DNA of 64,000 bases from Nocardiopsis exhalans (GTDB lineage: Bacteria > Actinomycetota > Actinomycetes > Streptosporangiales > Streptosporangiaceae): positions 1 through 64,000 of the forward strand of contig NZ_CP099838.1 in the NCBI RefSeq assembly GCF_024134545.1. The letters run 5' to 3'. Both the position numbers and the translations under genes were made by a program. Position 1 is the stretch's first letter. Each line of letters opens with the position of its first letter. Below are positions 1 through 64,000 of this stretch, one piece after another. A model generated the notes under the pieces. It searched no databases and was not told the DNA's origin. It was given only the letters and a program-made list of their open reading frames with translations.

Positions 1-121
1 CGTGCGCGCATCCTGACGTGGACAGATGCTGTCGATGTGTAAACAAAAATACCTGGCCAGGGCATTTTGAGCTCTGCGCGATGCTTTACGACGTAGATCC
101 AAATCGCTGACAGGCTGATTT

Positions 122-135
122 AAGTCTGAAGACTT
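122..135. promoter_or_regulatory. palindromic operator, copy 1
   Basis: AAGTCT-GA-AGACTT, a perfect inverted repeat with a 2-nt centre, lies 22 nt before the start of the first gene. An identical 14-mer occurs at 871-884. Two identical palindromes before two co-directional genes suggest one dimeric repressor or activator; the regulator is not identified. Confidence 0.6.
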
Positions 136-157
136 CTTTTCATGCCAGGATGGCCTG

Positions 158-829
158 ATGGAGACCAGCCCTATCAAGATCCGCACCTGCACAGCCGACG
201 CCGACCACGTGCGCGCGGCCTGGCAGTCCGAGCGGGCAAGGTTGCGCCGCCTGGTCGGTGACCGGATGCGGCGCCACCTCAAAGCAGAGGGGTGGCCGAC
301 CGGCCCCGACGCCGAACACGTCGACGTTCCCCCCGCGGAGCTGCGTCGTCGGCGCAAGGTGCGCCGGGAGTTCGTGGCCGCGGTGAAGGCCGGCGGCGGG
401 GTGCGGCCCACGGCGACCGCCGTGGTCGGCGCCGCCCTGGAGGCGGAGCTGGAGGCGCGCGGCTGGCTGACCGGGCCGATGCCGCCGGTGGACTGGGAGA
501 TGGTGCCCGTGGCGCGCTGGCCCGGAACCGGTTCGGGGGAGCGGGGCCAGGCCTGGCGCGGGGTGGTCAACGCCCACGTGCGGGCGGACCTGCCTCCGCG
601 CACGGTAGCCCGGTGCTGGGAGCACTCGGCCGAGGCGGTCCTCGCGCTGATCGCCTGGCGCGACGCCCACCCCAAACTGGTGCACCGCTCCGACGACCCC
701 GGCGCCTGGGCCGAGTACGACCGGCTCGCCACCGGGGTGCTCACGCCCGGCGACGTCTACCGAGCGGCGCTGAAGCGGATCCAGCTGCCCCAGACCGAGC
801 GCGGCGCGGTCACGATCACGGCCCGATGA
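158..829 (+). CDS. hypothetical protein (223 aa)
   Basis: I do not recognise a family. The 223-residue protein is rich in Arg, Ala and Trp, has no membrane segment or signal peptide, and has two similar segments, RRHLKAEGWPTGP near residue 38 and LEAELEARGWLTGP near residue 95, suggesting an internal duplication of a helix-GW-TGP motif. The ATG at 158 follows the AAGTCTGAAGACTT palindrome by 22 nt and a short purine run (AGGATGG) near 147-153. Codon use is strongly GC3-biased, so the frame looks real. It is followed after about 180 nt by an exonuclease gene with the same upstream palindrome, so the two may be co-regulated. Confidence 0.7.
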   Translation: METSPIKIRTCTADADHVRAAWQSERARLRRLVGDRMRRHLKAEGWPTGPDAEHVDVPPAELRRRRKVRREFVAAVKAGGGVRPTATAVVGAALEAELEARGWLTGPMPPVDWEMVPVARWPGTGSGERGQAWRGVVNAHVRADLPPRTVARCWEHSAEAVLALIAWRDAHPKLVHRSDDPGAWAEYDRLATGVLTPGDVYRAALKRIQLPQTERGAVTITAR

Positions 830-870
830 CCTCTGCCCACCCGGGCATGCGACCGCGTTCGATCACATTA

Positions 871-884
871 AAGTCTGAAGACTT
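871..884. promoter_or_regulatory. palindromic operator, copy 2
   Basis: Second perfect copy of AAGTCTGAAGACTT, in the 182-nt gap before the exonuclease gene. It lies about 128 nt before the GTG at 1012, leaving room for a promoter and leader. An ATG at 905 also follows it closely, but that frame only overlaps the exonuclease frame and looks non-coding. Confidence 0.6.
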
Positions 885-1011
885 AAATAGAGCCGGTAAG
901 GGCCATGAAACCCCTGCTAGACAAGGGATCGAGTTTTCCCAACCGGCTTGTTTCGTACGCGCCCGGCGGTTACTGTCGGCTGCACATCGACCACGAACGG
1001 GAGGCGAAGCG

Positions 1012-2184
1012 GTGGGCACGACACGAAGCCGTGAGCGGGCGGACTACGGGCCAGGGCAGGCGGCCGCGCGGGCAGGGATGTCCCTGGGGGAGTGGCGGCG
1101 GGCAGTGCGCTCGGGGCTGGTCCGGAGCGCGGACGTCGACGGGGCGCGATGGTCGGCCGCCGTGGTCGAACGGGCCCGCAGCTCGCGGGCCTCGATCCGC
1201 ACCCAGCTCCAGGTTCTGGCCGCCCCCGAGTACCGGTGGGGGCAAGCCCCGGCGCACCTGCTCACCCGCGCCCAGCTCGCCGAGACCGGCCCGGACCGGC
1301 CGGTGCCGCTGCGGCCCGGCGGCCCGATCCGCGGGGTGGTGCACTTCCGGCGCGGCCGCGACCGCCTGTACCTGTACGACGTGCGCGAGGCGGTGCCCAA
1401 GCGGGCGCCGACGAAGGCGCAGACGGCGGCCGCCGAGCGGCGCAAGCTGGCGGCGCGCACCTGCACCGGGTGCGGGAAGGTGGCCGGCGACCGCAACGAT
1501 CTGTCCCGGACCAAGCGCCTGTGTCCGGCGTGCGTGGCGGCGTTCTGGACGAAGAAGTTCGCCGACGACAAGCAGGCGGCTGCGGCCTGGGCACGGGAGG
1601 TGCTCGATGATCCGGCCACCGTGTTCTTGGACTCCGAGACCACGGACCTGTCCGGGTTCCTGGTCGAGATCAGCGTGACCGACCGGCACGGCGCGGTGCT
1701 GCTGGACTCCCTGATCGACCCCCGCGCCGAGATCGAACCCGGGGCGCAGGCCGTGCACGGGATCGGCGCCGCCGACCTGGTCGGCGCTCCGACCTACGCC
1801 GAGCTGGCCGAGCGGCTGTGGGCGGTGCTGCGGGGGCGCCGGGTCATCATCTACAACGTGGCGTTCGACACCGCGGTGCTGCGGCGGGAGGTGCTGCGGG
1901 CGGCCGCCGAGCTGGGGCCCGAGCCGCGCGAGGCCGAAGACCGGTACTGGGCACCGCTGGAGCGCTCGGCGCGGTGGGAGTGCGCGATGGCCTGGTACGC
2001 GCAGTGGTACGGGGAGTGGGACCACTACCACCGCGATTACACGTGGCAGCGGCTGGGCGGCGGCCACCGGGCGCTGGGAGACTGCCGGGCCACGCGGGAG
2101 CGGCTGGTGGAGATGGCGGCCTCCCTGGCCCCGGCCGCCCCTGCGGAGCTGGGGCAACCGGTGCTGGCCGGGCTCGACGCCTGA
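1012..2184 (+). CDS. DEDDh 3'-5' exonuclease (DnaQ-like) with zinc-finger-like insert
   Basis: The C-terminal half is a DnaQ/RNase T-type exonuclease domain that should remove nucleotides from DNA or RNA 3' ends with two metal ions. Visible catalytic residues: D207 and E209 in FLDSETTDL, D286 in NVAFDTAVL, and H352 and D357 in HRALGDCRA, the DEDDh pattern. Before it lies a CxxC...CxxC cluster (C151/C154 and C174/C177), probably zinc-binding, and an N-terminal region of about 140 residues with MSLGEWRRAVRSG, which may bind DNA. The open frame extends far upstream, but GTG 1012 has GGGAGG at a 7-nt spacing and coding bias begins there, giving 390 aa. It could process plasmid DNA ends or take part in repair or defence; its role here is unknown. 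Confidence 0.82.
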   Translation: MGTTRSRERADYGPGQAAARAGMSLGEWRRAVRSGLVRSADVDGARWSAAVVERARSSRASIRTQLQVLAAPEYRWGQAPAHLLTRAQLAETGPDRPVPLRPGGPIRGVVHFRRGRDRLYLYDVREAVPKRAPTKAQTAAAERRKLAARTCTGCGKVAGDRNDLSRTKRLCPACVAAFWTKKFADDKQAAAAWAREVLDDPATVFLDSETTDLSGFLVEISVTDRHGAVLLDSLIDPRAEIEPGAQAVHGIGAADLVGAPTYAELAERLWAVLRGRRVIIYNVAFDTAVLRREVLRAAAELGPEPREAEDRYWAPLERSARWECAMAWYAQWYGEWDHYHRDYTWQRLGGGHRALGDCRATRERLVEMAASLAPAAPAELGQPVLAGLDA

Positions 2185-2188
2185 GCGC

Positions 2189-2227
2189 GGCTGGAGCCGC
2201 CCTGTGCGCCCTGAGGCGGCTCCAGCC
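2189..2227. terminator. bidirectional hairpin terminator
   Basis: Perfect 13-bp stem, GGCTGGAGCCGCC at 2189-2201 with GGCGGCTCCAGCC at 2215-2227, between the convergent exonuclease and phosphatase genes. No long T-run, as is usual for actinomycete terminators. Confidence 0.8.
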
Positions 2228-2250
2228 CACACGCGGTCAGTGCGCCGCGT

Positions 2251-3429
2251 TCACCGGCGGTTGCGCTGCTCCAGCGCCTGGGCAAGGATGCGGGCGGCCT
2301 CGGCCACGTCCTCGTTCACCGCCTCGGGGTCCTGGCCGCGGGCGTGCTCGACGGCCGCCACCGCGGCGGCGTCGCCGCCCCTGGCCAGGGTGCCGTAGCC
2401 GTGTTCGTGCAGGATCCGGCGGGCGTGGTCCGCGCGGCGGGCGTTGGCCTTGGGGACGTCCAGGTCGTGTTCCATGCCCTCCCACGGGCGCCGCGCCTGC
2501 TCGGCCTGGCGCTTGACATGGGCGCGGCGTGCGCGCTGGGCCCGGGGGCCGTTCTGCACGCGCAGGACAACAGCGCTCGCGTTGTCGTCCACCGCGTGCT
2601 CGGCTGCGGCGTCGGCGGCGCGGGCCGCCTGGACCAGGGCGTGGGCACACTCCTGCGGGTCGGGGTGCTCGGCCACCAGGCGGTCCATGGACTGGTGGTC
2701 CAGGGCGTCATGGACTCCGTCGGTGGTCAGCACCATGGCCGCGAACAGGGGGATCTCGGTGCGCTCCCCGAGGTCGTAGGGGAACACGTTCAGGCGTCCC
2801 AGGGTGGTGAGCACCTCGTGGTCGTGCTCGGCCGGATCCCCGTGGACAGGCTGGCCGTCGGCGCGGGCCTGGCGCATGCGCTGGCCCTCGGTGGCATCGA
2901 CGGTGGCCTGCTCGAACGTGCCCAGTCCGTACGGCGGCGACCAGCCCAGCACGTACAGGCGCACGTCCCCGGTCCAAGCGATGTCCAGGTGGCCGTCGGC
3001 GCGGGCCAACAGGACCGTGCCGACGCAGTCGGGTTCGGGCCACCCGGCCTCGTCGGTGGCGGTGAGTTCGTTCCCGGCGGCGCGCAGGCCGCCGGCGGCC
3101 GATCCGGTGCGGGCCCCGAGGCGGGCCGCGGTGTGTGCGGCGCGGCGGGCGGCCGCGGGGACGCCGGGATGGGAGCCGTAGCCGTCGATGAGGGCGGCCG
3201 CCCACGTGCCGTCGGGGGCGTACTCGACGGCGGCGGCGTCGGACTGGTTCGGGCGCGGGCCCTGGTCGGTGGCGATCCCGGCACGGACGGGGTCGGCGAG
3301 CACACCGGGAGCGGGTGCGGGGGGCCGGTGGTGGGCGTCGACCTGGCGGGCGGCCGTGGCGTAGTTCTCGCCGGTCGCGGCCATCCGCTGGCGGATCGCT
3401 CGGGTACGGGCGCGGTTGTTGCTGGGCAT
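2251..3429 (-). CDS. PP2C-like serine/threonine phosphatase
   Basis: Metal-dependent (PPM/PP2C-like) phosphatase, predicted to remove phosphate from Ser/Thr residues. Visible family features are ALIDGYGSH (metal-binding Asp-Gly near the start of the domain), GTVLLARADGHLDIAWTGDVRLY (core strands, quoted as two parts GTVLLARADG and HLDIAWTGD), VLTTDGVHDALD, and a late AVDDNASAVVL with paired Asp. The first 35 residues (RMAATGENYATAARQV) form a basic segment often seen at the start of actinobacterial plasmid proteins. The last 80 residues are charged and helical. Start: an in-frame ATG at 3489 exists, but ATG 3429 has a GGACAGGA ribosome binding site and the typical N-terminus. 392 aa. No kinase lies nearby, so the substrate is unknown. 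Confidence 0.78.
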   Translation of the reverse strand: MPSNNRARTRAIRQRMAATGENYATAARQVDAHHRPPAPAPGVLADPVRAGIATDQGPRPNQSDAAAVEYAPDGTWAAALIDGYGSHPGVPAAARRAAHTAARLGARTGSAAGGLRAAGNELTATDEAGWPEPDCVGTVLLARADGHLDIAWTGDVRLYVLGWSPPYGLGTFEQATVDATEGQRMRQARADGQPVHGDPAEHDHEVLTTLGRLNVFPYDLGERTEIPLFAAMVLTTDGVHDALDHQSMDRLVAEHPDPQECAHALVQAARAADAAAEHAVDDNASAVVLRVQNGPRAQRARRAHVKRQAEQARRPWEGMEHDLDVPKANARRADHARRILHEHGYGTLARGGDAAAVAAVEHARGQDPEAVNEDVAEAARILAQALEQRNRR

Positions 3430-3679
3430 CGAGATCCTGTCCTGTCCGCTGGTGCCCACGCTCCCGGCGGCACGACTGGTCCAATGCATGCGGGTGGCTC
3501 TGCGCGCTGCGTCGGCGACGGCTTGGCCCTCACAGGTCCGGTGCGGCGTGGGCGCGGCCGGTACGAGGCGCGGGACCGCGCGGCGGCCCCTGAGGGTCCA
3601 GGGTAGCCGTGCGCGGTCCTCGGCGGGGCTGGTTCGCTGCCCTCAGGCGCTCGCGAGGCCTTGCCGTTACGGTGATCTG

Positions 3680-4366
3680 GTGACCAACGTTGATGTAGCT
3701 GCGGACGTGCGGGACCTGCTGCCTGCTGAGTACCTCCAGATGTTGCTAGACACCTTCGTGTACGAATGCGTGATGTGCGGCGAGAGGTCGGCAACATCGG
3801 AGGCGCCAGCGTCGGTGCTGGTGCGCCGTGACGGCCTGCTGACCGCGGCCGGACTCGCACACACGGCCTGTTCGCCCTCGCGGGTGCGCGAGGTGGCGCC
3901 GGGAACGCTCCAGGCGCGGCAGGATCTGGACATGACGGCGCAGGCGATCGTCATCCCCGGGTTGGACGGCAACCGGCCAGCCATCGTGTGCGAGGTGCCC
4001 GGGGTCCGGGCTCGGGTCGTAGACGGGGATGACCTACTGATACCGGGGCTGCGCAGGCTCGGCCTGCACCCGGTGGCCCGGATCGCGGCCACGCCTCCGG
4101 TGCTGGCGGACTGGCGGGTGCGCCTGCCCGATGAGGTCCGCGCCGAGATCAGCGCGCCGGGTGTGGGCGGGTTCTACAGCGGGCCGCTGTTTCAGCACGC
4201 GCAGTGGCACACGGTGGTGACGGGCTCTCTGGGGGTGGTCGTGCTGCTGGTCGGCGTCGGCCTGGAGCTGCAAGCCGACCGTGAGCCGGGCGCGCTCCTG
4301 AAGGCTCTGCACCAGGCGGCGCGGCGCGGGGATCTGGTGGGCGGCACGGTGCCAGTCACCGGCTGA
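3680..4366 (+). CDS. hypothetical protein (228 aa)
   Basis: Not recognised. The 228-residue soluble protein has ECVMCGERS near residue 33 and a lone later Cys, so only a partial metal-binding signature, then a strand-rich middle (AIVIPGL, VARIAATPP) and a C-terminal LGVVVLLVGVGLEL segment that is short and probably buried rather than membrane-spanning. GTG 3680 is chosen over the longer open frame because coding bias begins there and GGTGA lies 5 nt upstream. It is divergent from the phosphatase gene with about 250 nt between them, which must hold both promoters; I see no clear operator there. Confidence 0.65.
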   Translation: MTNVDVAADVRDLLPAEYLQMLLDTFVYECVMCGERSATSEAPASVLVRRDGLLTAAGLAHTACSPSRVREVAPGTLQARQDLDMTAQAIVIPGLDGNRPAIVCEVPGVRARVVDGDDLLIPGLRRLGLHPVARIAATPPVLADWRVRLPDEVRAEISAPGVGGFYSGPLFQHAQWHTVVTGSLGVVVLLVGVGLELQADREPGALLKALHQAARRGDLVGGTVPVTG

Positions 4367-4378
4367 GGGCCAGGACGT

Positions 4379-4418
4379 GACGGCGACCCCCGGGAGGTTC
4401 TCCTCGGGGGCCGCCGTC
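4379..4418. terminator. bidirectional hairpin terminator
   Basis: Stem of about 16 bp with two mismatches: GACGGCGACCCCCGGG pairs with CTCGGGGGCCGCCGTC across a short loop. It separates the converging genes ending at 4366 and 4429. Confidence 0.75.
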
Positions 4419-4428
4419 GTTCCTACGT

Positions 4429-4989
4429 CTATCCGGGGTAGGGGTTGGACATCTTCCACAAGGCGGAGAACAGGCTCTGGTAGGCGCCCTGGACTTGGGC
4501 CGGTTCGCCGGGTGGGGTGTACCCGCCGGTGGGGCCCTCCACCAGCACGCGGCCGCCGGGGGCTCCGTGCAGGATCTGGAATCCGGTGGGGTACACCGGC
4601 ACGTAAGGGGGCAGTACGCGCAGGTCGACGTGGTCCAGGCGGGCCAGGTCGGCGAGCTGGGCCCACTGGCGTGACATGGCCGCGGAGGTCAGGATGGGCC
4701 GTTCGATGCCGGCGCGGGTGACCAGGACCCGGCGCGGTTGTTCGGTGATGGTGCGCAGGATCGAGGTGCGGACCATGCGGTCGGCCACGGCCTGGGCGGC
4801 CTCGTCGTCGGTGTAGGTGTCTTCGGCCCTTAGGACAGCGGTGGCGTACTCCTCGGTCTGCATGTACCCGGGGACGCCGGTGGGACACCAGTGGTCGACG
4901 GGTCCGGCGGCTTCCTGGCGGCCTATCTCGCGCTGGCCGAACATCATGTGCGCGGCCAGGGCGCGGTGGTCGGTGGGCGTCGTGGTCAT
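4429..4989 (-). CDS. orphan DUF5753 (Scr1-type) regulator lacking a helix-turn-helix
   Basis: 186 aa. The sequence matches the DUF5753 effector/sensor half of actinomycete XRE regulators: VPGYMQTEEYA, then VADRMVRTSIL, RRVLVTRAGIERP, and LRVLPPYVPVYPTGFQIL close to the C-terminus. The N-terminal DNA-binding helix-turn-helix present in the gene at 6119 is missing; only about 35 residues precede the domain. It may therefore act by dimerising with, or sensing for, a full-length partner such as that gene. ATG 4989 has a GGAGACACG site just upstream. A strong terminator separates it from the two genes before it, so it is probably transcribed alone. Confidence 0.75.
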   Translation of the reverse strand: MTTTPTDHRALAAHMMFGQREIGRQEAAGPVDHWCPTGVPGYMQTEEYATAVLRAEDTYTDDEAAQAVADRMVRTSILRTITEQPRRVLVTRAGIERPILTSAAMSRQWAQLADLARLDHVDLRVLPPYVPVYPTGFQILHGAPGGRVLVEGPTGGYTPPGEPAQVQGAYQSLFSALWKMSNPYPG

Positions 4990-5019
4990 CGTGTCTCCTC
5001 GTGCGGGGTGGACGTGCGC

Positions 5020-5052
5020 AGCGGCCCCCGAAAGGGAGGTTCGGGGGCCGCT
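5020..5052. terminator. hairpin terminator
   Basis: Perfect 13-bp stem AGCGGCCCCCGAA / TTCGGGGGCCGCT with a 7-nt loop AGGGAGG. It follows the ATPase-108 aa operon and precedes the DUF5753 gene, all leftward. Confidence 0.85.
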
Positions 5053-5151
5053 GGTCCGGTTCCCGCTCCAGCGGCGGGCCGGGGCCGCCCCTGGCAGGTG
5101 GGGCGGGGTGGGTCCGTGCCCGGGACGGCGCGGGCACGGGGTTGGGGTTGG

Positions 5152-5478
5152 TCAGGTGACGTAGCGCCGCACCAGGGCGGGCAGTGGCTCGGTCTCGGCC
5201 TCGTGGATGCGTCGGCGCAGCTCTTCGGGGGAGTCCGCGCGCACGGTGTGGCCAGCATGGGTGGCGACGTAGTCGGTGCCCTCGCGGGTGACGGTGGGCA
5301 GAGCGTGCACGGCCCATCCGGGGTGGTCGCGCTCGATCAGGTCCACGTGGGGGTCTTGGTGTCGGCGGCGGGCCTGCAACGGGACCGGCGTGCACGGGCC
5401 CGGCGCGGGGGCGTGGTCGGTGGTGGCGGGGCGCACGGCTGCGGCGGTCAAGCACCGGACCAGGTCGGGCAGGCTCAT
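5152..5478 (-). CDS. hypothetical protein coupled to the ATPase gene
   Basis: Unrecognised 108-aa protein. The middle reads DLIERDHPGWAVHALPTV, then TDYVATHAGHTVRADSPEEL and RRRIHEAET: a compact alpha/beta domain of the kind often found beside histidine-kinase-like ATPases and XRE regulators in actinomycetes. Its ATG at 5478 overlaps the stop of the upstream ATPase gene by ATGA, so translation is probably coupled and the products may work together. No membrane segment or metal motif is visible. Confidence 0.72.
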   Translation of the reverse strand: MSLPDLVRCLTAAAVRPATTDHAPAPGPCTPVPLQARRRHQDPHVDLIERDHPGWAVHALPTVTREGTDYVATHAGHTVRADSPEELRRRIHEAETEPLPALVRRYVT

Positions 5479-5951
5479 CGCTCGATCCCGCAGGGGATCC
5501 GCGCCTGGACGGTCACCGTGCCGTCGGTGTTGACCAGCCAGGACCAGCCGCGGCTGAGGGCGTCGACCATGTGAAGCCCCAGACCTCCGGGGACCTCGGT
5601 CGGGGTGTTCTTCACCCGCGGGTACTGGTCCTCGTCTCCGGGGCGGGGGCCATCGTCGGTGACGCACAGCAGGTAGTAGTCCCCCTGGTGAAACATCTCC
5701 ACCAGGACGCGGCCACCCGGGTCGCCGGACCGGCTGTGCCGGATCGCGTTGGTGGCCAGCTCGGACGCGACCAGCGCGACATCCTGGGAGCGGCGCGGGG
5801 TGGTGCGGGTGGCGCGGGTGATCCATCGGCGCACGTCGGCGACGGCGGTGGGCTCGTGCCCGATGACGATGCCTGTGCAGCCGGGGGAACAGGTGACGAG
5901 TCGGCGGGGGCGCCCTCCGGGTAGCGGCGCCGGTCCGGTGCGGTGGGACAT
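5475..5951 (-). CDS. HATPase_c-domain ATP-binding protein (anti-sigma/kinase-like)
   Basis: 158 aa with a single GHKL-type ATPase domain as in RsbW-like anti-sigma kinases: N-box VASELATNAIRHS, G1 box VTDDGPRPG, and G2 box GGLGLHMVDALSRGWS near the end. It should bind ATP and either phosphorylate or sequester a small regulator. No sensor or membrane part is present. The open frame extends to 6023, but ATG 5951 has a GGAGAG site 4-5 nt upstream and begins the conserved region. It is divergent from the XRE/DUF5753 gene, and a 16-bp inverted repeat flanks the shared promoter region, so the pair is likely co-regulated. Confidence 0.85.
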   Translation of the reverse strand: MSHRTGPAPLPGGRPRRLVTCSPGCTGIVIGHEPTAVADVRRWITRATRTTPRRSQDVALVASELATNAIRHSRSGDPGGRVLVEMFHQGDYYLLCVTDDGPRPGDEDQYPRVKNTPTEVPGGLGLHMVDALSRGWSWLVNTDGTVTVQARIPCGIER

Positions 5952-5980
5952 CGGCTCTCCTGTAGTCGGGGCGCACCCTG

Positions 5981-6109
5981 ATGACAGGTAAATGCCAGAG
6001 AGCGCCATGGCCCCACCATGCACTCAGCCCCACACTCTGACTACCGTCCGGCATCTATTCAGCCAAAACTCCGGCATGCCATGGCACTGTTATGGCATTT
6101 ACCTGTCAT
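5981..6109. promoter_or_regulatory. divergent promoter region bounded by a 16-bp inverted repeat
   Basis: ATGACAGGTAAATGCC at 5981-5996 and its exact reverse complement GGCATTTACCTGTCAT at 6094-6109 sit symmetrically near the two divergent starts (ATPase at 5951, XRE at 6119). Further TGGCAT/ATGCCA half-sites lie between them near 6075-6096. Identical outward-facing sites suggest one regulator, perhaps the XRE protein itself, that controls both genes. Confidence 0.75.
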
Positions 6110-6118
6110 ACTCATGGC

Positions 6119-6955
6119 ATGGCAGGACAGCAAAATGTTGTTGATGATCTCGCTCTGTCCCAATTCGCCACCGAGCTACGCGACCGGCGCCGCGGCGCCG
6201 GGCTCAGCCAGACCGAACTCGGCGACCTCGCCGGATACTCCCGCCAGGCGGTCGGGGAGGTCGAACGCCTACGACAGCCCCCCACCCGTAGGTTCGCGGA
6301 GAAGATAGACCAGGCCTTGGAAGCTGGAGGCGGCCTACTGGCCCTGTTCCCTCGACGTGGAGTCCCGGAGCGCCAGCGCCTGTTGAACGGGTATCTGCCC
6401 CTGGAGAAACAGGCGTCCGCGCTCGACCAGTTCCACCCACAGGTCGTTCCCGCCGGGCTTCAAACCGAGGACTACGCTCGGGCCGACCTGGCTGGTACCG
6501 ACCCGCCCCAGCCACAACACGTGCTGGATGAATGGCTCCAGACGCGCATGGAACGCCAGCGGTTCCAACGGGAGCGGAACCGGCCGCTGGCCGCGCAGTA
6601 CGTCGTGGATGAGGGCGCCCTCCGCCGCCAGTTCGGCGGCCCCCAAGTGATGGCCGCGCAGTACGCGCACATCCTCGATCGGATGGACGATCCGTTCGTG
6701 ACAGTGCAGGTGCTACCGTTTTCAGCCGGTACACATCCCGTTTTGCACGGGGCTTTTACGATCCTGCACCTGGACGGGCCGCCAGCTGACACCGTGCTAT
6801 ATGACGAGTCGATGACCGGAAGCCGAACCGAGGTCGATCCTGCCATCGTCGCGCCAGCCATGAGACGGTTCGCCACGGTGCGGGGGATCGCCCTCTCCCC
6901 GGCCGACAGCAAAGATTTCATCCGAGCACTAGCAGCAGAAGGACACCACGCATGA
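6119..6955 (+). CDS. XRE-family regulator with DUF5753 domain
   Basis: 278 aa. Residues about 14-70 are a helix-turn-helix (LSQTELGDLAGYSRQAV then GEVERLRQP), followed by a DUF5753 domain: VPAGLQTEDYA, then RQRFQRERNRPLAAQYV, DEGALRRQFGGP, TVQVLPFSAGTHP and AFTILHLDGPPADTVLYDE. Proteins of this class, studied as WhiJ- and Scr1-like regulators, usually work with a small DUF397 partner, which follows here with ATGA overlap. ATG 6119 is preferred over the in-frame ATG 6092, because the latter falls inside the promoter-side repeat and adds a non-conserved segment. The 16-bp repeat ends 9 nt before the start, so the mRNA may be almost leaderless and directly autoregulated. Confidence 0.88.
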   Translation: MAGQQNVVDDLALSQFATELRDRRRGAGLSQTELGDLAGYSRQAVGEVERLRQPPTRRFAEKIDQALEAGGGLLALFPRRGVPERQRLLNGYLPLEKQASALDQFHPQVVPAGLQTEDYARADLAGTDPPQPQHVLDEWLQTRMERQRFQRERNRPLAAQYVVDEGALRRQFGGPQVMAAQYAHILDRMDDPFVTVQVLPFSAGTHPVLHGAFTILHLDGPPADTVLYDESMTGSRTEVDPAIVAPAMRRFATVRGIALSPADSKDFIRALAAEGHHA

Positions 6956-7143
6956 GCATTCCCACTCCGCCCGATGAGGCCTTCCGCAAGTCCTCGTACA
7001 GCTCGCAGGGCGGCGAGTGCGTGGAGATCGCTCGGACGGGGCCTCATGCCCACCTGCGCGACACCAAGCACCGCGCGGACCTGTGCCTATCGGTCCCCTC
7101 GACGGAGATGGTGGCCTTCCTCCGCGCGACCCCCTCCATGTAG
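6952..7143 (+). CDS. DUF397 small partner protein
   Basis: 63 aa with the DUF397 signature: FRKSSYSSQGGECVEIA near the start, then HLRDTKHRA and a C-terminal MVAFLRA. Members are found next to XRE/DUF5753 regulators in actinomycetes, sometimes described as toxin-antitoxin-like pairs. The start overlaps the regulator's stop by ATGA, giving coupled translation and a probable 1:1 partnership. Confidence 0.88.
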   Translation: MSIPTPPDEAFRKSSYSSQGGECVEIARTGPHAHLRDTKHRADLCLSVPSTEMVAFLRATPSM

Positions 7144-7163
7144 CCGTACGCCCACTCAACACT

Positions 7164-7631
7164 TCAAGGGCCGGATCCTCTGTGGGTCCGGCCCTCCTCA
7201 TGCCCACGGTCCGGCGCGTTCATCCCTCTGCTCTCGGGGCGCAGACGGGCGTCGATCTCGGCCACCAGGGCCTCGGTGTTCTCCGGGGCGGTGCGCAGCA
7301 CGTCGCCGGTGTCGGACCACCGCCACCGGAGCGGTGCCCCCTCGATGTCGGCGACCAGTTCGATTCGGCCTGAGCGATCGGTAGTGCGGGATGAGCGGGG
7401 GCACAGCTCGATGGCGATACCGGCTCCAGCGCCGAGTTCTTCGGGGTACACGTCGTAGCCATAGAGCCAGGCCTCCCCGATGGCCAGGATGGCCAGGTGG
7501 CGCAACCGCGGGCCGTGGAACAAGCTGGTGAGCCCGGTGTGCACCCGCCGGAGGGTGTGCTCGTCCACGCGCAAGATCGGGGCCGGGTGGGGACCGGTCG
7601 CAAGGCGGTGGGGGAGTCGGGGGAAGCCCAT
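7164..7631 (-). CDS. hypothetical protein downstream of the methyltransferase
   Basis: 155 aa, family not recognised. The region after residue 25 (HTLRRVHTGLTSLFHGPRL) leads into LAILAIGEAWLYGYDVYPEE and ends in RWRWSDTGDVLRTAPEN, a mixed alpha/beta fold with no motif I can name. ATG 7631 lies 6 nt after the stop of the methyltransferase gene, so the two form one leftward operon with the gene at 8393. The last ten codons overlap the terminator hairpin shared with the converging DUF397 gene, which suggests the C-terminal tail is not functionally constrained. Confidence 0.65.
   Translation of the reverse strand: MGFPRLPHRLATGPHPAPILRVDEHTLRRVHTGLTSLFHGPRLRHLAILAIGEAWLYGYDVYPEELGAGAGIAIELCPRSSRTTDRSGRIELVADIEGAPLRWRWSDTGDVLRTAPENTEALVAEIDARLRPESRGMNAPDRGHEEGRTHRGSGP
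7167..7195. terminator. terminator hairpin between converging genes
   Basis: AGGGCCGGA / TCCGGCCCT, a perfect 9-bp stem with an 11-nt loop. It lies 24 nt after the DUF397 stop and overlaps the last codons of the converging gene ending at 7164. Confidence 0.75.
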
Positions 7632-7637
7632 GCGTTC

Positions 7638-8396
7638 TCACGTCCTCGTCGCGGTCACCGTCAGCAGATCCGACAGCGGGCCGACTGCCTCGCTCGTGGT
7701 CGTGGCGCTCCAGCCCTCCAGCAGCGACTCCAGCACGTAGGGGCTGCGGGCGACGGCGAAGTCCTCGGCCCCGTGCTCGGCGGTCCCGTGGCGGTAGGCG
7801 TCGGCGGCGGCTTGGGCGTGTGCGCCGCTGGGGTGGGTGATCACCATCTGGCTGCGCGGGGGGACCACGGCGGCCAGGGCCGCGCAGAGCGCCGTTACCT
7901 CATCGTCTAGCAGGTGGGGCAGGGTGAGAGCGCACACCAGACCGATGGGGCGACGCAGGTCCAGCCTGGCCACTATCTCGGGATCGCTCAACAGCTTCGT
8001 GGGGTCCCTCAGGTCTCCGTCGACCACGCTCACGACCTCGTGGCGGTAGTGGGCTCGGGTGGTGACGGCCGCGTGTAGGTCGTGGTCGATGTAGACCACC
8101 GCAGCGCCGGGTGTGATGGTCTGGACCAGGTCGTGTAGTCCGCGCTGGTCCATACGAGGCAGGCCGCACCCCAGGTCCGCGAACTGGTCGATGCCGCTCG
8201 TGGCCATCTCCACCACGGCCTGGCGGATTCGGCTGCGGCTGGCGTCGACCATGGCCAGCTGGGCGGGGTCCGCGGTGAGCATCTTCTCCGCCACCTGCCG
8301 ATCTGCGGCGAAGTTGTCCTTTCCCGCCGACAGGTAGTCATGCACGCGGGCGCTGGTCACGGCTGGGATGTGGGGTGGCCATAGGGGGAGGTTCAC
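7638..8396 (-). CDS. SAM-dependent methyltransferase, DUF574 type
   Basis: 252 aa. The N-terminus HIPAVTSARVHDYLSAGKDN is the hallmark of the actinomycete DUF574 methyltransferase family, followed by FADLGCGLP (SAM-binding glycine loop), VVYIDHDL (acidic residue at the end of strand 2), VVDGDLRDP and a C-terminal SPYVLESLLEGW. Substrates of this family are not established. GTG 8396 overlaps the preceding stop by GTGA; the longer frame to 8504 lacks this and extends into the upstream gene. Such genes are frequently clustered with XRE/DUF5753/DUF397 regulators in actinomycetes, as here. Confidence 0.87.
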   Translation of the reverse strand: MNLPLWPPHIPAVTSARVHDYLSAGKDNFAADRQVAEKMLTADPAQLAMVDASRSRIRQAVVEMATSGIDQFADLGCGLPRMDQRGLHDLVQTITPGAAVVYIDHDLHAAVTTRAHYRHEVVSVVDGDLRDPTKLLSDPEIVARLDLRRPIGLVCALTLPHLLDDEVTALCAALAAVVPPRSQMVITHPSGAHAQAAADAYRHGTAEHGAEDFAVARSPYVLESLLEGWSATTTSEAVGPLSDLLTVTATRT

Positions 8397-8734
8397 CGCT
8401 GGGCCTCCCGCAGAGTCTGGGCGAGCTGAGCGGCGCTGGAGGCTTGGAGGACGGTCCGCGGGTCCGATATCAGGCGGGCGTACCAGCCGCGGGGGTTGGT
8501 CCACACACTCCAGCGCTCGCTGTATTCGGTGCTCAGCTGGGCGAGTTGGCGGGCGGTCTCAGGCCAGCGGCGGCCGAGAGCGTCCTGGTGGTCTCCCTCG
8601 TGTGCGGGGGCACGGCGGCACGCCAGACGCCACCCGCTGACAGCCTCGGGGTTTGTCACCATGCATCCGGCTGGGTACAGATCGTGATGGCCCGGTGTGC
8701 GGGGGAACTGCTGGGTAGGGGTCGATAGCACCAT
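8393..8734 (-). CDS. hypothetical protein, first gene of the methyltransferase operon
   Basis: 113 aa from ATG 8734, or 89 aa from ATG 8662, which begins MVTNPEAVSGWRLACRRAPA and may be the better start since the first 24 residues look unstructured; neither has a strong ribosome binding site. The conserved-looking part is WSVWTNPRGWYARLISDP, then RTVLQASSAAQLAQTLRE, a helical segment that suggests a small partner protein. Its stop overlaps the methyltransferase start (GTGA). A palindrome, TGTTTCA-TGATC-TGAAACA, lies about 33 nt upstream of 8734. No family is recognised. Confidence 0.65.
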   Translation of the reverse strand: MVLSTPTQQFPRTPGHHDLYPAGCMVTNPEAVSGWRLACRRAPAHEGDHQDALGRRWPETARQLAQLSTEYSERWSVWTNPRGWYARLISDPRTVLQASSAAQLAQTLREAQR

Positions 8735-8766
8735 GCCATGACGCTACGGACATGGGTGCAAGCGAA

Positions 8767-8785
8767 TGTTTCATGATCTGAAACA
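8767..8785. promoter_or_regulatory. operator-like palindrome
   Basis: TGTTTCA-TGATC-TGAAACA, perfect 7-bp arms with a 5-nt centre, in the 87-nt gap between the methyltransferase operon and the XRE-TPR gene. A CGCTAC half-site at about 8743 matches the palindrome upstream of the XRE-TPR gene (10071-10084). Confidence 0.6.
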
Positions 8786-8821
8786 GTCTCGCCGGATGGT
8801 CCTGCGAATCCTCGGGGCAGC

Positions 8822-10033
8822 TCAGATGACGCGCATGCGGCTGGCCATACGGCGCAGCGGGGCGGGCAGGGTGCGCTGGGCGTCCACCAGGTGCTGGGTG
8901 ACCAGGCGGGCCTGGGGGTGGTACAGGGTCAACTGCGGCGCGATGTGCTCCGCACGCTCCAGCCGCTCCAGCGCCACACGCGGCTTGCCGATCTCGGCCA
9001 GGGCGCGGGCCATGTCGATGTGGTGGTGCGCGTGCCGTTCGGGGATGAGCGTGGCGGCGACCTCACCGGTCACGTGGGCGTCGCGACGCAGGGCGGCGTC
9101 GTAATCGCGCACCTCGACCGCTACGGCCGCGTGGTGCACTGCGACGTTACCGCTCGTGAATGTGGTGCCGTGGGTATCACGGGGGTGAGCATGCCGCGCG
9201 GCGTGCCCGTTCATCTCCTGGGCCTGGGCGAGGAAGTCGTCCGCGGCCTGGCGGTCTCCGGAGCGAGCGGCCAGCACCGCAGACCGCAGGTGAATGGCGC
9301 CAAGTACCTCGCTGCTGTCGGGGCGGGCCCGGTCGACCTGGCGGGCGGCGTGGGCCAGGGCTGCCAGGGCCGGCCGCCACTGGGCACGCGCCATCATCAG
9401 CAGAGTGCGGCGGTGTGTGACCATCACGGCCAGGTGCGGATCCTGCGCGGCCAGGGCCGAGGCACGGGCACGCTCGGCCGCCAACTCGCTGAGGTCCTCG
9501 AAGCCGAGTTTGCGGGTGAGCCGGACGGCGGCGACCTGGGCGCGGTGCAACGCCCTCCACGCACGCTCGCTCCCCGTCTCCAGCGCATGCACGGTGGTCT
9601 CCTCGACCAACGCGGGCAGGAGAGCGCCAAGCTTGGCGTGGCGGGTCTGCTGCAACAAGACATGGACGCCCTGGAGGTCGGCCTCCAGGGCCTCCAACGG
9701 GCGCGGGTGGGAGATGTCGGGGGGCACATCCACGTAGGCCAGAGCCTCGCGCAGGGCGCCGATGACGGTCGTGATCCCGTCATCGGTCAGGGCGTCGTGG
9801 TAGGGCTGGCCGTACAGGTCGGCGACCTGGAGGCCGAGCGCGGCCGCGAGGGCCGACACGACGGCGGGGGTGGCGAGGCGGTGCCCGCGCTCGACCTGGG
9901 CGAGATAGCTGCGGCTGTAGCCCGGCCCCTGGAGCTGGGTCCGATCCGCCAGTTCCTGCTGGGTCAGGCCCGACGCTTTGCGCAGGCGGGCGATTCTGCG
10001 GTTGACGCTCTCGGGGTCCTGGTCCGTGGCCAT
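8822..10033 (-). CDS. XRE-family regulator with TPR-like C-terminal domain
   Basis: 403 aa. Residues about 10-65 form a helix-turn-helix (ASGLTQQELADRT, then YSRSYLAQVERG). The remaining 330 residues are all-helical and Ala/Leu/Arg-rich with TPR-like spacing (AWRALHRAQVAAVRLTRKLG, WRPALAALAHAARQV, ARALAEIGKPRVALERLERA), as in many actinomycete XRE regulators that sense a ligand or peptide through their helical repeats. It lies just downstream of the methyltransferase operon promoter and may control it. ATG 10033 has GGGAGCACG upstream. A perfect CGCTAC-GT-GTAGCG palindrome 38 nt upstream suggests autoregulation. Confidence 0.85.
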   Translation of the reverse strand: MATDQDPESVNRRIARLRKASGLTQQELADRTQLQGPGYSRSYLAQVERGHRLATPAVVSALAAALGLQVADLYGQPYHDALTDDGITTVIGALREALAYVDVPPDISHPRPLEALEADLQGVHVLLQQTRHAKLGALLPALVEETTVHALETGSERAWRALHRAQVAAVRLTRKLGFEDLSELAAERARASALAAQDPHLAVMVTHRRTLLMMARAQWRPALAALAHAARQVDRARPDSSEVLGAIHLRSAVLAARSGDRQAADDFLAQAQEMNGHAARHAHPRDTHGTTFTSGNVAVHHAAVAVEVRDYDAALRRDAHVTGEVAATLIPERHAHHHIDMARALAEIGKPRVALERLERAEHIAPQLTLYHPQARLVTQHLVDAQRTLPAPLRRMASRMRVI

Positions 10034-10070
10034 GGCCGTGCTCCCTACAGTCGGGGGTTCCAGGGTAGAG

Positions 10071-10084
10071 CGCTACGTGTAGCG
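10071..10084. promoter_or_regulatory. palindrome upstream of XRE-TPR gene
   Basis: CGCTAC-GT-GTAGCG, perfect 6-bp arms. The same CGCTAC half-site occurs near 8743 before the methyltransferase operon, so both promoters may answer to this regulator. Confidence 0.55.
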
Positions 10085-10177
10085 GCCGGTGCTCGTGGCG
10101 GGAGAAAGAGAAGGAGAAGGAGACGGCGCTCCTTCCCCTCCCCTCACGCCTTCCCGATGGCGGGAACGACCTCCGGG

Positions 10178-11038
10178 CTATGCGCGGGTGTCCTCTTCGT
10201 CCAGCGTGTCCAGCAGCGCCGACACGGCCGCAGCCTGGAGATGCCCGAGAAGACCCGGGCGGGCCACTCTGCGCAGCTGCGCGCGCAGCTTCCTCATTCG
10301 TTCGAGCACATCGTGATGGGCTCGGGTGCCACTGGAGCGCATGGCTGGCGGAACCAGGCCGAGGGCCTGCACGTACTCGGTGGCGATCGTGCCCACCGTG
10401 CGCGGATTCTTCGGCAGGCCGGCCAAGGCCGTGTTGATGTAGTGGCTCATCGCCAGACTCGGCAGCCCGTAGCGCTGTTGGTCGGCCTCCACCCGCGCCT
10501 CCAGCCGTTCCCACATCTCCAGAGGCAGGCTCACGCTGTAGGCGGCCCACTTCTTGGGCTCGTTGCGCGCCGAGAGAACCGAGGATTCCCATGCCTTGCG
10601 CACCTCCTCGGGCCGACCGAGGAACGACACGGGCTCTGAGGCGGCGCTCTCGGTCACGTCGGTCTGGGGTGCGGGGTCCGCGGGGGCGGGCTCGCTCTCC
10701 TCGACGGCCACCGGCTCAGCCGCGGCGGCCTCCTCCTGCGGCGGCACAACCTCCGGGACCGGTTCCGGCTCAGGGGAAACAGATTCCTCGGGTTGGGGGG
10801 TCGCTCGATCGGCGCTCTCGGTCACGTCAGTCTGGGGTGCGGGGTCCGCGGGGGCGGGCTCGCTCTCCTCGACGGCCACCGGCTCAGCCGCGGCGGCCTC
10901 CTCCTGCGGCGGCACAACCTCCGGCGCGGGGTCTGCCACGGGGGGAACATCGCCGACCCTGATCGACTCATTGGAGGCTGCAAGGCGCCTCCTGTTGCTC
11001 TTGTCGCCGGGCCGCTGACGGTTGATCTGCTTGCTCAT
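10178..11038 (-). CDS. ParB-like centromere-binding partner with ribbon-helix-helix-like domain
   Basis: 286 aa, ATG 11038 overlapping the ParA stop by ATGA. It is unlike classical KorB/Spo0J ParB. Residues 1-30 are basic; 31-135 are acidic, Pro/Ala/Glu-rich and disordered, with two near-identical units (VVPPQEEAAAAEPVAVEESE and what follows) at about 40-75 and 96-131; residues 166-210 (YSVSLPLEMWERLEARV, then LAMSHYINTALAGLP) look like a strand-helix-helix ribbon-helix-helix DNA-binding unit; the rest is helical. In ParA systems with small partners, such a protein binds iterons near the parA promoter and stimulates ParA through a basic N-terminus, matching the iterons upstream here. The open frame reaches 11194 but the coupled ATG is clearly the start. 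Confidence 0.72.
   Translation of the reverse strand: MSKQINRQRPGDKSNRRRLAASNESIRVGDVPPVADPAPEVVPPQEEAAAAEPVAVEESEPAPADPAPQTDVTESADRATPQPEESVSPEPEPVPEVVPPQEEAAAAEPVAVEESEPAPADPAPQTDVTESAASEPVSFLGRPEEVRKAWESSVLSARNEPKKWAAYSVSLPLEMWERLEARVEADQQRYGLPSLAMSHYINTALAGLPKNPRTVGTIATEYVQALGLVPPAMRSSGTRAHHDVLERMRKLRAQLRRVARPGLLGHLQAAAVSALLDTLDEEDTRA
10643..10924 (-). repeat. duplicated 114-bp segment inside the partition-partner gene
   Basis: Copies at 10643-10756 and 10811-10924 (168-bp period, 56 codons) differ by about one base. Such near-identity at the DNA level means a recent duplication or ongoing homogenisation. It encodes the acidic linker and keeps the frame. Confidence 0.85.
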
Positions 11039-11871
11039 GCTCCGGACTCCTGCCACCTGATCAGGTTCTTGGCGTGCTGATCTGCGGTAGCAAGCATCTC
11101 CTTCCTTGGCGTGGACGCGGGCAGGGCACGCAGAGGGAGGGCGTTGTCGTTGGCGTCCTTGATGACGGATCGCTCCGGGATCTCCGGTTCCCACACGGTC
11201 TCGAAGGTGTCGGCCAGGCCCCCAAGTTGGAAGGCGTGGCCTCCGAGGTTGGACCGGACCCGGTCAGGGATCAGGGCCACGTACTCCAGGTGGGGACGGT
11301 GAAGGTTCTCCGCCTCCGACTCCACGAACTGCTTGATCTTCAACGCGCCGTCGATGTCGTCGTACTCCGGGGCGGCCGTGCCGATCACTCCGTCCGCTGC
11401 GGCCAGGCCCATCTGCACCAGGTGGTCCTTGCCCGGATGGTTGTCGATCAGTGTGAAATCGACATCGTCGTCTGCTCCGTCCAGGCCGATGGCCAGTCGC
11501 CGGACCGCGCCGAGCTTCCCGGCCTCGTGCAACCGGTTGGCCAGTTCCTCGCGTGCCGGCAGTACCCAGATGTTGCGTCCTACCTCGTGCTCCCACCCAC
11601 ATGGCACGATTGCGTCCACTGCGATGCCGCGCTCGTTTGCCTCGATGACCTCCGACACGGTCGGCTGAGGGTCCTCTTTATCGAACATCACGCCCAACCG
11701 CCGCCCTGCGTTGGCCTGGGGGTCCATGTCGACCACCAGGACACGCTTTCCCATGCCTGCCAGGGCTTCGGCCATCATCACAGTGAAGGCGGTCTTACCT
11801 GTGCCGCCCTTATCCACTGCCAGCGCGATACGGCGCCGCTTCGGCGCGTTTGACGTACTCACTGCCACCAT
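11035..11871 (-). CDS. parA: ParA-family partition ATPase
   Basis: 278 aa. Deviant Walker A motif DKGGTGKTA at residues 20-28, then VLVVDMDPQANAG (switch I region) near 45-57 and FTLIDNHPGKD (Walker B). It lacks the N-terminal helix-turn-helix of type Ia ParA, so it is a short, type Ib-like protein that moves plasmid copies apart along the nucleoid using ATP. The next gene overlaps by ATGA and encodes the likely DNA-binding partner. An array of TTTTGCGAAC repeats lies 58-123 nt upstream, the expected location of a centromere that also works as the operator. In DNHPGKD the usual second acidic residue is Asn, which is mildly atypical. Confidence 0.9.
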   Translation of the reverse strand: MVAVSTSNAPKRRRIALAVDKGGTGKTAFTVMMAEALAGMGKRVLVVDMDPQANAGRRLGVMFDKEDPQPTVSEVIEANERGIAVDAIVPCGWEHEVGRNIWVLPAREELANRLHEAGKLGAVRRLAIGLDGADDDVDFTLIDNHPGKDHLVQMGLAAADGVIGTAAPEYDDIDGALKIKQFVESEAENLHRPHLEYVALIPDRVRSNLGGHAFQLGGLADTFETVWEPEIPERSVIKDANDNALPLRALPASTPRKEMLATADQHAKNLIRWQESGA

Positions 11872-11928
11872 CTCCTGTCCGTACTTGGATCTCGTGTTTC
11901 CCTTGTGTGACCTGGTCAGATCGCTGGT

Positions 11929-11994
11929 TTTTGCGAACCGTTTTGCGAACGATTTTGCGAACCTCTTTGCGCTCTTCCTTCATACTTTGCGAAC
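11929..11994. repeat. iteron array, putative partition centromere (parS/parC-like)
   Basis: TTTTGCGAAC occurs at 11929, 11941 and 11953 with exact 12-bp period, a degenerate fourth unit CTTTGCGCTC at 11965 keeps phase, and CTTTGCGAAC follows at 11985. Direct repeats upstream of a parA-partner operon are the usual binding sites of ribbon-helix-helix partition proteins. Confidence 0.78.
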
Positions 11995-12004
11995 GGCGGC
12001 CTGA

Positions 12005-12227
12005 CCTGGTCTCTTGCGGGGTTCACCCTATGCCGTAGGGCCTGGGGCACTCCAGGTGGTTAGCAAGACTTCTGTGCCTTGATGCAGCTTTGTAGCTTGC
12101 GAGGATGCCTACTCGTTCGCACGTGCGTTCGGAACTCGATGTGTACGCTGCTCCTTCCACGCTCGTCATGTGCACTTCTTACTGGATGCCACTGGGACAT
12201 GTGTGCGGGTTGGCGGTCTTGCACGCG
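12005..12227. other. non-coding stretch between iterons and zinc-ribbon operon terminator
   Basis: No convincing gene. The stretch is lower in GC than its surroundings. It lies between the iterons and the terminator, so it could hold part of the centromere or a replication-related site, but I see no further regular repeat. Confidence 0.4.
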
Positions 12228-12265
12228 GAAGGGGGCCCGAGCGGAACAACGCTCGGGCCCCCTTC
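12228..12265. terminator. strong hairpin terminator
   Basis: Perfect 16-bp stem, GAAGGGGGCCCGAGCG / CGCTCGGGCCCCCTTC, with loop GAACAA, just past the stop of the zinc-ribbon gene ending at 12276. Confidence 0.88.
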
Positions 12266-12275
12266 GGTTACTGCG

Positions 12276-12551
12276 CTAGCGGCATCCTCCGGCCTGGGTG
12301 TGGTACCTCTTATCCTCCGGGTCCCCGAAATTTACGGGCAGCCCGCACCTTCCGCAGCGCGAGATCAGGATGGTGTACCCGCACACCGCGTCCTGGACCA
12401 GGCCGCGAGCGCCGCGGCTCGTGTGGGTGAGTACGAACTGTGGACCGCTCGCCACGGTGCATTCGGGCGTGGGGCAGTAGTAGCCGCGGGCTCCGATCGA
12501 ACCGGTGGGCTGCATCGGGGTCGTGCACGTTGGGCAGGTGGGCACGGACAT
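12276..12551 (-). CDS. small zinc-ribbon protein (91 aa)
   Basis: Cys pairs are visible at CPTCTTPMQ, YYCPTPEC and CGRCGLP, so two zinc knuckles or one large ribbon are likely. The middle SGPQFVLTHTSRG and CGYTILISRC are strand-forming. Such small ribbons often bind nucleic acid or partner proteins; no family is recognised. ATG 12551 has GGGGAG upstream. It follows a 44-aa small gene by 2 nt in a leftward operon and ends at a strong terminator. The longer open frame to 12788 is rejected because the upstream part is in conflict with the better-supported 44-codon gene. Confidence 0.72.
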   Translation of the reverse strand: MSVPTCPTCTTPMQPTGSIGARGYYCPTPECTVASGPQFVLTHTSRGARGLVQDAVCGYTILISRCGRCGLPVNFGDPEDKRYHTQAGGCR

Positions 12552-12553
12552 GA

Positions 12554-12688
12554 TCAGCTCCCCGACGTGAGCGGGGTGCGGTTGACGCCGAAGGCTTCGG
12601 CGAGAGCGAGCATGTCGCGCTCGGTGTCCGAGAGCGGGGGCGTGGTTGATGTGGGCTCGGTCGACTGCACTGCGGTAGCGTGAGACAC
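12554..12688 (-). CDS. small protein (44 aa), first gene of zinc-ribbon operon
   Basis: GTG 12688 follows an ideal AAGGAG site with 6-nt spacing. The peptide is Thr/Pro-rich at the start (STEPTSTTPPLS) and ends DTERDMLALAEAFGVNRTP, a probable amphipathic helix. The stop lies 2 nt before the zinc-ribbon ATG, so the two are an operon. Codon bias matches the neighbours. Function unknown; too short for domain recognition. Confidence 0.6.
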   Translation of the reverse strand: MSHATAVQSTEPTSTTPPLSDTERDMLALAEAFGVNRTPLTSGS

Positions 12689-12802
12689 AGGAATCTCCTT
12701 GTAGCGAGGTGTTTCCAGGGCCCGGGGTCAGGCGTTGCAGCGCCGTAGCGCCCCGGGCTTTCTCGTGTGTCGGCAGAGCCGAACACACTCAACATTACCT
12801 AT

Positions 12803-12848
12803 GAAGTTCAGAACTTCAAGTGTTCAGAACTTCCGAAGTTATGAACTT
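12803..12848. promoter_or_regulatory. cluster of three related palindromes (operator region)
   Basis: GAAGTTC-A-GAACTTC (12803-12817) is a perfect palindrome; GTTCAGAAC (12822-12830) and GAAGTTATGAACTT (12835-12848) are close variants. The cluster is AT-rich, divergent between the zinc-ribbon operon and the rightward transfer genes, and about 60-100 nt before the ribbon-helix-helix gene at 12907, the likely autoregulator. Confidence 0.68.
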
Positions 12849-12883
12849 ATGAAGTACACTAGAGCCAAGAAGGAGGTGAGCAC

Positions 12884-12910
12884 GTGCCGACACGCCACGT
12901 CGCGTCATGA
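12884..12910 (+). CDS. possible 8-codon leader peptide
   Basis: GTG 12884 has a near-perfect AAGGAGGTGA site at 6-nt spacing and reads VPTRHVAS before a TGA that overlaps the ATG at 12907 (ATGA). The strong site is about 30 nt from 12907, too far to serve it directly, so the short frame may load ribosomes for the next gene. Could be chance. Confidence 0.4.
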   Translation: MPTRHVAS

Positions 12911-13299
12911 CCGTCATGGAGATGGCGGCCCCCGGGTTCGGCACTCTGGTAGGCGACCACGCTGGCCGTCATGAACTGGAGCACCAGCAGATGACCGAAT
13001 CACCGCGCGCCGAGATCTACGAACAGCGACAGGAGGGGAAGCGGCAGCGCCGCAAAACAGTCCCCTTGTGGGTGGATCAGTGGTCTGAGCTGACGGACCT
13101 GGCACGCGAGCTACAGGACGCCAAGGATCCAAAAGAGCCCCGGATCACAGAGAACACTCTGATCCGGATAGCCGTGGACCTGCTCCTCGAACACGAACAC
13201 CACCTGGCCGGAGACACCGAGGACCAGATCCGCGACAACCTCACAGCCGCGCTCAGGGGAGAAGGGAGCACACCCAACCCGACTGCGGAGAACTCGTAA
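12907..13299 (+). CDS. ribbon-helix-helix DNA-binding protein of the transfer operon
   Basis: 130 aa. Residues about 48-98 (KRQRRKTVPLWVDQWSELT, then ITENTLIRIAVDLLLEHEHH) fit a CopG/MetJ-like ribbon-helix-helix: a basic strand, an alpha helix, and a second helix with IRIAVDLLL. Such proteins bind palindromes as dimers, and three related palindromes lie just upstream. The protein may repress the transfer operon that follows, or be an accessory oriT/relaxosome factor. The start is uncertain: ATG 12907 is coupled to a short leader frame; ATG 12991 (MTESPRAEIYEQ) would give 102 aa and still keep the domain. Confidence 0.72.
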   Translation: MTVMEMAAPGFGTLVGDHAGRHELEHQQMTESPRAEIYEQRQEGKRQRRKTVPLWVDQWSELTDLARELQDAKDPKEPRITENTLIRIAVDLLLEHEHHLAGDTEDQIRDNLTAALRGEGSTPNPTAENS

Positions 13300-13384
13300 C
13301 CCGAAGAGCCCCCGACCGGCGCCACATCTCGCCAAAAGAATCAGCGCACGGCCGGGGTCCAGACCAGACCGAAAGGTTCTGACC

Positions 13385-15070
13385 TTGTCCAACAGACTAA
13401 ACGGCCACGACACTTCCTCGGGTGCGTACCCGAGGCACCAGGGCCCTGACCCGGTAGTTCGCGACATGGGCACCGCACGCCCGGGGGAGTGGAAGCCGAA
13501 GCCCCCAGGGGTGAGAGAGGTCCACCACTACGCCGTGGGCGCCCGAAAGGGTTCCCAGACCACCAACAAGCCACCCAAGCCACCCGTTCGTGAACGGATC
13601 TCCAGCGGTGCTCTGGTGGCCGCCGGCCTGCTGATCACGTTCGGCATCATCGGCGGCGCCTGGGTTGTCTACGACGCCCAGTACCAGTTCGCGGTAACCC
13701 ACAACTGGGGCAATGAGGACATCGCCCACATTCAGGCGGCCATCCCCGAGGTCGTGTGGGTCGGCATGGCCCTGCTCGGCCTCGCTCAAGCTCTGCGCGG
13801 GCGCAAGAGCGCACGGGCGATCAGCGGCATCATCCTCTTCTTTTCCTTGTCGATGGGTGCGCAGCTGCTGTACGCCGTGCCCAACCCCGGCGGCTACCTG
13901 GTCGCCATCATCACACCGCTTGCGCTCGCGCTCCTGTTGGAGACGTTCATCGACGGGGTGTACCGCTGGGCCTGCGCACGCGACGGAATCCCTGTGGAGG
14001 AAAAGCCGATCCTGCTCAGGATCGGAGCCGCGCTGGGAACCGTACCCAAGCTGCTGTGGATCCTCCCCGGGGCCCTGCTCATCGGGTTCCTGCTGGACTT
14101 CACGGCGACCTGGACCGGTGTGCGTACCTGGCTGCTGGAGACCGCCCTGCCGCTGGCTCCGTTCGTCCTGCTCGCGTTCCCTGCGATGTGGGTGCTGCGG
14201 CTACTGCTCGACTTCAAGGGCACCTGGCACGGGATGCGTGACTGGCTGCTGGACATGATCCCCTACGCGCCCGGCCGGACCAAGGCTCAAGACGACGCGC
14301 GCGCTGCACAGCGGGATGCCCGGCAGGCCGCACAGAACCAGGCTGAGGCGGAGCGGTTGGCTGAAAAGCGTGTGCTGGAAGAGAAGCGCCGGTCAGATGA
14401 GGCGCTCACCGCCGCACATCAAGCGCACGCTGACGAGCTGGAGCGAATTCGCGCAGACTTCGCTGCCGACCAGCAGGCCGCTCAGGATGCTGCGACCGAG
14501 CGCGAGCAGAGTCTGATCCGGGACCGCGACCAGCAGGTGGCCGAGATTCAGGACCAGCTCTACCGGATGGAGTCGAGTTCGGATGAAGGGCTGCGGCAGG
14601 CCAAGGCTCGCGCGGAGACTCAGCTCGCCGAGGCGCGGGCCGAGTTCGAGCAGGCTCTCGCCGGGGAGCGTCGGGCCGCTGAGAAGCAGGCGCGAGAGCT
14701 GCGTGAGGTGTACGAGCGTCGACTGAGCACGGCCCAGGGAGAGCTGACTGCTGCCCGAGGTGAGTCGTCCCGGCTCAGTGAGCAGGTGCGCAGCCGTACG
14801 GCCCGTGTCGATGAGCTCAGCGGGCAGGTGGAGACCCTGCTCCAGACCGTCAGCGGTCGTGAGCGACTGCTGTGGGAGTACCAGGGACTCGGCCGACGAG
14901 GCGATGTCCGGTTCGGTCGGCGCGATTACGTGCGTGAGGTCGTGCGGGAGCTGCTCCTGACCGGCGACATCCCTCTCCAGTCGGAGAACACCGCGTGCAA
15001 CTACGTGAACGACTGGCTCGACAAGAACCCCACGGCCGTGAACGGTCAGAAGGTTGCGGTGGGGTCATGA
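13385..15070 (+). CDS. DUF2637-like membrane protein with long coiled coil
   Basis: 561 aa. A Pro-rich N-terminus is followed by four or more membrane segments between about residues 70 and 280 (GALVAAGLLITFGIIGGAWV, VVWVGMALLGLAQAL, ISGIILFFSLSMGAQLLY, LVAIITPLALALLLETFIDG, then two more hydrophobic stretches), resembling the DUF2637/Spd-type membrane proteins of actinomycete plasmids. Residues about 295-490 are a highly charged coiled coil (RAAQRDARQAAQNQAEAERL), and the C-terminus (GRRDYVREVVRELLLTGDIP) resembles a small winged helix. It could anchor DNA or transfer proteins to the membrane. Start is TTG 13385 with GAAAGG 7 nt upstream. The stop overlaps the next gene by ATGA. Confidence 0.75.
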   Translation: MSNRLNGHDTSSGAYPRHQGPDPVVRDMGTARPGEWKPKPPGVREVHHYAVGARKGSQTTNKPPKPPVRERISSGALVAAGLLITFGIIGGAWVVYDAQYQFAVTHNWGNEDIAHIQAAIPEVVWVGMALLGLAQALRGRKSARAISGIILFFSLSMGAQLLYAVPNPGGYLVAIITPLALALLLETFIDGVYRWACARDGIPVEEKPILLRIGAALGTVPKLLWILPGALLIGFLLDFTATWTGVRTWLLETALPLAPFVLLAFPAMWVLRLLLDFKGTWHGMRDWLLDMIPYAPGRTKAQDDARAAQRDARQAAQNQAEAERLAEKRVLEEKRRSDEALTAAHQAHADELERIRADFAADQQAAQDAATEREQSLIRDRDQQVAEIQDQLYRMESSSDEGLRQAKARAETQLAEARAEFEQALAGERRAAEKQARELREVYERRLSTAQGELTAARGESSRLSEQVRSRTARVDELSGQVETLLQTVSGRERLLWEYQGLGRRGDVRFGRRDYVREVVRELLLTGDIPLQSENTACNYVNDWLDKNPTAVNGQKVAVGS

Positions 15071-17073
15071 CCTGCGAGCACAATGTGATGACAACGGTCC
15101 CGTGTAAACCCCTGATACAGGAGGACCTCAAACTGATGGAAGGGAGTTCCGTGGTCGCCTCCGGTCACACCTTCGGTGACAGCGTGGCCACCGTCGTCGG
15201 GATGCTGCCCTGGTGGGTCCTCTGCCTGCTGGGCGTGGCCCTGGTCGGCCTGCTCGTGTGGTGGTTCGTGTACAACGGCCACCACCGCCAGAACCGGCGC
15301 ACCCGGTGGCCGCGGTACCGCCGCATCCGGTTGCACATGTGGCCCGGCCCTGGATTCGCTGGCCGATGGATCCTCAGCCGGGACTACGGTCTCAGGCGCG
15401 CCCTACGCGTGGCCAAGCGGCGGCGCCCTGACTTGGGTTGGAGGGACCGCTGGTTTGGGCCTCGCTCACAGGTCTCGGTCTACCACGGCAAGGCACAGGG
15501 ATGGCTGTACCTGCTGTTCCGGCACAAGGTGCGGTCTTCCTTTGAGGACAACACACTTACGCTCGCACCCCCGCAGGAGTTCAAAAGCGTCTCAGCAGTT
15601 CCCACGATCTGGGACGCTCCCGGTGCGGCCGTGGTCAGCTCGATCCGCGGAAACCTGCTCAGTGACAGCGCCGGATACCGCGCCACCATGGGTGAGATCC
15701 TCGTGTTCAACCCCGCGCAGGTCGGCGAGTACGGATCAACCTTCAAGTGGAATCCCGTTGAAGGCTGCCGCGACTTCAACGTGGCGATCCAGCGCGCCGG
15801 GTACATGGTGGAGGCCCAGACCAGTCAGGGGCTGTCCAACGCCGATTTTTGGTCGGATCAGACCGTGATGTACCTCGCGCCGCTGCTGCACGCGGCCGAC
15901 CTGGTCATGGGCACCCCGGAAGCGCTGACCGAAGCCGATGAGGGCTGGGCCGATGCGCTGGCCGAACCGGTGTCGATGCGTACCATCACCCACTGGATCT
16001 CAACGGCCAACACCAATCTGATGCCTTACGAGATCCTGCGTCAGCACCCGGGCGCCTCGCGGTCGGCTGCCGAGGCCCTGGTCCGGTTCTACAAGCAGAC
16101 CCCGGAGAAGACCAGGGACTCGATCGTGGTCACCGTCGGCCGCACCCTGCGGTTCATGTTGGACGAGACAGTGAGCGAGATGCTGATCCCCCGACCGGGA
16201 GACGCCACGTTCGACGCCGAGCAGTTCGTGCGCAGCACCGACACGCTGTACATGATCTCTCCGCCCCCGGAAGGCAGGTCCCCAGTAGCGCCCCTCATGG
16301 CCGCCTTCCTCGGCGAACTTTTCAATATCGGCGTCCAGGCCAACGAACGCCGCCGGTTCGATCGCCCGGTGTCCATGTTCCTGGATGAGGTCACCAACAC
16401 TGTTCCGGTGCCGTTGGCGTCCTGGACCTCGTACTCGGCCGGCAGCGGCATCATCCTGCACCTGTACTCGCAGGCGGTGACGCAGTTCGTGCGGCGCTGG
16501 GGTTCTGAGGCAGCAGACGAGATCGTGTCCAACTGCAAGGTGCAAAAGTACTCTCCGTCCTTGAAGGGGGAGAGCCGCAAGCTCCTGGACACAGCGGCTG
16601 GCAGGGTGCGCTTGGTCCGCAAGGACAAACAGGACACCACTGACCGCAAGGGCGGGACTAAAACCCGCACGGTCACCTATGAGTCCTGGGAAGACACACT
16701 TCCCGCGCCCGGTCGGGACATCCCGGACGCGTACGTGTTCCTCACCGTGCGAGAGAAGATGCCGACGATCATCCAGCTGGAATACTTCTGGAAGAGCAAG
16801 AGGTACACGAACTACCCGGTGGAGAACCTCACTCTGCCGCCGGTCACGCAGCGGCACATCCCTGAGGCGATTCCGGAGCTGGTGCCGCAGATCCTTCGAA
16901 ACGCCGTCCAGCAGCAGTCAACAACGAAGGCCAAGCACATCCCGGAGAAGCCGGACGGGCGATCTCCCGAGGAGGCTCCGCCTCTCTCTCGTCGGAAGGA
17001 CAGTGCGCAGGCTCTACCGGGTGAGAAGGCTGCCAACCCGCTCGACGGCTTCCTCGAAGGGTTTGGGGACTGA
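15067..17073 (+). CDS. TraG/VirD4-like coupling protein with degenerate Walker A
   Basis: 668 aa. One clear membrane segment (about 45-70, WWVLCLLGVALVGLLVWWFV) and a large cytosolic domain with TraG/VirD4 landmarks: DAPGAAVVSSIRGNLL, GEILVFNPAQVG, NADFWSDQTVMYLAPLLHAA, Walker B SMFLDEVTN at about 435-443, and a C-terminal IIQLEYFWKSKRY. These proteins pump relaxase-bound DNA into the secretion channel. At the P-loop position (about 167-174) the sequence is APPQEFKS, not the usual GPPGSGKT: Lys-Ser remain, but the glycines are lost. It may therefore be impaired in ATP binding or have another role. ATG 15067 overlaps the preceding stop (ATGA); ATG 15136 is an alternative. Confidence 0.78.
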   Translation: MTCEHNVMTTVPCKPLIQEDLKLMEGSSVVASGHTFGDSVATVVGMLPWWVLCLLGVALVGLLVWWFVYNGHHRQNRRTRWPRYRRIRLHMWPGPGFAGRWILSRDYGLRRALRVAKRRRPDLGWRDRWFGPRSQVSVYHGKAQGWLYLLFRHKVRSSFEDNTLTLAPPQEFKSVSAVPTIWDAPGAAVVSSIRGNLLSDSAGYRATMGEILVFNPAQVGEYGSTFKWNPVEGCRDFNVAIQRAGYMVEAQTSQGLSNADFWSDQTVMYLAPLLHAADLVMGTPEALTEADEGWADALAEPVSMRTITHWISTANTNLMPYEILRQHPGASRSAAEALVRFYKQTPEKTRDSIVVTVGRTLRFMLDETVSEMLIPRPGDATFDAEQFVRSTDTLYMISPPPEGRSPVAPLMAAFLGELFNIGVQANERRRFDRPVSMFLDEVTNTVPVPLASWTSYSAGSGIILHLYSQAVTQFVRRWGSEAADEIVSNCKVQKYSPSLKGESRKLLDTAAGRVRLVRKDKQDTTDRKGGTKTRTVTYESWEDTLPAPGRDIPDAYVFLTVREKMPTIIQLEYFWKSKRYTNYPVENLTLPPVTQRHIPEAIPELVPQILRNAVQQQSTTKAKHIPEKPDGRSPEEAPPLSRRKDSAQALPGEKAANPLDGFLEGFGD

Positions 17074-17076
17074 TCG

Positions 17077-18027
17077 GTGACCAACCACGACAACGAACCC
17101 GAGTACCTGGGTGACCTGCCCGAGGTAGGGGGCCCGGCCACGAACCGTGACCGGGCCCCCGCCCATGAACCTTCGGCCTCCGTCGCGGCGGTCCTGGGGG
17201 AAGGGCTGGGAGAGACCCGGGCAGAGCTTCGTGAACTGCGCGACCAGGTCCAGCAAGTCCTGGACCGGCTGACCGGAGCCGATGAGAAGTACGACCTGCT
17301 GCGCGCCAAGCAAACTGAACTGGCAGAAGTGGTCACCGCTCTGGCGGAAACTCTCCACCAGCAGGATCAGAAGGAAGACCCGGAACCTCCTCGGCCTATG
17401 GACTGGGCTCAGGTCCCCGTGGCCGATCGAACCTCCTGGGTTCAGGACCGGGTGGACTGGGTCCGGGACGTGCTGTTCACCAACTACGACCACGCACCCG
17501 CGTCCTTGCGCCCCTGCTGGCCGCTGCACACCACGCTGCTCAACGACGCGAGCCTGTTGGAGTGGATCTACACCGACGGGTTCGGCGACCTCCGGCTGGT
17601 CTCCGCCGAGAGCTTCCGGCGCACCCTGGAGGTGATGCTGGAACGGGCCGAACGTCTGACCCGGGGCTGCCCACAGCCGGATGCCGCCCACTTGCACCCG
17701 GTCCCGATGGCACCCCGGGACGACACGGCACAGGTGGAGCTGTTGGCGAAGAACCTGGCCCTGCGGGAGACGTTCGGGTACTACCTCCAAGGGGCTGCAA
17801 TCCAGGACGAACTCAACGCGAAGGGTGAGGACGCCACTGAGGCGGACCGCCTGGACGCGCAGGCCCGCCTGGACATCCTGAGAGAGCGCACGCAAGCGAC
17901 GATGCGCAACGCGGGAGTGAAGGCCAAGGACTGGCAGGAGTTCAAGGAGCAAGCCGAACGACAGCAGAAGCAGGCCGAGGCCGTTCTCAGCTCGGAAGGA
18001 ACGCGCGACAAGAAGCCAACCAAGTAG
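17077..18027 (+). CDS. transfer-operon protein with coiled coil (316 aa)
   Basis: GTG 17077 follows the TraG-like stop by 3 nt, so it is the last gene of the rightward transfer operon. Residues about 35-105 are a coiled coil (ETRAELRELRDQVQQVLDRL, LRAKQTELAEVVTALAETL). The middle has a Trp-rich globular part (WVQDRVDWVRDVLF, LLEWIYTDGFGDLRLV), and the last 100 residues are again helical (DWQEFKEQAERQQKQAEAVL). Similar proteins with a W-rich centre accompany TraG-like genes in actinomycete plasmids, but I cannot name the family. A perfect hairpin inside codons 17-28 is an oddity. Confidence 0.68.
   Translation: MTNHDNEPEYLGDLPEVGGPATNRDRAPAHEPSASVAAVLGEGLGETRAELRELRDQVQQVLDRLTGADEKYDLLRAKQTELAEVVTALAETLHQQDQKEDPEPPRPMDWAQVPVADRTSWVQDRVDWVRDVLFTNYDHAPASLRPCWPLHTTLLNDASLLEWIYTDGFGDLRLVSAESFRRTLEVMLERAERLTRGCPQPDAAHLHPVPMAPRDDTAQVELLAKNLALRETFGYYLQGAAIQDELNAKGEDATEADRLDAQARLDILRERTQATMRNAGVKAKDWQEFKEQAERQQKQAEAVLSSEGTRDKKPTK
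17128..17160. other. intragenic 10-bp perfect hairpin
   Basis: GGGGGCCCGG (17128-17137) pairs with CCGGGCCCCC (17151-17160) over 13 nt, 55 nt past the TraG-like stop. In mRNA it could attenuate transcription or slow early translation of the gene at 17077. Confidence 0.6.
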
Positions 18028-18033
18028 AACGAG

Positions 18034-18068
18034 GAGGCGGGGCCCGGTCAGTGACCGGGCCCCGCCTC
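18034..18068. terminator. strong bidirectional terminator
   Basis: Perfect 16-bp stem, GAGGCGGGGCCCGGTC / GACCGGGCCCCGCCTC, 3-nt loop AGT. It ends the rightward transfer operon and reaches the stop of the converging gene at 18067. Confidence 0.88.
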
Positions 18069-18594
18069 ATGTCCACGGGTCCGGCCCCGTACACACCAGC
18101 CACAGCAACGTGGACTCAACGCCGCTGAGGTAGGAGGTCGATACTCCGGCTGGAATCTGACGCTGCCCGCTGAGCATCTGCGAAGCGGCTGCGGCTTCGC
18201 CGCTCAACGGTCCCGTTTCGGGTCGTGGGGTGCCCTCGGCCCGGTTAGTGGCAGGTCCCTCGCGGAGCTCACCGCGCGCCCATGCGACGGCGTCCAAGAT
18301 GCCCTCCGCGTAGCGGCGGGAACTGGCCTCGGGGGAAGCGTTCAGGGCCTCGTTGCGCACCCGGGCGAGTAGGTCGTCCACATCGTGCTCGTAGCGGATG
18401 ATGCCCAGCTGATAGTAGGCGGTGTGCTCGTTCTCGTCCCGAGGGTCCTCGCCGCGGTTGAGCCGCGCCCGTAGGTCCTCCAGCTCGCCGGGGGAGAGTT
18501 GCCGGGGCGGTGGGCTCGGCGGCGCTTGGGCGGCCAGGGCCCGGAGTTCCTCCAGGCTCATCATCTGGCCTCGACGCGGGGGCTGTGCACTCAT
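18067..18594 (-). CDS. hypothetical protein downstream of the relaxase
   Basis: 175 aa, unrecognised. Begins MSAQPPRRGQMMSLEELRAL, then a Pro-rich linker, a helical part with YYQLGIIRYEHDVDDLLARV, SSRRYAEGILDAVAWARGEL and a less ordered C-terminus. It is separated from the relaxase stop by 39 nt, in the same direction, so it probably belongs to the relaxase operon and may be an accessory factor. A GAGGTATGAG purine run precedes ATG 18594. No metal or catalytic motif is visible. Confidence 0.62.
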   Translation of the reverse strand: MSAQPPRRGQMMSLEELRALAAQAPPSPPPRQLSPGELEDLRARLNRGEDPRDENEHTAYYQLGIIRYEHDVDDLLARVRNEALNASPEASSRRYAEGILDAVAWARGELREGPATNRAEGTPRPETGPLSGEAAAASQMLSGQRQIPAGVSTSYLSGVESTLLWLVCTGPDPWT

Positions 18595-18633
18595 ACCTCT
18601 TACGGTAAGCCGTTCCAGTCGACCGCGGCGAGG

Positions 18634-21600
18634 CTACAGCTCCACTTCCTCCTCCTCGGGCTCCACTACCCGCTCAGGTTCCGGCTCCAGCTCCTCGCGC
18701 TCGACCTCACTGCGCTCGGCCTCGCGCTCTTCGAGTTCCTCCCGGGCCACGCGCTCGCGCTCCAACAGGGCCTCGTCGATCTCATGGGCCTGCTCACGGT
18801 GGCGCTGGAGGACCTCCTCATGCTCGACTTCGCGCTCAGCCTCGGCCCGCGAGGTGGCAACCTCTCCAGCGAGGCGGGCCTGGTCGATCATCCGGTCCAG
18901 CTCGGCCTCGCGGTCCGCGGGCATCGTGCGGCCCGGGACGAGTTCGCCCTCGCGGACGTCCAGACTCAACTGGTCGTCATCGACGCCGTCGCGCTCGCGC
19001 TGGGCCAGCCAGTCAGCACGCCACTCCTGCCCGGGGACGAGTTCGCCCTCGCGGACGTCCAGGCTCAACTGGTCCGGGGCCACCTCCGGCTCCTCCTGGC
19101 GCTCCACGTCGACGCGCTGGGCCTCCTGGCGCTCCTGCTCCTGCTCGGGATCCGTCGTCCGGGTCCGGGGCTCGGGCAGCTCCAGGCCCAACTCCTCCTG
19201 GCCCTCGCACTGGCGTTCGTGCTCGGCCTCGACCAGCTCGGCCCGACGCTGGCGTTCGGCCTCGCGCTCGCGGGCCTCGTCGGTGTCCAGGTGCAGCGGG
19301 GGCAGCGACTCCACGTCCACCCGGGGTTCACGCTCGGCCCGCAGATCCTCACGGGCACGGCGGCGCAACTCTCCATCGGCGCGCTGGGCGAGCACCCGCT
19401 GGTCCTCGGTGACCTCGTACCAGCCATCGCGCGCGGCGTCGATCTCCGAGAGTTCACGGCAGTGCTCTCGAAGCTCCTGGGCCAGTTCGGTGCGGGCCGC
19501 GGCGCGGGCCAGCAGACCGGCCTGGCGCTCGGGGTCCTCGACCTTCGCCGCGCGGGCCCTGAGGATGTCGGCTTCGTCGGACAGGTCGCGGGCCTGGAGT
19601 GAGGCGGCGCGCAGCTGCGGGGCCACGTAGGCCGGCGCCCACTGGGTCTGGCGGGCGTAGGCGGCACGCAGGGCGTACAGGTCGCCCACACCCATCGTGG
19701 CCAGGTCCTGCTCACCCTGGTTGCCGAGGGCCTCGTGGGCGGCCAGCCAGGAGGCTCGTCGTTCGGGCTCCGTCTTGGAGGGGGCCGGGCCGATGGCGTC
19801 GGTCTCGGCTTCGTACATCCACTGTTCGCGGTAGGACAGGATCGCGCGAGCCCGGCTCAGCCACGTCTGGCGCTCCTCGGTGGGCTCGCCGAACTCGTTC
19901 GCCGCCGGGGGGAGCCCGATGCGTTCGGCCAGCCATGGGGGGGTGCGCTCGGCGGCTCGGTGGGCGAGTTCCTCGGCCCGGTCGTCCATAGCCTCGGCGA
20001 CTTCGAACCGGAAGCGGTCGATGCTGGGCATTCCCAGGGGCTTGGTGCGCTGGACCTGGTTGGCGTGGATCTCTTCTTCGGGGATCTCCAGCGCGTCGAG
20101 GTCGATGCCCTGTTCCTCAGCCAGGTGTTTGATGCGCCAGTCCAGCACGCTGCAAATCGACTCGGCCGAGTCCAGTTCTCCCACCCAGTAGGTGAACGCC
20201 TGGTCAAGGATGCCGTCCGCATCCAGGCCAGCCGATTCCAACCGGTTGAGCAGTCGGCCCAGGGTGGAAAGCTCGTCCTCCTTCAGGGCCTTGTTAGCGT
20301 CGTCCCGGTCCAGGGTGCCGCGGGCCACGGCGCGCTCCAGGTAGGCGATGCTCTGGTAGGTGCGGGTGCTGTCCAGCCACATGGCGCCCAGGTGGGCGCT
20401 GTGGCGGGCCCGCTCGAACTCGCCGTACATCGCCTCGATGGACGTGGGGGTCGCGGCGTCGCGTTCCAGGACTCGGGTGAACACGCCGAGCCGCTGGTTG
20501 TCCAGGTCGCGCCGTTGCTGGGCGTCGGCGGCGGCCTGTCCCTGAGCGTCGACTTCGGTGTCGATGAACTCCACTTCGGTGTTGAGTTCTCCGCGCTCGC
20601 GGGCCGCGGCCGTGCGCTGGCGGGCTACTTCCTCCTCGGACTGTTCGGGTCCGGTGCGCAGATCGGCGACGCGCTCGCGCTCGGCGACGGCATAGGCGTA
20701 GTTGCCGTTGCGGGCGCGGGTCATCAGGACATACCACATCTGCCTGCTGGTGGCCTCGTCCACGATGCCGTGACAGGTGTCGACCGTGCGGCCCTGAGCC
20801 GAGTGCGCCGTACCGGAGTAGCCCAGCTCCACGTTCTCGGCGACGTAGGCGGCGGGCAGAGTGACGTAGGTCGGCTCCTGCTGGTCCTGGGTGCCGTGCA
20901 GGACGGCGCGAATGCTGCCATCGGGGCGCGTCTCGACCACGTGAAGCACGTCGCGGTTGGTCAAGGTGCGCGTACCCGTGCCGACCTGGACGCGGGTCTC
21001 GTTGGCGCGCGCCATGATCCGGTCACCGACGCCGGCCGCGTTGGTGTCGGCCAGCGTGATGCCCTCGGGCTCGACCCGGCCGATCTCGACCAGTTCGGCG
21101 CGCACGCGGGCCGAGAGCTGGGCGGCGGACTCGTTGGTACTGGTGAGCAGCAGGCTGTCACGTCCGGCGAGCAAGTCGGCCAGATAGGACCGCAGGGCCT
21201 GGGCCTCAACGTCCGCCCGGATCCCGGCGAACAGTCGGCCGCGTTTGTCGTAGGCGAGCAGAGCCTCGGGGCTGCCCTCACGCAGTTCCAGCGAGGCCTC
21301 GCGCTCCCACTGTGCGGAGAACCGGGCCACCTCGGTCAGCTCGTAGGCGCCGCCGACCTGGGCAAGGTAGCGGCCCATACCGCCGGCCGCCGGGGCAGGC
21401 AACTGCTCGTGGTCGCCTGCCCAGACGATTTTGGCGCGGGCCCGGGTGGCCAACGACTGGATCTTGGCCAGCTGGTCGTTGGGGACCATCGAGTATTCAT
21501 CGACCACGATGAGCTGGCCAGGAACGATCCGAACCCTTCCGGCTTCGATCAACCGCAGCCACTTCTCGATGTTGTACGCCGAGGACATCCCCTCGTTCGC

Positions 21601-24600
21601 CAGGACGTTGGCGGCGTTCTGGGCCAGCGCCAAACCCACGACCGGGGTATCGGTGCGTGCCTTCCACACCTGGGCGAGCTTGGCGAGCACGTAGGACTTA
21701 CCGGATCCGGCCGGACCCACCAGCATGTCCACGCCGCGGCCGCTGGTGATGATTCCGGCGATCGCTGCGGCCTGGTCCTGGCGAAGCGTGGGGGACTCCG
21801 CCATGACGTGACGCAGGGCCAGCTCGTACTGGGTCACCGGCGGGAGAGCTTCGTGGCCGAACGTATCGACTTCACCCTGATTCGTGACCTCGGCCTGAGC
21901 CTGCTCGGAGTGGGTGGGCGCCTCGATTTCGACCACGGGGGTTTGCTGCGGCTGAGTCGGCTCGACTCCGCCGCGGCTACCGGTCGACTTCGCCGTGACG
22001 GGCTTCCACGGGTCACCCTCGGCGTGGCTTTCCTCGGTGCGGTCCTGTTCGGTGAACTCGTTGAGGAACGAGAGCTGGACGGCCTCACCCATACCGGGGT
22101 CGTCCTCCAGTCCCATCACCGCATGCAGGTGCGCCAGGGCGTGACGTGCCAGGACAAGGTCATCGGCGGGGACCAGGCGGGCGGCAGCACGGGCCACGGC
22201 CGCGCGATCCTCGACCGTGAGCTCCCCCTCTGGGGGGCCCTCGTAGGTGCGAGACGGCTCCCAGTCGGGGACCTCACCGGGCGCAGGCGGCTCGAAACCC
22301 CAGGACACGGCGGCCTCGTGCACCAGCTCGTAGCGTGTGGTCGGGCCTGACTGCTCGGTGCGCACTGGGCGGTGGCGGCGGGCGTCCACGATCTGCTCAA
22401 TGTCGTACTCCAGCACTGCCACCGACAGCGTCCGTTCACGCTCGTTGAGCAGCGTGTTGAGACGCTCGGGCTCGCCGACCAGGTCGCCTGGGTCTTGGCC
22501 CTCGGGCAGGACGGCGGCGTGTACCGGGCCCTCGTAGGAGTGCAGGCGCTCGTGGGCCCGTTTGGCGGCCTTGCGGCCGGCCTTGTCGGGGTCGAAGGCC
22601 ACGACCAGGCCCACACCGTCGTCGGCCTGGTCGGACACCAACTGCACGTGTTCGTCGGTCAGGGCTGTTCCGCAGGTCGCCAGCGCGGTCAGCTGCGGGT
22701 GGTCCTGGTCCTGGGCGAGGTTGACGGCCAACACGTCCAGCGGGCCCTCCACGATGACCGGGCGCGCGCCGGCGGCCAGGGCGGCCTGCTGCTGGCCCAT
22801 GCCGTAGAGGATTTCGCCCTTGCGGTAGATCTCGGTCTCCGGACCGTTGATGTACTTGGGTACATCCGGATCGTCGGTGATTCCCGGCAGGAGACGGGCG
22901 GTGAATCCGACGGGGCGCTGGTGTTCGTCGGTGACAGGCAGCATGATGCGGCCGCGGAACCGGTCGTAGTAGGTACCGGTGCGGGCGCTGCGCTTGACCA
23001 ATCCAGCCGCTTCCAACTCGTCGTTGGTGTAGCCGAGCTTGCTCAGGTGCAGGAACAGCCCGTTCCACTCGTTGGGGGCGTAGCCGACCTGCCAGGGAGC
23101 ATCCTCGGCCACAGCGTGGGCCAGGCCTCGCTCCTGGGTCATGTACCGGCGGGCGTCCTGCCCGGCCGGGGCGTTGAGCTGGCCCTGGTAGTAGGCCACG
23201 GCCTCGGCGGTAGCGTCCAGCAGGCGCTGGATCTGCGGGGTTTCCTCGGGCACCGGCGGGGGTGTCGCGGTCCGCTCGCGCTCCTCGTCAACGTGATCAA
23301 AAGCGCCCTCCGACTCATGATTTTCATGAGAATCGGAGCTACTTCCTTCATGTGTTTCGTTGACTTCGGCTTCGATGTCCTCGCCTTCGCTGCCGAGTTC
23401 GGCCGGTTCCTCAGCAAGTCGCCGGCCCACCAGCTCACTCGTAAACGCCTCAACGATTCGCTCACGGACCTCGGGGTCCTCATCCCGGGTCAGCATCATC
23501 AAGTAGCCGAGAGTCTCAGATGCGACCTGGGTGTACCGGGGCGGGACGAACGCGGCCAGCTCACGGGCGACTGTGGGCCAGTCCTGCCAGGGCTGACTCA
23601 GCAGTCCATCCAACTGCTCAACGACCAGCACCTGCCAGTCCTGCGCCGCCAGCGGCTGGTGTGGGGCCTGCGGTGCCGGCGAGGCCAGCGTCTGCTGAGC
23701 CAGCACGAACCGGCCCACCAGCTCGGGGCAACGCAGCTGGATGGGCGACCAGACCAGGTCATGCTGGACCAGCTGGGTGAATCGCACCCGGGGGGCGTTG
23801 TCCCGCAGGGCCTCCGCGGTCAGACGCTGCTGGAGGTCCATCTCGCTGAGCGTGGTGTATCGCTGGGCGTTGGGCGCCAGGTAGGCGGAAGTACCGTCCG
23901 CGCGACGCAGCTCAGCGGGCACGTCCACGATGTCGGGGGCGTTGAGCAGCCTCACACCGGCGGGACCGGACGGGTCCAGGGCCAGGTCAGTGAGTTGGTT
24001 CAGCAGCCGCTCCAGGTGAGGACCGCCCAGGATGCCCAGGTACGCCGGGAGTTCGTCGTTGATGCGACGCAACAGGTCATGGCGGGAGAACTCGGGCTTG
24101 GCCTCCTGAACTCGGGCCACCGCGGTGGTGAGGATCCGCTCCATCAGAGCATCGTTGCCCTCGATCTGCGCAGTGAAGGGCTCCACAGCACGGTCCGGAC
24201 GCAGACGGCCCAGCACCCGGGCCGGGATCTTAAGCAGGCTGGAGACCTCTTCTCGGTTGAGTTTGTCCTCCCACCGCTTGAGCATCGCTGCGCGGCTGAG
24301 CACCTTCTCACCCTTAGAGGGACGGCTGTTGGTGGTCACGTGCTGGGAGATCTTGAACAGAGCACGGGCAGAGGGTTGGTGCCCGTGATTACGCTCGTAT
24401 TCGCCCAGAAGTCGATCCAACTCAGCGGTGATTCGAGCCCGTCTCGTGCTGAACGCGGTGATCTGTGCGGGCTCGACGCCCTTGACCTCCCAACCATTGC
24501 CGTCAGCGCGCTGAACCCATTCCACGCCCAGAGTGCGGGTGAGGTACTCCATCAGGGAACGTTCGCCCACCGCCGCTGCGCCCGCACGCGACTTAAAGAG

Positions 24601-25389
24601 AGCCCGCGAATCAATTCCCCGCCATTTTCCATCTGCACACAATTGTCTATTCAGAATGGCCTGGTGAATATGAAGTGCAGGTTCTCCTTCGCGATTCGAA
24701 TGTTGAAAGAATTGCGCAACAACGAAATTCCCTGCATCCGTCCATTTTCCGGTGCTGCGCCCCTCAACCTTGGGGCCATGGTGCCCGAAACGCGCGTCCC
24801 CAGCGTGGTTCACCAGATAGTCAAGGGAGGCGCTCGCAGCGAGCCTCACCCCATCCTCAACCGCCGTTGCCGCCTTTCGATACTGCTCGGCAAGTCCAGC
24901 GTTGCCCTGCTCCTCGGCAACTTGGGCGGCTGCCTGCAACCCGGCGTGCAGAAGGGAAACGCTCTTAACGGGAGAAAAAGTGGCGTCGTAGAAAAAAACC
25001 GTTCGGGCGCGCTCGGCCCGCTGTGTGGCATCGGTCCACAGTTCCTCGCGCCGCTCCGCGCTGGCCTCGGGCTCATTGGAAAGCAGGTCCTCGTACCAGG
25101 CCTCGGCGTCCTTAAAGCGCTTTGGGCGCTGGCCGAGACGAGCCCGATCCTCTTCGGGTCCATCTATGAAGTTCGGGTCCCGTGGGTCATAAAGCGTCGA
25201 GTACAACTGCTCCATGACAAGCGGGTCTATGACCGATCCTGGTGTCAAGTCGAGTGCTGCGGCCCCCGCGCCCCACCAACGCCCTGGCGGCTCCCCGTGC
25301 TGTGAAACGGCAGCCAGGTAGTAATTCTTCGGCGACTGCGCGCCCCTGGTGAGATATCCGGGGTCGTAGCCGGTCACCAGGCTGAGCAT
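18634..25389 (-). CDS. MobF relaxase fused to DnaG-like primase and RecD-like helicase
   Basis: 2,251 aa. Residues 1-330 are a TrwC/TraI (MobF) relaxase: start MLSLVTGYDPGYLTRG, paired tyrosines in KNYYLAAV, and metal-binding ALHIHQAILN at about 238-247; it should nick oriT and stay bound to the 5' end. Residues about 740-1010 resemble the DnaG catalytic core: GRIMLPVTDEHQRPVGFTAR, TOPRIM Glu in VIVEGPLD (about 877-884) and DxD in VVAFDPDKAG. Residues about 1190-1570 are an SF1B RecD/TraI helicase: Walker A GPAGSGKS (about 1224-1231), Walker B VVDEYSMV, AGDHEQLPAP, and YVLMTRARNG (about 1552). The charged C-terminus may be coiled coil. ATG 25389 has GGGGGGAGG at 8 nt; 25440 is too far upstream. 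The primase in the middle is the unusual part. Confidence 0.93.
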   Translation of the reverse strand: MLSLVTGYDPGYLTRGAQSPKNYYLAAVSQHGEPPGRWWGAGAAALDLTPGSVIDPLVMEQLYSTLYDPRDPNFIDGPEEDRARLGQRPKRFKDAEAWYEDLLSNEPEASAERREELWTDATQRAERARTVFFYDATFSPVKSVSLLHAGLQAAAQVAEEQGNAGLAEQYRKAATAVEDGVRLAASASLDYLVNHAGDARFGHHGPKVEGRSTGKWTDAGNFVVAQFFQHSNREGEPALHIHQAILNRQLCADGKWRGIDSRALFKSRAGAAAVGERSLMEYLTRTLGVEWVQRADGNGWEVKGVEPAQITAFSTRRARITAELDRLLGEYERNHGHQPSARALFKISQHVTTNSRPSKGEKVLSRAAMLKRWEDKLNREEVSSLLKIPARVLGRLRPDRAVEPFTAQIEGNDALMERILTTAVARVQEAKPEFSRHDLLRRINDELPAYLGILGGPHLERLLNQLTDLALDPSGPAGVRLLNAPDIVDVPAELRRADGTSAYLAPNAQRYTTLSEMDLQQRLTAEALRDNAPRVRFTQLVQHDLVWSPIQLRCPELVGRFVLAQQTLASPAPQAPHQPLAAQDWQVLVVEQLDGLLSQPWQDWPTVARELAAFVPPRYTQVASETLGYLMMLTRDEDPEVRERIVEAFTSELVGRRLAEEPAELGSEGEDIEAEVNETHEGSSSDSHENHESEGAFDHVDEERERTATPPPVPEETPQIQRLLDATAEAVAYYQGQLNAPAGQDARRYMTQERGLAHAVAEDAPWQVGYAPNEWNGLFLHLSKLGYTNDELEAAGLVKRSARTGTYYDRFRGRIMLPVTDEHQRPVGFTARLLPGITDDPDVPKYINGPETEIYRKGEILYGMGQQQAALAAGARPVIVEGPLDVLAVNLAQDQDHPQLTALATCGTALTDEHVQLVSDQADDGVGLVVAFDPDKAGRKAAKRAHERLHSYEGPVHAAVLPEGQDPGDLVGEPERLNTLLNERERTLSVAVLEYDIEQIVDARRHRPVRTEQSGPTTRYELVHEAAVSWGFEPPAPGEVPDWEPSRTYEGPPEGELTVEDRAAVARAAARLVPADDLVLARHALAHLHAVMGLEDDPGMGEAVQLSFLNEFTEQDRTEESHAEGDPWKPVTAKSTGSRGGVEPTQPQQTPVVEIEAPTHSEQAQAEVTNQGEVDTFGHEALPPVTQYELALRHVMAESPTLRQDQAAAIAGIITSGRGVDMLVGPAGSGKSYVLAKLAQVWKARTDTPVVGLALAQNAANVLANEGMSSAYNIEKWLRLIEAGRVRIVPGQLIVVDEYSMVPNDQLAKIQSLATRARAKIVWAGDHEQLPAPAAGGMGRYLAQVGGAYELTEVARFSAQWEREASLELREGSPEALLAYDKRGRLFAGIRADVEAQALRSYLADLLAGRDSLLLTSTNESAAQLSARVRAELVEIGRVEPEGITLADTNAAGVGDRIMARANETRVQVGTGTRTLTNRDVLHVVETRPDGSIRAVLHGTQDQQEPTYVTLPAAYVAENVELGYSGTAHSAQGRTVDTCHGIVDEATSRQMWYVLMTRARNGNYAYAVAERERVADLRTGPEQSEEEVARQRTAAARERGELNTEVEFIDTEVDAQGQAAADAQQRRDLDNQRLGVFTRVLERDAATPTSIEAMYGEFERARHSAHLGAMWLDSTRTYQSIAYLERAVARGTLDRDDANKALKEDELSTLGRLLNRLESAGLDADGILDQAFTYWVGELDSAESICSVLDWRIKHLAEEQGIDLDALEIPEEEIHANQVQRTKPLGMPSIDRFRFEVAEAMDDRAEELAHRAAERTPPWLAERIGLPPAANEFGEPTEERQTWLSRARAILSYREQWMYEAETDAIGPAPSKTEPERRASWLAAHEALGNQGEQDLATMGVGDLYALRAAYARQTQWAPAYVAPQLRAASLQARDLSDEADILRARAAKVEDPERQAGLLARAAARTELAQELREHCRELSEIDAARDGWYEVTEDQRVLAQRADGELRRRAREDLRAEREPRVDVESLPPLHLDTDEAREREAERQRRAELVEAEHERQCEGQEELGLELPEPRTRTTDPEQEQERQEAQRVDVERQEEPEVAPDQLSLDVREGELVPGQEWRADWLAQRERDGVDDDQLSLDVREGELVPGRTMPADREAELDRMIDQARLAGEVATSRAEAEREVEHEEVLQRHREQAHEIDEALLERERVAREELEEREAERSEVEREELEPEPERVVEPEEEEVEL
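18932..19074 (-). repeat. direct repeat in relaxase C-terminus
   Basis: A 42-44 bp segment occurs at about 18932-18975 and 19032-19074, nearly identical in DNA, encoding DQLSLDVREGELVPG twice, 33 residues apart. The short motif may be a peptide that docks a partner (for example the secretion machinery or coupling protein). Confidence 0.75.
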
Positions 25390-25440
25390 GGAAGCGACCT
25401 CCCCCCGGGTGGCGAGCACACGACTGACAACGCTAGACAC

Positions 25441-25640
25441 CCTACCATGACATCAAGATGCCTAGGTGTGTGGAGTTGTTTTAGGTTGTTGGGCCTCCTA
25501 CCTGGCAGGATGCCAGGGGAGGACCTGAGAGCCTCGTAGAGGCTCTCAGTGCAACCTGAAGGGCAAGACTGAGGCTGGGTACTGCTGGTGCGCCTGCTGC
25601 CTCCTGGGCGCCGCTGGCGGCCTTTTCTGGTATGGTTCAC
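25441..25640. other. candidate oriT / relaxase upstream region with two hairpins
   Basis: The 489-nt gap between the relaxase start and the NERD gene is otherwise empty. CCTGGCA-GGA-TGCCAGG (25501-25517), extended by CCTCC/GGAGG around a TA bulge, is followed by CTGAGAGCCTC-GTA-GAGGCTCTCAG (25525-25549), a perfect 11-bp stem. A GT-rich stretch (GGAGTTGTTTTAGGTTGTTGG) sits at about 25472-25492. MobF nick sites usually lie close to the relaxase gene next to inverted repeats. One or both hairpins could instead be attenuators of the relaxase transcript. The remaining 25641-25878 has AT-richer sequence, no repeat, and likely the NERD promoter. Confidence 0.5.
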
Positions 25641-25878
25641 CGACAATTCAATCCGCCTCTTAAACCGCAAATACCCGCCGTCAGTCGGGTATTTTTTCGC
25701 GCGAATACTGTTACCGTCTCTGGGGTTCTGGCTCCTCTTGTCCGTCCGACTTTGTTACCCGCTCTCGCGGGTCTCCTTCCCCTGTTACCGGTCCCGTTTT
25801 CCCGCCGTACTGTTACCACCGTGCTCGGCTCGGTATCGTGGTCTTCCCCAACCATCTGGAACATGTGAGGTATCCGCT

Positions 25879-26646
25879 ATGTCCGCCACCGAAAACCGTG
25901 GCTTCTCTCCTGACTCCGGTTCCTCCCTTGGCGGTGCTGGTGCGTCTGCCTCCCGGATGTCTCACACGTTGGCTCGGGCAGAGCTACCCGCATTGATCGC
26001 CCTTTCCTTGGTCTTCGGCCTCGTCGGTGGAATCCTCGCGGGCGTCCTAATCTCTCCGGCCGTGGGCGCTGTCGTGGGCGTGGTCCTGGCGCTCCTGGTG
26101 TCTATCGTGGTTCGGCGTCGCGCCGCCTCGTATCGGTGGCGTTTGGGCGCACGCGGGGAACGACGTACGGCGTGGCGTCTTAACCGGCTCCGTCGGGATG
26201 GCTGGGTGGTGTTCCATGATCTGTCGCTCCCCGGTTCCTCTGCCAATGTTGATCACCTGGTGATCGGGGAACCTGGGATCTTTCTGGTGGACTCGAAGTA
26301 TCGCCGTGGCGCGGTCCGGTTTGGTGGCCGTGATGGCTGGATCCGGATTGGTAAGGCTGGTGGCCCGTTGCTTGTTCGCTCGACACAGTGGGAATCAAAG
26401 GAGGTGTCCCGGGTGCTCTCCCATGGACTCGGGCATCGGGTGAACGTGACGGCGCTCCTCGCGGTGCATGTGCCGAATTCGAGGTTTCCGAGTTGGCGCA
26501 AGTTTTCGGCCTCGGGTGTTCGGATCATGTCCGCGAAAGCGGTGGTTCCCTGGCTCCGTGAGCGGCCTCGGATGTTCTCCACAGATGACGTGGCGGCTGC
26601 TGCGGCGGTGGTCCGCGAACGGCTCCCCGCGTACCGGCAACGGTGA
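25879..26646 (+). CDS. membrane-anchored NERD-domain protein
   Basis: 255 aa. Two adjacent membrane segments (about 37-80: LPALIALSLVFGLVGGILAG and VVGVVLALLVSIVV) are followed by a NERD (nuclease-related) domain: GARGERRTAWRLNRL, WVVFHDLSLPGSSANVDHLV, and GIFLVDSKYRRG with the conserved Asp-x-Lys. The domain resembles restriction-like nucleases, so it may cleave or process nucleic acid at the membrane. ATG 25879 has GTGAGG upstream; the longer frame to 25588 is lower in coding bias. GC content and GC3 are visibly lower than in the neighbours, suggesting separate acquisition. It stands alone, rightward, between leftward blocks. Confidence 0.8.
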   Translation: MSATENRGFSPDSGSSLGGAGASASRMSHTLARAELPALIALSLVFGLVGGILAGVLISPAVGAVVGVVLALLVSIVVRRRAASYRWRLGARGERRTAWRLNRLRRDGWVVFHDLSLPGSSANVDHLVIGEPGIFLVDSKYRRGAVRFGGRDGWIRIGKAGGPLLVRSTQWESKEVSRVLSHGLGHRVNVTALLAVHVPNSRFPSWRKFSASGVRIMSAKAVVPWLRERPRMFSTDDVAAAAAVVRERLPAYRQR

Positions 26647-26700
26647 CCAACTCGGGGCCGATTTGGCGTTACTCGGCTACCGAGTCGGGCGACTTCATCG

Positions 26701-26753
26701 CCAACGCTGTAGGGCCCGCACCGGATCATCCGGTGCGGGCCCTACAGCGTTGG
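26701..26753. terminator. 26-bp perfect hairpin terminator
   Basis: 26701-26726 is exactly complementary to 26728-26753 with a single-base loop, a near-perfect 53-nt palindrome. GTGACCAAC (26643) and GTTGGTCAC (26749) partly extend it. It separates the NERD gene from the converging array of small genes. Confidence 0.9.
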
Positions 26754-26762
26754 TCACTTGGT

Positions 26763-27269
26763 TCAGCTCACGTTGAACTCCTGGGCGTACAGGGTCGCGA
26801 CGTAGTCGCGTTCGTCGGTCATCTCGCGGATGGCCGCGTCCTCGGGGTCCGGGGCCTGGGCGTAGCGGGCTGCGGCATGGTCGCGCGCTCGGGTCATCCG
26901 GTCGGCGCGGTCGCGGTCGCCATGGATGATCGCCACGCGAACAGCTTCGGCGTAGCTGTCGTGGATGTGCTCGCGCAAGGCGCGCTCGACCTTGAACGGG
27001 GCGGGCCGGGGGCCGTTGAAGTCCGGGGCAAAGCGGATCGCGGGAATGTCGCAGATCTGGCCGGCCGGGCGGTTGGGCCGGTACCGGTCGGGGCCGTGAG
27101 CGACCACAACCCGCGCGACTCCGTCGGCGTGGGCGAGGAATCGGGCTGCCTTGACTGCGTCGTGTGTGCCAGTGGGGTATCCGGTGGGGTACGTGGCGAG
27201 GTGGTTGCGGCCGTTGGTCATGACGGTCGTGATGGTGATGTCGGGGGAGGGGGTGCCGAGCATGGGCAT
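26763..27269 (-). CDS. array gene 1, paralogue of the next gene (168 aa)
   Basis: Function unknown. It shares its whole-length pattern with the gene at 27434: a variable N-terminus, a strand region VARVVVAHGPDRY, then EHIHDSYAEAVRVAI (from residue 100) and a helical end with AAARYAQ and YVATLYAQEF. The two are tandem paralogues with low identity, so the duplication is old. ATG 27269 has AAGGAG at 8 nt, part of the common leader. It is the last gene of the array, nearest the relaxase and oriT candidate, and ends before a 26-bp terminator. Confidence 0.72.
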   Translation of the reverse strand: MPMLGTPSPDITITTVMTNGRNHLATYPTGYPTGTHDAVKAARFLAHADGVARVVVAHGPDRYRPNRPAGQICDIPAIRFAPDFNGPRPAPFKVERALREHIHDSYAEAVRVAIIHGDRDRADRMTRARDHAAARYAQAPDPEDAAIREMTDERDYVATLYAQEFNVS

Positions 27270-27284
27270 GGTGTGCGCTCCTTG

Positions 27285-27428
27285 GTGTGGGCGGTGCGGG
27301 GGGAGGGTGTCGGTCTCCCCTGCCGCGATTTCAATATGAGTATATCAGTAGTTTGGGTGTGGTCGAACCACAACCACCAGCGAAAACGCGAAAACCCGCG
27401 CCGGATTCTCTCCGGCACGGGCTCGCGG
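27285..27428 (-). repeat. array cassette R1 (terminator-promoter-leader)
   Basis: Full cassette. In transcription order: hairpin terminator CCCGTGCCGGA/TCCGGCGCGGG followed by TTTT for the gene upstream; palindrome GTGGTTCGACCAC; promoter core TACTGATATACTCATATTG (core 27329-27352, TATACT as -10); leader hairpin GGGGAG-ACCGACACC-CTCCCC; CGCCCACAC; AAGGAG. Confidence 0.9.
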
Positions 27429-27433
27429 GCTGG

Positions 27434-27889
27434 CTAGGCGAAAGCCGCGCTGTACATCGCGCCGATTCCGAAACCGACACTGTCCATGTCCGCTACTGCC
27501 TCCTTGCTGGCCTGGGGGTAGGTGGCGTAGCGCTGGGCCGCTTCGTCCATACGTCGCATGTACTGGTGTGCCTCAGCCGCGTTGCCGGACTCGATGGCCT
27601 TGCGCGCCTCGTTGGCGTAGGCGTCGTGGATGTGCTCGGTGTGGATGTTGAGCACGTGCCACAACGTGGGGCGGATTCCTCCCTCTAGGGGGTTGATGCT
27701 GGCGGGGCCGTACTCCTTGACGATCTGGTCGCCTCGCTCCACGCGCACGGCCTGGACGTCGGGGGAGTAGGTCAGCGTGCGGGCGCGCCTGAATGTGTCG
27801 TCGTGGGTCTCGGTTTCGGGGCGGGGTGCGGTGTGGGTGACTCCTCCCTCGTGGGTGGTGGTGATGGTGACCGGCTGGTTCGTGGTCAT
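27434..27889 (-). CDS. array gene 2, paralogue of gene 1 (151 aa)
   Basis: Unknown function. TRT-rich start (MTTNQPVTITTTHEGG), strand pair (VQAVRVERGDQIVKEYG), then EHIHDAYANEARKAI (from residue 85) and AAQRYATYPQASKEAVADMD, aligning along its length with the gene at 26763. Predicted cytosolic, mostly alpha-helical in the second half. ATG 27889 has GAAAGAGAG upstream, part of a leader-only copy; there is no separate promoter cassette between it and gene 3, so those two are likely one transcript. Confidence 0.72.
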   Translation of the reverse strand: MTTNQPVTITTTHEGGVTHTAPRPETETHDDTFRRARTLTYSPDVQAVRVERGDQIVKEYGPASINPLEGGIRPTLWHVLNIHTEHIHDAYANEARKAIESGNAAEAHQYMRRMDEAAQRYATYPQASKEAVADMDSVGFGIGAMYSAAFA

Positions 27890-27912
27890 GGCGGGCTCTC
27901 TTTCGTGCTTCG

Positions 27913-27951
27913 GTGTGGGCGGTGCGGGGGGGGGAGGGTGTCGGTCTCCCC
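27913..27951 (-). repeat. leader-only copy L1
   Basis: Common leader hairpin and CGCCCACAC before the gene at 27889, without the promoter and terminator parts. Confidence 0.85.
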
Positions 27952-27975
27952 CCGCTCGGGTGGGTGGTGGCCTTC

Positions 27976-28338
27976 TTAGGCGGCCAGGCCGAGAACGTGG
28001 GTGCGGGCGTCCTTGTAGGCGGCCTTGCGGGGCTTGTAGGCGGCCAGGGCGGCCAGAACCTGAGCGCGGGTGTAGCGGGTGCAGGGGCGGCGGCGGCCGT
28101 CGGTGAGGGACCGTGCGGAGAACCCTCGGACTCCGGGACCCATCTTCTTCCTGAGACTGGCCGCAATTCCGGTAGCGGTGGCGGCGTCGGCTCCGAGGTT
28201 GCGCAGGTGGCTTGCCACGGTGTGAAGTTCGGCGCGGTAGGCGGCGCGGGCTGCGGCGCGCTCGGCGACCTTGGCGCGGCGGGCGGTGCGGCGGGCGAGA
28301 CGGTTGGTGCGGGCCTGGGCAACGGTGATGCGGGCCAT
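27976..28338 (-). CDS. array gene 3, very basic small protein (120 aa)
   Basis: Extremely Arg/Ala-rich (RTNRLARRTARRAKVAERAA, YTRAQVLAALAAYKPRKAAY) with few acidic residues, consistent with nucleic-acid binding. A serine/glycine stretch (MGPGVRGFSARSLTDGRRR) sits in the middle. No named family. ATG 28338 with AAGGAG in the common leader; it is the first gene after cassette R2 and is co-transcribed with gene 2. Confidence 0.7.
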   Translation of the reverse strand: MARITVAQARTNRLARRTARRAKVAERAAARAAYRAELHTVASHLRNLGADAATATGIAASLRKKMGPGVRGFSARSLTDGRRRPCTRYTRAQVLAALAAYKPRKAAYKDARTHVLGLAA

Positions 28339-28353
28339 GGTGTGCGCTCCTTC

Positions 28354-28497
28354 GTGTGGGCGGTGCGGGGGGAGGGTGTCGGTCTCCCCTGCCGCGCTTT
28401 CAATATGAGTATATCAGTAGTTGGGGTGTCCTCGAACCACAACCACCAGCGAAAACGCAAAAACCCGCGCCGGATTCTCTCCGGCACGGGCTCGCGG
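28354..28497 (-). repeat. array cassette R2
   Basis: Full terminator-promoter-leader cassette, promoter core 28398-28422. The small palindrome is broken here (GTGGTTCGAGGACAC), so that part is not essential to the cassette. Confidence 0.9.
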
Positions 28498-28510
28498 TAG
28501 GGCGCGACGG

Positions 28511-28891
28511 CTAACCGTCCGCGCGCTCCTGCAAACGGCTTTCCAGCATGGGCAGAACGTCCGCGCGCACGCGCTCCCACTCCTGGCCCATCGTCGGGGC
28601 TTCGCTGATCTGACGGTGGTACTCGGCCACCTGAGCCACGGGGGCGCTGTCCAGGTGGGCCGCGTCCCACGTGGGGATAATGTGCTCGTCCTCGATGGGC
28701 TGGACGCTCTCGCCTGCGGCGGGCGCTCCCATCTCGGGGAACCAGATCAGCTGGTGGCTGTTCTCGGGGATCGTGAACCAGGGGCCGAGAACCACGCCGC
28801 GCTTGGCCGTTTCGCTGCGGCTGCCGTTGCTCCAGACGTGGGCGAGAACGAACTGACCGGCGGCGGGGGCCTGGGTGGCGGTGTTGGTCAT
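28511..28891 (-). CDS. array gene 4, hypothetical protein (126 aa)
   Basis: Unrecognised. The first half has strands (GQFVLAHVWSNGS, KRGVVLGPWFTIPEN) and an aromatic turn (QLIWFPEMG), the second half is acidic and helical (VAQVAEYHRQISEAPTMGQE). No catalytic motif. Own full cassette upstream (R3) and a terminator from R2 downstream, so it is a single-gene unit. ATG 28891 with AAGGAG at 8 nt. Confidence 0.7.
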   Translation of the reverse strand: MTNTATQAPAAGQFVLAHVWSNGSRSETAKRGVVLGPWFTIPENSHQLIWFPEMGAPAAGESVQPIEDEHIIPTWDAAHLDSAPVAQVAEYHRQISEAPTMGQEWERVRADVLPMLESRLQERADG

Positions 28892-28906
28892 GGTGTGCGC
28901 TCCTTG

Positions 28907-29050
28907 GTGCGGGCGGTGCGGGGGGAGGGTGTCGGTCTCCCCTGCCGCGCTTTCAATATGAGTATATCAGTAGTTGGGGTGTCCTCGAACCACAACCACC
29001 ACCAAAAACGCGAAAACCCGCGCCGGATTCTCTCCGGCACGGGCTCGCGG
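28907..29050 (-). repeat. array cassette R3
   Basis: Full cassette, promoter core 28951-28975, same variant palindrome as R2. Confidence 0.9.
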
Positions 29051-29058
29051 TAGGGCTG

Positions 29059-29727
29059 CTAGAACGGTGCTTCGTCCTCGTGGTAGCGGCGTTCACGCTC
29101 GGCCTGCCGCTGCTCGGCCAACTCGTCCATGGTCGGGACCTTCTCCCATTCCAGTTCGGCCCACTCGCGGTACCACTCGCGCTCTTCGTCGGTGCGGGCG
29201 GGCTTAAGCTGGTTGAACCGGTTCAGGGCCTCTTCCATCCGGCGACCCTCCGGGCCTCGGCGTCCTTGCTCGTCCTGCTTGGCGAACTCGGCGAACAGTC
29301 CGCGCTCGGTGTGGTCTCGGGGCTCGTCTCCGGCCTCGAAACGCTCCCGCGCTGCGTATTCGGCTTCCCACTCGGCGCGCGCCTCGGTAGCGGCCTGGTG
29401 GGCCTGTTCCCGCTGGGCGGTCAGCATCTCGATGAGCTTGCCCAACTCGTTGACCGCGTAAGTGGTGGCCTCGACCACGTCCATGGCTCGCTGCGCTGCA
29501 TAGCGGGCCTGGGTCTGTCGGCGCGTGCTGAACGGCCACCAGCGCGGGGACTGGGCCTGTGCGGTCATCTCGTGTCGGTGGGCGCGGTGTACCCGCCTGA
29601 GGTCTCGGACCTGCTCCCGGCGGGCCTGGGCGGTGGCCAGTTCTCCACGGGTGGTGGTGTACCGGTTCCACTGGTGCAGATAGCGGGCGTAGCGGCCGCT
29701 CGGGTCCGTGATGGCCTGCGGGTTCAT
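29059..29727 (-). CDS. array gene 5, helical charged protein (222 aa)
   Basis: Unknown. Almost entirely helical and charged: RGELATAQARREQVRDLRRV, ELGKLIEMLTAQREQAHQAA, EERMEEAL-like segments and WYREWAELEWEKVPTMDELA. A short PRWWPFSTRRQ patch interrupts the first helix. Coiled-coil or helical-bundle structure is likely; no membrane segment. The open frame continues upstream through cassette R4, but ATG 29727 has GAAAGG and begins the coding bias. A leader-only copy precedes it and gene 6 lies upstream in the same transcript, with a GC-rich hairpin between them. Confidence 0.68.
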   Translation of the reverse strand: MNPQAITDPSGRYARYLHQWNRYTTTRGELATAQARREQVRDLRRVHRAHRHEMTAQAQSPRWWPFSTRRQTQARYAAQRAMDVVEATTYAVNELGKLIEMLTAQREQAHQAATEARAEWEAEYAARERFEAGDEPRDHTERGLFAEFAKQDEQGRRGPEGRRMEEALNRFNQLKPARTDEEREWYREWAELEWEKVPTMDELAEQRQAERERRYHEDEAPF

Positions 29728-29740
29728 GCTGAGCCTTTCG

Positions 29741-29771
29741 CGTGGGGCGGGGGGAGGGTGTCGGTCTCCCC
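29741..29771 (-). repeat. leader-only copy L2
   Basis: Leader hairpin GGGGAGACCGACACCCTCCCC with shortened spacer before the gene at 29727. No promoter core. Confidence 0.82.
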
Positions 29772-29777
29772 TTCGGG

Positions 29778-29804
29778 GCCGCCGCCCCGGGGCGGGGCGG
29801 CGGC
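29778..29804. terminator. hairpin between array genes 6 and 5
   Basis: GCCGCCGCCCC / GGGGCGGCGGC, perfect 11-bp stem, 5-nt loop, just past the stop of the 64-aa gene. Could weaken read-through into gene 5. Confidence 0.78.
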
Positions 29805-29812
29805 GGGCTGGT

Positions 29813-30007
29813 CTAGTAGGCGCCGTGGGCGAAGTAGTCGGCGAGTTCGGCGGCCGCGTGCGCGCGAACCGTGCGGCGGTGCTTGCGGTTGTACTCGACC
29901 TTGACCCCCCGCATGCTGATTCCGCGGCGGTTGTTGCGGATGCTGGTCCTGTCGCCAAGACCGCGCGTGTTGCCGGAGACCTTGGGCTCGCGGGTGGTGC
30001 TCTGCAT
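29813..30007 (-). CDS. array gene 6, small basic protein (64 aa)
   Basis: Basic and Arg/Asn-rich (RTSIRNNRRGISMRGVKVEY, NRKHRRTVRAHAAAELADYF). A tail of DYFAHGAY closes the protein. Might bind RNA or DNA; no family recognised. ATG 30007 with GAAAGAGAG in the common leader of cassette R4. Confidence 0.66.
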   Translation of the reverse strand: MQSTTREPKVSGNTRGLGDRTSIRNNRRGISMRGVKVEYNRKHRRTVRAHAAAELADYFAHGAY

Positions 30008-30022
30008 CGGGTGCTCTCTTTC

Positions 30023-30166
30023 GTGTGGGCGGTGCGGGGGGAGGGTGTCGGTCTCCCCTGCCGCGCTTTCAATATGAGTATATCAGTAGTTGGGGTGTGG
30101 TCGAACCACAACCACCACCAAAAACACGAAAACCCGCGCCGGATTCTCTCCGGCACGGGCTCGCGG
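30023..30166 (-). repeat. array cassette R4
   Basis: Full cassette, core 30067-30090, intact GTGGTTCGACCAC palindrome. Confidence 0.9.
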
Positions 30167-30174
30167 TCTCGGGG

Positions 30175-31413
30175 CTAGTTCACCTCGAACTTGCAGCGGG
30201 TGAGTACGGTCTCCTTCACCTCGCGGTAGGTCGTGTGCTCCTTGATCGTGGCCTTTCCGGTCACGGTCTGGCCCGTCTCGAACTCGGGTTCCTTGCTGGC
30301 AAACCACTTGAACCGGTTGCCGTCGGTGTCGGCGAACGTGACCAGCCAGCTAAGCCCGCTGTCGTAGTAGTGGTAGGCCTCGCGCTCGATGGTGCGCACG
30401 TTGAGCACGGTAAGGGTGCGCTCCTGGCGCTGCTTGACCTCTCCCACCCACTGGCTGGACTTGGCGGCCTGGCGGTCGCGCTCGGCCTCCTGGGCGCGCT
30501 GGTAGGTGCCAACGGCGCTGACCGCTAGGCCGAGGTTGCGGGGGCTGACGTTGTCGGCGCTCATGACTGCGCGCAGGTTCTGGATGTATTCGCTGTCTCC
30601 CTCGTGGTCCTGGGTCCATGCCTGGGCCTGGCGGGCGGTCTCGTGGTCGGTCTCGGTGGGCCGCAACGCTTCGCGCAGCTCCTGGGCGCTGCGGCTGCGG
30701 CCGTTAAGGGCATCACTCACGAGATCGGCCGTGGGGGTGGCGCGGGGGTCGTCGGTGCTGCGGGGGGTCCATCCCGCTCGGCGGACGGCTGCGGCCGCGA
30801 TGGCCAACACCACGGGCACGGGGTGGGTGTCCTCGCCGTATCCGCCGCTGTGGGTGGCCTCCTCGACGTCGCCGAACAGGCTGCCGCTGGCCTCGATGAC
30901 GGCGGGGCTGACGTTAACGCCGAGGAAGTCGGCCAGGCAGGATGAACCCACCTGCGTGACCTGGCCGCTTTCGGCGTGGGCAAGCACGTAGGTCTTGGTG
31001 CGCTCGCGCCGGATTCGGCAGTAATCGCACTGGGCGGGGTCGTAGGCCTCGGGGTCGAACTCGAACCCGGGTTCGGCGTGGTAGGTGGCCACGCCTTCGG
31101 CGTCCTGGTGGAACCGGGCCAGAACCTGCCACCCTCCGAAACTGGGCACCTGGCCCGTGACGGTGATGGTTTGCACCTGGACGTCGTAGGCCTCGGGGCC
31201 CTCACCGTCGCCGAGGCACACGTGCCGCGTGCGGGTGTGGTGCTCGGGGTCGATGGTCCAGCTGTAGCGGCCGGAGAGTCCGCGGTCCGTGGCGCGCTGG
31301 TTGGCGGCCTCCAGCCGGGCGACGGTCGCCTTCATCTCCTCGCCGGTCAACTCCCATTCGACGCTGGCCGTGTGCACGGTGGCGGTCCTGGTCTGGGTGT
31401 CGGTGCCGTTCAT
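30175..31413 (-). CDS. array gene 7, zinc-finger plus OB-fold-like protein (412 aa)
   Basis: The largest array protein. Middle: CDYC at 129-132 and a later GSSCLADFLG at 156-165 around a strand pair (KTYVLAHAESGQ), a possible zinc-stabilised unit. C-terminal 80 residues (LTVLNVRTIEREAYHYYDSG, LSWLVTFADTDGNRFKWFAS, VTGKATIKEHTTYREVKETV) have the strand order of an OB fold, so single-stranded nucleic acid binding is plausible. The N-terminus is helical plus strands. It could protect or process incoming single-stranded plasmid DNA; this is an inference from fold and place. ATG 31413 with AAGGAG at 8 nt, own cassette R5. Confidence 0.72.
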   Translation of the reverse strand: MNGTDTQTRTATVHTASVEWELTGEEMKATVARLEAANQRATDRGLSGRYSWTIDPEHHTRTRHVCLGDGEGPEAYDVQVQTITVTGQVPSFGGWQVLARFHQDAEGVATYHAEPGFEFDPEAYDPAQCDYCRIRRERTKTYVLAHAESGQVTQVGSSCLADFLGVNVSPAVIEASGSLFGDVEEATHSGGYGEDTHPVPVVLAIAAAAVRRAGWTPRSTDDPRATPTADLVSDALNGRSRSAQELREALRPTETDHETARQAQAWTQDHEGDSEYIQNLRAVMSADNVSPRNLGLAVSAVGTYQRAQEAERDRQAAKSSQWVGEVKQRQERTLTVLNVRTIEREAYHYYDSGLSWLVTFADTDGNRFKWFASKEPEFETGQTVTGKATIKEHTTYREVKETVLTRCKFEVN

Positions 31414-31428
31414 CGGGTGCGCTCCTTG

Positions 31429-31570
31429 GTGTGGGCGGTGCGGGGGGAGGGTGTCGGTCTCCCCTGCCGCGCTTTCAATATGAGTATATCAGTAGTTGGG
31501 GTGTCCTCGAACCACAACCACCACCAAAAACACGAAAACCCGCGCCGGATTCTCTCCGGCGCGGGCTCTC
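31429..31570 (-). repeat. array cassette R5
   Basis: Full cassette, core 31473-31497. In its terminator the wobble pair of other copies is restored to Watson-Crick (CCCGCGCCGGA / TCCGGCGCGGG), consistent with selection for the stem. Confidence 0.9.
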
Positions 31571-31584
31571 TCGGGGCGGGGTGG

Positions 31585-32580
31585 TTACTCCTGCGGCTTG
31601 GCGGTGGCGGCCAGCAGCGGGACGGCCTCCTCGGCGCTCATCCGGCCGGTGACCTTGTCGTAGGGCACCTTGTCGGTGAACTCACCCATGCGCCTGCTCT
31701 TGGCGCGCTCCTTGTTCATGATGGGCTCACCGATTCCGGTGTGGCTGTGGGGGATCGTCACCGACTTGGGGTTGACGCGCAGCACTTCCCACCAGGTGCC
31801 ATGGCAACGGACGTAGTCGCCCTTGGCGAAGTCCTCCTTACGCCAGACCTTGGCGCCGTTGGCCTCGGCCTCGGCGACCGCCTCTCGCCAGTAGGCCAAC
31901 TGCTCGTTGGTCTCGGCGAGATCGGCCGTGAGTCGGTCCCGGTAGTCCTCATTGCTCGTCCGCGCCAAGTTGCGCTCAATGCGGCGCTCCTCGGCCTCCA
32001 GCTTCTCGATTCGGCGCAGGGTCACGCCGAGGTTCTCGCGGCCGGACCGGTAGCCCTGGGCGGCCTGGGCGCGCTCTTTCCAGTAGCGTCCACGCCCGGC
32101 CTCCTGGGCGGACTGGTCGAACTTGCGGCCGATGCCCTCTCGGTAACGACGGTCACGCTTCTCGCTGTGGTGGCCGATCAGGATCGGCTGACCGAACGGG
32201 ATGGCGTCCGCGCGCTTCTTGGCTTCGGCCTCCAAGGCCTGGGCGTGGCCGGTGGCGCGCTCGCCGCGCTCGGCGTAGCGCTCGGCGCGGTCCTCGGCGC
32301 GGTCGTAGCTGGCGGCCTCGTGCTCGGCGAACGATGTCGCGGCCGGGGTGGTGTTGTCGATGGTGACGCTGACCTCGTGTCCGGCCGCGCGCAGCTTGTC
32401 GGCGGCGGGGTTGATGACCCACGTCTTGGCGGCCTTGCGGCGCGAGTGGGGCACGTACCAGGCGCCGAGGTTGCGGGAGAAGCGGAATCCTTCCGCCTTC
32501 AGGATGGGGCCGGTTCCGTCGCCCTTGGCGGTGCCCTCGACCAGGGTTCCCTGTTCGCGGTCGTGGTTGATCTCGATCAC
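31585..32580 (-). CDS. array gene 8, DUF3560-domain protein (331 aa)
   Basis: Residues about 85-160 match DUF3560: RAEDRAERYAERGERATGHA, then PFGQPILIGHHSEKRDRRYR with the conserved GHHSEKR. DUF3560 proteins are common on conjugative plasmids and phages and their biochemical role is not established. N-terminal 60 residues form strands ending WYVPHSRR; a long helical region follows (GVTLRRIEKLEAEERRIERN), then a strand-rich end with WRKEDFAKGDYVRCHGTWWE resembling a small beta-barrel. GTG 32580 with AAGGAAG is the start; the longer frame to 32649 just reads through the leader. Confidence 0.82.
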   Translation of the reverse strand: MIEINHDREQGTLVEGTAKGDGTGPILKAEGFRFSRNLGAWYVPHSRRKAAKTWVINPAADKLRAAGHEVSVTIDNTTPAATSFAEHEAASYDRAEDRAERYAERGERATGHAQALEAEAKKRADAIPFGQPILIGHHSEKRDRRYREGIGRKFDQSAQEAGRGRYWKERAQAAQGYRSGRENLGVTLRRIEKLEAEERRIERNLARTSNEDYRDRLTADLAETNEQLAYWREAVAEAEANGAKVWRKEDFAKGDYVRCHGTWWEVLRVNPKSVTIPHSHTGIGEPIMNKERAKSRRMGEFTDKVPYDKVTGRMSAEEAVPLLAATAKPQE

Positions 32581-32599
32581 GGGTGTGGCTTCTTCCTTC

Positions 32600-32736
32600 G
32601 TGTGGGCGGTGCGGGGGGAGGGTGTCGGTCTCCCCTGCCGCGTTTTCATTATGAGTATATCAGTAGTTGCGGCGTGCTCTGACCATATCCACCAGGGAAA
32701 ATGTGCAGAGGGTGCGGCGAGAAAACTCGCCGCACC
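32600..32736 (-). repeat. array cassette R6 (divergent terminator part)
   Basis: Promoter core (32644-32669) and leader are conserved, but the palindrome is lost and the terminator has been replaced by a different hairpin, GGTGCGGCGAG-AAAA-CTCGCCGCACC (32711-32736). Function kept, sequence changed. Confidence 0.85.
32711..32736. terminator. terminator of array gene 9
   Basis: Perfect 11-bp stem GGTGCGGCGAG / CTCGCCGCACC with AAAA loop. Confidence 0.85.
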
Positions 32737-32751
32737 TCCTGAGTAGTCGGG

Positions 32752-32973
32752 CTAGTCCTGGGCGCGCTCGACCTGCCGATCGGCGCGCACGGTCCACTCA
32801 CTCCTGCCCCGGCCGGGGATGATCAGGGGGAGGCGCACCAACGCGGGGTGCTCGGGCGCGGGCTCGGGGTCGCGCAGCACGCGGGCCGGTCCCCACGTGG
32901 TGTGTACGGTGTCGTCGGCGCGCAGTTCGCTAGCGTCAACGGTCTGCGGCGGGGTGTTGCCGGTGGTGGTCAT
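32752..32973 (-). CDS. array gene 9, small protein (73 aa)
   Basis: Unknown. Thr-rich start, then ELRADDTVHTTWGPARVLRD and strands (HPALVRLPLIIPGRGRSEWT) suggest a small beta-barrel, perhaps SH3-like. ATG 32973 with AAGGAG at 10 nt behind a leader-only copy; probably co-transcribed with gene 10. Confidence 0.68.
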   Translation of the reverse strand: MTTTGNTPPQTVDASELRADDTVHTTWGPARVLRDPEPAPEHPALVRLPLIIPGRGRSEWTVRADRQVERAQD

Positions 32974-32990
32974 GGTGGGTTGTCTCCTTC

Positions 32991-33023
32991 GCGTTGGGCG
33001 GTGGGGAGGGTGTCGGTCTCCCC
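32991..33023 (-). repeat. leader-only copy L3
   Basis: Shortened leader hairpin before the gene at 32973, no promoter core. Confidence 0.8.
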
Positions 33024-33067
33024 GTGGGGCTGGGGCCGCGCCGGGCTTGTCGGCGCGGGGCTGGGGC

Positions 33068-33094
33068 GGGGCGCCCCCGCTGCGGGGGCGCCCC
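33068..33094. terminator. hairpin after array gene 10
   Basis: GGGGCGCCCCCG-CTG-CGGGGGCGCCCC, perfect 12-bp stem, 11 nt past the stop at 33105. Confidence 0.85.
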
Positions 33095-33104
33095 GGGGGC
33101 GGGT

Positions 33105-33605
33105 TCAGTCCTGGTCGTTGATGCGCTCTAGCTCCTGGTCAGCGTGGGCCTGCAAGGCCTTCCGCACGGCCTTGGGGGCGTGGTAGGCGGTTGCCATCCG
33201 GTCGAGGTGGATGCCGAGGTGGGCGACAAAGCCTGCGTACGCCGGGAACTCAAGTTCGCGGGCCGCGCGCTCGATCATCGCCGTGACGTGGGCCCTGTCG
33301 GCCTCCAGTGCTCCGGGCTGGGTGTGGTCCAGGGACCACACCTCGGGCTTGGGGGCCCTGAGGATGTCGGCGAGGATCTGGCGCTGCTGGGCGTCGGCCT
33401 GCTGGTCGATCGCCGCGCGCAGGGTGTCCAGGCGGGCGCGCTGGGCCGGGTCGGCCTGGCGTTCGCAGGCGCGGATCTCGGCGCGGGCCTGGTCGCGGTC
33501 GGTGACCTGGCTGCCGCTGGCGAACGCGTAGAGCGCGCTGGTCTGGCCGTTGTGGAAGTCGGCGGCGATCTCGCGGGCCTGGTCCATCTGCTGTGCGTTG
33601 GGCAC
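33105..33605 (-). CDS. array gene 10, helical protein (166 aa)
   Basis: Unrecognised. Helical, Ala/Gln/Arg-rich (QMDQAREIAADFHNGQTSAL, RARLDTLRAAIDQQADAQQR, RAHVTAMIERAARELEFPAY, VRKALQAHADQELERINDQD) with a Tyr/Phe-rich patch (YAGFVAHLG). No membrane or metal motif. ATG 33605, own full cassette R7 upstream. Confidence 0.7.
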   Translation of the reverse strand: MPNAQQMDQAREIAADFHNGQTSALYAFASGSQVTDRDQARAEIRACERQADPAQRARLDTLRAAIDQQADAQQRQILADILRAPKPEVWSLDHTQPGALEADRAHVTAMIERAARELEFPAYAGFVAHLGIHLDRMATAYHAPKAVRKALQAHADQELERINDQD

Positions 33606-33619
33606 GGGTGTTCTCCCTG

Positions 33620-33763
33620 GTGTGGGCGGTGCGGGGGGAGGGTGTCGGTCTCCCCTGCCGCGCTTTCAATATGAGTATATCAGTAGTTGGGGTGTGGTTG
33701 AACCACAACCACCAGCGAAAACACGAAAACCCGCGCCGGATTCTCTCCGGCACGGGCTCGCGG
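33620..33763 (-). repeat. array cassette R7
   Basis: Full cassette, core 33664-33689. The palindrome is GTGGTTCAACCAC, changed in the centre but still palindromic. Confidence 0.9.
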
Positions 33764-33773
33764 GGGGCGGGGG

Positions 33774-34181
33774 TTAGGGCCGCGGCACGGCGCGCAGGTG
33801 CCCCCCGGGGCGGCGCAGGCGCGAACGGAGCGCCTCACACGCTTCCTCGGTGGCGGTCTCGGGCGCTTGCTGGTGGTGTCCGCTCTCGTGGGCGGGCTCG
33901 CGCAGGGTGGCGCTCTCGTAGGCCTGGGTGAATCGCGCCTGTGCCTGGTCGGGGTCGATTCCGTCCAACTCCACCACGGGGTCGCCGTTGAGCTCCCCAT
34001 CGGGCTGCACGAGCATGACAAGGGTCTCGCCCTCGGGCGCGGCCTCGTGGCGCGCGGTGGAGACAACCCAGGTGCGGCCGTCGTCGGTGCGCAGCACGCG
34101 CCGTTGCGCGCCGTTGGTGACGGTGGCCTCTCCGAGAACGGCAACGCGGGCGATGCGGGGGTCGGTGTCCTGGTGGTGCAT
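33774..34181 (-). CDS. array gene 11, hypothetical protein (135 aa)
   Basis: Unknown. N-terminal half is strand-rich (RIARVAVLGEATVTNGAQRR, VLRTDDGRTWVVSTA, GETLVMLVQPDGELNGDPVV) and the C-terminal half acidic then basic (EEACEALRSRLRRPGGHLRA). ATG 34181 has AAGGAAA upstream; the frame continues to 34256 through the leader and is trimmed. Leader-only copy L4 precedes it, so it is co-transcribed with genes 12 and 13 from cassette R8. Confidence 0.66.
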   Translation of the reverse strand: MHHQDTDPRIARVAVLGEATVTNGAQRRVLRTDDGRTWVVSTARHEAAPEGETLVMLVQPDGELNGDPVVELDGIDPDQAQARFTQAYESATLREPAHESGHHQQAPETATEEACEALRSRLRRPGGHLRAVPRP

Positions 34182-34197
34182 GGCGGTTTCCTTCTTC

Positions 34198-34236
34198 GTG
34201 TGGGCGGCGCGGGGGAGGGTGTCGGTCTCTCCCCGC
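34198..34236 (-). repeat. leader-only copy L4
   Basis: Leader with one extra AG in the 5' arm (GGGGAGAGACCGACACCCTC), loop sequence conserved. Confidence 0.8.
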
Positions 34237-34248
34237 TCGGATGGGCGG

Positions 34249-34680
34249 TCAGGCATCGTCGGCGCAGTAGCGCTCCTCGGTGCGCAGCTCCTCTACGCGC
34301 ACCCACGGCATGATGCGCTCGGCGTTCGTCTCGTCTTCGGTCTCCACCAGCAAGTCCAGGGCTCCCACGCCAAAGCGCAGGGCCTGTTCCAGATCTTCGG
34401 TGTTCATGCCGATGCTGTAGCTGACCACGCGCAGGCGCACGGTAGCGCCGACGATGTGGGCGGCCTCGGTCTGCTCGGCCTCTTCGGTGACGTGGCGTTC
34501 GGCCTGGTTCAGCATGGATCCGGCGTCGTGCCCGTCCTCGGCTGCGGTGTGCAGTACGTCGGTGATCAATCCGGTCATGGCCTCGTGCCCGCTGACGCCT
34601 TCGGACTCGGCGTAGGCCTTGAGTGCGGCGCGCGCGGAGGTGATGCGCGCGGTGCGGGTCTGGGCTGGGAACTCGATCAT
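34249..34680 (-). CDS. array gene 12, hypothetical protein (143 aa)
   Basis: Unknown. Mixed alpha/beta: a long helix (SARAALKAYAESEGVSGHEA), an acidic segment (HVTEEAEQTEAAHIVGATVR), strands (LRVVSYSIGMNTEDL) and a helical C-terminus. No family. ATG 34680 behind leader-only copy L5; the longer frame to 34914 is not supported. Confidence 0.67.
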   Translation of the reverse strand: MIEFPAQTRTARITSARAALKAYAESEGVSGHEAMTGLITDVLHTAAEDGHDAGSMLNQAERHVTEEAEQTEAAHIVGATVRLRVVSYSIGMNTEDLEQALRFGVGALDLLVETEDETNAERIMPWVRVEELRTEERYCADDA

Positions 34681-34696
34681 GGTGTCTTCCTTCTTC

Positions 34697-34729
34697 GTGT
34701 GGGCGGTGGGGGAGGGTGTCGGTCTCCCC
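34697..34729 (-). repeat. leader-only copy L5
   Basis: Leader hairpin before the gene at 34680, promoter part absent. Confidence 0.82.
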
Positions 34730-34738
34730 TGGCGGGGC

Positions 34739-34764
34739 GGGGCCGCCCTGGGTGGGGCGGCCCC
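34739..34764. terminator. hairpin after array gene 13
   Basis: GGGGCCGCCC-TGGGT-GGGCGGCCCC, perfect 10-bp stem (34739-34748 and 34755-34764), just past the stop at 34775. Confidence 0.78.
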
Positions 34765-34774
34765 GTGGGGCGGT

Positions 34775-34984
34775 TCAGCCCTGCATGGTCTCCCAACGGG
34801 AGTGCAACCGGTCCAGGCGCTCGGCCAGGGACTGCACCGGCGCGCCCTGGGCCTTGAGGATGAACGTGCCGTGTGTGGCCTGGTCAAGGCGGGTGTTCGC
34901 CGTCTGGGCGTCACCGTCGACCAGGGCCAGGGCGGCCGCGCTCAGGTGGGTGACAACCGCGTGGTGCAGGACCTCGGTGCTCAT
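34775..34984 (-). CDS. array gene 13, small helical protein (69 aa)
   Basis: Unknown. Predicted helical bundle (VLHHAVVTHLSAAALALVDG, AQTANTRLDQATHG, VQSLAERLDRLHSRWETMQG). ATG 34984 behind the leader of cassette R8. Confidence 0.67.
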   Translation of the reverse strand: MSTEVLHHAVVTHLSAAALALVDGDAQTANTRLDQATHGTFILKAQGAPVQSLAERLDRLHSRWETMQG

Positions 34985-34998
34985 CGGGTTTGCCTTTC

Positions 34999-35140
34999 GT
35001 GTGGGCGGTGCGGGGGGAGGGTGTCGGTCTCCCCTGCCGCGCTTTCAATATGAGTATATCAGTAGTTGGGGTGTGATTGAGCCACAACCACCAGCAAAAA
35101 CGCGAAAACCCGCGCCGGATTCTCTCCGGCACGGGCTCGC
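34999..35140 (-). repeat. array cassette R8
   Basis: Full cassette, core 35043-35068. The palindrome is GTGGCTCAATCAC, partly degenerate. Confidence 0.9.
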
Positions 35141-35155
35141 ATGGGCGGGGTTGGG

Positions 35156-35638
35156 TCAGCTTCGGCCGCGGTCCTGCTCGGCCTGGGCCTGTCGCACAAG
35201 GTGGACGAACCCGGCCAGGATCTCGGCGACGGCTTCGCTGGTGCGGCGGATGGGCGGCTCTCCCGGGATGCTCACCTCGGGGGCCCATCCGAGCAACACC
35301 TCGGCCTCATACAGGCCGCTGGTGGACAGGGCCGGGGCGGCGGCGTAGTGCTCGGCGCGGTGGGGGCCGTAGGCGTCGGCGCTCTGGGCCTGGTCGCTGC
35401 GGACGATGCCGGGCACCAGCACCAGGGCGGCGGCCACGTCCTGGCCCTGGTGGTCCAACAGCACCAGGACATGGCCGATGGCCGCGGTGACCTCCTCGGG
35501 GGTGGGCAACCATCCGCTGTTGACGCACGGGGTCAGATCCCGGGTCAGCACGCGCGCGGCGCTGATCCGGCGGGTGATGGAGTCTTGGCGGGGGAGTGGG
35601 GTCCAACCCTGGTGCGGGTCGATGGCCTGGTGCGTCAT
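35156..35638 (-). CDS. array gene 14, hypothetical protein (160 aa)
   Basis: Unknown. Helices (ITRRISAARVLTRDLTPCVN, EEVTAAIGHVLVLLDHQGQD), a Val/Ile-rich core (VAAALVLVPGIVRS), and a C-terminal helix (EAVAEILAGFVHLVRQAQAE). ATG 35638 behind leader-only copy L6, ends just before the terminator of R8. Confidence 0.68.
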   Translation of the reverse strand: MTHQAIDPHQGWTPLPRQDSITRRISAARVLTRDLTPCVNSGWLPTPEEVTAAIGHVLVLLDHQGQDVAAALVLVPGIVRSDQAQSADAYGPHRAEHYAAAPALSTSGLYEAEVLLGWAPEVSIPGEPPIRRTSEAVAEILAGFVHLVRQAQAEQDRGRS

Positions 35639-35650
35639 GTTCGTCCTCTC

Positions 35651-35684
35651 GCGTGGGCGGTGGGGGAGGGTGTCGGTCTCCCCC
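35651..35684 (-). repeat. leader-only copy L6
   Basis: Shortened leader hairpin before the gene at 35638. Confidence 0.8.
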
Positions 35685-35694
35685 TGGGGGTGGG

Positions 35695-35720
35695 CCGCGC
35701 CGGCCGGTCGGCCGGCGCGG
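35695..35720. terminator. hairpin after array gene 15
   Basis: CCGCGCCGGCCG-GT-CGGCCGGCGCGG, perfect 12-bp stem, 11 nt past the stop at 35732. Confidence 0.82.
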
Positions 35721-35731
35721 GGTTTGGGTGG

Positions 35732-36037
35732 TCAGTAGGGCAACTCGTTGAGGTGTTCGCTCAGACCTCGGCGCCGCTGCTCCTCCTCGGGGGTCGGGGC
35801 GGGCGGGGCGTCCTCGTTGTCCGCTGGGCTGTTGGTCGCGGTGCGCAGTAGCTCGGTGAGGCGCTCGGCGTCTCCTCGCCTGACGTAGGGGAAGCACAGG
35901 TCGGGGCCGTCTTCGATGTGGACGTGGATGCTTCCCCCGGTCTCGTCGGGGTCGTGCTCGTCGGGCTGCGCCTCCAGGAACGCGCCGAGTGCATCGATGA
36001 GCTGGGCGAACACCTGGCGCTCTGAGTCGTAGGACAT
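35732..36037 (-). CDS. array gene 15, acidic protein (101 aa), no common leader
   Basis: Unknown acidic protein: helix (RQVFAQLIDALGAFLEAQPD), strand (GGSIHVHIEDGPDLCFPYVR), then helix (DAERLTELLRTATNSPADNE) and a charged tail. This is the one array gene inside the block without the common leader hairpin, although a remnant TTTCGTGTCGGGC survives just upstream. ATG 36037. Probably co-transcribed from cassette R9 through gene 16. Confidence 0.66.
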   Translation of the reverse strand: MSYDSERQVFAQLIDALGAFLEAQPDEHDPDETGGSIHVHIEDGPDLCFPYVRRGDAERLTELLRTATNSPADNEDAPPAPTPEEEQRRRGLSEHLNELPY

Positions 36038-36073
36038 GACGGGTCTGCTTTCGTGTCGGGCTGGTCTGGGATG

Positions 36074-36101
36074 GGGGTGCGGCCCCTGCGGGCCGCACCC
36101 C
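36074..36101. terminator. hairpin after array gene 16
   Basis: GGGGTGCGGCCC-CTGC-GGGCCGCACCCC, perfect 12-bp stem, 12 nt past the stop at 36113. Confidence 0.83.
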
Positions 36102-36112
36102 GTGCGCGCCGG

Positions 36113-36595
36113 TCAGAACGCGAACGGCTCGTGAGCGTCGTAGACCTCCCACTCGGTCCCGTGGGCGGCGTACTCGGCGTGCATCAGGCACACCAGGACG
36201 TTCAGGCACAGCAGACGCGCCTGCTCGTGGTCGCGCGGGGCGGGGACGTCGCCCCGGTGGGCCAGGAAGGTGACCATCTGCGGGAAGTCCTCGCTCGGCC
36301 GGTGGTACTTCAGTCCCTCCGGCTCGACCTCCTGGCCGTCGGCGTCGTTGCGCTCGTCCTCAACGACGCCGCGCACCTCCTCTACCAGGACGGCGGGGTC
36401 CTCGCCGAGCCAGACGCTGGCGCGCGCGTAGACGGCGACCGCGACGCTCTCCAGGTAGGACATCTCGCACGGGTCGGTGACCGGGTCGGACAGGTCCTGT
36501 TGGAGCGCGACCACCAGGTGGCGGGCGGTGGCCACGCGGGTCTTGAGGGCGGCCAGCGCCTGGAGCTTTTCGCCGAAGGTGGGTTCGTGGGTCAT
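36113..36595 (-). CDS. array gene 16, hypothetical protein (160 aa)
   Basis: Unknown, mainly helical and acidic: LQALAALKTRVATARHLVVA, SYLESVAVAVYARASVWLGE, PQMVTFLAHRGDVPAPRDHE, LLCLNVLVCLMHAEYAAHGT. The central hydrophobic helices are amphipathic rather than membrane-spanning. ATG 36595 with GAAAGAGAG behind cassette R9. Confidence 0.7.
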   Translation of the reverse strand: MTHEPTFGEKLQALAALKTRVATARHLVVALQQDLSDPVTDPCEMSYLESVAVAVYARASVWLGEDPAVLVEEVRGVVEDERNDADGQEVEPEGLKYHRPSEDFPQMVTFLAHRGDVPAPRDHEQARLLCLNVLVCLMHAEYAAHGTEWEVYDAHEPFAF

Positions 36596-36613
36596 GTTCT
36601 GGTGCTCTCTTTC

Positions 36614-36754
36614 GTGTGGGCGGTGCGGGGGAGGGTGTCGGTCTCCCCTGCCGCGTTTTCAATATGAGTATATCAGTAGTTGGGGTGTGGTTGAACCACA
36701 ACCACCAGCAAAAACACGAAAACCCGCGCCGGATTCTCTCCGGCACGGGCTTGC
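36614..36754 (-). repeat. array cassette R9
   Basis: Full cassette, core 36657-36681, palindrome GTGGTTCAACCAC. Confidence 0.9.
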
Positions 36755-36771
36755 AGGGGTCGGGGAACGGG

Positions 36772-37401
36772 TCAGCCTCGGCGGCCGCGCCGGTGTTCAG
36801 CTCGGCGCTCGATCGCCTCGGGCATGTCGGCGTCGTGGGCCAACGACCGAGCCCCGCCCTCGTCGTCCAGGTGGATGACCACCTGAGCGATGAGTTCGCG
36901 CGCCGCGTCCTCGTAGCCGCCCGACTCCAAGACGTCCGCGCCCCCGTTGATCTGCTTCACCGCCTCGTTGAGCAGACGGCTGCGCACGGACCGGTCCAGC
37001 CGCGTTTCCAGCCGGTACCACGGGTCGCGCTCGCTCGTGGGGTACTTGATCGCGTTGTCGACGCACAGCAGGCCAAACGCCAGGGTCACCAGGTGACCCC
37101 GGAGGTAGTGGGCCTTCATACGCTGCTCTTCGTTGATCAGGTCCGCGCGCAGGCGGTCAGCCTGGCCGAGCTTTCCCGGGGTCTCCAGGTCGGCCAGGAT
37201 GTACAGGCACTGGGCTTCCCTCCACCCCCGTTCGGTGAGCCATTCGACCTTTCGCTCTCCAGCGCCTTCAACCATGCGGTAACTGAAGGTGAGTCCCTGC
37301 TCTTCCATCCCGGGGACGGGCTGGGGGACCTCGCCGAGCGGGTGGTCAGCCGCCGCGATCAGGGCGGTGACCTGCTCGGGGTTGTGGGCGGGGTGCTGCA
37401 T
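36772..37401 (-). CDS. array gene 17, hypothetical protein (209 aa)
   Basis: Unknown. Begins MQHPAHNPEQVTALIAAADH; the middle is a helical protein (WREAQCLYILADLETPGKLG, RMKAHYLRGHLVTLAFGLLC) with a conserved-looking PWYRLETRLDRSVRSRLLNE and a short tail with VVIHLDDEGGARSLAHD. No motif named. ATG 37401 behind leader-only copy L7; the longer frame to 37521 is trimmed. Confidence 0.68.
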   Translation of the reverse strand: MQHPAHNPEQVTALIAAADHPLGEVPQPVPGMEEQGLTFSYRMVEGAGERKVEWLTERGWREAQCLYILADLETPGKLGQADRLRADLINEEQRMKAHYLRGHLVTLAFGLLCVDNAIKYPTSERDPWYRLETRLDRSVRSRLLNEAVKQINGGADVLESGGYEDAARELIAQVVIHLDDEGGARSLAHDADMPEAIERRAEHRRGRRG

Positions 37402-37417
37402 CGGGGTGTTCCTCTCG

Positions 37418-37450
37418 TATGGGCGGCGGGGGAGGGTGTCGGTCTCCCCC
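37418..37450 (-). repeat. leader-only copy L7
   Basis: Leader hairpin before the gene at 37401, no promoter core. Confidence 0.82.
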
Positions 37451-37460
37451 TCAGGGGCTG

Positions 37461-37491
37461 GAGCCCGCGCCGAGGCCTTCGGCGCGGGCTC
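37461..37491. terminator. hairpin after array gene 18
   Basis: GAGCCCGCGCCGA-GGCCT-TCGGCGCGGGCTC, perfect 13-bp stem, 9 nt past the stop at 37500. Confidence 0.85.
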
Positions 37492-37499
37492 GGCAGGAT

Positions 37500-37946
37500 C
37501 TAGGGGATCAGGGTGAACCACTGGCCGAGACCTCCGGTGGAGGCCTCGCCTTCGACCTCGATGACCGGGTTGAACGAGGATTCGTCGTCGTATCCGATGT
37601 GCAACCGCACGGTGTGGTCGTAGTTGTCGGACTCCTCGACGTGAATGCTCACGTGCACGCCGTAGCCCTGGAGTGCGCCGCGCAGGCCCTGGCCGTGCTC
37701 GTCACCCTGGTAGTGGCGCAGGGTCAGCTCCTGGGCCTGGGCCTGGCTCATGCGGTTCTGGCGCTCCTTGAGCTTCTCCAGGCGGTCGATGAGGATCCGG
37801 TTCGCGGCCACGCCGTGGCGCTGGTAGATCTCATACCCCTCGGTCAGGGAGGTTTTGGCTCGGGAGGTTCGGCCCTCGCCGAGGTCCTGCTCGATGGTGA
37901 AGATCAGCCACGCGAGTCGTTCGTGGTCGTGCTGGTACGGGGACAT
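37500..37946 (-). CDS. array gene 18, hypothetical protein (148 aa)
   Basis: Unknown. A helical N-terminus (YQHDHERLAWLIFTIEQDLG, ILIDRLEKLKERQNRMSQAQ) and a strand-rich C-terminus (GVHVSIHVEESDNYDHTVRL, HIGYDDESSFNPVIEVEGEA). ATG 37946 behind cassette R10. Confidence 0.7.
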   Translation of the reverse strand: MSPYQHDHERLAWLIFTIEQDLGEGRTSRAKTSLTEGYEIYQRHGVAANRILIDRLEKLKERQNRMSQAQAQELTLRHYQGDEHGQGLRGALQGYGVHVSIHVEESDNYDHTVRLHIGYDDESSFNPVIEVEGEASTGGLGQWFTLIP

Positions 37947-37962
37947 GCCTGCCTCGTTTCGC

Positions 37963-38095
37963 GGTGGGCGGTGCGGGGGGAGGGTGTCGGTCTCCCCTGC
38001 CGCTCTTTCAATATGAGTATATCAGTAGTTGGGGCGTGGTTGAACCACACCCACCAGCGAAAACAAAAGAATCCATGCCGGATTCTCTTCGGCCT
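37963..38095 (-). repeat. array cassette R10 (decaying terminator)
   Basis: Promoter core 38006-38030 and leader intact; the terminator stem is degraded (ATCCATGCCGGATTCTCTTC on the + strand). Toward this end of the array the cassettes become less conserved. Confidence 0.88.
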
Positions 38096-38219
38096 TCGTT
38101 GTCCCCTCCGGCTGGTCACCGTCGTCTCGCGGCACCGGGCCGGCGCCGAGCTGGCTCCTGGGCGCCACGCACATGGACATGCGCCTCCACGGCTTCGACC
38201 GGTCGCGCGCATGCGGGCC

Positions 38220-38846
38220 TCACCTGGCGCGCCGGCCCCGACGTCCGGGCAGGCGGTTGAACCACTCGGCGACTGCACGGGCCTCGTGCAGTTCCTGGGC
38301 ATGGGGTTGCGTCGCGGATCCCTCCTCGGCCGACGCCTTGCCCTCGACTGGCGGCGGGAACCCCTCGTAGCCGCGGTAGCGGTACTTGTAAAGGTCCTCG
38401 GCGTGCTCCAACCCTGCGCGCACGGCGATGGCGTACAGGGTGAGGTGCTCGCCCTCCTCGAACAGCTCCGGGTCGATGCGTCGGTCCCGCGGGCGGGGGT
38501 AGGCCTCCAGTTCGGTGAGGCTGTAGACGTCGGGAGCCTTCCCCCTGCGCCTGGTGGCCCATCGGGGACCGGCCACCTGCGGGCGCACGTTCCAGTCCGG
38601 TCGGCGCTGCCACGACTTGACGGTGACCGGGTTCTCCTCGATGAACTGCGCCCACTGGTCCAGCGTCACGGGGGTCTCGGGGAGATCGGCCAGGATGTCG
38701 CGACTCAGGCCCCGTTCGTCCAGCCACCGCTCCAGCGCCTCGGTGTGGGCCTGGGCATCGCGTGCGATCCTCTTGGCGTAGGGGAACCCGTTCAGCTGGG
38801 CCCATCGGAGCACACCGAGTTGGTCTTGGGGTGGTGTCGCGCTCAT
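38220..38846 (-). CDS. excisionase/MerR-like DNA-binding protein (208 aa)
   Basis: Contains a probable helix-turn-helix with the excisionase-like pattern: TPVTLDQWAQFIEENPVTVK then SWQRRPDWNVRPQVAGPRW and a later DVYSLTELEAYPRP. Basic between the helices. The C-terminal 70 residues are acidic/helical and end in RLPGRRGRRAR. A likely regulator, possibly of the array; it lies at its distal end. ATG 38846 with GAAGGAG upstream; the leader has its own small hairpin, CCGCCGG-AGAAG-CCGGCGG, at 38868-38886. It has no array leader directly upstream, although R11 lies 250 nt further. Confidence 0.72.
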   Translation of the reverse strand: MSATPPQDQLGVLRWAQLNGFPYAKRIARDAQAHTEALERWLDERGLSRDILADLPETPVTLDQWAQFIEENPVTVKSWQRRPDWNVRPQVAGPRWATRRRGKAPDVYSLTELEAYPRPRDRRIDPELFEEGEHLTLYAIAVRAGLEHAEDLYKYRYRGYEGFPPPVEGKASAEEGSATQPHAQELHEARAVAEWFNRLPGRRGRRAR

Positions 38847-39234
38847 GTCCTGGCTCCTTCGGTTCGGCCGCCGGAGAAGCCGGCGGACCCGTGGTAATGT
38901 GACCGGACCACACTGCGGACTCTGTTCTGAGGTTCCGGCCTCCAGAGATCAGTGTTTTGCGTGTGGGCGGAAAATCGGCGGTCGTGGGTGTCGGCTTGGT
39001 CTCTTGCAGACTGGGTTCCTCGGCCGCCACTTTCATGCCCGAACAGGCCGGCGGCCTCGTCGGCCCCACTCGGCGCGGATGACGAGGATGCCGCCGCGGG
39101 GAAGGGCGTCGGTCTTCCCTGCCACAATTTCAATATGAATATATCAGTAGTTTGGAGTGCTGGGGTCCTTCCGGACGAACTTCTTCCTCAACGCCCTCCT
39201 GACGGCTTCCACAGCACGTCCTACACTGGGGCAC
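38847..39234. other. gap between array end and toxin-antitoxin genes
   Basis: 388 nt without a convincing gene. It holds the small hairpin before 38846, the degenerate cassette R11, and the divergent promoter of the antitoxin-like gene at 39235. An open frame at 38843-39133 has weak coding bias. Confidence 0.5.
39096..39157 (-). repeat. array cassette R11 (distal, degenerate)
   Basis: Core 39128-39152 (CAATATGAATATATCAGTAG, one change) plus leader hairpin GGGAAG-ACCGACGCC-CTTCCC, where both arms changed together relative to GGGGAG/CTCCCC. The terminator part is missing. This paired change is evidence for an RNA structure. Confidence 0.85.
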
Positions 39235-39480
39235 ATGACCAACGCAGACCCGCGCGAGGAACTCCGGCGACGCCTGGACTCCGGTGAGATCACCGCCGGT
39301 GAGGCTGACCAGGCGCTCGCCGCGCTCGACCGTGAGGGCGACCTCGCCGCGGTACGCGCGGCTGAGCGCCCCGGAACACTCTCTGTCCAGGAGACGTCCC
39401 GGCGGGTCGACTCTTGGGGCCTGGACGGCGAGATCGCCGAGATGATGGAACGCCTCGGGCTCGAACCGGCCTCTCGGTGA
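39235..39480 (+). CDS. antitoxin-like small protein (81 aa)
   Basis: Helical acidic/basic protein: NADPREELRRRLDSGEITAG, EADQALAALDREGDLAAVRA, LDGEIAEMMERLGL. The stop overlaps a PIN-like toxin start by GTGA, the classic antitoxin-toxin arrangement. It could bind the toxin and its own promoter; a strand for ribbon-helix-helix binding is not obvious. ATG 39235. Confidence 0.68.
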   Translation: MTNADPREELRRRLDSGEITAGEADQALAALDREGDLAAVRAAERPGTLSVQETSRRVDSWGLDGEIAEMMERLGLEPASR

Positions 39481-39881
39481 TCGGCGGCCGCGTCCTGGAC
39501 GTGACGGCGCTGACCGCCTACGCCACCGGCCGGATCTACGCGCGCGCCCTGGTGGGCGCCGCCCAACGCTCCGGCGCCTTGGTCCTGGCTGTACCGGCTG
39601 CGGCTCTGCTGGCCGCGCGGGGCCAGTTGTCCGAACCCGCGCGGGCCGAGCTGACCGAACTGGTCGACTTCGCCCCCATCGTGGTCGATGAGCTGACCGC
39701 CGAGACGGCGGTGCGCGCGGGTGACCTGCTGGCACGGGCCCGTCGGCGCCCACCGGGGGATGCGACTGCGGTCGCGCAGGTCGCTCTGAGTGCTCGCGCC
39801 CGTGCCTGGCCGGTGGTCACGGCCGAACCTGATGCGCTGCTGGCGCTGGATGCCGCGCTGGTGATCGAACGCCTGCCCTGA
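39477..39881 (+). CDS. PIN-domain-like toxin (VapC-type)
   Basis: 134 aa with the spacing of a PIN ribonuclease: D8 in RVLDVTALTAYATG, an acidic residue in the middle, D95 in PGDATAVAQVALS and E117/D119 in VVTAEPDALL. VapC toxins cut RNA when free of their antitoxin. GTG 39477 overlaps the antitoxin-like stop by GTGA. The pair could act as a plasmid stabiliser. Some PIN signatures are weak (no clear T/S next to D8), so a non-toxic relative is possible. Confidence 0.7.
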   Translation: MIGGRVLDVTALTAYATGRIYARALVGAAQRSGALVLAVPAAALLAARGQLSEPARAELTELVDFAPIVVDELTAETAVRAGDLLARARRRPPGDATAVAQVALSARARAWPVVTAEPDALLALDAALVIERLP

Positions 39882-40178
39882 GCTGCTGTTTCCAGTGCGC
39901 GGGGCCCGCTCTGCCTGGTCCGGGCGGGGTTCCGGCGCCTGCTCGCCGAGGTCGCGCACGTCCGGTCGGCGCCGGGTTCCCGACCGGGATGCGGGGGTCC
40001 AGGGGCGCGGAGCCCCTGGTACCACCAGCCCTGGACCGATCCGCTGATCCCTGCTCGACGCTACAGCTTCGGTGCGTACCGAACCAGCTGGTGATGCTGG
40101 TGCCCGGGGGCTTGCGACCCTTTGTGTTCGTGGTGTCGGTGAGTGGCCAGGAACGGCGAGGCTGGGCGTAACACGAAA

Positions 40179-40211
40179 ACCGCCGACGGCCCTGGCGGGG
40201 TCGTCGGCGGT
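40179..40211. terminator. hairpin terminator
   Basis: ACCGCCGACG / CGTCGGCGGT, 10-bp stem with a 13-nt loop. Confidence 0.68.
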
Positions 40212-40223
40212 CTCGGGTGTGCG

Positions 40224-40254
40224 GCCTGCTGCTCAACCAGGTAGAGCAGCAGGC
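40224..40254. terminator. hairpin terminator of the gene ending at 40268
   Basis: GCCTGCTGCTC / GAGCAGCAGGC, perfect 11-bp stem, 9-nt loop. Confidence 0.72.
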
Positions 40255-40267
40255 CCCCGGAGTGAGG

Positions 40268-40783
40268 TTAGCTGTTCTTCCACGGGATCTGGTCGGTGTT
40301 GCGGGTGGCGGCGTAGCGCTCCACCGCCTTGCGCAGGTAGAGCGAACCGGCCTTGGTCACCACGATCGGGGTCGGGGCTTGGGGGTCGCGCCGGGGCGAC
40401 CCCTCGCGGAGAAGGTCGCTGGCTCGGGGCTGGGTGACGTCCAGGATGCGGGCGGCCTCGGTCGTGCCGACCACGTCCAAGGGTTCGGGGTACATCAGGT
40501 GCCGTACTTCCTCGGCCTCGGTCATGACAGTGAGGGCCTCCACCTGCGCCCCGGTGACGCCAGCGGCCTCCACCGCGGACAGGGCGCGCTCCTTGGCCGT
40601 GGCGGCGGCCTCCAGGGGATCGGCGTGGTCCTGGTGACTGCGTACGGTTAGCGTGCCCCGAGCGGCGTCGTAGCGCGTGCGCCCCCCTGCCGGGGCGGCC
40701 CGGCCCAAGGCCTCGACGCGCTCGCGCGTCTCGGATTCGACCGGTGTGGGGATTCCTGATATTCCGATTTCAATGACCCACAT
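40268..40783 (-). CDS. helix-turn-helix protein (171 aa)
   Basis: The C-terminal third is a DNA-binding unit: VVGTTEAARILDVTQPRASD then LLREGSPRRDPQ, and PIVVTKAGSLYLRKAVERYA, a pattern seen in small plasmid helix-turn-helix proteins. The N-terminal half (ESETRERVEALGRA, TLTVRSHQDHADPLEAAATA) is mixed and may dimerise or bind a ligand. ATG 40783 with weak AGGGGCCC upstream. The gene stands alone and is flanked by terminators. Confidence 0.72.
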   Translation of the reverse strand: MWVIEIGISGIPTPVESETRERVEALGRAAPAGGRTRYDAARGTLTVRSHQDHADPLEAAATAKERALSAVEAAGVTGAQVEALTVMTEAEEVRHLMYPEPLDVVGTTEAARILDVTQPRASDLLREGSPRRDPQAPTPIVVTKAGSLYLRKAVERYAATRNTDQIPWKNS

Positions 40784-40859
40784 CGTAGGGCCCCTCCTTT
40801 TCTGTTTCCTTTTCCACTTCTGCGCGTTTGTGCTGCGGGACTGTCAACGACCGGTGGGC

Positions 40860-40884
40860 GGGCCGCCCCTGGCTGGGGCGGCCC
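40860..40884. terminator. hairpin terminator after the 71-aa gene
   Basis: GGGCCGCCCC-TGGCT-GGGGCGGCCC, perfect 10-bp stem, 9 nt past the stop at 40894. Confidence 0.82.
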
Positions 40885-40893
40885 GGGGTCGGC

Positions 40894-41109
40894 CTACTCC
40901 TCGGGGTAGACCAGACCGAGCCCGCGCAGGGTGCCGAGCAGGTGGATCAGCTCGTCACCGGTGCGGGGGGTCTCCTGGACCGAGACGTACACGCCGTCGT
41001 GGCCGAAGTGCCACGAGTCCTGCTCGACGTTCCGCCATACCTGGAAACCCTGGCGGCGAGCGGCGGACGCCATCTTGTCCATGAGGGCGTTGATGATTTC
41101 TTCCCGCAT
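40894..41109 (-). CDS. small protein (71 aa) with operator-controlled promoter
   Basis: Unknown. A helix (EEIINALMDKMASAARRQGF) followed by strands (QVWRNVEQDSWHFGHDGVYV) and a short C-terminal helix (GDELIHLLGTLRGLGLVYPE). ATG 41109 has a strong AAAGGAGGTGA. A perfect palindrome overlapping the -10 region (41158-41180) suggests repression, so the gene is probably tightly regulated. Confidence 0.7.
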   Translation of the reverse strand: MREEIINALMDKMASAARRQGFQVWRNVEQDSWHFGHDGVYVSVQETPRTGDELIHLLGTLRGLGLVYPEE

Positions 41110-41157
41110 CTGTTCTTTTCACCTCCTTTCCGTTTGGTGTACCACCATCTTAGCACA

Positions 41158-41180
41158 GTTGGTTATGGCTCATAACCAAC
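41158..41180. promoter_or_regulatory. perfect 10-bp palindromic operator over a promoter
   Basis: GTTGGTTATG-GCT-CATAACCAAC. On the minus strand a TAAGAT -10-like hexamer lies about 10 nt downstream of the palindrome, before the strong ribosome binding site of the 71-aa gene. Confidence 0.75.
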
Positions 41181-41220
41181 ATTGGGAAATTCTTGGATGT
41201 GTCGCGCACCACATTCTGCT

Positions 41221-41246
41221 GGGCCCCGGTGTGGTCTCCGGGGCCC
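41221..41246. terminator. hairpin terminator of the HNH operon
   Basis: GGGCCCCGG-TGTGGTCT-CCGGGGCCC, perfect 9-bp stem, 14 nt past the stop at 41261. Confidence 0.78.
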
Positions 41247-41260
41247 TGGGGGAGCACGGA

Positions 41261-41932
41261 TCAGAACAGGCGGAGTGGTTCCTCCGGCCGTCCGGCCTCG
41301 CTCGCGCGGTGGAAGGCTGCTTCGACGTCGGCGGCGGCCTCCAGTTCCGCTGGGACCGGCTCACCGCGCCTTCGTAGGGCCCGGACCTGATCGCGGGCGG
41401 CCCACGCTCCTCGGACGGCCTCGCGCAACGCCTCGGCGCGCACGCTCCTGCGGCCAGGACCGGTCCGGATGTCGTTGAGCGGCCACGCGCCCTTGCGGCG
41501 GTGGAAGTCACGCAGGTTTTCGGCGCGGCTTATGAGGTGCCAGTGGTTGGGATTCTGGCAACTCGGTTCGTCGCAAGCGTGTGCCACGACCGGATCAGGG
41601 ACGGCCAGGGTCGGGGTGATCAGCCGTTGGTGGTGGAGCTGGTAGCCGTAAACGTGGGCGCTCACCGTACGCCCGGCTGCGCCTCCTGCGGCGCGTCCGG
41701 CTTTGAGTTTCCCGTGGCCTGAGTCTGAGAGCGCTGAGCACCAGGGCCAGCATTGGTCCTCGCCGCGCCGGTAGGTGGCGGCCGCGTAGGCGCTCGCGGT
41801 CTCCTCGCACGCCAACAGCTGGTGCCAGATCTCGGCGGGCAGGCGCGGGACGGAGCCGCGTCGGCGCCGAGACGGCTCCGTGCCCTCCTGCGGTTGTGGG
41901 TCAGGGACCAGGCCACCGAACAAATCAGGCAT
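41261..41932 (-). CDS. HNH endonuclease-like protein (223 aa)
   Basis: Residues about 110-165 carry an HNH motif of the kind found in homing endonucleases: VVAHACDEPSCQNPNHWHLI then SRAENLRDFHRRKGA, with metal-binding His/Asn and two Cys. The N-terminus (LPAEIWHQLLACEETASAYA) is helical; YRRGEDQCWPWCSALS before the domain is typical of phage HNH proteins. A charged helical tail follows. It may cut DNA or be a decayed homing endonuclease. ATG 41932 overlaps the preceding 47-aa gene, the last of a leftward operon. Confidence 0.8.
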   Translation of the reverse strand: MPDLFGGLVPDPQPQEGTEPSRRRRGSVPRLPAEIWHQLLACEETASAYAAATYRRGEDQCWPWCSALSDSGHGKLKAGRAAGGAAGRTVSAHVYGYQLHHQRLITPTLAVPDPVVAHACDEPSCQNPNHWHLISRAENLRDFHRRKGAWPLNDIRTGPGRRSVRAEALREAVRGAWAARDQVRALRRRGEPVPAELEAAADVEAAFHRASEAGRPEEPLRLF

Positions 41933-42068
41933 GGGGTGACCCTTCCGGGTGTCGGGCGGCCGTGGCGTGCTCGGCGGGGGACGGGGCCGGGGCGTCCTCG
42001 ACCGGGCGCGTGGTGGGTGTGGTGCGGCGGCGAGGGTGGGCCGCGCGGGTGCGGCTCGGGGGTGCCAT
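41925..42068 (-). CDS. small basic protein (47 aa) overlapping the HNH gene
   Basis: ATG 42068 has a perfect GGAGGAG site 7 nt upstream. The peptide is Pro/Arg/Thr-rich (MAPPSRTRAAHPRRRTTPTT) with an acidic turn and no fold. Its stop overlaps the HNH start by 8 nt, so translation is likely coupled. It may only serve that coupling. Confidence 0.55.
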   Translation of the reverse strand: MAPPSRTRAAHPRRRTTPTTRPVEDAPAPSPAEHATAARHPEGSPHA

Positions 42069-42084
42069 CGGGGTCTCCTCCATG

Positions 42085-42714
42085 TCAGGTGAGCGTGATG
42101 GTCACGATGGTGGCCACGGCCAGCAGCACACCGGCCAGGGCCAACCCTGCGGCGGCGGCTCGCTGGTGAGCGTGTTTGCGCACGGCGATGCGGGCCTTGG
42201 CGGTGGCGCGCTCGGCGTGCCACCGGGCCTCGGCCGCCGGGTCCGCAGCGGCCTGGGCGAGTTCGTCGGCGAGTTCGGTGCCGGTGAGGCGCGCGTAGTG
42301 GGGGACGCCGCCGACGCCTCCGTGGCGGGGCCACATGGCGGCCGCGAGGATGACCAGCACGCCAGCCAGGACGGCGGCGGCCGCGCCCATGGCGGCCTGC
42401 GCCACGACGGGGAACCCCCCGTCTGCGCTGGTCAGTCCGGCCCCGGCGACCAGGATGGTCAGCAGCACACCGGATAGGCCGGCCAGAGCGGCGTTGCTGG
42501 TGTCGGTGCGGGCGAGATCGGTTGTGGCATCGGCCGCGGCGGCCTCGGCCAGAGTTGCGGGGACCGCCTCGACGTGCCGGCGCGGTGCGGGGGCGGTGAC
42601 CGCGGGTGCCTCCTCGGTATGGGGCTGCGCGGGTGCGGGGGCCTGGTCGTCCTGCTGGTCCTGCTCGGCGGTGTCGGTGGTGTCGGTAGTGGTGTCCGTG
42701 GGGGTCGTGTTCAT
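42085..42714 (-). CDS. membrane protein, DUF5706/Pycsar-effector-like (209 aa)
   Basis: Thr-rich start (TTPTDTTTDTTDTAEQDQQ), then three hydrophobic segments: NAALAGLSGVLLTILVAGAG, AMGAAAAVLAGVLVILAAAM and LALAGVLLAVATIVTITLT at the C-terminus. Between the last two is a charged helical segment (RLTGTELADELAQAAADPAA, then ERATAKARIAVRKHAHQRAA). This layout resembles DUF5706 membrane proteins, among which are Pycsar effectors, but the cyclase that would activate such an effector is absent here; it may instead aid transfer. The start ATG overlaps the preceding stop by ATGA. Confidence 0.62.
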   Translation of the reverse strand: MNTTPTDTTTDTTDTAEQDQQDDQAPAPAQPHTEEAPAVTAPAPRRHVEAVPATLAEAAAADATTDLARTDTSNAALAGLSGVLLTILVAGAGLTSADGGFPVVAQAAMGAAAAVLAGVLVILAAAMWPRHGGVGGVPHYARLTGTELADELAQAAADPAAEARWHAERATAKARIAVRKHAHQRAAAAGLALAGVLLAVATIVTITLT

Positions 42715-42959
42715 CGGCGGCCCTCCGGGCTGTGTGGGGAGTCGGCGGGCGGCTTCTCTGCGTCCGCGCGGAATGCTTCCTGAAGGGTCGCGACGGTCGC
42801 GACCTTGGCGAGTCCGGCCGGATCCTCGACCCCATTGGCGATCCAGAGCAGCAACTCCCGGTAGAGGATGTGCTCTGCCTCTCGGGCCGCGTCGTGCTCG
42901 CCGCGGTCGTTGAGCGCGGCGATCTCGGCGACGCGGTCGCGGATGTCCTGTTCGTTCAT
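42711..42959 (-). CDS. small helical protein (82 aa) in coiled-coil operon
   Basis: Helical: NEQDIRDRVAEIAALNDRGE, DAAREAEHILYRELLLWIAN, then an acidic/Pro tail. Both ends overlap neighbours by ATGA (with 42714 and with 42956), so it is tightly coupled to the coiled-coil protein and the membrane protein. Unknown function. Confidence 0.75.
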   Translation of the reverse strand: MNEQDIRDRVAEIAALNDRGEHDAAREAEHILYRELLLWIANGVEDPAGLAKVATVATLQEAFRADAEKPPADSPHSPEGRR

Positions 42960-44389
42960 TGGTCTCCCTCATCAGAAGTGTTGGCGCGCAGCCGCTCGAT
43001 TCGCTCACGCAGTTCTTGGATGTCGTGCTGTCGGCCGGTGCGCTCGGCGGTGAGCTGCCGCTCCAAGTCGGCGACGCGCTCGACCGTCTCCGCACGGGCG
43101 GCCTGAGCGGCGTCGCGCTCGGCCTCGGCTGCTGCGCGGGCCTCGTTCGCCTCGCGGGCCTGGTCCTGCGCCTGCCGGGCACGCTCGGCCTCGGCGACGC
43201 GCTCGCGGTCGGCTCGGTCGGCGCGCTCCTCGGCGCGTTCGGCGCGGCCCTCGGCGCGCTGGAGCCGGTGCTCGGCCGTGGTCGCGCGCTGGGCCTCGCG
43301 CTGGCGCTCGCCCTCGGCGCGGTCGGCGCGCTCGGCCTGGTGCTGGGCTGCCTCCTGGGCCTGGGCCAACTCGTGTTCGATGGCGGCCACGGCCTGGCGC
43401 AGGCGCTGGGCCTCCTCGATCGCCTCCACGCGGGCGGCCTCGGCCGTGTCGGCGCGGGCGGTCGCCGCGGTGGCGGCCTCCTGGGCCTGGTCGGCCTCGC
43501 TGCGGGCGGCGCGCTCCTCGCGCTGGGCCTGGTCGCGGTCGCGTTCGGCAGCGCGACGCTGGTCTTCGGCCTGGGTGGCGCGGGCCAGCGCGGTCTCACG
43601 GTCGGTCTCGGCCTCCTGGCGGCGCCGCTCGGCGGCGGCCGCGTCGGCGCGGGCGGTGGCCTCGTCCTGGCGGGCGGCGATTTCGGCTGTGCGGGCGCGC
43701 TCGGCCTCGGCCTCGGCGGTGCGGCGGCGCTCGACCTCAGCCTGTGCCTGCTCGGTGGCGGCGGCCGCGGCGCGGCGCTGCCGGTCGGCGTCGGCGGCCT
43801 GGATCTCGCGCTCGTGCTCGGCTGCCTCGGCGCGGGCGGTCGCCGCGGTGGCGGTCTCCTGGGCCTGGGCGGCCTCGCTGCGGGCGGCGCGCTCCTCGCG
43901 CTGGGCCTGGTCGCGGTCGGTCAGAGCGCGCTCGGTCACCTCTTCGGCTGCGGCCTGGGCGGCTTCGGCCGCCTCGGCGCGGGCGGTGGCCTGTGCGGCG
44001 TCGGCGTGGGCGGTCTCGGCGACCTGGGTGGCGCGGGCCACCTCGCCCTGGGCCTCGGCGCGCGCGGCGGCGATCTGCGACTCCAGGCCGGCGGGGGAGG
44101 CCAGTTCGGCGAGTTCCTTGCGGATGCCCTCGCCGACCTGGTCCAGGCGCTCGATGATCTCTTCGGCGCGGGCCACGGTGCCGAGCAGGCCAGGGGAGTT
44201 CTTGTCGCGCACCCGAGCGGCCTTGGCGTCGTTCTGGCAGCGGCGGGAGCAGTAGTTCGGCGGGCGTCCGGCGCCCTCGGCGGGGCGGGTGCGCTCGATG
44301 AGCCCGGAGCAGTAGGCGCACCGGTGGGGCCACCAGCCGTGCTCGGGCTCGTGATCGGTGGCGGGCGGTTCGGGCGGAGTTTCGGTCAC
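42956..44389 (-). CDS. zinc-finger plus long coiled-coil protein (477 aa), KfrA-like architecture
   Basis: Residues about 20-60 carry a CxxC...CxxxC finger (HRCAYCSGLIERTRP, PPNYCSRRCQNDAKAARVR); almost everything after it is Ala/Glu/Arg/Gln coiled coil (RAEAQGEVARATQVAETAHA, AEAEAERARTAEIAARQDEA and similar). Large alanine-rich coiled coils fused to a DNA-binding end are seen in the plasmid protein KfrA, which binds its own promoter and forms filaments. Here two palindromes precede the gene, supporting autoregulation, though the N-terminal domain differs. Near-repeated segments (QREERAARSEAAQAQETATA, QREERAARSEADQAQEAATA) exist. Leads an operon of five overlapping genes. Confidence 0.76.
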   Translation of the reverse strand: MTETPPEPPATDHEPEHGWWPHRCAYCSGLIERTRPAEGAGRPPNYCSRRCQNDAKAARVRDKNSPGLLGTVARAEEIIERLDQVGEGIRKELAELASPAGLESQIAAARAEAQGEVARATQVAETAHADAAQATARAEAAEAAQAAAEEVTERALTDRDQAQREERAARSEAAQAQETATAATARAEAAEHEREIQAADADRQRRAAAAATEQAQAEVERRRTAEAEAERARTAEIAARQDEATARADAAAAERRRQEAETDRETALARATQAEDQRRAAERDRDQAQREERAARSEADQAQEAATAATARADTAEAARVEAIEEAQRLRQAVAAIEHELAQAQEAAQHQAERADRAEGERQREAQRATTAEHRLQRAEGRAERAEERADRADRERVAEAERARQAQDQAREANEARAAAEAERDAAQAARAETVERVADLERQLTAERTGRQHDIQELRERIERLRANTSDEGDQ

Positions 44390-44405
44390 GGACGATCCTC
44401 TCGGA

Positions 44406-44421
44406 GTGGGTGTACACCCAC
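44406..44421. promoter_or_regulatory. perfect 16-bp palindrome GTGGGTGTACACCCAC
   Basis: Exactly self-complementary, 16 nt before the coiled-coil gene ATG. It could block ribosome access or bind the encoded protein. Confidence 0.66.
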
Positions 44422-44427
44422 CCTACT

Positions 44428-44461
44428 ATTTCTGGAATACTGTTTCTAGTATTCCAGAAAT
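44428..44461. promoter_or_regulatory. 13-bp inverted repeat operator
   Basis: ATTTCTGGAATAC at 44428-44440 and GTATTCCAGAAAT at 44449-44461, perfect arms over an 8-nt centre. AT-rich region likely to contain the promoter of the coiled-coil operon. Confidence 0.7.
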
Positions 44462-44733
44462 TAGCTGAAGAAAAATGCCGCATGCTGGCGGCGGCCGCGA
44501 CCCGTTTTTTCGCTTGTCCCGGGCGGCTCGGCTGTGGTGGCGCCTCGGGGCGGGTGCGGCGGTGTCGGTGCGTGTCCTCCTCGTCGTGGTGCTGGTTCGT
44601 GGTCACCGTGGTGACCGGGCGGAGTTCGGGTGCCGGGGGCCGCCGTAGCGGTGGCCGCGGGCTCCTCGGGGCGCTGCCCCGGGTGGGGCGGGTCGTCCTA
44701 GACCAGGAGTTTACCGCGCCGGACACGGCGGTG

Positions 44734-45459
44734 TCAGCGTTTTGCGGCCGCGCGGCGGGCCTGGTTTCGACACGGCGGTGAGCAGTACCGGCGCTGGCGT
44801 CCCCGGTCGGCCGGCGGGAGCGGTTGGGTGCATCCGGGCCCGGCGCACGGGGTCGGGTGGGGTTGGGCGTCGGGGTGGGCGTTCTCGATCGCCTCGGCCA
44901 GGGTCACCAGGTGGAGGGCTTGGGGGTGGGTGGGATCGATGGCCAGGGCATCGCGCACGCTGCGACGCAGTTGGTCGGCCAGGGCGGACAGTCCCCACGT
45001 GCCGTCCAGGGGCGGCATGCGTTCGTCGGCCAGGGCCCGGCGCCGCTGGGGGGTGGTCCACGCGGGGTCGGCCAAGGTGCGCAGTTCCTGGAGCAGCTCG
45101 GCGGTGCGGGTGCGCAGGGCGGCGTGTTCCTCGATGGCCAGGGGGTTGATCTTGCCGAGGCGGTTCAGGGCCCGCGCGTTGCGCGCGGGGTCGGCCCTCA
45201 ACCGCTCGTGCTCGCGCGCCAGGGCCACCTGTCGGGCCAGGGGCGTGCGCTGGCGGGCCAGTTCCTGGACCAGGGCGATCGTGCGCTGGGCCGGGGCGAA
45301 CAGGGCCACGGTGGGGTCGGTCTCCAGCAGCTCCAGCAACTCCTGGAGGTCGGCGCGCTGGTCCTGTTCGTCGGGGCCCATGCGCTCCAGCTGATCACGC
45401 AGGGCTCGGCGGGTGTTCACCACGTCGGGGTGCTCGGCCAGCTCGGGTGGGGTGGTCAT
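44734..45459 (-). CDS. protein with C-terminal zinc finger (241 aa), after rep
   Basis: Helical and acidic first part (RRALRDQLERMGPDEQDQRA, LQELLELLETDPTVALF), more helices, and a final CAGPGCTQPLPPADRGRQRR then YCSPPCRNQARRAAAKR with four Cys, like the finger in the gene at 42956. The shared finger suggests both bind similar DNA or partners. It follows the replication initiator; GTG 45504 would overlap its stop by GTGA, but ATG 45459 has a GAGGAG site and is preferred. Confidence 0.7.
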   Translation of the reverse strand: MTTPPELAEHPDVVNTRRALRDQLERMGPDEQDQRADLQELLELLETDPTVALFAPAQRTIALVQELARQRTPLARQVALAREHERLRADPARNARALNRLGKINPLAIEEHAALRTRTAELLQELRTLADPAWTTPQRRRALADERMPPLDGTWGLSALADQLRRSVRDALAIDPTHPQALHLVTLAEAIENAHPDAQPHPTPCAGPGCTQPLPPADRGRQRRYCSPPCRNQARRAAAKR

Positions 45460-45500
45460 GGTGGTGTGCTCCTCGGGATCGGCGGCCGCGGTGGTGGGAC

Positions 45501-47405
45501 TCACGCGGCGGCTGCCAGGGCCTGGGCGCGGGCTGCGGCGTGGTCGGGGCGTCCATCTGGGGTGCGGGGGTAGGGGGTGCGGCGGCGTCCGGTCATCTGG
45601 ATCAGGGAGCCGCGGGGCGCGCGCAGGACCTCGACCTCAGCAACCCATGCGGCCCACACCCGGCGCTCGTGTTCGTAGTGGGCCATGCGCCGGGCGCGGG
45701 TGCCCTCGACGTCCAAGGCTCGGGCCACGTCGTCGTAGCGCTCGGGGAGTGTGCGCAGGTGGCTGGTAGTGGGATTGGTGGCCACCAGGTTCCAGGATGC
45801 GAGTGTGCGCAGGTGGCGGGCGATAGTGTCCGGGGTGTAGCCGGTGCGCCGGGTCAGAAATTCTACGTCGTAAGGGTGGGTGTTCTTCGGGGTCTCCTCC
45901 ACCGCGGCCGCGGTGGCTTCCACGTGGCGGCCGAGCCCTCCCGTGCCTTGTGGGCGCGGTGCGGTCCATACGTCGTGCGCGGCGTGGTCGGAGCGTGCGC
46001 GCATGCGGGTTAGCAGGGCCTCGCGGGTCAGGTCCGGGGGGCAGTCCGCAGGCGCTGGGGTCGCTTGTGTCCCACCCTGCACACTGGGAACTTCACGCAC
46101 CTGCTGCACAGCCCATTCGGTGGCCGGAACGATCCGGTAGGTGTGGGCGCGTCGACCCTCGCCCTCCTCGATGAGGATGAGGCGGCCGTCCATCACCAGA
46201 CGCCCGAGCGCGCGGGCCGCGGTGGAATGGACCATCCCGGTGGCGTCGGCCAGACGGCGGCCGTCGACCTCGACCGTGTCCGTGAGCGCCTCCAGCGCCA
46301 GCTGGGCCACATGGTGGACCGCCTTGCGGTCGCTGGCCCCAGACTGGGAACGCCACCAGTGCCCGAACTCGGCGGTGGCCGCAGCCACCTGCTCGATACT
46401 CCACACCATCTCGACCAGCGCGCACACCTGCGGCGTGTCCTGGGTGCGCTGCTCCCTGCGGGGCAGACGGGCCGCGTAGGCGACCTGACGGCGCCACTGG
46501 CGGTCCAACACCGCGTGCTGGGCGGCCTCGGTACGCGGGCGCCGCCCGAACTCCGTGGCCTGGCTGCGCACGTGCGCCCACCCGGGCGCGTCCGGACGCC
46601 GCGCGTATGCGGTCCGTACGTCGGCGAGGCTCCAGCGGGACAGCGCCAACCCAGTGAGGATCCGCGCCAGGTGCGCGGAGGCGTCCGCCTCGGGGGCCTG
46701 GGCGAGCAGCTCGCGGGTGACCTGCGACATCTCCCGGCGTCGGCCGACCAGCCGCACCGCCTCGGTATCGATGATCCCGCCCGAACCGGCGGCCGTCTCC
46801 TGGTCCTCCTCGACGGGCACCGGGCCGAGGGCCTCCGCGAACCGCTCCAGGCGCTCCAGGGTGTTGGGGGCGGCGTCGGCGTAGGCGGCGGCCGCGACCG
46901 GGTCGCGGGGCTCGATCAGCCGCGAGTACCCGCCCGACCGGTGCGGGGCACCCGGCGGACGCACACACCCCATCTTCGGGTTGGTCAGCGGGGACTTGTC
47001 CACGCTCGAGCACCGGTGCTTGGCCGCATGCGCGATGCGCGCCACCAGGGACGCCGGGGCTCCAGCCGCTCGCGGGTCGTTGACCGGTACCCACAGGTGG
47101 AGACCCCCGGCCGAACCTGAGGCGGCCACCAGGTAGGCCAAACCAGCGTCGTCCAGGTACTCGGCGAGGAACGCCGCATCGGTGCGCACCTGCTCCGCGC
47201 CGACGGCCTTGGCGTCCAAGTCGAACACCACGAACTTGAAGCGGCCGCGCCTGTCCGCGAGGTAGATGGCGTACGGGCCCTGTGGCGGGGCCGCGGTGAC
47301 GCGCACCTCGTCGTCGTAGGAGTGCGCCCACGCACCGGACTCGGTGCGCACGTCACACCGCACGCGACCACGCGGAGCGTGCCAGCGGGTGAACTCCTCC
47401 CACAC
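45501..47405 (-). CDS. replication initiator with primase-polymerase-like core
   Basis: About 634 aa from GTG 47405 (frame open to 47687). N-terminal catalytic signature of archaeo-eukaryotic primase-polymerases: FKFVVFDLDAK with DxD at about 61-65, and SGSAGGLHLWVPV at about 96-108, as found in replication proteins of actinomycete plasmids. Two later helix-turn-helix units (DATGMVHSTAARALGRLVMD, RRTGYTPDTIARHLRTLASW) may bind the origin. The frame 5' of 47405 has poor coding bias, no ATG, and contains iteron-like repeats; GTG 47405 lacks a clear ribosome binding site, so the N-terminus is uncertain. It should start plasmid replication by primer synthesis. Confidence 0.76.
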   Translation of the reverse strand: MWEEFTRWHAPRGRVRCDVRTESGAWAHSYDDEVRVTAAPPQGPYAIYLADRRGRFKFVVFDLDAKAVGAEQVRTDAAFLAEYLDDAGLAYLVAASGSAGGLHLWVPVNDPRAAGAPASLVARIAHAAKHRCSSVDKSPLTNPKMGCVRPPGAPHRSGGYSRLIEPRDPVAAAAYADAAPNTLERLERFAEALGPVPVEEDQETAAGSGGIIDTEAVRLVGRRREMSQVTRELLAQAPEADASAHLARILTGLALSRWSLADVRTAYARRPDAPGWAHVRSQATEFGRRPRTEAAQHAVLDRQWRRQVAYAARLPRREQRTQDTPQVCALVEMVWSIEQVAAATAEFGHWWRSQSGASDRKAVHHVAQLALEALTDTVEVDGRRLADATGMVHSTAARALGRLVMDGRLILIEEGEGRRAHTYRIVPATEWAVQQVREVPSVQGGTQATPAPADCPPDLTREALLTRMRARSDHAAHDVWTAPRPQGTGGLGRHVEATAAAVEETPKNTHPYDVEFLTRRTGYTPDTIARHLRTLASWNLVATNPTTSHLRTLPERYDDVARALDVEGTRARRMAHYEHERRVWAAWVAEVEVLRAPRGSLIQMTGRRRTPYPRTPDGRPDHAAARAQALAAAA

Positions 47406-47801
47406 CTGCTCGGCGCGGGCGTCGGCATCGGGGGACAGGTCCGGCCTGGAGACGTCTGTACGCCGCTGTACACGCTTCTCCTGCCCGGTTTCCGGGCATA
47501 CTCGGCCAGACCCGGGGGCGTCATGTATGATCGGCTCCGTTGGGTACTTGTTTTGGGTACTACACGCCGAAGGCCCCGCCCGGTGAGGGAAGGCGAAACG
47601 GCAGAGGCGGACCGCTGCAAACGGCCCCCTCGGCGCAGACCGGCCTGCAAACCGGACTGCGGTGGTGAACAGCTGCAAACTGCTCACCTGGGTTTAGTTG
47701 TGTGAATCTATGAATCAGAGATCGCTGGCTGTGGCAGGCGACGCGGTCTCTACTTCAATCTCGTGGCTTAGGCCCGGTCTCCGACCGGGCCTCACGTGTG
47801 T
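47406..47801. other. rep upstream region, candidate replication origin
   Basis: Contains three CTGCAAA repeats (47615, 47645, 47673), about 30 and 28 bp apart, close to whole helical turns, and a doubled GGGTACT at about 47543-47560. These are plausible initiator binding sites and the origin. An AT-rich element follows at about 47693-47760. The left part could encode an extended initiator N-terminus instead. Confidence 0.55.
47770..47792. terminator. hairpin terminator after the 75-aa gene
   Basis: AGGCCCGGTC-TCC-GACCGGGCCT, perfect 10-bp stem, 10 nt past the stop at 47802. Confidence 0.85.
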
Positions 47802-48029
47802 CTAGGCACTCATCAGTTGCTCTTCCTCGTCGTCCATGAAGGACTTGACGTTTTCCTCGACCAGTTGGTCCAGGTACTCCTGTACAGAGACGCCTTTGGC
47901 TTCCGCAGCCTTCTCCAGGGCCGTGTTCACCTTGGTCTTGAACCGGAGTAGACGCGGGTGGCGCGGGCCTTTGTTGGGGCGCCCGCCCTTCCTGGTAGGG
48001 CGATCACCCGTGTTGCCGGATGTGCTCAT
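47802..48029 (-). CDS. small ribbon-helix-helix/CopG-like protein (75 aa)
   Basis: Basic N-terminus (RPTRKGGRPNKGPRHPRLLR), then a strand plus helix (LRFKTKVNTALEKAAEAKGV) and a second helix (SVQEYLDQLVEENVKSFMDD) with an acidic tail. The order fits a ribbon-helix-helix regulator, typical of copy-control proteins and antitoxins; its place beside the replication initiator suggests copy control. ATG 48029; ATG 48059 is possible but adds ten residues that overlap a CTGATATCAG palindrome region. Confidence 0.72.
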   Translation of the reverse strand: MSTSGNTGDRPTRKGGRPNKGPRHPRLLRFKTKVNTALEKAAEAKGVSVQEYLDQLVEENVKSFMDDEEEQLMSA

Positions 48030-48428
48030 GACCCCATTCCTATCAGATATCAGAAACACGTGGGGTCGCTTTCCGGCGTGTCAGGGGAACTTTCGTGGTG
48101 ACCGATTCCGGCCATGGGCGATGTGTGCCCCCATGTCCGCTTTTCCCTGCCATCCCTGCTAGCGTCCTCGCCAGGCGTTCAAAACAGGCCACCCGACCAC
48201 ACCATAGTCACTCTCCGGAGTCGTACGATGGCAGATAATGGGGGGGCCGAAACCCGTTAGGATCGTCCCATGAATCTACGGAGGTGCACGTGCACGCGCT
48301 CGTGACGACGAACGTGCTCGGCACGATGAGCTTAGGTCGCGGGACTACCCGGCCTTGAAGCTGGCACCGCCGCCTGTTCTCCTGCGCCCCCTCCCCGCGT
48401 TCCCCTATCTCCCAGAATCGATCCATCC
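48030..48428. other. 399-nt divergent gap before the secretion genes
   Basis: Contains TCTGATATCTGATA repeats just before 48029 and, further right, a perfect GTGCACGTGCAC palindrome at 48284-48295. Two short frames occur there, ATG 48270 (11 codons) and GTG 48290 after GGAGG (22 codons); either could be a leader peptide. Transcription of the secretion genes must start here. Confidence 0.5.
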
Positions 48429-48716
48429 ATGCTCTCTGCTGTCGGCGCGCTCGACCTGGGGCCTGTGCTCCTCCTGGCCGATGCCAACGCCCCCGATACC
48501 GGGGGCCTCGCGGACTTCCTGCGCGGCTTCTTCGGTCCGCTCTTCCTCGTCATCGTGTCCATCGTGGCGATCTTCTTCCTGTTCACCAAGGAGGTCACCC
48601 GGTTCGCTCAGTTCATCATCCTGGCGATCTTCATCGGGATCGTCTTCTACGTCCCCGGCATCATCGAGGTCATCGCCGTGGCCATCGCCCGAGCGATGGG
48701 CGTATCGACGGAGTAG
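48429..48716 (+). CDS. two-TM small membrane protein (TcpD/VirB2-like candidate)
   Basis: 95 aa. After an N-terminal hydrophobic LGPVLLLADANAP, two membrane segments: FLVIVSIVAIFFLFTKEVTR and FAQFIILAIFIGIVFYVPGI, joined by a short charged loop, then a C-terminal amphipathic helix. Small two-TM proteins at the head of Gram-positive conjugation operons (TcpD-like, or VirB2-type subunits) have this layout. First gene of the rightward secretion cluster. Confidence 0.68.
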   Translation: MLSAVGALDLGPVLLLADANAPDTGGLADFLRGFFGPLFLVIVSIVAIFFLFTKEVTRFAQFIILAIFIGIVFYVPGIIEVIAVAIARAMGVSTE

Positions 48717-48761
48717 GCGCACCTGCCGCCATCTGAAACTCACTGCAAGGGGGGATCTACT

Positions 48762-50228
48762 GTGAGTAGTAGCTACAACGGGGCGAACAACTTGGATCTG
48801 CCGTCCTCGGACGAACTGATTCCGGGAGGCAGCAACATGACCTGGCCTGGGGGACGGGTGCCGGGCAACGCTCCACCACGAACGTCCCTTACGCCGCCGG
48901 CCGCGGAGTCTCGCACTGAACCGACACCTCCAGAGCCCAAGGTGGAGCCCGAACCTGAGGTGGAGAGGCAGAAAGCACCTTCGTCTGACGATGCTCCGCC
49001 GGTCCCGGGCATTCCGGCTTACAGTCCGCCGTCGGAACCTCCGCCTGCCGCTGCTGTCGGGGAGCCTGGTGCTGAGGACCATGTGGACCTGTGGGCCGAG
49101 CCGCTGCCGAACCAGGACCAGGACCCGGCAGAGGCCGTCTTCCCTCCGCTGTTTCCTGCTGCCGAAACGGATGGGGGCACCCGTTCCCCAGATTCCCCTC
49201 CCGACGGATCCATTCCGGGAGATCAGCAGGTCCGTGCCTTCTTCCTAGGTGAACCCCCTACACCTGCTGCGCCCCCGGCTCCGGAGACATCGGCGGACCT
49301 GACCACTGAACGGCTGATGCGCTCGCGCGCATCCGCGAACGTCCCCCGCTCCGGCTGGCGCCAGTGGACCTACCGCCTGACCCGGGGCCGGATCAACCCC
49401 GGTGAGTCCCGGATCGAGCAGTGGAGGCGCACCCGACGCGCGGCCGCGACCACGCACCTGCGGGGGCACCGGCGCATCGCGGTGCTGTGCATCAAGGGCG
49501 GCGTGGGCAAAACCACCATCGCGTTCCTACTGGGTGCGGTGTTGGCACAGCTGCGCGGGGACCGGGTGATCGCGGTCGACGCCAACTCCGACCAGGGCAC
49601 CCTGGCGGGGAGGCTGCGAACAGAGACCTCCAAAACCATCCAAGACCTGCTGAGGGCCCCTGAGGCACGCGGATACTTCGACGTGCGGGGCTACACCTCA
49701 CAGGCTCCCAGCCGCCTGGAGGTCCTGGCGTCGAACGAGGATCCCGAAGTCACTGACGCGTTCTCGGCGTCCGACTTTCAGCGTGTCACAAACATTCTGG
49801 AACGATACTACTCGATCTGCATCTCGGATTGCGGAACGGGAATCCTGCACGACGTGATCCGGGGCAAGGGTGGAGTTCTCGACCGCACGGATCAGCTGAT
49901 CGTGGTCTCCAACACTTCGGTGAATGGCGCTAAGAAGGCGTCTGAGACCATGGACTGGCTGGAGGAGAACGGTTATAAGGAATTGGTTCGTAATTCCATT
50001 TCCGTGATCAACCGGGTGGGCGAGAAGGTTGATAAGAAGATCGACATGCGGCAGGTACTGGCGCACTTCCGGTCGCGTTCGCGGGCCGTGGTCCAGGTGC
50101 CGGTGGATGACCACCTCGCTGAGGACAGCGCGATCGACATGGCCCAGCTCGGCCCTGCGACTCAGGATGCGCTTCTGGAACTGGCCGCGCTCGTAGGCGC
50201 CGAGTTCAGCAAGCAGCCCACCAGCTAG
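48762..50228 (+). CDS. MinD/ParA-like ATPase with Pro-rich N-terminus (488 aa)
   Basis: Residues 1-215 are Pro/Glu-rich and disordered. The C-terminal half is a MinD/ParA-like ATPase: Walker A CIKGGVGKTTIAF at about 243-255, VIAVDANSDQGTLAGRL, CISDCGTGILHDVI and a later IVVSNTSVNGAKKA. Similar Pro-rich MinD-like proteins accompany actinomycete type VII and conjugation loci, where they may position machinery at the membrane. GTG 48762 follows AAGGGGGG. The gene lies between the two-TM protein and the VirB6-like protein, so it is part of the secretion operon. Confidence 0.78.
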   Translation: MSSSYNGANNLDLPSSDELIPGGSNMTWPGGRVPGNAPPRTSLTPPAAESRTEPTPPEPKVEPEPEVERQKAPSSDDAPPVPGIPAYSPPSEPPPAAAVGEPGAEDHVDLWAEPLPNQDQDPAEAVFPPLFPAAETDGGTRSPDSPPDGSIPGDQQVRAFFLGEPPTPAAPPAPETSADLTTERLMRSRASANVPRSGWRQWTYRLTRGRINPGESRIEQWRRTRRAAATTHLRGHRRIAVLCIKGGVGKTTIAFLLGAVLAQLRGDRVIAVDANSDQGTLAGRLRTETSKTIQDLLRAPEARGYFDVRGYTSQAPSRLEVLASNEDPEVTDAFSASDFQRVTNILERYYSICISDCGTGILHDVIRGKGGVLDRTDQLIVVSNTSVNGAKKASETMDWLEENGYKELVRNSISVINRVGEKVDKKIDMRQVLAHFRSRSRAVVQVPVDDHLAEDSAIDMAQLGPATQDALLELAALVGAEFSKQPTS

Positions 50229-50324
50229 GACAAGGCCACCACCCACCACGTGTTCCCCGCACGTGTGCGGGCCGCCCCGGGACCGCTCAGGTTCCGGGGT
50301 TTCTCGCGGAAAGGATCAACCCCC

Positions 50325-52421
50325 ATGCGGCAGAGTCGTTCCCCTCAGCGGCGAGGCCCTCGCCTGGTGTTGACTTTGATGCTCTTGGTGGCCGGCCTGC
50401 TGCTCGTTCCGAGTTCGGCGTCAGCCCTGAGTTGGTGCGAGGAAAAGCTCGCCCCGGAACCCAAGGTCACCGGCCAGGGCGTTGATTCTGTCCTCAATGA
50501 TCAGGACGTGATCGACCGCGGTGACGTCAAGGGGCTGTATGAGAATTACTTGATGTCAGGCACGACGTGGTTTGTCATTGTCGACTCCAAAGACTGCTTC
50601 GATGAGCAGCGGACGCAGGGTTGGCCTTTCCTCTACAACATTTTGTGGGGGGCGGCGCGCGGTATCGATATGGCCGCTATCGAGGCGCTGCGTTTTGCGG
50701 TGGACACCCCCATGGATGCGTTGGAGGAGGTGGTGGTGGATGTGGTCGAACAGATGCGCGATGCGATCTGGCGGCCGCTGCTTCCGGCCATGACAATCCT
50801 GGGCGCCGTCACCTTGGCGTGGTGGGGGATGGTGCGCAAACGCGCCACGTTGACGTTTGAGGGTGCGATCTGGATGATCGCGGCCACCACGCTGGGGTTG
50901 TGGGTGCTCATGGCCCCGGGCGCCTTCATGAAGTTGGTGAACACCGTCGTCACCACTGGTGATGAGGTGATGTCGGCGGCGGTGACCAACGTGACCGGGG
51001 ACGGTACGGATGGGCGGTGCATCCCCGGTTCCCCCGAGATCACACGCGCCGTCAATGAGGACTACACCGAGTTCGTGGCCCGCCAGCAGAGCGAGTACGT
51101 GTGGGAATCGCTGGTGTGCCGGACATGGCTCGTCGGGACGTTCGGCTCGGGGCCCTCGGCCGAAGCACTGGCCGGCGACCACGCCCGGGACCTCATCGCA
51201 GCCCAGGCCCTGACCCGTACCGAGTCGATGTCGGTGGGGCTCAACACCGACGAGGACGGCACTGATGAGTACTACGACACCCTCGCATCGGAGAAGAAAG
51301 CCGATTTCCAAACGATCTCCGGGGAGATCGAGGACGCCCACACCCCCACCTGGAACATGTTCCGGGGCGCGGAAGGCGGGGATCGGACCATGGCCGCGCT
51401 GGTGGGGTTGGTCGCTGCACTGACCGGTGGCCTGTTGATCCTGGCGGCCGCTGTGGGCCTGCTGATCTGCAAGCTCGGCGTCATCCTGCTGATGCTCACC
51501 TCCCCGCTCTTCTTCCTGATGGGCATCCATCCTGGGCGTGGGCGCACGGTCCTGCTGCGCTGGTGGGAGTTGTTGGTGGGGCTGGTCATCAAACAGTGGA
51601 TGTGGATGGCCATGGTGCTCTTGTTGGTGTTGACGTTGAACACGATCATCTCCACCGTGCGCCCCTATGGCCTGGCGCTCGTGCTCATGGTCGCGCTGGT
51701 CGCAGCGGTGCTGAAGTTCAAGGATCCGCTGTGGGGCACGCTCACGCACGTGTCGTTCTCCGGCGATAACGCTCCTTCGCAGGGGGGCGGCTACTCCATG
51801 ACCAAGGACAGGATGCAGCGGGCCGCCATCGGCGCGGTCAAGGGCGCGGTCAAGGCTCCGTGGGCCGTGGGCGCGGGAGCCGCCACAGGTGCGTTCCGCG
51901 CGGCGGTGTCCAACCCCGCTAAGCGGGAGGTGGCGGCCCGGCGCGCGGTCAACCATCAGAACAGGGTGGAGGAGATCCGCGCGGACGATGCGCAGGCGCT
52001 GGAGCGGGGCCAGCAGCGCAACCGGGAGCGTGCCGGGCAGGTGGCGGGAGCCCCCGACGGGGGTGCCGGGAGCGGTGCAGGTGCAGGGGGAGGTGCTGGA
52101 CAGAACGCACCAGACCGGCGCCAAGGCCGGGTTCCCCGCGAGTGGGTGCGTCAGGGGGGTGGGGCGTCTCGACCGACTGCCCGCCGCAACCGCACCTCGC
52201 CGCGGCGTAGTGCTCAGGCGCCGAGCCGCCAGCAGCCGACCTACCTGGAGGTGTTGCGAGGACAGGCGGGCCATGGGGTGGGGGGTAACCGGCAGCCGGA
52301 CCAGGCTCCGCGCAAGCGGCCGGCGCCTGCGGCACCGGCGACCCCCAAGCGCATCCCGCGTAACCTGCGCCGGTCTACGCGGGCACAGCAGCGCCGTAGG
52401 GGTACGGGCGGGGGTGCGTGA
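50325..52421 (+). CDS. polytopic VirB6/TrbL-like channel protein (698 aa)
   Basis: Signal-like start (RGPRLVLTLMLLVAGLLLVP), then several membrane segments: LLPAMTILGAVTLAWWGMV, AIWMIAATTLGLWVLMAPGA, MAALVGLVAALTGGLLILAA, ICKLGVILLMLTSPLFFLMG, WMWMAMVLLLVLTLNTIIST and others. The last 200 residues are basic, Arg/Pro-rich and cytosolic (ANHQNRVEEIRADDAQAL-like, then many RR and Q). This matches TrbL/VirB6-type inner-membrane channel proteins of conjugation systems. ATG 50325 has GGAAAGGATC upstream. The stop overlaps the next ATG (TGATG). Confidence 0.8.
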   Translation: MRQSRSPQRRGPRLVLTLMLLVAGLLLVPSSASALSWCEEKLAPEPKVTGQGVDSVLNDQDVIDRGDVKGLYENYLMSGTTWFVIVDSKDCFDEQRTQGWPFLYNILWGAARGIDMAAIEALRFAVDTPMDALEEVVVDVVEQMRDAIWRPLLPAMTILGAVTLAWWGMVRKRATLTFEGAIWMIAATTLGLWVLMAPGAFMKLVNTVVTTGDEVMSAAVTNVTGDGTDGRCIPGSPEITRAVNEDYTEFVARQQSEYVWESLVCRTWLVGTFGSGPSAEALAGDHARDLIAAQALTRTESMSVGLNTDEDGTDEYYDTLASEKKADFQTISGEIEDAHTPTWNMFRGAEGGDRTMAALVGLVAALTGGLLILAAAVGLLICKLGVILLMLTSPLFFLMGIHPGRGRTVLLRWWELLVGLVIKQWMWMAMVLLLVLTLNTIISTVRPYGLALVLMVALVAAVLKFKDPLWGTLTHVSFSGDNAPSQGGGYSMTKDRMQRAAIGAVKGAVKAPWAVGAGAATGAFRAAVSNPAKREVAARRAVNHQNRVEEIRADDAQALERGQQRNRERAGQVAGAPDGGAGSGAGAGGGAGQNAPDRRQGRVPREWVRQGGGASRPTARRNRTSPRRSAQAPSRQQPTYLEVLRGQAGHGVGGNRQPDQAPRKRPAPAAPATPKRIPRNLRRSTRAQQRRRGTGGGA

Positions 52422-53590
52422 TGGGGGCCAAAGGGGGTCTGGCCGGGGTCGGCGTCGGGCTCGGGGCGTGCGTGCTCGCGTTGGCGGTGGCCGCGCAGCA
52501 GCTCACCGCGATGACCTATCTCCAGGGCGGGGGCGGTTCGCAAGCCTGCTCGGAGGGGAGCACCCAACCGTCCGGGTCAGTCGAACAGGCCAGCGTGAGC
52601 ACGGTGGCTACGGACGAGATTCCATCCGACATGCTGGAGATCTACCAGGATGTGGCCGAGGCATGGGGCATGGACTGGGCTTTGCTGGCAGCGGTCGGGT
52701 TTAAGGAAAGCACGCACAATACCAATCGTGCCGTAGATACGGAAAACGGTGCTGGCGCATTGGGGCCGATGCAATTTATCCCTGCGGCCTGGGAACATCA
52801 TGGTTTGTACTACGGGGACAAAACTGGGGAGAAGGGAAAGCCTCCTCTCAAAGAGCGCTTGGACCCCAAGCACTCCGTGTGGAGCGCAGCGCATAAACTC
52901 ACCGACCAGGGTGTGAACACTAACCCTGAAAAGGCACTGGTCCGGTATTACGGGGCCGATGTGGACGGGTATGTTCCCACGGCCATGGCCAAAGCTAATC
53001 AGTACCGGGACGGGGATTTCACCGCCGGTACCGGCGGTGAGGTCATTATGGCTACCGTGGAGTGCCCTGAGAACACCGGCATCTCCGGTCAGGCTCCGGC
53101 CTACGCCGTCGGTGACCTGAGCGGCCAGCTACATTTGGAGCCCTGCATCCTGGATGATCCGCCGTTCGGGCCGGGCAACATCACGCCGCTCACCTGCGCG
53201 GGTCACAGGGCGATCGTGGACAACTTCCGGCCACGGTTGGACCACGGCGGAAACTGTAAACGTTCCAAAAATGACGGTGGTCAGCATTTCACAGGCCAAG
53301 CCTGTGATTACATGACATCGAAAGGGGGGACTTTTTCATCAGGGGATGCCCAACGCCTGGGTGATATGATCACTGAGTACGTCATGAACAATCACTCCGA
53401 GCTTGGCGTGCGATACATCATCTGGTATCAGTCCATTTGGCACCCCAATCGCACCAGCTGCGACGGAGGGCGAACCTCCTACAGTGCCAATGTTTCCAAT
53501 TTGTCATTTGGTATCTGGTGTGGGATGAACGACCGTGGTTCCATTACTGAGAACCATTATGATCATGTCCACGTGTCGTTCATCGACTAA
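52421..53590 (+). CDS. bifunctional lytic transglycosylase and M15-like wall hydrolase
   Basis: 389 aa. One N-terminal hydrophobic segment (VGVGLGACVLALAVAAQQLT), a soluble-lytic-transglycosylase domain with FKESTH near residue 94 (catalytic Glu) and ENGAGALGPMQFIPAAWEHH, then a C-terminal zinc D,D-peptidase-like domain: HFTGQACDYM at about 288-297 and YDHVHVSF at about 380-388. VirB1-like enzymes open peptidoglycan locally so the transfer channel can cross the wall; two cutting activities are well suited to a Gram-positive wall. GC is visibly lower than the neighbours. ATG 52421 (GTG 52418 possible). Confidence 0.85.
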   Translation: MGAKGGLAGVGVGLGACVLALAVAAQQLTAMTYLQGGGGSQACSEGSTQPSGSVEQASVSTVATDEIPSDMLEIYQDVAEAWGMDWALLAAVGFKESTHNTNRAVDTENGAGALGPMQFIPAAWEHHGLYYGDKTGEKGKPPLKERLDPKHSVWSAAHKLTDQGVNTNPEKALVRYYGADVDGYVPTAMAKANQYRDGDFTAGTGGEVIMATVECPENTGISGQAPAYAVGDLSGQLHLEPCILDDPPFGPGNITPLTCAGHRAIVDNFRPRLDHGGNCKRSKNDGGQHFTGQACDYMTSKGGTFSSGDAQRLGDMITEYVMNNHSELGVRYIIWYQSIWHPNRTSCDGGRTSYSANVSNLSFGIWCGMNDRGSITENHYDHVHVSFID

Positions 53591-53601
53591 CCGTGCGTAT
53601 T

Positions 53602-53632
53602 GCATCAGATGCGAGATTCCCGCATCTGATGC
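53602..53632. terminator. hairpin terminator
   Basis: GCATCAGATGCG-AGATTCC-CGCATCTGATGC, perfect 12-bp stem, between the converging hydrolase gene and the gene ending at 53635. Confidence 0.85.
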
Positions 53633-53634
53633 GA

Positions 53635-54261
53635 TCACAGCTGTTCGGCGCGCTCCACCCGCCACCCGCCACCCTGGGTGGTGGTCATGGTCACGCCGTA
53701 CTCTCCGAGGTCAGTGGGCTCCTCGCCGGTGTTGGGCTCGGACTCGGCCGCCACGACGAACGTGACCGTCGTGGGGTCGAAGTAGGTGACCTCGGTGACG
53801 CTGGCAGCGCCGGTCCAAGCCACCGACGCATCGCGGGCCAGCACGCGCCACGGGCCCTCGGCGATGCCGTCGGGGGTGGTCAGAGTGACGGCGTAGGAAT
53901 CGGTGGCCCATGCCCCGACCCGTTCGGTGTGGCTGTCCCAGTCGTCTCGGCCGGAGTCGACGGTGGCCACGTCAGCGACGAAATCCGCAGCCCGCCCGCC
54001 GGCCTCGGCGAACTCTCCGCGGCTGTGGGGGAACCACCCGTCGACCTCGTCTATGGCGCCGTTGGCGGGAGGTGTCTGCGGTTCGAGGAAGGGCTGGGGC
54101 TCAACAACCTGCTCCTGGGCCTGCTCCTGGTCCGGGTCGGAGCTGAGCCTGTCGCTGATGATGCTGAACAGGCCCACTCCCATGAACATCGCCACCACCA
54201 CGCCGATGGCGATGGTGGTACCGCGTCGGGACAGGGGCCGGTCGGTCTGGGAGTTGAACAT
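53635..54261 (-). CDS. membrane-anchored extracytoplasmic protein, VirB8-like candidate (208 aa)
   Basis: One N-terminal membrane segment (TIAIGVVVAMFMGVGLFSII), a Gln/Pro linker, and a strand-rich domain (VGAWATDSYAVTLTTPDGIA, AASVTEVTYFDPTTVTFVVA, EYGVTMTTTQGGGWRVERAE) outside the cell. Layout and size fit VirB8/TcpC-like assembly factors or a secreted NTF2-like domain; sequence alone does not prove it. Leftward, divergent from the lipoprotein gene at 54334. Confidence 0.65.
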   Translation of the reverse strand: MFNSQTDRPLSRRGTTIAIGVVVAMFMGVGLFSIISDRLSSDPDQEQAQEQVVEPQPFLEPQTPPANGAIDEVDGWFPHSRGEFAEAGGRAADFVADVATVDSGRDDWDSHTERVGAWATDSYAVTLTTPDGIAEGPWRVLARDASVAWTGAASVTEVTYFDPTTVTFVVAAESEPNTGEEPTDLGEYGVTMTTTQGGGWRVERAEQL

Positions 54262-54333
54262 CGAGGCTCTTCCAAGTGATGGTCTTCGGGGTGGGCCTGC
54301 ACATGTGTGCTGGTCCCGCTACGGTGGGGCATC

Positions 54334-54954
54334 ATGAACGATGCCCTTTCGCGGCTGGTGCCGCCGCTGGCGGTGGTCCTGATCGCGACCGGGTGTGCCT
54401 CGCCCTCGGGTGATCCCTCACCAGCGCCGGAACAGGATCCTGCCCCGGCGCCTCCGTCGGCCAGCACACAGGTCCACGTGCTCTATAACGGCGTCTCAAA
54501 CGACCGTCTGAGAGGCGTGGACTATGAGGTGACCGTGGAGTTCGGCTCCAGCATCTCCGACGGCGGAGAATGCGATCTGGCCTCCCCAGAGAACACGGTC
54601 ACGGTGCCGCTGACACTGACCCTGGTGAACACCCTCGACCCTGAGGACCAGGGCGAGAGTAAAGGCGAGTCGGTGTCGTGGTCGGCGCCACGCACACTGG
54701 CCGTAGAGCCGGTGGGCGCGGCCGGACCGCTGCGGTGGGCCCCGCACCGTCCGGGGCACCCGTGTACCGACCAGCCCGATGTGGAGTCGGCAGTGTCGGC
54801 GGCGTGGCAGTACCGCGAACAAGCGGTCATGACCGGCTACCTCACGGGCGTCCCCGAACAGGATCCGACCGGCACGGGTGTGCAGCTGGAGTTCACCCGC
54901 GAGCTGTGGCAGATCCAGGACGAAGAGCCGACGCCGCTGACCGTGGTCTACTGA
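54334..54954 (+). CDS. putative lipoprotein (206 aa)
   Basis: Signal peptide with lipobox: LVPPLAVVLIATGCAS, so Cys follows Ala-Thr-Gly and should be lipidated. A Pro-rich linker (DPSPAPEQDPAPAPPSAS) and a strand-rich domain (YEVTVEFGSSISDGGECDLA, NTVTVPLTLTLVNTLD) follow. Likely an outer-face subunit of the secretion system. ATG 54334 with GGTGGGG upstream; ATG 54307 is not favoured. Confidence 0.72.
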   Translation: MNDALSRLVPPLAVVLIATGCASPSGDPSPAPEQDPAPAPPSASTQVHVLYNGVSNDRLRGVDYEVTVEFGSSISDGGECDLASPENTVTVPLTLTLVNTLDPEDQGESKGESVSWSAPRTLAVEPVGAAGPLRWAPHRPGHPCTDQPDVESAVSAAWQYREQAVMTGYLTGVPEQDPTGTGVQLEFTRELWQIQDEEPTPLTVVY

Positions 54955-54983
54955 CCCGCGCCCAGCGGCCCGACCGCCCCGGA

Positions 54984-57467
54984 TCAGCCCACCGACGCCC
55001 ACTCCTGGTCGTCCTCGATCCCCTCGGGCTCCACAAGCTCCCGGGCTGCGGACGCCTCCTTGGGGGGCTGACGGGTGGGGTTGGTGTCCAGCCGCCTCAG
55101 CACCTCCTCAGAGACCAGGTCCACGGCGATGTGGGCCGTTCTGCCGTCCAGATCGCGGAACAGGCACTCGCCGTTGCCGAGGTTGCGCAGCACCGCACGA
55201 TGGTTGTCATCGTCGGCCACCCCGAGCAACGCCATCACGTTGCCCACCTCCTGGGCCTCGCTGGAGCGGAAGGCGAACGCCGAGGACAGGCAGTTGGTGA
55301 CCTGTTCGTTGAGCATGTCGCCCGCGTTCTGGGACACCAGGATCAGGGCGGTGTTGCGCGAGCGGCCCATTCGGGAGACCTCGGGGACCAGCTTGGCGCC
55401 CTCGGGGGTGGAGGTGATCGCCCAGGCCTCGTCCAGGAAGATCGCCTTGGGCAGGCGCCGGTCCAGGCCGTTCATCAGGCGGCGAGCGAACTGCGAGACC
55501 AGGTAGAGCAGTGCGACGGACAGCCGCTGTTCGTAGGAGTACTCGTCCCTGGCCGTGCCGGAGTCGGGCAGGGAGAGCCCGCCCAGGGTGAACACGGTGG
55601 TCCACCCCTCGGTGTCGATTTGGGTCTCGCCCTGGGGGTCAAAGCACAGCGAGGCCAGCCGCATCTCCGCCATCGAGCCCAGGACCGCGCCCAGGTTGCG
55701 GGAAGCGTCCCCGTCCTGGGCGAGAAGATGGTCCACGACCTTGGCCAGGGACGGCTGGGGCTGGTTGGCGACCGCCGCCACGGCCTGGATCATCGCCGAT
55801 TCGCGCTCCTCGCTCATGCGGGGCAGCAGCAGGCGCAGGGTTTCGGTGGCCATGGTCTTCTTCGCGGCGAGGTCGTCACCGAAGGCGAAGGGGTCGAGCA
55901 GGCCGGGCTGGGCCGAACCCAGCGACATGGTGCGCGCCTTGCGGCCGCGGTGCTTGAGCAGCTCCACGAGGGACTCGGCGTCGCCCTTGGGGTCGATGGC
56001 GGCGACCGTGACCCCGCGCATCGCCAGCTGATAGATCATCAGCAGCGCCAGCGTGGTCTTACCGCCGCCAGGCTCGCCGGTGATGGCGATGGCGGTGGGG
56101 CGGTTGCGGGCCGCGGCGACCATCGGGTCGAAGTGCACGATGGAACGGGCGTGGTCGACGGTCTCACCGACGTAGGGGCCGATCCACCCGTTCCCGGCAC
56201 CGTCGATCTCATCGCCCACCACCACCGTGGCGGTGGGCATCCCACCGGCGATGGTGCGCAGCGGCTGACGCTGGGCGTAGGCGTTCAGGCGGATGCGATC
56301 GCCCGGCAGGGACTCGTTGAGCAGCGAGTACTGATCCCCCGTCGACAAGACGACGTCGATACCAATGTCCCGGTAGTGCTCGATCACCGCCTCCGTGCGG
56401 TAGATGAGCTTTTCCTCTGTAGGGGCGGCCACGCGCAACCGGTGCCAGCCGTAGACGAACGGCATGCGCTCCTTGGTGATGCCGTGCTCCAGCATGCGGG
56501 CAGCGTCGATCTGCTCGGACAGCGCGATGGGCGCCTCCACTCCGGCCTCGGCGATGTGCGCGTCCATGTCACGGGCGTGCGCGAGCTTGCGGCCCACGTC
56601 CCGGGAGGCGCGGGCGGGGGAGACCAGCCTCATCCGGCTGGAGACCTCGACCGCAAAGGGCAGCGAGTCGGCGAAGTACAGCCAGGGCTCGCCGTCGGGG
56701 AAGGCCATGAGGTCCGGGAAGCGGGAGAACGACAGGTAGGCCACGTAGGTGGAACCCTGGGGCTGTTCCAGGCAGAGCATGGACCGGCCGTTCAGGATGA
56801 TGCCGTCGGCCAGGCGCTCGATCTCACCGCGTCCCCAGGCGCGGCGGTCCACAGCGGAGGGCTGGTATCGGTCCCCCACGCCAGCGGTGGTGTGCTCCAG
56901 CAGCCAGGCGATCTCATCGGAGGTGGCGTGGCGGGCGCGCAGGGAGCTGGTGGCCAGGGCGCGGCCGAGCCGTTCGGCCTGGTCGCTCCAGCGGGCGATC
57001 TCCTCGGGGTTGGTCTGGTGGTCCTCCAGCCCGAGCGCCTGTTCTGCCCGCAGGTAGAGGTCGCGGAAGTGGCCGAGAATGTCGCCGGTGGCGCGGCCGC
57101 CGCGTTGGCCGAGCCGGACGCCGAGGTAGACCTCCTTGGTCCAAAAGTCCGCGGCCCACACGTGCCGGTACATCTCGTCGAGGTAGTCCTCCCAGCCGGG
57201 GCCGGGGACCACCCGCTCGTCTAGTGCGTTGGCCCAGTCGGCGGCCGGGTAGGGGCGGTGGGCGACTCGGAGGTGGACCTCGGCGTCCTCCATGCGGATG
57301 GCGGCCAGGGCGATGGTGATGTTGGTGGCGAGCACCTGGCGGTCTTCGCCGGTGGTGAACTCGTAGGACACCGTGGGCAGGCGAAAGTAGGCCCAGGCCT
57401 CGGTGTCGTTGAACAGCACCCGGTCATCGAAGTAGGTGACCGACAGCCGCCCGCTGGTGGCCTTCAT
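54984..57467 (-). CDS. VirB4-like secretion ATPase (827 aa)
   Basis: Walker A TGEPGGGKTTL at about 462-472, a Walker-B-like FLDEAWAI near 675 and downstream LILVSQNAGDML, typical of VirB4/TraU-type ATPases that power type IV secretion and work with coupling protein and channel. The N-terminal half (about 1-450) is the variable region that binds other subunits. ATG 57467 has AAGGAG 12 nt upstream; GTG 57479 is too close to it. Leftward, together with TcpE-like and TcpC-like genes, so transcription runs 58934 to 54984. Confidence 0.87.
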   Translation of the reverse strand: MKATSGRLSVTYFDDRVLFNDTEAWAYFRLPTVSYEFTTGEDRQVLATNITIALAAIRMEDAEVHLRVAHRPYPAADWANALDERVVPGPGWEDYLDEMYRHVWAADFWTKEVYLGVRLGQRGGRATGDILGHFRDLYLRAEQALGLEDHQTNPEEIARWSDQAERLGRALATSSLRARHATSDEIAWLLEHTTAGVGDRYQPSAVDRRAWGRGEIERLADGIILNGRSMLCLEQPQGSTYVAYLSFSRFPDLMAFPDGEPWLYFADSLPFAVEVSSRMRLVSPARASRDVGRKLAHARDMDAHIAEAGVEAPIALSEQIDAARMLEHGITKERMPFVYGWHRLRVAAPTEEKLIYRTEAVIEHYRDIGIDVVLSTGDQYSLLNESLPGDRIRLNAYAQRQPLRTIAGGMPTATVVVGDEIDGAGNGWIGPYVGETVDHARSIVHFDPMVAAARNRPTAIAITGEPGGGKTTLALLMIYQLAMRGVTVAAIDPKGDAESLVELLKHRGRKARTMSLGSAQPGLLDPFAFGDDLAAKKTMATETLRLLLPRMSEERESAMIQAVAAVANQPQPSLAKVVDHLLAQDGDASRNLGAVLGSMAEMRLASLCFDPQGETQIDTEGWTTVFTLGGLSLPDSGTARDEYSYEQRLSVALLYLVSQFARRLMNGLDRRLPKAIFLDEAWAITSTPEGAKLVPEVSRMGRSRNTALILVSQNAGDMLNEQVTNCLSSAFAFRSSEAQEVGNVMALLGVADDDNHRAVLRNLGNGECLFRDLDGRTAHIAVDLVSEEVLRRLDTNPTRQPPKEASAARELVEPEGIEDDQEWASVG

Positions 57468-57487
57468 CGTGGTGTTCACTCCTTGTA

Positions 57488-57997
57488 TCAGGCGGCGTGC
57501 GCGGGGACCGGGGTCGGCGCCGCGGCGGTGGTCCGGGGTGCGGGGGCGAGGGCACGGGGGATGGTGACCGTGCGCAGGCGCCGTGTGGGACGCCCTGTCG
57601 CCGTGCGCCGGTCGGGGGCGGTGCCCTGGTGCCAGACGGTGGCCTGGATGTGGACATGGGCGGGCTCGTACTCCGGGCGCATACGCACGTAGACGCGGGC
57701 CTCGGTCATGAACCGGGCCTGGCTCACGAGAAGTTCGCCGAGCCGTTTGGCCTCGGCCACGGGCCGGGTCACCAGGACGGCAAGCACCCCGGGGGGCACC
57801 ACCCACAACACCAGGTGCCAGCCGTTGCCGAAGTCGAACGGCACACGCAACAGGGCCAGCAGCAGCCACCATCCGGCCATCGACGCGATGAAGATCGTGC
57901 CGGTGGTGACGGGTACCGGCATGGGAAGCCGGAAGTCGTAGAGCTTGTACAGGCGCTTTTCGATGCGCCAGATGTTGGTGTAGGTGGGCAGGTCCAC
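57488..57997 (-). CDS. TcpE-family conjugation protein (169 aa)
   Basis: N-terminus MDLPTYTNIWRIEKRLYKLY and FRLPMPVPVTTGTIFIASMA match TcpE (Tn916/Tcp-type conjugation), a membrane protein near the VirB4-like ATPase. Two or three hydrophobic segments (WWLLLALLRVPF, GWHLVLWVVPPGVLAVLVT) follow; a basic tail ends the protein. ATG 57997 with GGGAGG upstream. The gap to the ATPase gene is 20 nt. Confidence 0.85.
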   Translation of the reverse strand: MDLPTYTNIWRIEKRLYKLYDFRLPMPVPVTTGTIFIASMAGWWLLLALLRVPFDFGNGWHLVLWVVPPGVLAVLVTRPVAEAKRLGELLVSQARFMTEARVYVRMRPEYEPAHVHIQATVWHQGTAPDRRTATGRPTRRLRTVTIPRALAPAPRTTAAAPTPVPAHAA

Positions 57998-58019
57998 GTG
58001 GCGCCTCCCTCGTGGGGGT

Positions 58020-58934
58020 TCAGGAACGGGTGGGGACGGCGCCCTGGATGTCGCGCACGTACCAGGCGCCGGAGGACTCGACCATGGTCAGGTCGTAGCG
58101 CTGGACCAGGGTGTCGGTGTCGGCGCCCTCGGCGACCTGCCAGGTGACGGTGGCCCGCGCCGAGCGCGGTTCATCGGCTGAGCCAGGAGGCACGTCCAGG
58201 TCGTCCAGGGAGATGAACGCGAACGTGCCGGTGGGCAGGGCCGCCACCCGGGCGCCGGGCTCGACGTAGCGGGACAGGTGTTCGGGGGTTTCGGCGTAGG
58301 CGGCCAGGAACCCCGACACCACCGGCTCCATGGCATCGCGGGCCTGGCCGTCGGTGTCCTGGTTCGTCGGTTCGGGCAGCGTTGCCTGGGCAGGTGCTGG
58401 CAGGAGAGCGGGTGGCCCTGAGACCACCAGGGCGGTCCCGGACGTATTGGCGTGGACGGGGACCTCCAGGTGCATGGGCTCGCCGTTGACCAGGGCCGAA
58501 ACCGTGACCAGGGCGTTCTGGTCGTCGTTGGCCTGGACCTGGACGATGCGCACGCCAGATCCGGTGACGGCTTCGGGCAACAGGTACTGGCGAACGCTGT
58601 CCTCGGGGACGAAGTCGGCCAGGGTCGCCCCGACCTCCTCGCCCTCGTCCTCGGCCGTGGGCTGGAGGTAGACCTCGGCGAAACTCGCGGCGAAGCTCCC
58701 GGCGGCGTCCTCGGGGAAGTTGCTCCCTTCCTCCTGCGCGTCCTGGGGTTGGGCCTGGGCGGGTTCGGGGCTGGGGAGCCACGGCTCTGCCAGTCGGACC
58801 GTGCCGTTGGCGCCCACGATGACGATGACCGTCCACAGGGCGGTGCGGCCGGCATAGACCCGCCAGCGGCCGCCAGTTCCCCGGCGGCCGCTGCGAGGCT
58901 GGGGAGCCTCGCCGGTAGGGGGGGTGGGGGACAT
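58020..58934 (-). CDS. TcpC-like conjugation protein (304 aa)
   Basis: N-terminal Pro-rich cytosolic segment, one membrane segment (TALWTVIVIVGANGTVRLAE), and a long extracytoplasmic domain with two NTF2-like halves suggested by similar strand patterns (QNALVTVSALVNGEPMHLEV and SARATVTWQVAEGADTDTLV). TcpC proteins bridge membrane and wall in Gram-positive conjugation, like VirB8. ATG 58934 has GGAGG at 5 nt; the first gene of the leftward trio. Confidence 0.83.
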   Translation of the reverse strand: MSPTPPTGEAPQPRSGRRGTGGRWRVYAGRTALWTVIVIVGANGTVRLAEPWLPSPEPAQAQPQDAQEEGSNFPEDAAGSFAASFAEVYLQPTAEDEGEEVGATLADFVPEDSVRQYLLPEAVTGSGVRIVQVQANDDQNALVTVSALVNGEPMHLEVPVHANTSGTALVVSGPPALLPAPAQATLPEPTNQDTDGQARDAMEPVVSGFLAAYAETPEHLSRYVEPGARVAALPTGTFAFISLDDLDVPPGSADEPRSARATVTWQVAEGADTDTLVQRYDLTMVESSGAWYVRDIQGAVPTRS

Positions 58935-59209
58935 CGAACCTCCGGGAGAGCTGGGATGAACGGGTGACGGGATACGGACAGGCCGCACACGGATTGTAGA
59001 GCTCCCGGACCTGTTCAGGGCACTCAGCCCTACGCGATGGACCTGACCGAAATCGGTGGACCGGGCTCGGGGAAGAACCGCCCGCTACCCCATCCCGTCA
59101 CTATAGGTTTTCAAAGGTAACCATGCGTGGCATCGGTGGATGTTCCCCGCGCCCTGCCCCGCCTCATTCTTCGGGCCTACACCCGCCTCAAACTCGGACC
59201 GGAAACCCC

Positions 59210-59647
59210 ATGCGTCGAACCCTCCTGCCCCTGCTCCTGGGGTGCCTGCTCACCACCGCCGCCACCCCGGCCCTGCCTGAACCCGATGAGCGGGACGTGG
59301 TGGTGGAGCTGGTCAACATCGAACGTGCGTCCGCTGGCTGCGGGCCTGTCCACGTGGATGAGCGCCTGGCCGCGGCCGCACAGGACCACAGCCAGGACAT
59401 GGCCGAGCGCGACTACCTGTCGCATGAGAGCCCTGAGGGGGAGGGGCCGCGGGAGCGCGCTGACCGGCACGGTTACCCGCACCTGGTTGCCGAGACCGTC
59501 GCGCGGGGGCAGCAGAGCGCCGAACGGGTCGTGGAAACCTGGATGGCCAGCGAGAGGCACCGGGCCATCATCCTCAACTGCGATCGCGTGGCCGTCGGCG
59601 TCGGCGAGGCTGAGCGGGCCTGGACTCAAAAGCTCGGCCACGGGTGA
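59210..59647 (+). CDS. secreted CAP (SCP-like) domain protein (145 aa)
   Basis: Signal peptide MRRTLLPLLLGCLLTTAATP, then a CAP/SCP domain: ELVNIERASAGCGPVHVDER, AAAAQDHSQDMAERDYLSHE, SAERVVETWMASERHRAIIL and AVGVGEAERAWTQKLGHG. CAP proteins are extracellular and of varied function. Placed beside the transfer genes it may act on the wall or surface of the partner cell. ATG 59210; the open frame to 59123 lacks coding bias. Confidence 0.82.
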   Translation: MRRTLLPLLLGCLLTTAATPALPEPDERDVVVELVNIERASAGCGPVHVDERLAAAAQDHSQDMAERDYLSHESPEGEGPRERADRHGYPHLVAETVARGQQSAERVVETWMASERHRAIILNCDRVAVGVGEAERAWTQKLGHG

Positions 59648-59653
59648 ACACGG

Positions 59654-59687
59654 GCGGGGCCCGACCGCGTTGGCGGTCGGGCCCCGC
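59654..59687. terminator. hairpin terminator
   Basis: GCGGGGCCCGACCGC-GTTG-GCGGTCGGGCCCCGC, perfect 15-bp stem, just past the CAP gene. Confidence 0.87.
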
Positions 59688-59743
59688 TGGGGTTGGTCAC
59701 AGGGCGCGGCCCTGGACTGAGATGGCCGGTCCGATGCTCACTC

Positions 59744-60028
59744 TCATGAACTCCTGGGGCCCGGGGTGGCGGGGTAGCCGCCATCCTCGCCGCGCCACTC
59801 ACGCAACGCCCCACACAGGAACTCGTAGACAGTGAATGTACCGTCCGGCTCGTAGGTCTCCCAGTCGGCCGTGATCCACTCGGCGAACGCCTCCGCCGAC
59901 GCTTCGGGCACGTAGGTCTCGGCCCATTCCTGGATGTGCTCCTCCTGGGGACCGTCGGCCTCCTCCCCGGACACGGCCGGGGCGTCCCACCCTAGGAACG
60001 GGGGTGTGGTGTCAGTCTCGGTGGTCAC
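59744..60028 (-). CDS. small acidic protein (94 aa), divergent from NrtR-like gene
   Basis: Acidic and aromatic: PPFLGWDAPAVSGEEADGPQ, HIQEWAETYVPEASAEAFAE, WITADWETYEPDGTFTVYEF. No known family. GTG 60028 has GGAGGAGAG at 2-10 nt upstream; the longer frame overlaps the divergent gene and is rejected. Only 17 nt separate the two divergent starts, so their promoters must overlap or lie in the neighbour. Confidence 0.65.
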   Translation of the reverse strand: MTTETDTTPPFLGWDAPAVSGEEADGPQEEHIQEWAETYVPEASAEAFAEWITADWETYEPDGTFTVYEFLCGALREWRGEDGGYPATPGPRSS

Positions 60029-60045
60029 TACTCTCCTCCTGAGAG

Positions 60046-60663
60046 GTGGTTGGTGTGTATCGGATCGTGGTGGAGTTGGTCGCGCTCTCGGTGCGCGACA
60101 AGGTGGCGTGCGTCCTGGTCCAGGACGACGCGTTGCCGGGTAGCCCAATGGACGTCGCCGAGGAACTCGCCGTCCCCGTGCGGCACAGCCTGGCCGCGCT
60201 GTGCGGGCCTGCGTCCGCGACCTGGCCCCTGGGTCAAGTGGGTGCCTACGGCGGTGCGGCGGGGGCTGTGCGAGTGGCCTACCGGGTGCTGTGCCCGCCG
60301 TCGGCCACCGCCAACGGGGGACAGTGGGCCCCGGCCGTCGGCGTCTTCGACCCGGCGGTGGTCGATGCTCTCGGCCAGCTGGCCCAAGAGATCGAACTGA
60401 CCACCGCGGCGGCCGCGCTTTGCCCTCACCCTGAGTTCACCATCTCGGACCTGCGCAACGTCTACGAAGCCCTCTGGGAGGCTCCCCTGGATTCGGGGAA
60501 CTTCCACCGCTCCGTACGGAGAAACCCTGCGGCATGGGTGGACACTGGCGGCCGCCGCACAGGCACGGGAGGTCGTGCGGCGGCCCTGTACCGGGCCGGT
60601 ACTCACCGGTTAACTTCCCCGGTGCTGCGTCCCCTGGACTCCTGCGCGGGCAGCACCAGGTAG
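60046..60663 (+). CDS. NrtR-like regulator with degenerate Nudix domain (205 aa)
   Basis: C-terminal wing-helix of NrtR type is clear: FTISDLRNVYEALWEAPLDS, GNFHRSVRRNPAAWVDTGG and GGRAAALYRAGT. NrtR proteins sense ADP-ribose with a Nudix-like domain and regulate NAD metabolism genes. Here the N-terminal domain (IVVELVALSVRDKVACVLVQ) keeps the fold pattern but the catalytic Nudix box with REUXEEXGU is absent, as in other NrtR sensors. GTG 60046 or GTG 60055 (GAGAGG at 8 nt) is the start. The 3' end overlaps the converging gene by 61 nt. Confidence 0.78.
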   Translation: MVGVYRIVVELVALSVRDKVACVLVQDDALPGSPMDVAEELAVPVRHSLAALCGPASATWPLGQVGAYGGAAGAVRVAYRVLCPPSATANGGQWAPAVGVFDPAVVDALGQLAQEIELTTAAAALCPHPEFTISDLRNVYEALWEAPLDSGNFHRSVRRNPAAWVDTGGRRTGTGGRAAALYRAGTHRLTSPVLRPLDSCAGSTR

Positions 60664-61148
60664 GCGCCGACCAGGTCTCCATGTGGGCGCACCCGGCATC
60701 CGGCCCCGGTCAGGATCTGGTGCGCCTGCGGTCCCGCGCGGGTGATCGTCGAATCGGTGGCCACCTCCACCGCCTCCAGGTGCGGCGCCGGGATATAGGG
60801 CACGACCTGGGTGACGGCGGTTCCGAGCGGGGCGAGTAGCTCGCGGACGTGTTTCACACGCCGCCGCCAGTCGTCACCGATCAGGGGTGGGTGCCAGGCC
60901 CGGTCCGCGGCCAGGCTCGCGCGCACCTGCTCGGGCAGCGGCACCGGGTCCAGGGCGGTGACCAGTTCCTGGAGGGTCTCCAGCGGCCCGCCGTCGGTGG
61001 GGGCACCGGGGCCCTTGACCACGTAGGCCTCCCACGGTTGGTCCCACTCCACGGTCAGGCCGGTGCCGGGGATCAGGTAAACGCGCGGGGAACGGGGCTT
61101 GGCGCCGGGGTCGATACGGCGCATATCCCGAGAGCGGCGGGGGATCAT
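60603..61148 (-). CDS. hypothetical protein (181 aa)
   Basis: Unknown. Strand-rich N-terminus (RVYLIPGTGLTVEWDQPWEA), helices (LETLQELVTALDPVPLPEQV) and a strand-helix C-terminus (TAVTQVVPYIPAPHLEAVEV). ATG 61148 overlaps the preceding stop by ATGA, so it is coupled to the gene at 61145. Confidence 0.68.
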   Translation of the reverse strand: MIPRRSRDMRRIDPGAKPRSPRVYLIPGTGLTVEWDQPWEAYVVKGPGAPTDGGPLETLQELVTALDPVPLPEQVRASLAADRAWHPPLIGDDWRRRVKHVRELLAPLGTAVTQVVPYIPAPHLEAVEVATDSTITRAGPQAHQILTGAGCRVRPHGDLVGAYLVLPAQESRGRSTGEVNR

Positions 61149-61519
61149 TGTGTGATCCCGCTGGGGCGAGTCAGGGCGGCGGTGATGATCTCGCGCACCG
61201 CCTGACGGTGCTCGGGGCGGGCGGTGTCGTAGGCGGCCAAGTCTGCGGCGACCAGGCGGCCGGTTCGGCCGCGACCTCCGCCTCGCACACGTCGGCCTGC
61301 CAGGATCACGCGTGGTTTCGCCAGGTCACCACTGTTGCGCAGCCAGTGCCACACGTGCTCGTCGCCGCCTCCGATCATCACGGTGGCGGTCAGCAGCGCG
61401 CTGAGCACGTGGGCGGCCTCGACCTCAACGGGCTCGGTCTCGGGCTCGGCGATCTGGGTGTGCAGCGCGGTCACGGCCCGGCGGGTGTGGGGCGCGCTGG
61501 CCGGGGGCTGGTCCATCAT
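61145..61519 (-). CDS. hypothetical protein (124 aa)
   Basis: Unknown. Helical centre (VEVEAAHVLSALLTATVMIG, GDEHVWHWLRNSGDLAKPR) and a basic Gly/Arg stretch (RRVRGGGRGRTGRLVAADLA) that could touch nucleic acid. The last residues (AVREIITAALTRPSGITQ) are helical. ATG 61519 without strong site. Stop overlaps the next ATG. Confidence 0.68.
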   Translation of the reverse strand: MMDQPPASAPHTRRAVTALHTQIAEPETEPVEVEAAHVLSALLTATVMIGGGDEHVWHWLRNSGDLAKPRVILAGRRVRGGGRGRTGRLVAADLAAYDTARPEHRQAVREIITAALTRPSGITQ

Positions 61520-61566
61520 GGAAGTGGCTCCTCGTTGTTCCTCGTCAGGGGCGGGGGGAGTCCCGG

Positions 61567-61597
61567 GGGCCGCCGAACTTTTGCCGGTAGGCGGCCC
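61567..61597. terminator. hairpin (GGGCCGCC/GGCGGCCC)
   Basis: GGGCCGCC at 61567-61574 and GGCGGCCC at 61590-61597 around CGGCAAAAGTTC. A related element lies at about 62425-62457, so this may be a repeated terminator/leader in this block too. Confidence 0.62.
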
Positions 61598-61615
61598 TCG
61601 GTCCTCGTCAGGGTC

Positions 61616-61969
61616 TCAGGCGGTGTCGATCGGCTGCTGGTCGATCAGCACACCAGTCAAGCGCTGGGCGGCCCGGTGAACCGGTTCGGCGCACCGGTCG
61701 GCCTGGTCGATGCAGCGCAACAGCTCGGCCACGGTGGCGGCCTCGCGGGCCTCGGGTGTGGCACGAACCGGCAGCAGACGGCGCCAGCCCCGGGGCGGCT
61801 CAGCCGCGACCTGGGCGGCGACCGCGTGGGCGGCGTCCTCGACCTCGGGCGGAAGTCCAGGAGTGGTGGCGGCCTCGTGGGCCTGTCGCAACAACATCGC
61901 CAGGGCCGCGGCGGCCGCGTCACCACGGTGATCCAGCAGGCGGATCGCTGCGCCAGTAGTGGGCATCAT
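61616..61969 (-). CDS. hypothetical protein (117 aa)
   Basis: Unknown, all-helical and Ala/Arg/Glu-rich: AIRLLDHRGDAAAAALAMLL, VEDAAHAVAAQVAAEPPRGW, EAREAATVAELLRCIDQADR. ATG 61969 or 61966, with GGAAGGAC upstream. Confidence 0.68.
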   Translation of the reverse strand: MMPTTGAAIRLLDHRGDAAAAALAMLLRQAHEAATTPGLPPEVEDAAHAVAAQVAAEPPRGWRRLLPVRATPEAREAATVAELLRCIDQADRCAEPVHRAAQRLTGVLIDQQPIDTA

Positions 61970-62011
61970 GCTTGTCCTTCCTCTTCTATGGGGTGCGGGC
62001 CTCACCCGGGT

Positions 62012-62380
62012 CTACGCGACCTCGACGGCGACCGTGCGCTCGCGTTCTTCCTCGGCTGCGATCTCGGCGTCCAGTCGGTCCCGCTCCGCACGCAGCAGCG
62101 CCAAGCGGGAGACCACACCGGTCACGATGATCGTCAGACCGTTCGCGACCTGGGCGGTGTACCCGGACGCGGTCAGCAGCTTTACCACCCGGTTGGGGAT
62201 GTAGCTGTCCACTTCCGAGTGCAGCGTGATCAGGGCCCCAGTGGGGACCAACTCGGTGCTCTCCACCAACCTGTGGCAGGGCTTGGCGTGTCCGACGATC
62301 GTGGTAATCAGGTTCAGCTCGTCCTGGGTGGTGGGAATGCGACGGGACGCCGCCTGTCCGTTGTCGTGGTGGTAGGTCAT
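62012..62380 (-). CDS. hypothetical protein (122 aa)
   Basis: Unknown. Begins MTYHHDNGQAASRRIPTTQD; central strands (PTGALITLHSEVDSYIPNRV, YTAQVANGLTIIVTGVV) and a helical, acidic C-terminus (LALLRAERDRLDAEIAAEEE). ATG 62380 has GAGGAG at 10 nt; the longer frame runs on into other genes. Confidence 0.68.
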   Translation of the reverse strand: MTYHHDNGQAASRRIPTTQDELNLITTIVGHAKPCHRLVESTELVPTGALITLHSEVDSYIPNRVVKLLTASGYTAQVANGLTIIVTGVVSRLALLRAERDRLDAEIAAEEERERTVAVEVA

Positions 62381-62481
62381 GATGTACGTGCTCCTCATGT
62401 TCTTCGTCAGGGCTGGGAGAGCGGTGCTGGGGCCGTCCGATCTTTGCCGGTGGGGCGGCCTTGGTCGTGTGTGCGGTCTGT

Positions 62482-62808
62482 TCAGCCGCCGTCGGTGCTG
62501 CGGTCCAGGGTCTGCTCCACCAGGGCGACGGTCGCGCCGGGCCAGTTCGCTCGGGCGGCCTCCAGGGCCTCGGTGGGGCTGTCGGCGCGGACGGCGTCGG
62601 TGATCTCGTCGTCGCGCCACACCACGCGGACGGGGTGTTCGCTGCGGGGGTCGGTCGCGTAGTCGTAGGTGTCGTTTCCCTGGCGGTCGACTCCGCAGGT
62701 GGTGCACACCCACGCCGTGTTGGCCACGTAGGTGTCGCATCCGGTGCACCGCCACGTCGGGGCGGTCCGGGGCTCCGGAGCAGGGGCCGGGCTGGTCGGG
62801 TGCTGCAT
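62482..62808 (-). CDS. zinc-ribbon protein (108 aa)
   Basis: Two CxxC pairs, RCTGCDTYV and VCTTCGVDR, near residues 20-40, form a zinc ribbon; the rest has strands (HPVRVVWRDDEITDAVRA) and helices (TEALEAARANWPGATVALVE). ATG 62808 with AGAGAGGA upstream. Small ribbons often bind nucleic acid. Confidence 0.72.
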   Translation of the reverse strand: MQHPTSPAPAPEPRTAPTWRCTGCDTYVANTAWVCTTCGVDRQGNDTYDYATDPRSEHPVRVVWRDDEITDAVRADSPTEALEAARANWPGATVALVEQTLDRSTDGG

Positions 62809-62850
62809 GGTGGTTCCTCTCTGCTGGGTGGTCGGGGGCGGGCGGCCCCG

Positions 62851-62870
62851 CCCCCCCCCCCCGGGGGGGG
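62851..62870. repeat. C12G8 homopolymer tract
   Basis: Twelve C then eight G between two genes. Likely to vary in length by slippage, or to be a sequencing weak point. Confidence 0.8.
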
Positions 62871-62895
62871 CTTCAACGCTGTGGCCGCTACTCCT

Positions 62896-63021
62896 CTACC
62901 CCTCGTTCTCCGCGTCGGCCTCGCGGATCAGGTCGGCGCAGCTGGGCCCGCCGCCGTAGGTGTTGGTGCACGGAGGCCCGCCGGTGGGCGCTCCGCAGTT
63001 CTCGCACTCTCCTGCTGACAT
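62896..63021 (-). CDS. tiny zinc-ribbon-like protein (41 aa)
   Basis: MSAGECENCGAPTGGPPCTN then TYGGGPSCADLIREADAENE. Four Cys in CxxC and two later positions suggest one zinc site. ATG 63021 has AGAGGAAG at 2-9 nt upstream, TAG stop at 62896. Coding bias fits. Confidence 0.66.
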   Translation of the reverse strand: MSAGECENCGAPTGGPPCTNTYGGGPSCADLIREADAENEG

Positions 63022-63078
63022 GCTCTTCCTCTTTTTTCTCTGGGTGGGGGCGGGAGCGGGTGCTCCCGCTCGGGTGGT

Positions 63079-63840
63079 CTAGGGCCGATCCTGGGCGTCG
63101 GCGGGCGGGTCCCACTGGTCGATGCCGGCCAGGACCAGGGCGTTGATGTCGCCGCGGGTGCCCTCGGGCAGGGTGGCGGCCGCGGCCAGGACGTGGTGGG
63201 CGGCTTCGGCGGCCTCGCGCGGGGCGGCGGCCAGTCCGTCGGCGGCTCCGGCGAACGCGGGGTCTGCGGTCCAGGCGCGCAGGTCAGCACCGGTGACCTG
63301 GTCGTAGCGTGCGGCCAGCAGCAGCGCGCCGAGCACCTCGGCGGCCTGGGCGGCCAGGTAGGGGCTGGCGGGTTCCTGGGTGGTGGCGGCCTCGACCAGG
63401 GCGCGGGCGCGCTTGGTGTGCGCGGGCAGGGTCGGGGCCACGGGCAGCGCGGTGTCCGGGATGCCGAGCCGCTCGATCAGCCTGCTCTGGCGCTTCTGGG
63501 AGGTGGCCCCTCCGGCGTGGCCGCGCAGGGCGGCGATGTCGTCCCAGGAAACACCGTCCTGGACGTACTGGGCGGCGGTGAGGATCACCTCGGCGTGCTC
63601 GATCCCGGTGTGGGCGTCGCTGATCAGCACGGTGGCGGCATCCAGTTCCTGCCGGGTCACGGGCGCGGCGGCGAACTCCTCGGCCGGGCTGCGGCTGAGG
63701 TCGGCGGCCAGGCGGGCCACGGCGAGCGCGGCGAACACGTGCGGGGCGCTGGTTCCGGCCTGGGCGGGCAGGTCGGGGTAGCGCGCGGTCAGGATGCGCA
63801 CGGCGTCGTCGGTGGTGAGGCGGTCGGTTCTGCTGGTCAC
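63079..63840 (-). CDS. helical protein (253 aa)
   Basis: Unrecognised, mainly helical: TTDDAVRILTARYPDLPAQA, APHVFAALAVARLAADLSRS, a central VSWDDIAALRGHAGGATSQK with possible helix-turn-helix, and a long helical end. It might bind DNA, as WDDIAxLRG is similar to a recognition helix seen in small actinomycete regulators. ATG 63840 without a clear site. Confidence 0.68.
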   Translation of the reverse strand: MTSRTDRLTTDDAVRILTARYPDLPAQAGTSAPHVFAALAVARLAADLSRSPAEEFAAAPVTRQELDAATVLISDAHTGIEHAEVILTAAQYVQDGVSWDDIAALRGHAGGATSQKRQSRLIERLGIPDTALPVAPTLPAHTKRARALVEAATTQEPASPYLAAQAAEVLGALLLAARYDQVTGADLRAWTADPAFAGAADGLAAAPREAAEAAHHVLAAAATLPEGTRGDINALVLAGIDQWDPPADAQDRP

Positions 63841-63864
63841 GGTGGTCCTGTCGTGGTGGTCGGG

Positions 63865-63891
63865 GGTGCCGCCGGGACGGTCGGCGGCACC
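63865..63891. terminator. hairpin terminator
   Basis: GGTGCCGCCG-GGACGGT-CGGCGGCACC, perfect 10-bp stem, 11 nt past the stop of the partial gene at 63902. Confidence 0.8.
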
Positions 63892-63901
63892 GGTCGGGCG
63901 C

Positions 63902-64000
63902 TCAGTAGCTGAGCCATCCCTCGGCGGCCAGGGCGGTGGGGGTGGGCAGGGCCTGGAACTCCTCGTTCGTGGCGCCGGCCGGGTTGGTGAGCACCGCGTA
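63902..64000 (-). CDS. partial CDS at the right edge (C-terminal 32 aa)
   Basis: Continues beyond the window. The visible end is YAVLTNPAGATNEEFQALPT then PTALAAEGWLSY. Same direction and coding bias as its neighbours; identity cannot be stated. Confidence 0.6.
   Translation of the reverse strand, partial: YAVLTNPAGATNEEFQALPTPTALAAEGWLSY

Follow-up and report, generated by a model that had tools for sequence, protein, structure and literature searches.

Leading regions help determine plasmid survival on entry, and the leading-region work compared here concerns F-like plasmids and Bacillus. Leading-region anti-defence islands adjoin oriT and have the relaxase gene across it (PMC11541004). 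The EGeRS2 elements of p576 consist of strong promoters with dual TTATCCC heptamers, and the regulon encodes a ribbon-helix-helix repressor, while EGeRS1 of pLS20 is a region of 420-750 bp without a sigma-A promoter (PMC8708921). The SAS/ESAS elements of cluster K mycobacteriophages are repeats that precede many small genes, about half of them with an inverted repeat (PMC3203893). Among the titles and abstract openings listed from literature outside preprints and most subscription papers, none names promoter-leader cassettes that recur across leading regions of actinobacteria.

The window, which is the whole 64-kb stretch of DNA analysed, lies on a 90,897-bp contig from an actinomycete of soil. 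An array of small leftward genes runs to a MobF relaxase gene (Table 1), whose product gives a TrwC-type match (PF08751, E 9.9e-46). The relaxase open reading frame has 2268 aa from position 25440, and the ATG at 25392 is the likelier start. The TrwC-type relaxase, a T4SS coupling protein and an AAA_10 ATPase, which we take to be VirB4-like, are all present, and the plasmid fits the MobF conjugative type. A predicted oriT core lies between the array and the relaxase gene, with the predicted nic at the 25469/25470 junction of the + strand. It is similar to the MobF oriT of F/R1 (49-mer, PMC5422253) in the presence of a hairpin, a 9-nt spacer and GGTGT^G at nic but differs in hairpin sequence. 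By a pattern derived from five of the loci themselves, a nic-like motif is found just 5' of the relaxase gene in 17 of 20 MobF loci, with 0 mismatches in ten, 1 in two, 2 in three, 3 in one and 4 in one. The arms of the oriT hairpin vary among MobF loci yet stay complementary. No credible nic motif was found in loci L234 and L236. A correct nic prediction would make the array the leading region, with the transferred strand as the template of its genes; given the predicted nic strand, 19 of 19 array genes are oriented in this way. The array lies beside the predicted oriT, with the relaxase gene on the other side of it, as in leading-region islands.

Table 1 Features of the window (R1-R11, cassette copies)
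Feature	Position	Strand	Remark
T4SS coupling protein	14995..17073	+	T4SS-DNA_transf, TraG-D_C (PF02534/PF12696)
MobF relaxase	18634..25392	-	fused DnaG-type primase and AAA helicase domains
Predicted oriT core	25441..25470	+	hairpin 25451-25460, then CCTAGGTGT 25461-25469
Array of 19 small genes, all leftward	26763..38846	-	gene model
R1	27270..27430	-	terminator, alpha core 27332-27350, hairpin leader, RBS; before gene 26763-27269
Leader-only hairpin	27931..27951	-	before gene 27434-27889
R2	28339..28500	-	before gene 27976-28338
R3	28892..29053	-	before gene 28511-28891
Leader-only hairpin	29751..29771	-	before gene 29059-29727
R4	30008..30169	-	before gene 29813-30007
R5	31414..31575	-	before gene 30175-31413
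DUF3560 protein	31585..32580	-	domain relatives in IncF leading region and Streptomyces arrays
R6	32581..32750	-	other hairpin in terminator slot; before DUF3560 gene 31585-32580
Leader-only hairpin	33003..33023	-	before gene 32752-32973
R7	33606..33767	-	before gene 33105-33605
Leader-only hairpin	34212..34232	-	1 mismatch; before gene 33774-34181
Leader-only hairpin	34709..34729	-	before gene 34249-34680
R8	34985..35146	-	before gene 34775-34984
Leader-only hairpin	35663..35683	-	before gene 35156-35638
R9	36596..36760	-	before gene 36113-36595
Leader-only hairpin	37429..37449	-	before gene 36772-37401
R10	37947..38108	-	degraded terminator; before gene 37500-37946
First array gene	38220..38846	-	208 aa, candidate regulator
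R11	38847..39157	-	core 39131-39149, long leader to first gene 38220-38846
AAA_10 ATPase	54984..57872	-	
TcpC conjugation protein	58020..58988	-	

The cassette is about 140 bp long, and its core TACTGATATACTCATATTG is an extended -10 (TGATATACT) without a consensus -35. At up to one mismatch the window holds 11 matches to the core, all on the - strand (0.00 expected, 100 shuffles), and the 7.6-Mb genome contains those 11 array copies and nothing more. The core lies 80-85 nt upstream of the start in 10 of the 19 leftward genes, and the R11 core lies 303 nt upstream of the first gene. The eleven cores precede eleven presumed transcription units. The leader GGGGAGACCGACACCCTCCCC has 18 matches in the window, 17 of them at up to one mismatch and R11 at three (0.02 expected), in agreement with the first-pass annotation, which had listed eleven cassettes and seven leader-only copies. 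That annotation placed 17 of the 19 genes behind a cassette or a leader-only copy; the pattern stands, and the count becomes 18 when R11 is included. These genes are served by 11 cores and by 18 leader hairpins, of which one is divergent. Gene 35732-36037 is the sole array gene with neither core nor decamer. Two parts of the cassette described earlier are less constant than the core. The terminator is near-identical (up to three mismatches) in eight of the 11 copies, its slot being occupied by an unrelated hairpin in R6 and by a degraded one in R10. Judged by eye, R2, R3, R5 and R6 carry a broken small palindrome and R8 an imperfect one, and the three aligned copies of the sister plasmid MT53 lack it; the palindrome is not a fixed part of the cassette. 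Because it is inconstant among the alpha copies, it defines no operator, and we rejected it as one. The near-invariant unit common to the window and MT53 runs from approximately ACACCCC through the core and the hairpin to the RBS. A 16-base core occurs across genome contigs in 80 stretches, all but one single-copy and from unrelated taxa, and these matches are taken as chance.

The leader decamer GACCGACACC is located 39-57 nt upstream of the start in 17 of the 19 leftward genes, operon-internal genes included, and in 17 genes a leader hairpin with the loop ACCGACACC stands shortly before the RBS. The R11 hairpin (39099-39119) is a variant with a paired change, GGGAAG/CTTCCC. Rfam gave two sub-threshold matches in window positions 26500-40500 (E 0.21 and 0.51), neither on a cassette, and no match in L234, L236, L237 or L238. 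We rejected base pairing between the decamer and 16S rRNA: neither strand of the 16S locus has a complement at up to one mismatch, and the best site of a duplex scan (-13.4 kcal/mol) lies outside the 16S gene and binds less strongly than the best sites of 30 shuffled decamers do on average (-14.9). A phage origin was also rejected, a 101-bp piece of R2 being unmatched among 50,697 phage records. An 18-mer of the leader occurs once in each of four viral contigs, which lack both a beta core and an array of copies; the decamer occurs twice in one of them (L091) and once in each other.

The array genes are mostly unrelated to one another, as had been proposed: among the 20 window proteins compared, the single paralogous pair is 26763/27434 (32% identity). 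Only DUF6409 (gene 28511) and DUF3560 (gene 31585) score above the Pfam cut-off in the array. For the 20 proteins, ncbifam gave no family and phrogs matched five, four to families of unknown function only and one weakly to an excisionase; no anti-defence family by name was found among the array genes with Pfam, ncbifam or phrogs. The product of the first array gene has winged-helix-like stretches in a low-confidence model (mean pLDDT 66). The structure has no PDB match at E < 0.001, and its best matches include small DNA-binding domains.

MT53 has an array, a nic-like motif and a relaxase gene laid out as in the window. Its cassettes are mostly of a second type, beta, unlike the alpha type of the window. 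The alpha core precedes four MT53 small genes, one copy being degenerate, so the core is not absent from small genes elsewhere. R11, earlier regarded as stray, precedes the first gene by way of its long leader; in MT53 a core that is degenerate at 3 mismatches lies 282 nt upstream of the ortholog, and a stretch of this leader is conserved. The MT53 array encodes homologs of 11 of the 20 window proteins (E <= 0.01) in a partly different order. Nine homolog pairs have a cassette or leader in both plasmids; the type is alpha in both members of two pairs and differs in seven (four alpha versus beta, two leader-only versus alpha, one leader-only versus beta). The cassette is thus not simply travelling with its gene, and the control DNA of each plasmid appears homogenised. 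The earlier proposals that regulatory DNA is more conserved than the genes and that the genes share regulation are supported. Modular gene gain is partly supported, by the homologs and their order, but not in the form of a cassette simply moving with each gene.

Streptomyces plasmid arrays, which were located through their DUF3560 gene so that the frequency of cassette loci is biased, carry further repeated cassette types, each plasmid having its own version. Two of them run into mobF, and there the DUF3560 gene lies near ArdC-like and methylase genes; in the IncF leading region it lies between antirestriction and ssb/psiB genes. MT53, L234 and L236 repeat the layout of array and mobF with cassettes that are unrelated. 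The stretches examined of L237, L238, L239 and L241 contain no mobF, so that a leading-region position of these four arrays is putative. Repeats link the upstream regions of 16/19 genes in the window, 20/26 in MT53, 18/23 in L234, 23/25 in L236, 10/32 in L237, 10/18 in L238, 6/30 in L239 and 10/17 in L241, compared with 0/9, 0/7, 0/10 and 0/4 in tra-side controls and 2/20, 0/6, 0/3 and 3/15 in other contig parts. L240, typed MOBP, is the one locus among nine found through DUF3560 that has no repeat-linked upstream regions. Repeated cassettes are missing from most other MobF loci: of 21 besides the window and MT53, 16 have no linked upstream regions (two of these stretches are shorter than 4 kb), four have one linked pair and L222 has five that are hairpin-only.

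Leader hairpins keep a plasmid-specific loop, in the versions ACCGACACC, rCCCA, rTGGCA, TTGGC and GTGGCA. With loops picked after viewing the sequences, 16/16 alpha, 15/16 and 19/20 gamma and 10/10 epsilon loop hairpins lie in leaders, none being on the other strand. Beta hairpins are weakly enriched in leaders (8/17; 2 on the other strand), and delta hairpins show no enrichment (2/5, p=0.13). Epsilon stems differ within a plasmid and covary around a constant loop; of 500 shuffles, 28 reached the number of pairs changed on both sides and 78 that of further pair types. We suggest, tentatively and as a less than even possibility, that these are an undescribed class of per-gene 5'-leader hairpins, in which the loop is an address of each plasmid lineage recognised by a plasmid-specific RNA-binding reader, and that the entry regulon is switched post-transcriptionally as well as at promoters, being on in a new cell and off in an established one.

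Other explanations differ in what the repeats are for. The array could be a set of ordinary constitutive accessory operons that have no link to conjugation and share a promoter multiplied by duplication. In agreement with this, the core is a plain extended -10 promoter and occurs as single copies elsewhere in four further genomes of the genus. This explanation is unlikely, since the core in this genome is found nowhere but in the array next to the predicted oriT, the tra-side controls lack upstream repeats and the layout recurs with unrelated cassettes in other plasmids. A gene-capture array, in which the repeats are integron-like or homologous recombination sites for gene swapping and regulation is a by-product, would draw on near-identical repeats as homology and on the partly different gene order of MT53. 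We consider it very doubtful: homologs carry different cassettes, which argues that genes are not moving with cassettes, and the varying epsilon stems around an unchanging loop fit RNA recognition better than site-specific recombination.

Two further explanations place the function in the entering strand itself. The cassettes could be Frpo-type single-stranded promoters, in which the incoming strand folds and hairpins present -10 and -35 to RNA polymerase ahead of complement synthesis; in favour, the predicted template is the transferred strand and each cassette has several hairpins. However, the -10 is mostly unpaired on the transferred strand, with a mean P(paired) of 0.38 for alpha (n=11), 0.34 for beta (10 of 14 copies), 0.43 for gamma (10 pattern-fitting copies) and 0.40 for epsilon (n=7), and random 10-mers average 0.61, 0.68 and 0.61 in the alpha, gamma and epsilon regions. 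The delta -10 (n=5) has 0.62, not below random 10-mers of the other regions. The complement of the core is also absent from the window, the + strand having no match to the core at up to three mismatches. Folding therefore gives this explanation no support, and we regard it as improbable; the F sequence upstream of ssb yielded no usable positive control. Little credence is likewise given to hairpins acting as DNA signals, such as primase sites or single-strand initiation sites at which the complementary strand is begun, with their place in front of genes secondary. The DnaG-type primase domains fused to the relaxase and the recurrence of conserved-loop hairpins across the array would suit such signals, but the hairpins of the window lie 39-57 nt before starts even within operons, and those of the alpha, gamma and epsilon types almost never occur elsewhere, so that a role in mRNA fits better.

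From the arrangement of the sequence, we consider it likely that the array, as the leading region of a MobF plasmid, forms an establishment regulon whose role is probably anti-defence, with a promoter for each unit and an RNA leader for each gene. The relaxase would nick the + strand near 25469/25470, so that the array would enter the recipient first with the transferred strand as the template of its genes. This region would be made double-stranded, possibly primed by the relaxase-primase fusion, and the identical insulated promoters would then fire together, the leader hairpin tuning translation or stability gene by gene. In the established host, a plasmid-encoded factor missing in the recipient may damp expression at the promoter or the leader, by analogy with the Reg repressor of p576; the product of the first array gene is the best candidate. 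The uniformity of cassettes in each plasmid presumably reflects gene conversion or coevolution with the plasmid's own factor. If the establishment regulon is real, the cassette is a handle that marks any gene behind it as a candidate for an entry or anti-defence role, within a phylum that is rich in natural-product producers and in a window where nearly all cassette genes are unnamed. Leaders with a constant loop and variable stems are an RNA element worth testing.

The first-pass annotation, whose idea of shared regulation stands, had missed the MobF relaxase, the predicted oriT, the leading-region context and the parallels with F and pLS20/p576; it had pointed to start-associated repeats of mycobacteriophages. 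The array resembles SAS/ESAS (PMC3203893) in that repeats stand in front of many small genes from different families, and the SAS motif GGGATAGGAGCCC was not found in the array, the window having one 2-mismatch match at 3166 (2.20 expected). As in EGeRS2 of p576 and EGeRS1 of pLS20 (PMC8708921), a repeated regulatory sequence precedes each operon of variable genes, which in the window are probable establishment genes. The dual TTATCCC heptamers were not found in the array (two 3-mismatch window matches outside it, 0.91 expected), nor was a ribbon-helix-helix Pfam match among the 20 proteins scanned. The window cassette is shorter than the 420-750 bp of EGeRS1 and has an extended -10, the transferred strand is the predicted template here but the non-template strand in pLS20, and leaders also precede internal genes, unlike in pLS20/p576. 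Compared with the F/IncF Frpo islands (PMC11541004), nearly every gene of the window array has its own hairpin leader, no ssDNA-promoter fold was found, and there is no named anti-defence family, an ArdC-like one being present in two related arrays. In both, genes lie on the far side of oriT from the relaxase and point toward oriT, the transferred strand is the template (predicted for the window), and DUF3560 is common to the IncF leading region and the window array. Even without the finding of their control sequences, the array by analogy appears to work like the F leading region and the pLS20/p576 regulons.

The arrangement is real and non-random. The promoter core of the window's own cassette type (alpha) occurs 11 times in the window, all on the - strand (0.00 expected), which bears out the eleven cassette copies (R1-R11) proposed in the first-pass annotation, and a genome-wide search found it nowhere else in the genome. 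The leader is present in 18 copies (0.02 expected). A codon-usage gene model places 19 leftward genes in the array and 0 on the opposite strand. The core lies 80-85 nt ahead of the start in 10 of these genes, a short conserved leader sequence (the decamer) lies 39-57 nt ahead in 17, and one gene lacks both. Seven genes have the leader without the core, and because they follow the preceding gene by 67-131 nt they look operon-internal. With R11 counted, eleven transcription units are presumed in the array; R11 is not the stray copy it was taken for, as its core lies 303 nt ahead of the start of the first array gene. When R1-R10 are aligned with three copies from the sister plasmid MT53 (NZ_CP080600.1), a near-invariant block emerges that starts near ACACCCC, takes in AACTACTGATATACTCATATTGAAA, the hairpin and CGCACCGCCCACAC, and extends to the ribosome binding site (RBS). 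By eye, the promoter is of the extended -10 type (TGATATACT) with no consensus -35. The upstream terminator is near-identical in 8 of the 11 copies; the palindrome is inconstant among the aligned copies.

Features of the array and its surroundings in the window
Feature	Position	Strand	Remarks
MobF relaxase gene	18634-25392	-	Adjoins array; fusion of TrwC, DnaG-N/Toprim primase and AAA_30 helicase domains
Predicted nic	25469/25470	+	If homology to the TraI substrate holds
Repeated GGTAACAG-type motifs	25706-25817		Beside predicted oriT; some common to MT53
Perfect inverted repeat	26701-26753		26-nt arms; at array end
Array	26763-38846	-	19 genes
DUF3560 gene	31585-32580	-	In array
Head protein of array	38220-38846	-	Kept in MT53 (75%); 6 other database relatives
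R11 leader	38847-39095	-	About 75 nt conserved in MT53, from GGGCATGAAAGTGGCGGCCGAGGAACCC onward (by eye)
Pycsar effector domain	42085-42714		Weak match, below cut-off
LigD-type primase-polymerase match	45501-47687		

The codirectional array of MT53 likewise runs into mobF. Among 28 genes checked there, 4 have alpha, the first copy being degenerate and 282 nt ahead of the start, and 14 have another type, beta, in its place, 76-82 nt ahead of the start. The N. changdeensis contig bears 14 beta cores on one strand only, and a search of 39 other genomes of the genus found no beta core. The decamer GACCGACACC is common to both types, in the loop in alpha and 3' of the hairpin in beta. MT53 homologs exist for 11 of 20 window proteins, and the cassette types of these pairs (window/MT53) are alpha/beta in 4, alpha/alpha in 2, leader-only/alpha in 2, and leader-only/beta, alpha/none and none/none in 1 each. 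Since homologous pairs are often of unlike type, the cassette type is more a property of the plasmid than of the gene.

Beyond the sister plasmid, 6 of 341 family genomes, the window's own counted, contain the alpha core with 3 mismatches or fewer. All six belong to one genus. Four other genomes of the genus have single alpha cores (L134:7414, L135:6024, L136:9436 and L137:3143) in unrelated surroundings (near DUF397/HTH genes, within a run of prophage-like genes, beside an integrase), and the sequence after them appears hairpin-rich by eye; no same-strand gene was called within about 500 nt of them. Among 21 other MobF loci, repeat-linked upstreams number 0 in 16, one pair in 4 and five, hairpins only, in L222. 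The L222 array, from another genus, has two alternating repeated hairpins before genes and no repeated promoter.

The DUF3560 gene matches at least 5000 plasmid records, most in the domain only, and its relatives led to Streptomyces arrays with repeats of their own. Repeat-linked upstreams there are of type gamma in L234 (18/23) and L236 (23/25), delta in L237 (10/32), epsilon in L238 (10/18) and L241 (10/17), and zeta in L239 (6/30); L240, typed MOBP, has 0/9. mobF lies in the stretch fetched only for L234 and L236. In this selected set, with the window and MT53 counted, repeats occur in 8 of 9 DUF3560 loci examined. GACCGACACC also lies within some gamma copies. A gamma query matches 10 plasmid records, with 19-26 places each in six, and a composite epsilon query matches 25, with up to 12 places each. 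On the linear Streptomyces plasmids of L237, L238 and L241 the arrays reach within about 1 kb of the record end, and the best epsilon places in several other records are also near an end; the DUF3560 gene faces the near end in two of them (L238, L241) and the opposite way in L237.

Hairpins with a plasmid-specific loop, each loop picked after the sequences were viewed, were counted up to 110 nt ahead of starts: 16/16 alpha, 15/16 and 19/20 gamma and 10/10 epsilon hairpins lie there (0 on the other strand), whereas the result is weaker for delta (2/5) and for beta (8/17, with 2 on the other strand). In a covariation test on nine of the ten epsilon hairpins, 84% of cells are paired and 6 of 10 pairs are altered on both sides, as reached by 28 of 500 shuffles. 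Cells altered on both sides number 11 against 4.5 in shuffles, and the covariation score is 0.439 against 0.214 (0/500 as high in either case); slid structures score 0.017-0.194. The R11 hairpin shows a paired change within the alpha type. Because operon-internal genes have the leader without the promoter, the simplest reading of these sequences is that the leader would work at the RNA level, and its hairpins may represent a new RNA element.

The window, on a contig of 90,897 bp, also encodes TcpC, an AAA_10 ATPase and a coupling protein, and the relaxase-primase-helicase fusion suggests priming of the entering strand. MT53 keeps part of the sequence ahead of this gene. A motif lies directly 5' of the relaxase in 17 of 20 MobF loci (L220 and L221 share a contig) and was not found in L219, L226 and L229. 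Its pattern, built from five of the 17, is matched with 0 mismatches in 10 loci, 1 in 2, 2 in 3, 3 in 1 and 4 in 1; across the two strands of these loci, 713,848 nt in all, it has 11 exact matches, 10 of which are the relaxase-adjacent sites. Four more MobF loci fit with 4-5 mismatches, and L234 and L236 give no credible match. On the other strand the motif reads as a short hairpin, with arms variable yet complementary, then mostly C(C/G)TAGGTGT + G. The TraI substrate described in PMC5422253 consists of a hairpin, GTGGGGTGT, nic and GGTGC, and shares a 9-nt spacer and GGTGT^G with the predicted oriT. If this homology holds, the array would enter first and the entering strand would be its template. 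According to PMC11541004, the relaxase usually lies on the lagging side.

Most probably the array represents an establishment regulon of the leading region, with a promoter-leader cassette specific to the plasmid. An E. coli IncF plasmid has a DUF3560 gene amid antirestriction, methyltransferase, ssb and psiB genes that face traM; in L234 and L236 such a gene lies beside methylase, ArdC-like, DUF6884 and dndC genes, ahead of mobF. The head protein of the array has a low-confidence structure model, whose weak PDB matches include small DNA-binding domains. Single-stranded promoters of the F kind were considered as an alternative. On the entering strand, pairing of the -10 falls below background in four of the five types but not in delta, and the complement of the core has 0 occurrences in the window, so F-like regulation is not supported in the array, whereas its layout is F-like. 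For the establishment regulon, the mechanism would follow Bacillus, where, according to PMC8708921, establishment operons sit behind repeated regulatory sequences and p576 achieves transient expression through a repressor; the anatomy of the array is the other basis of this proposal.
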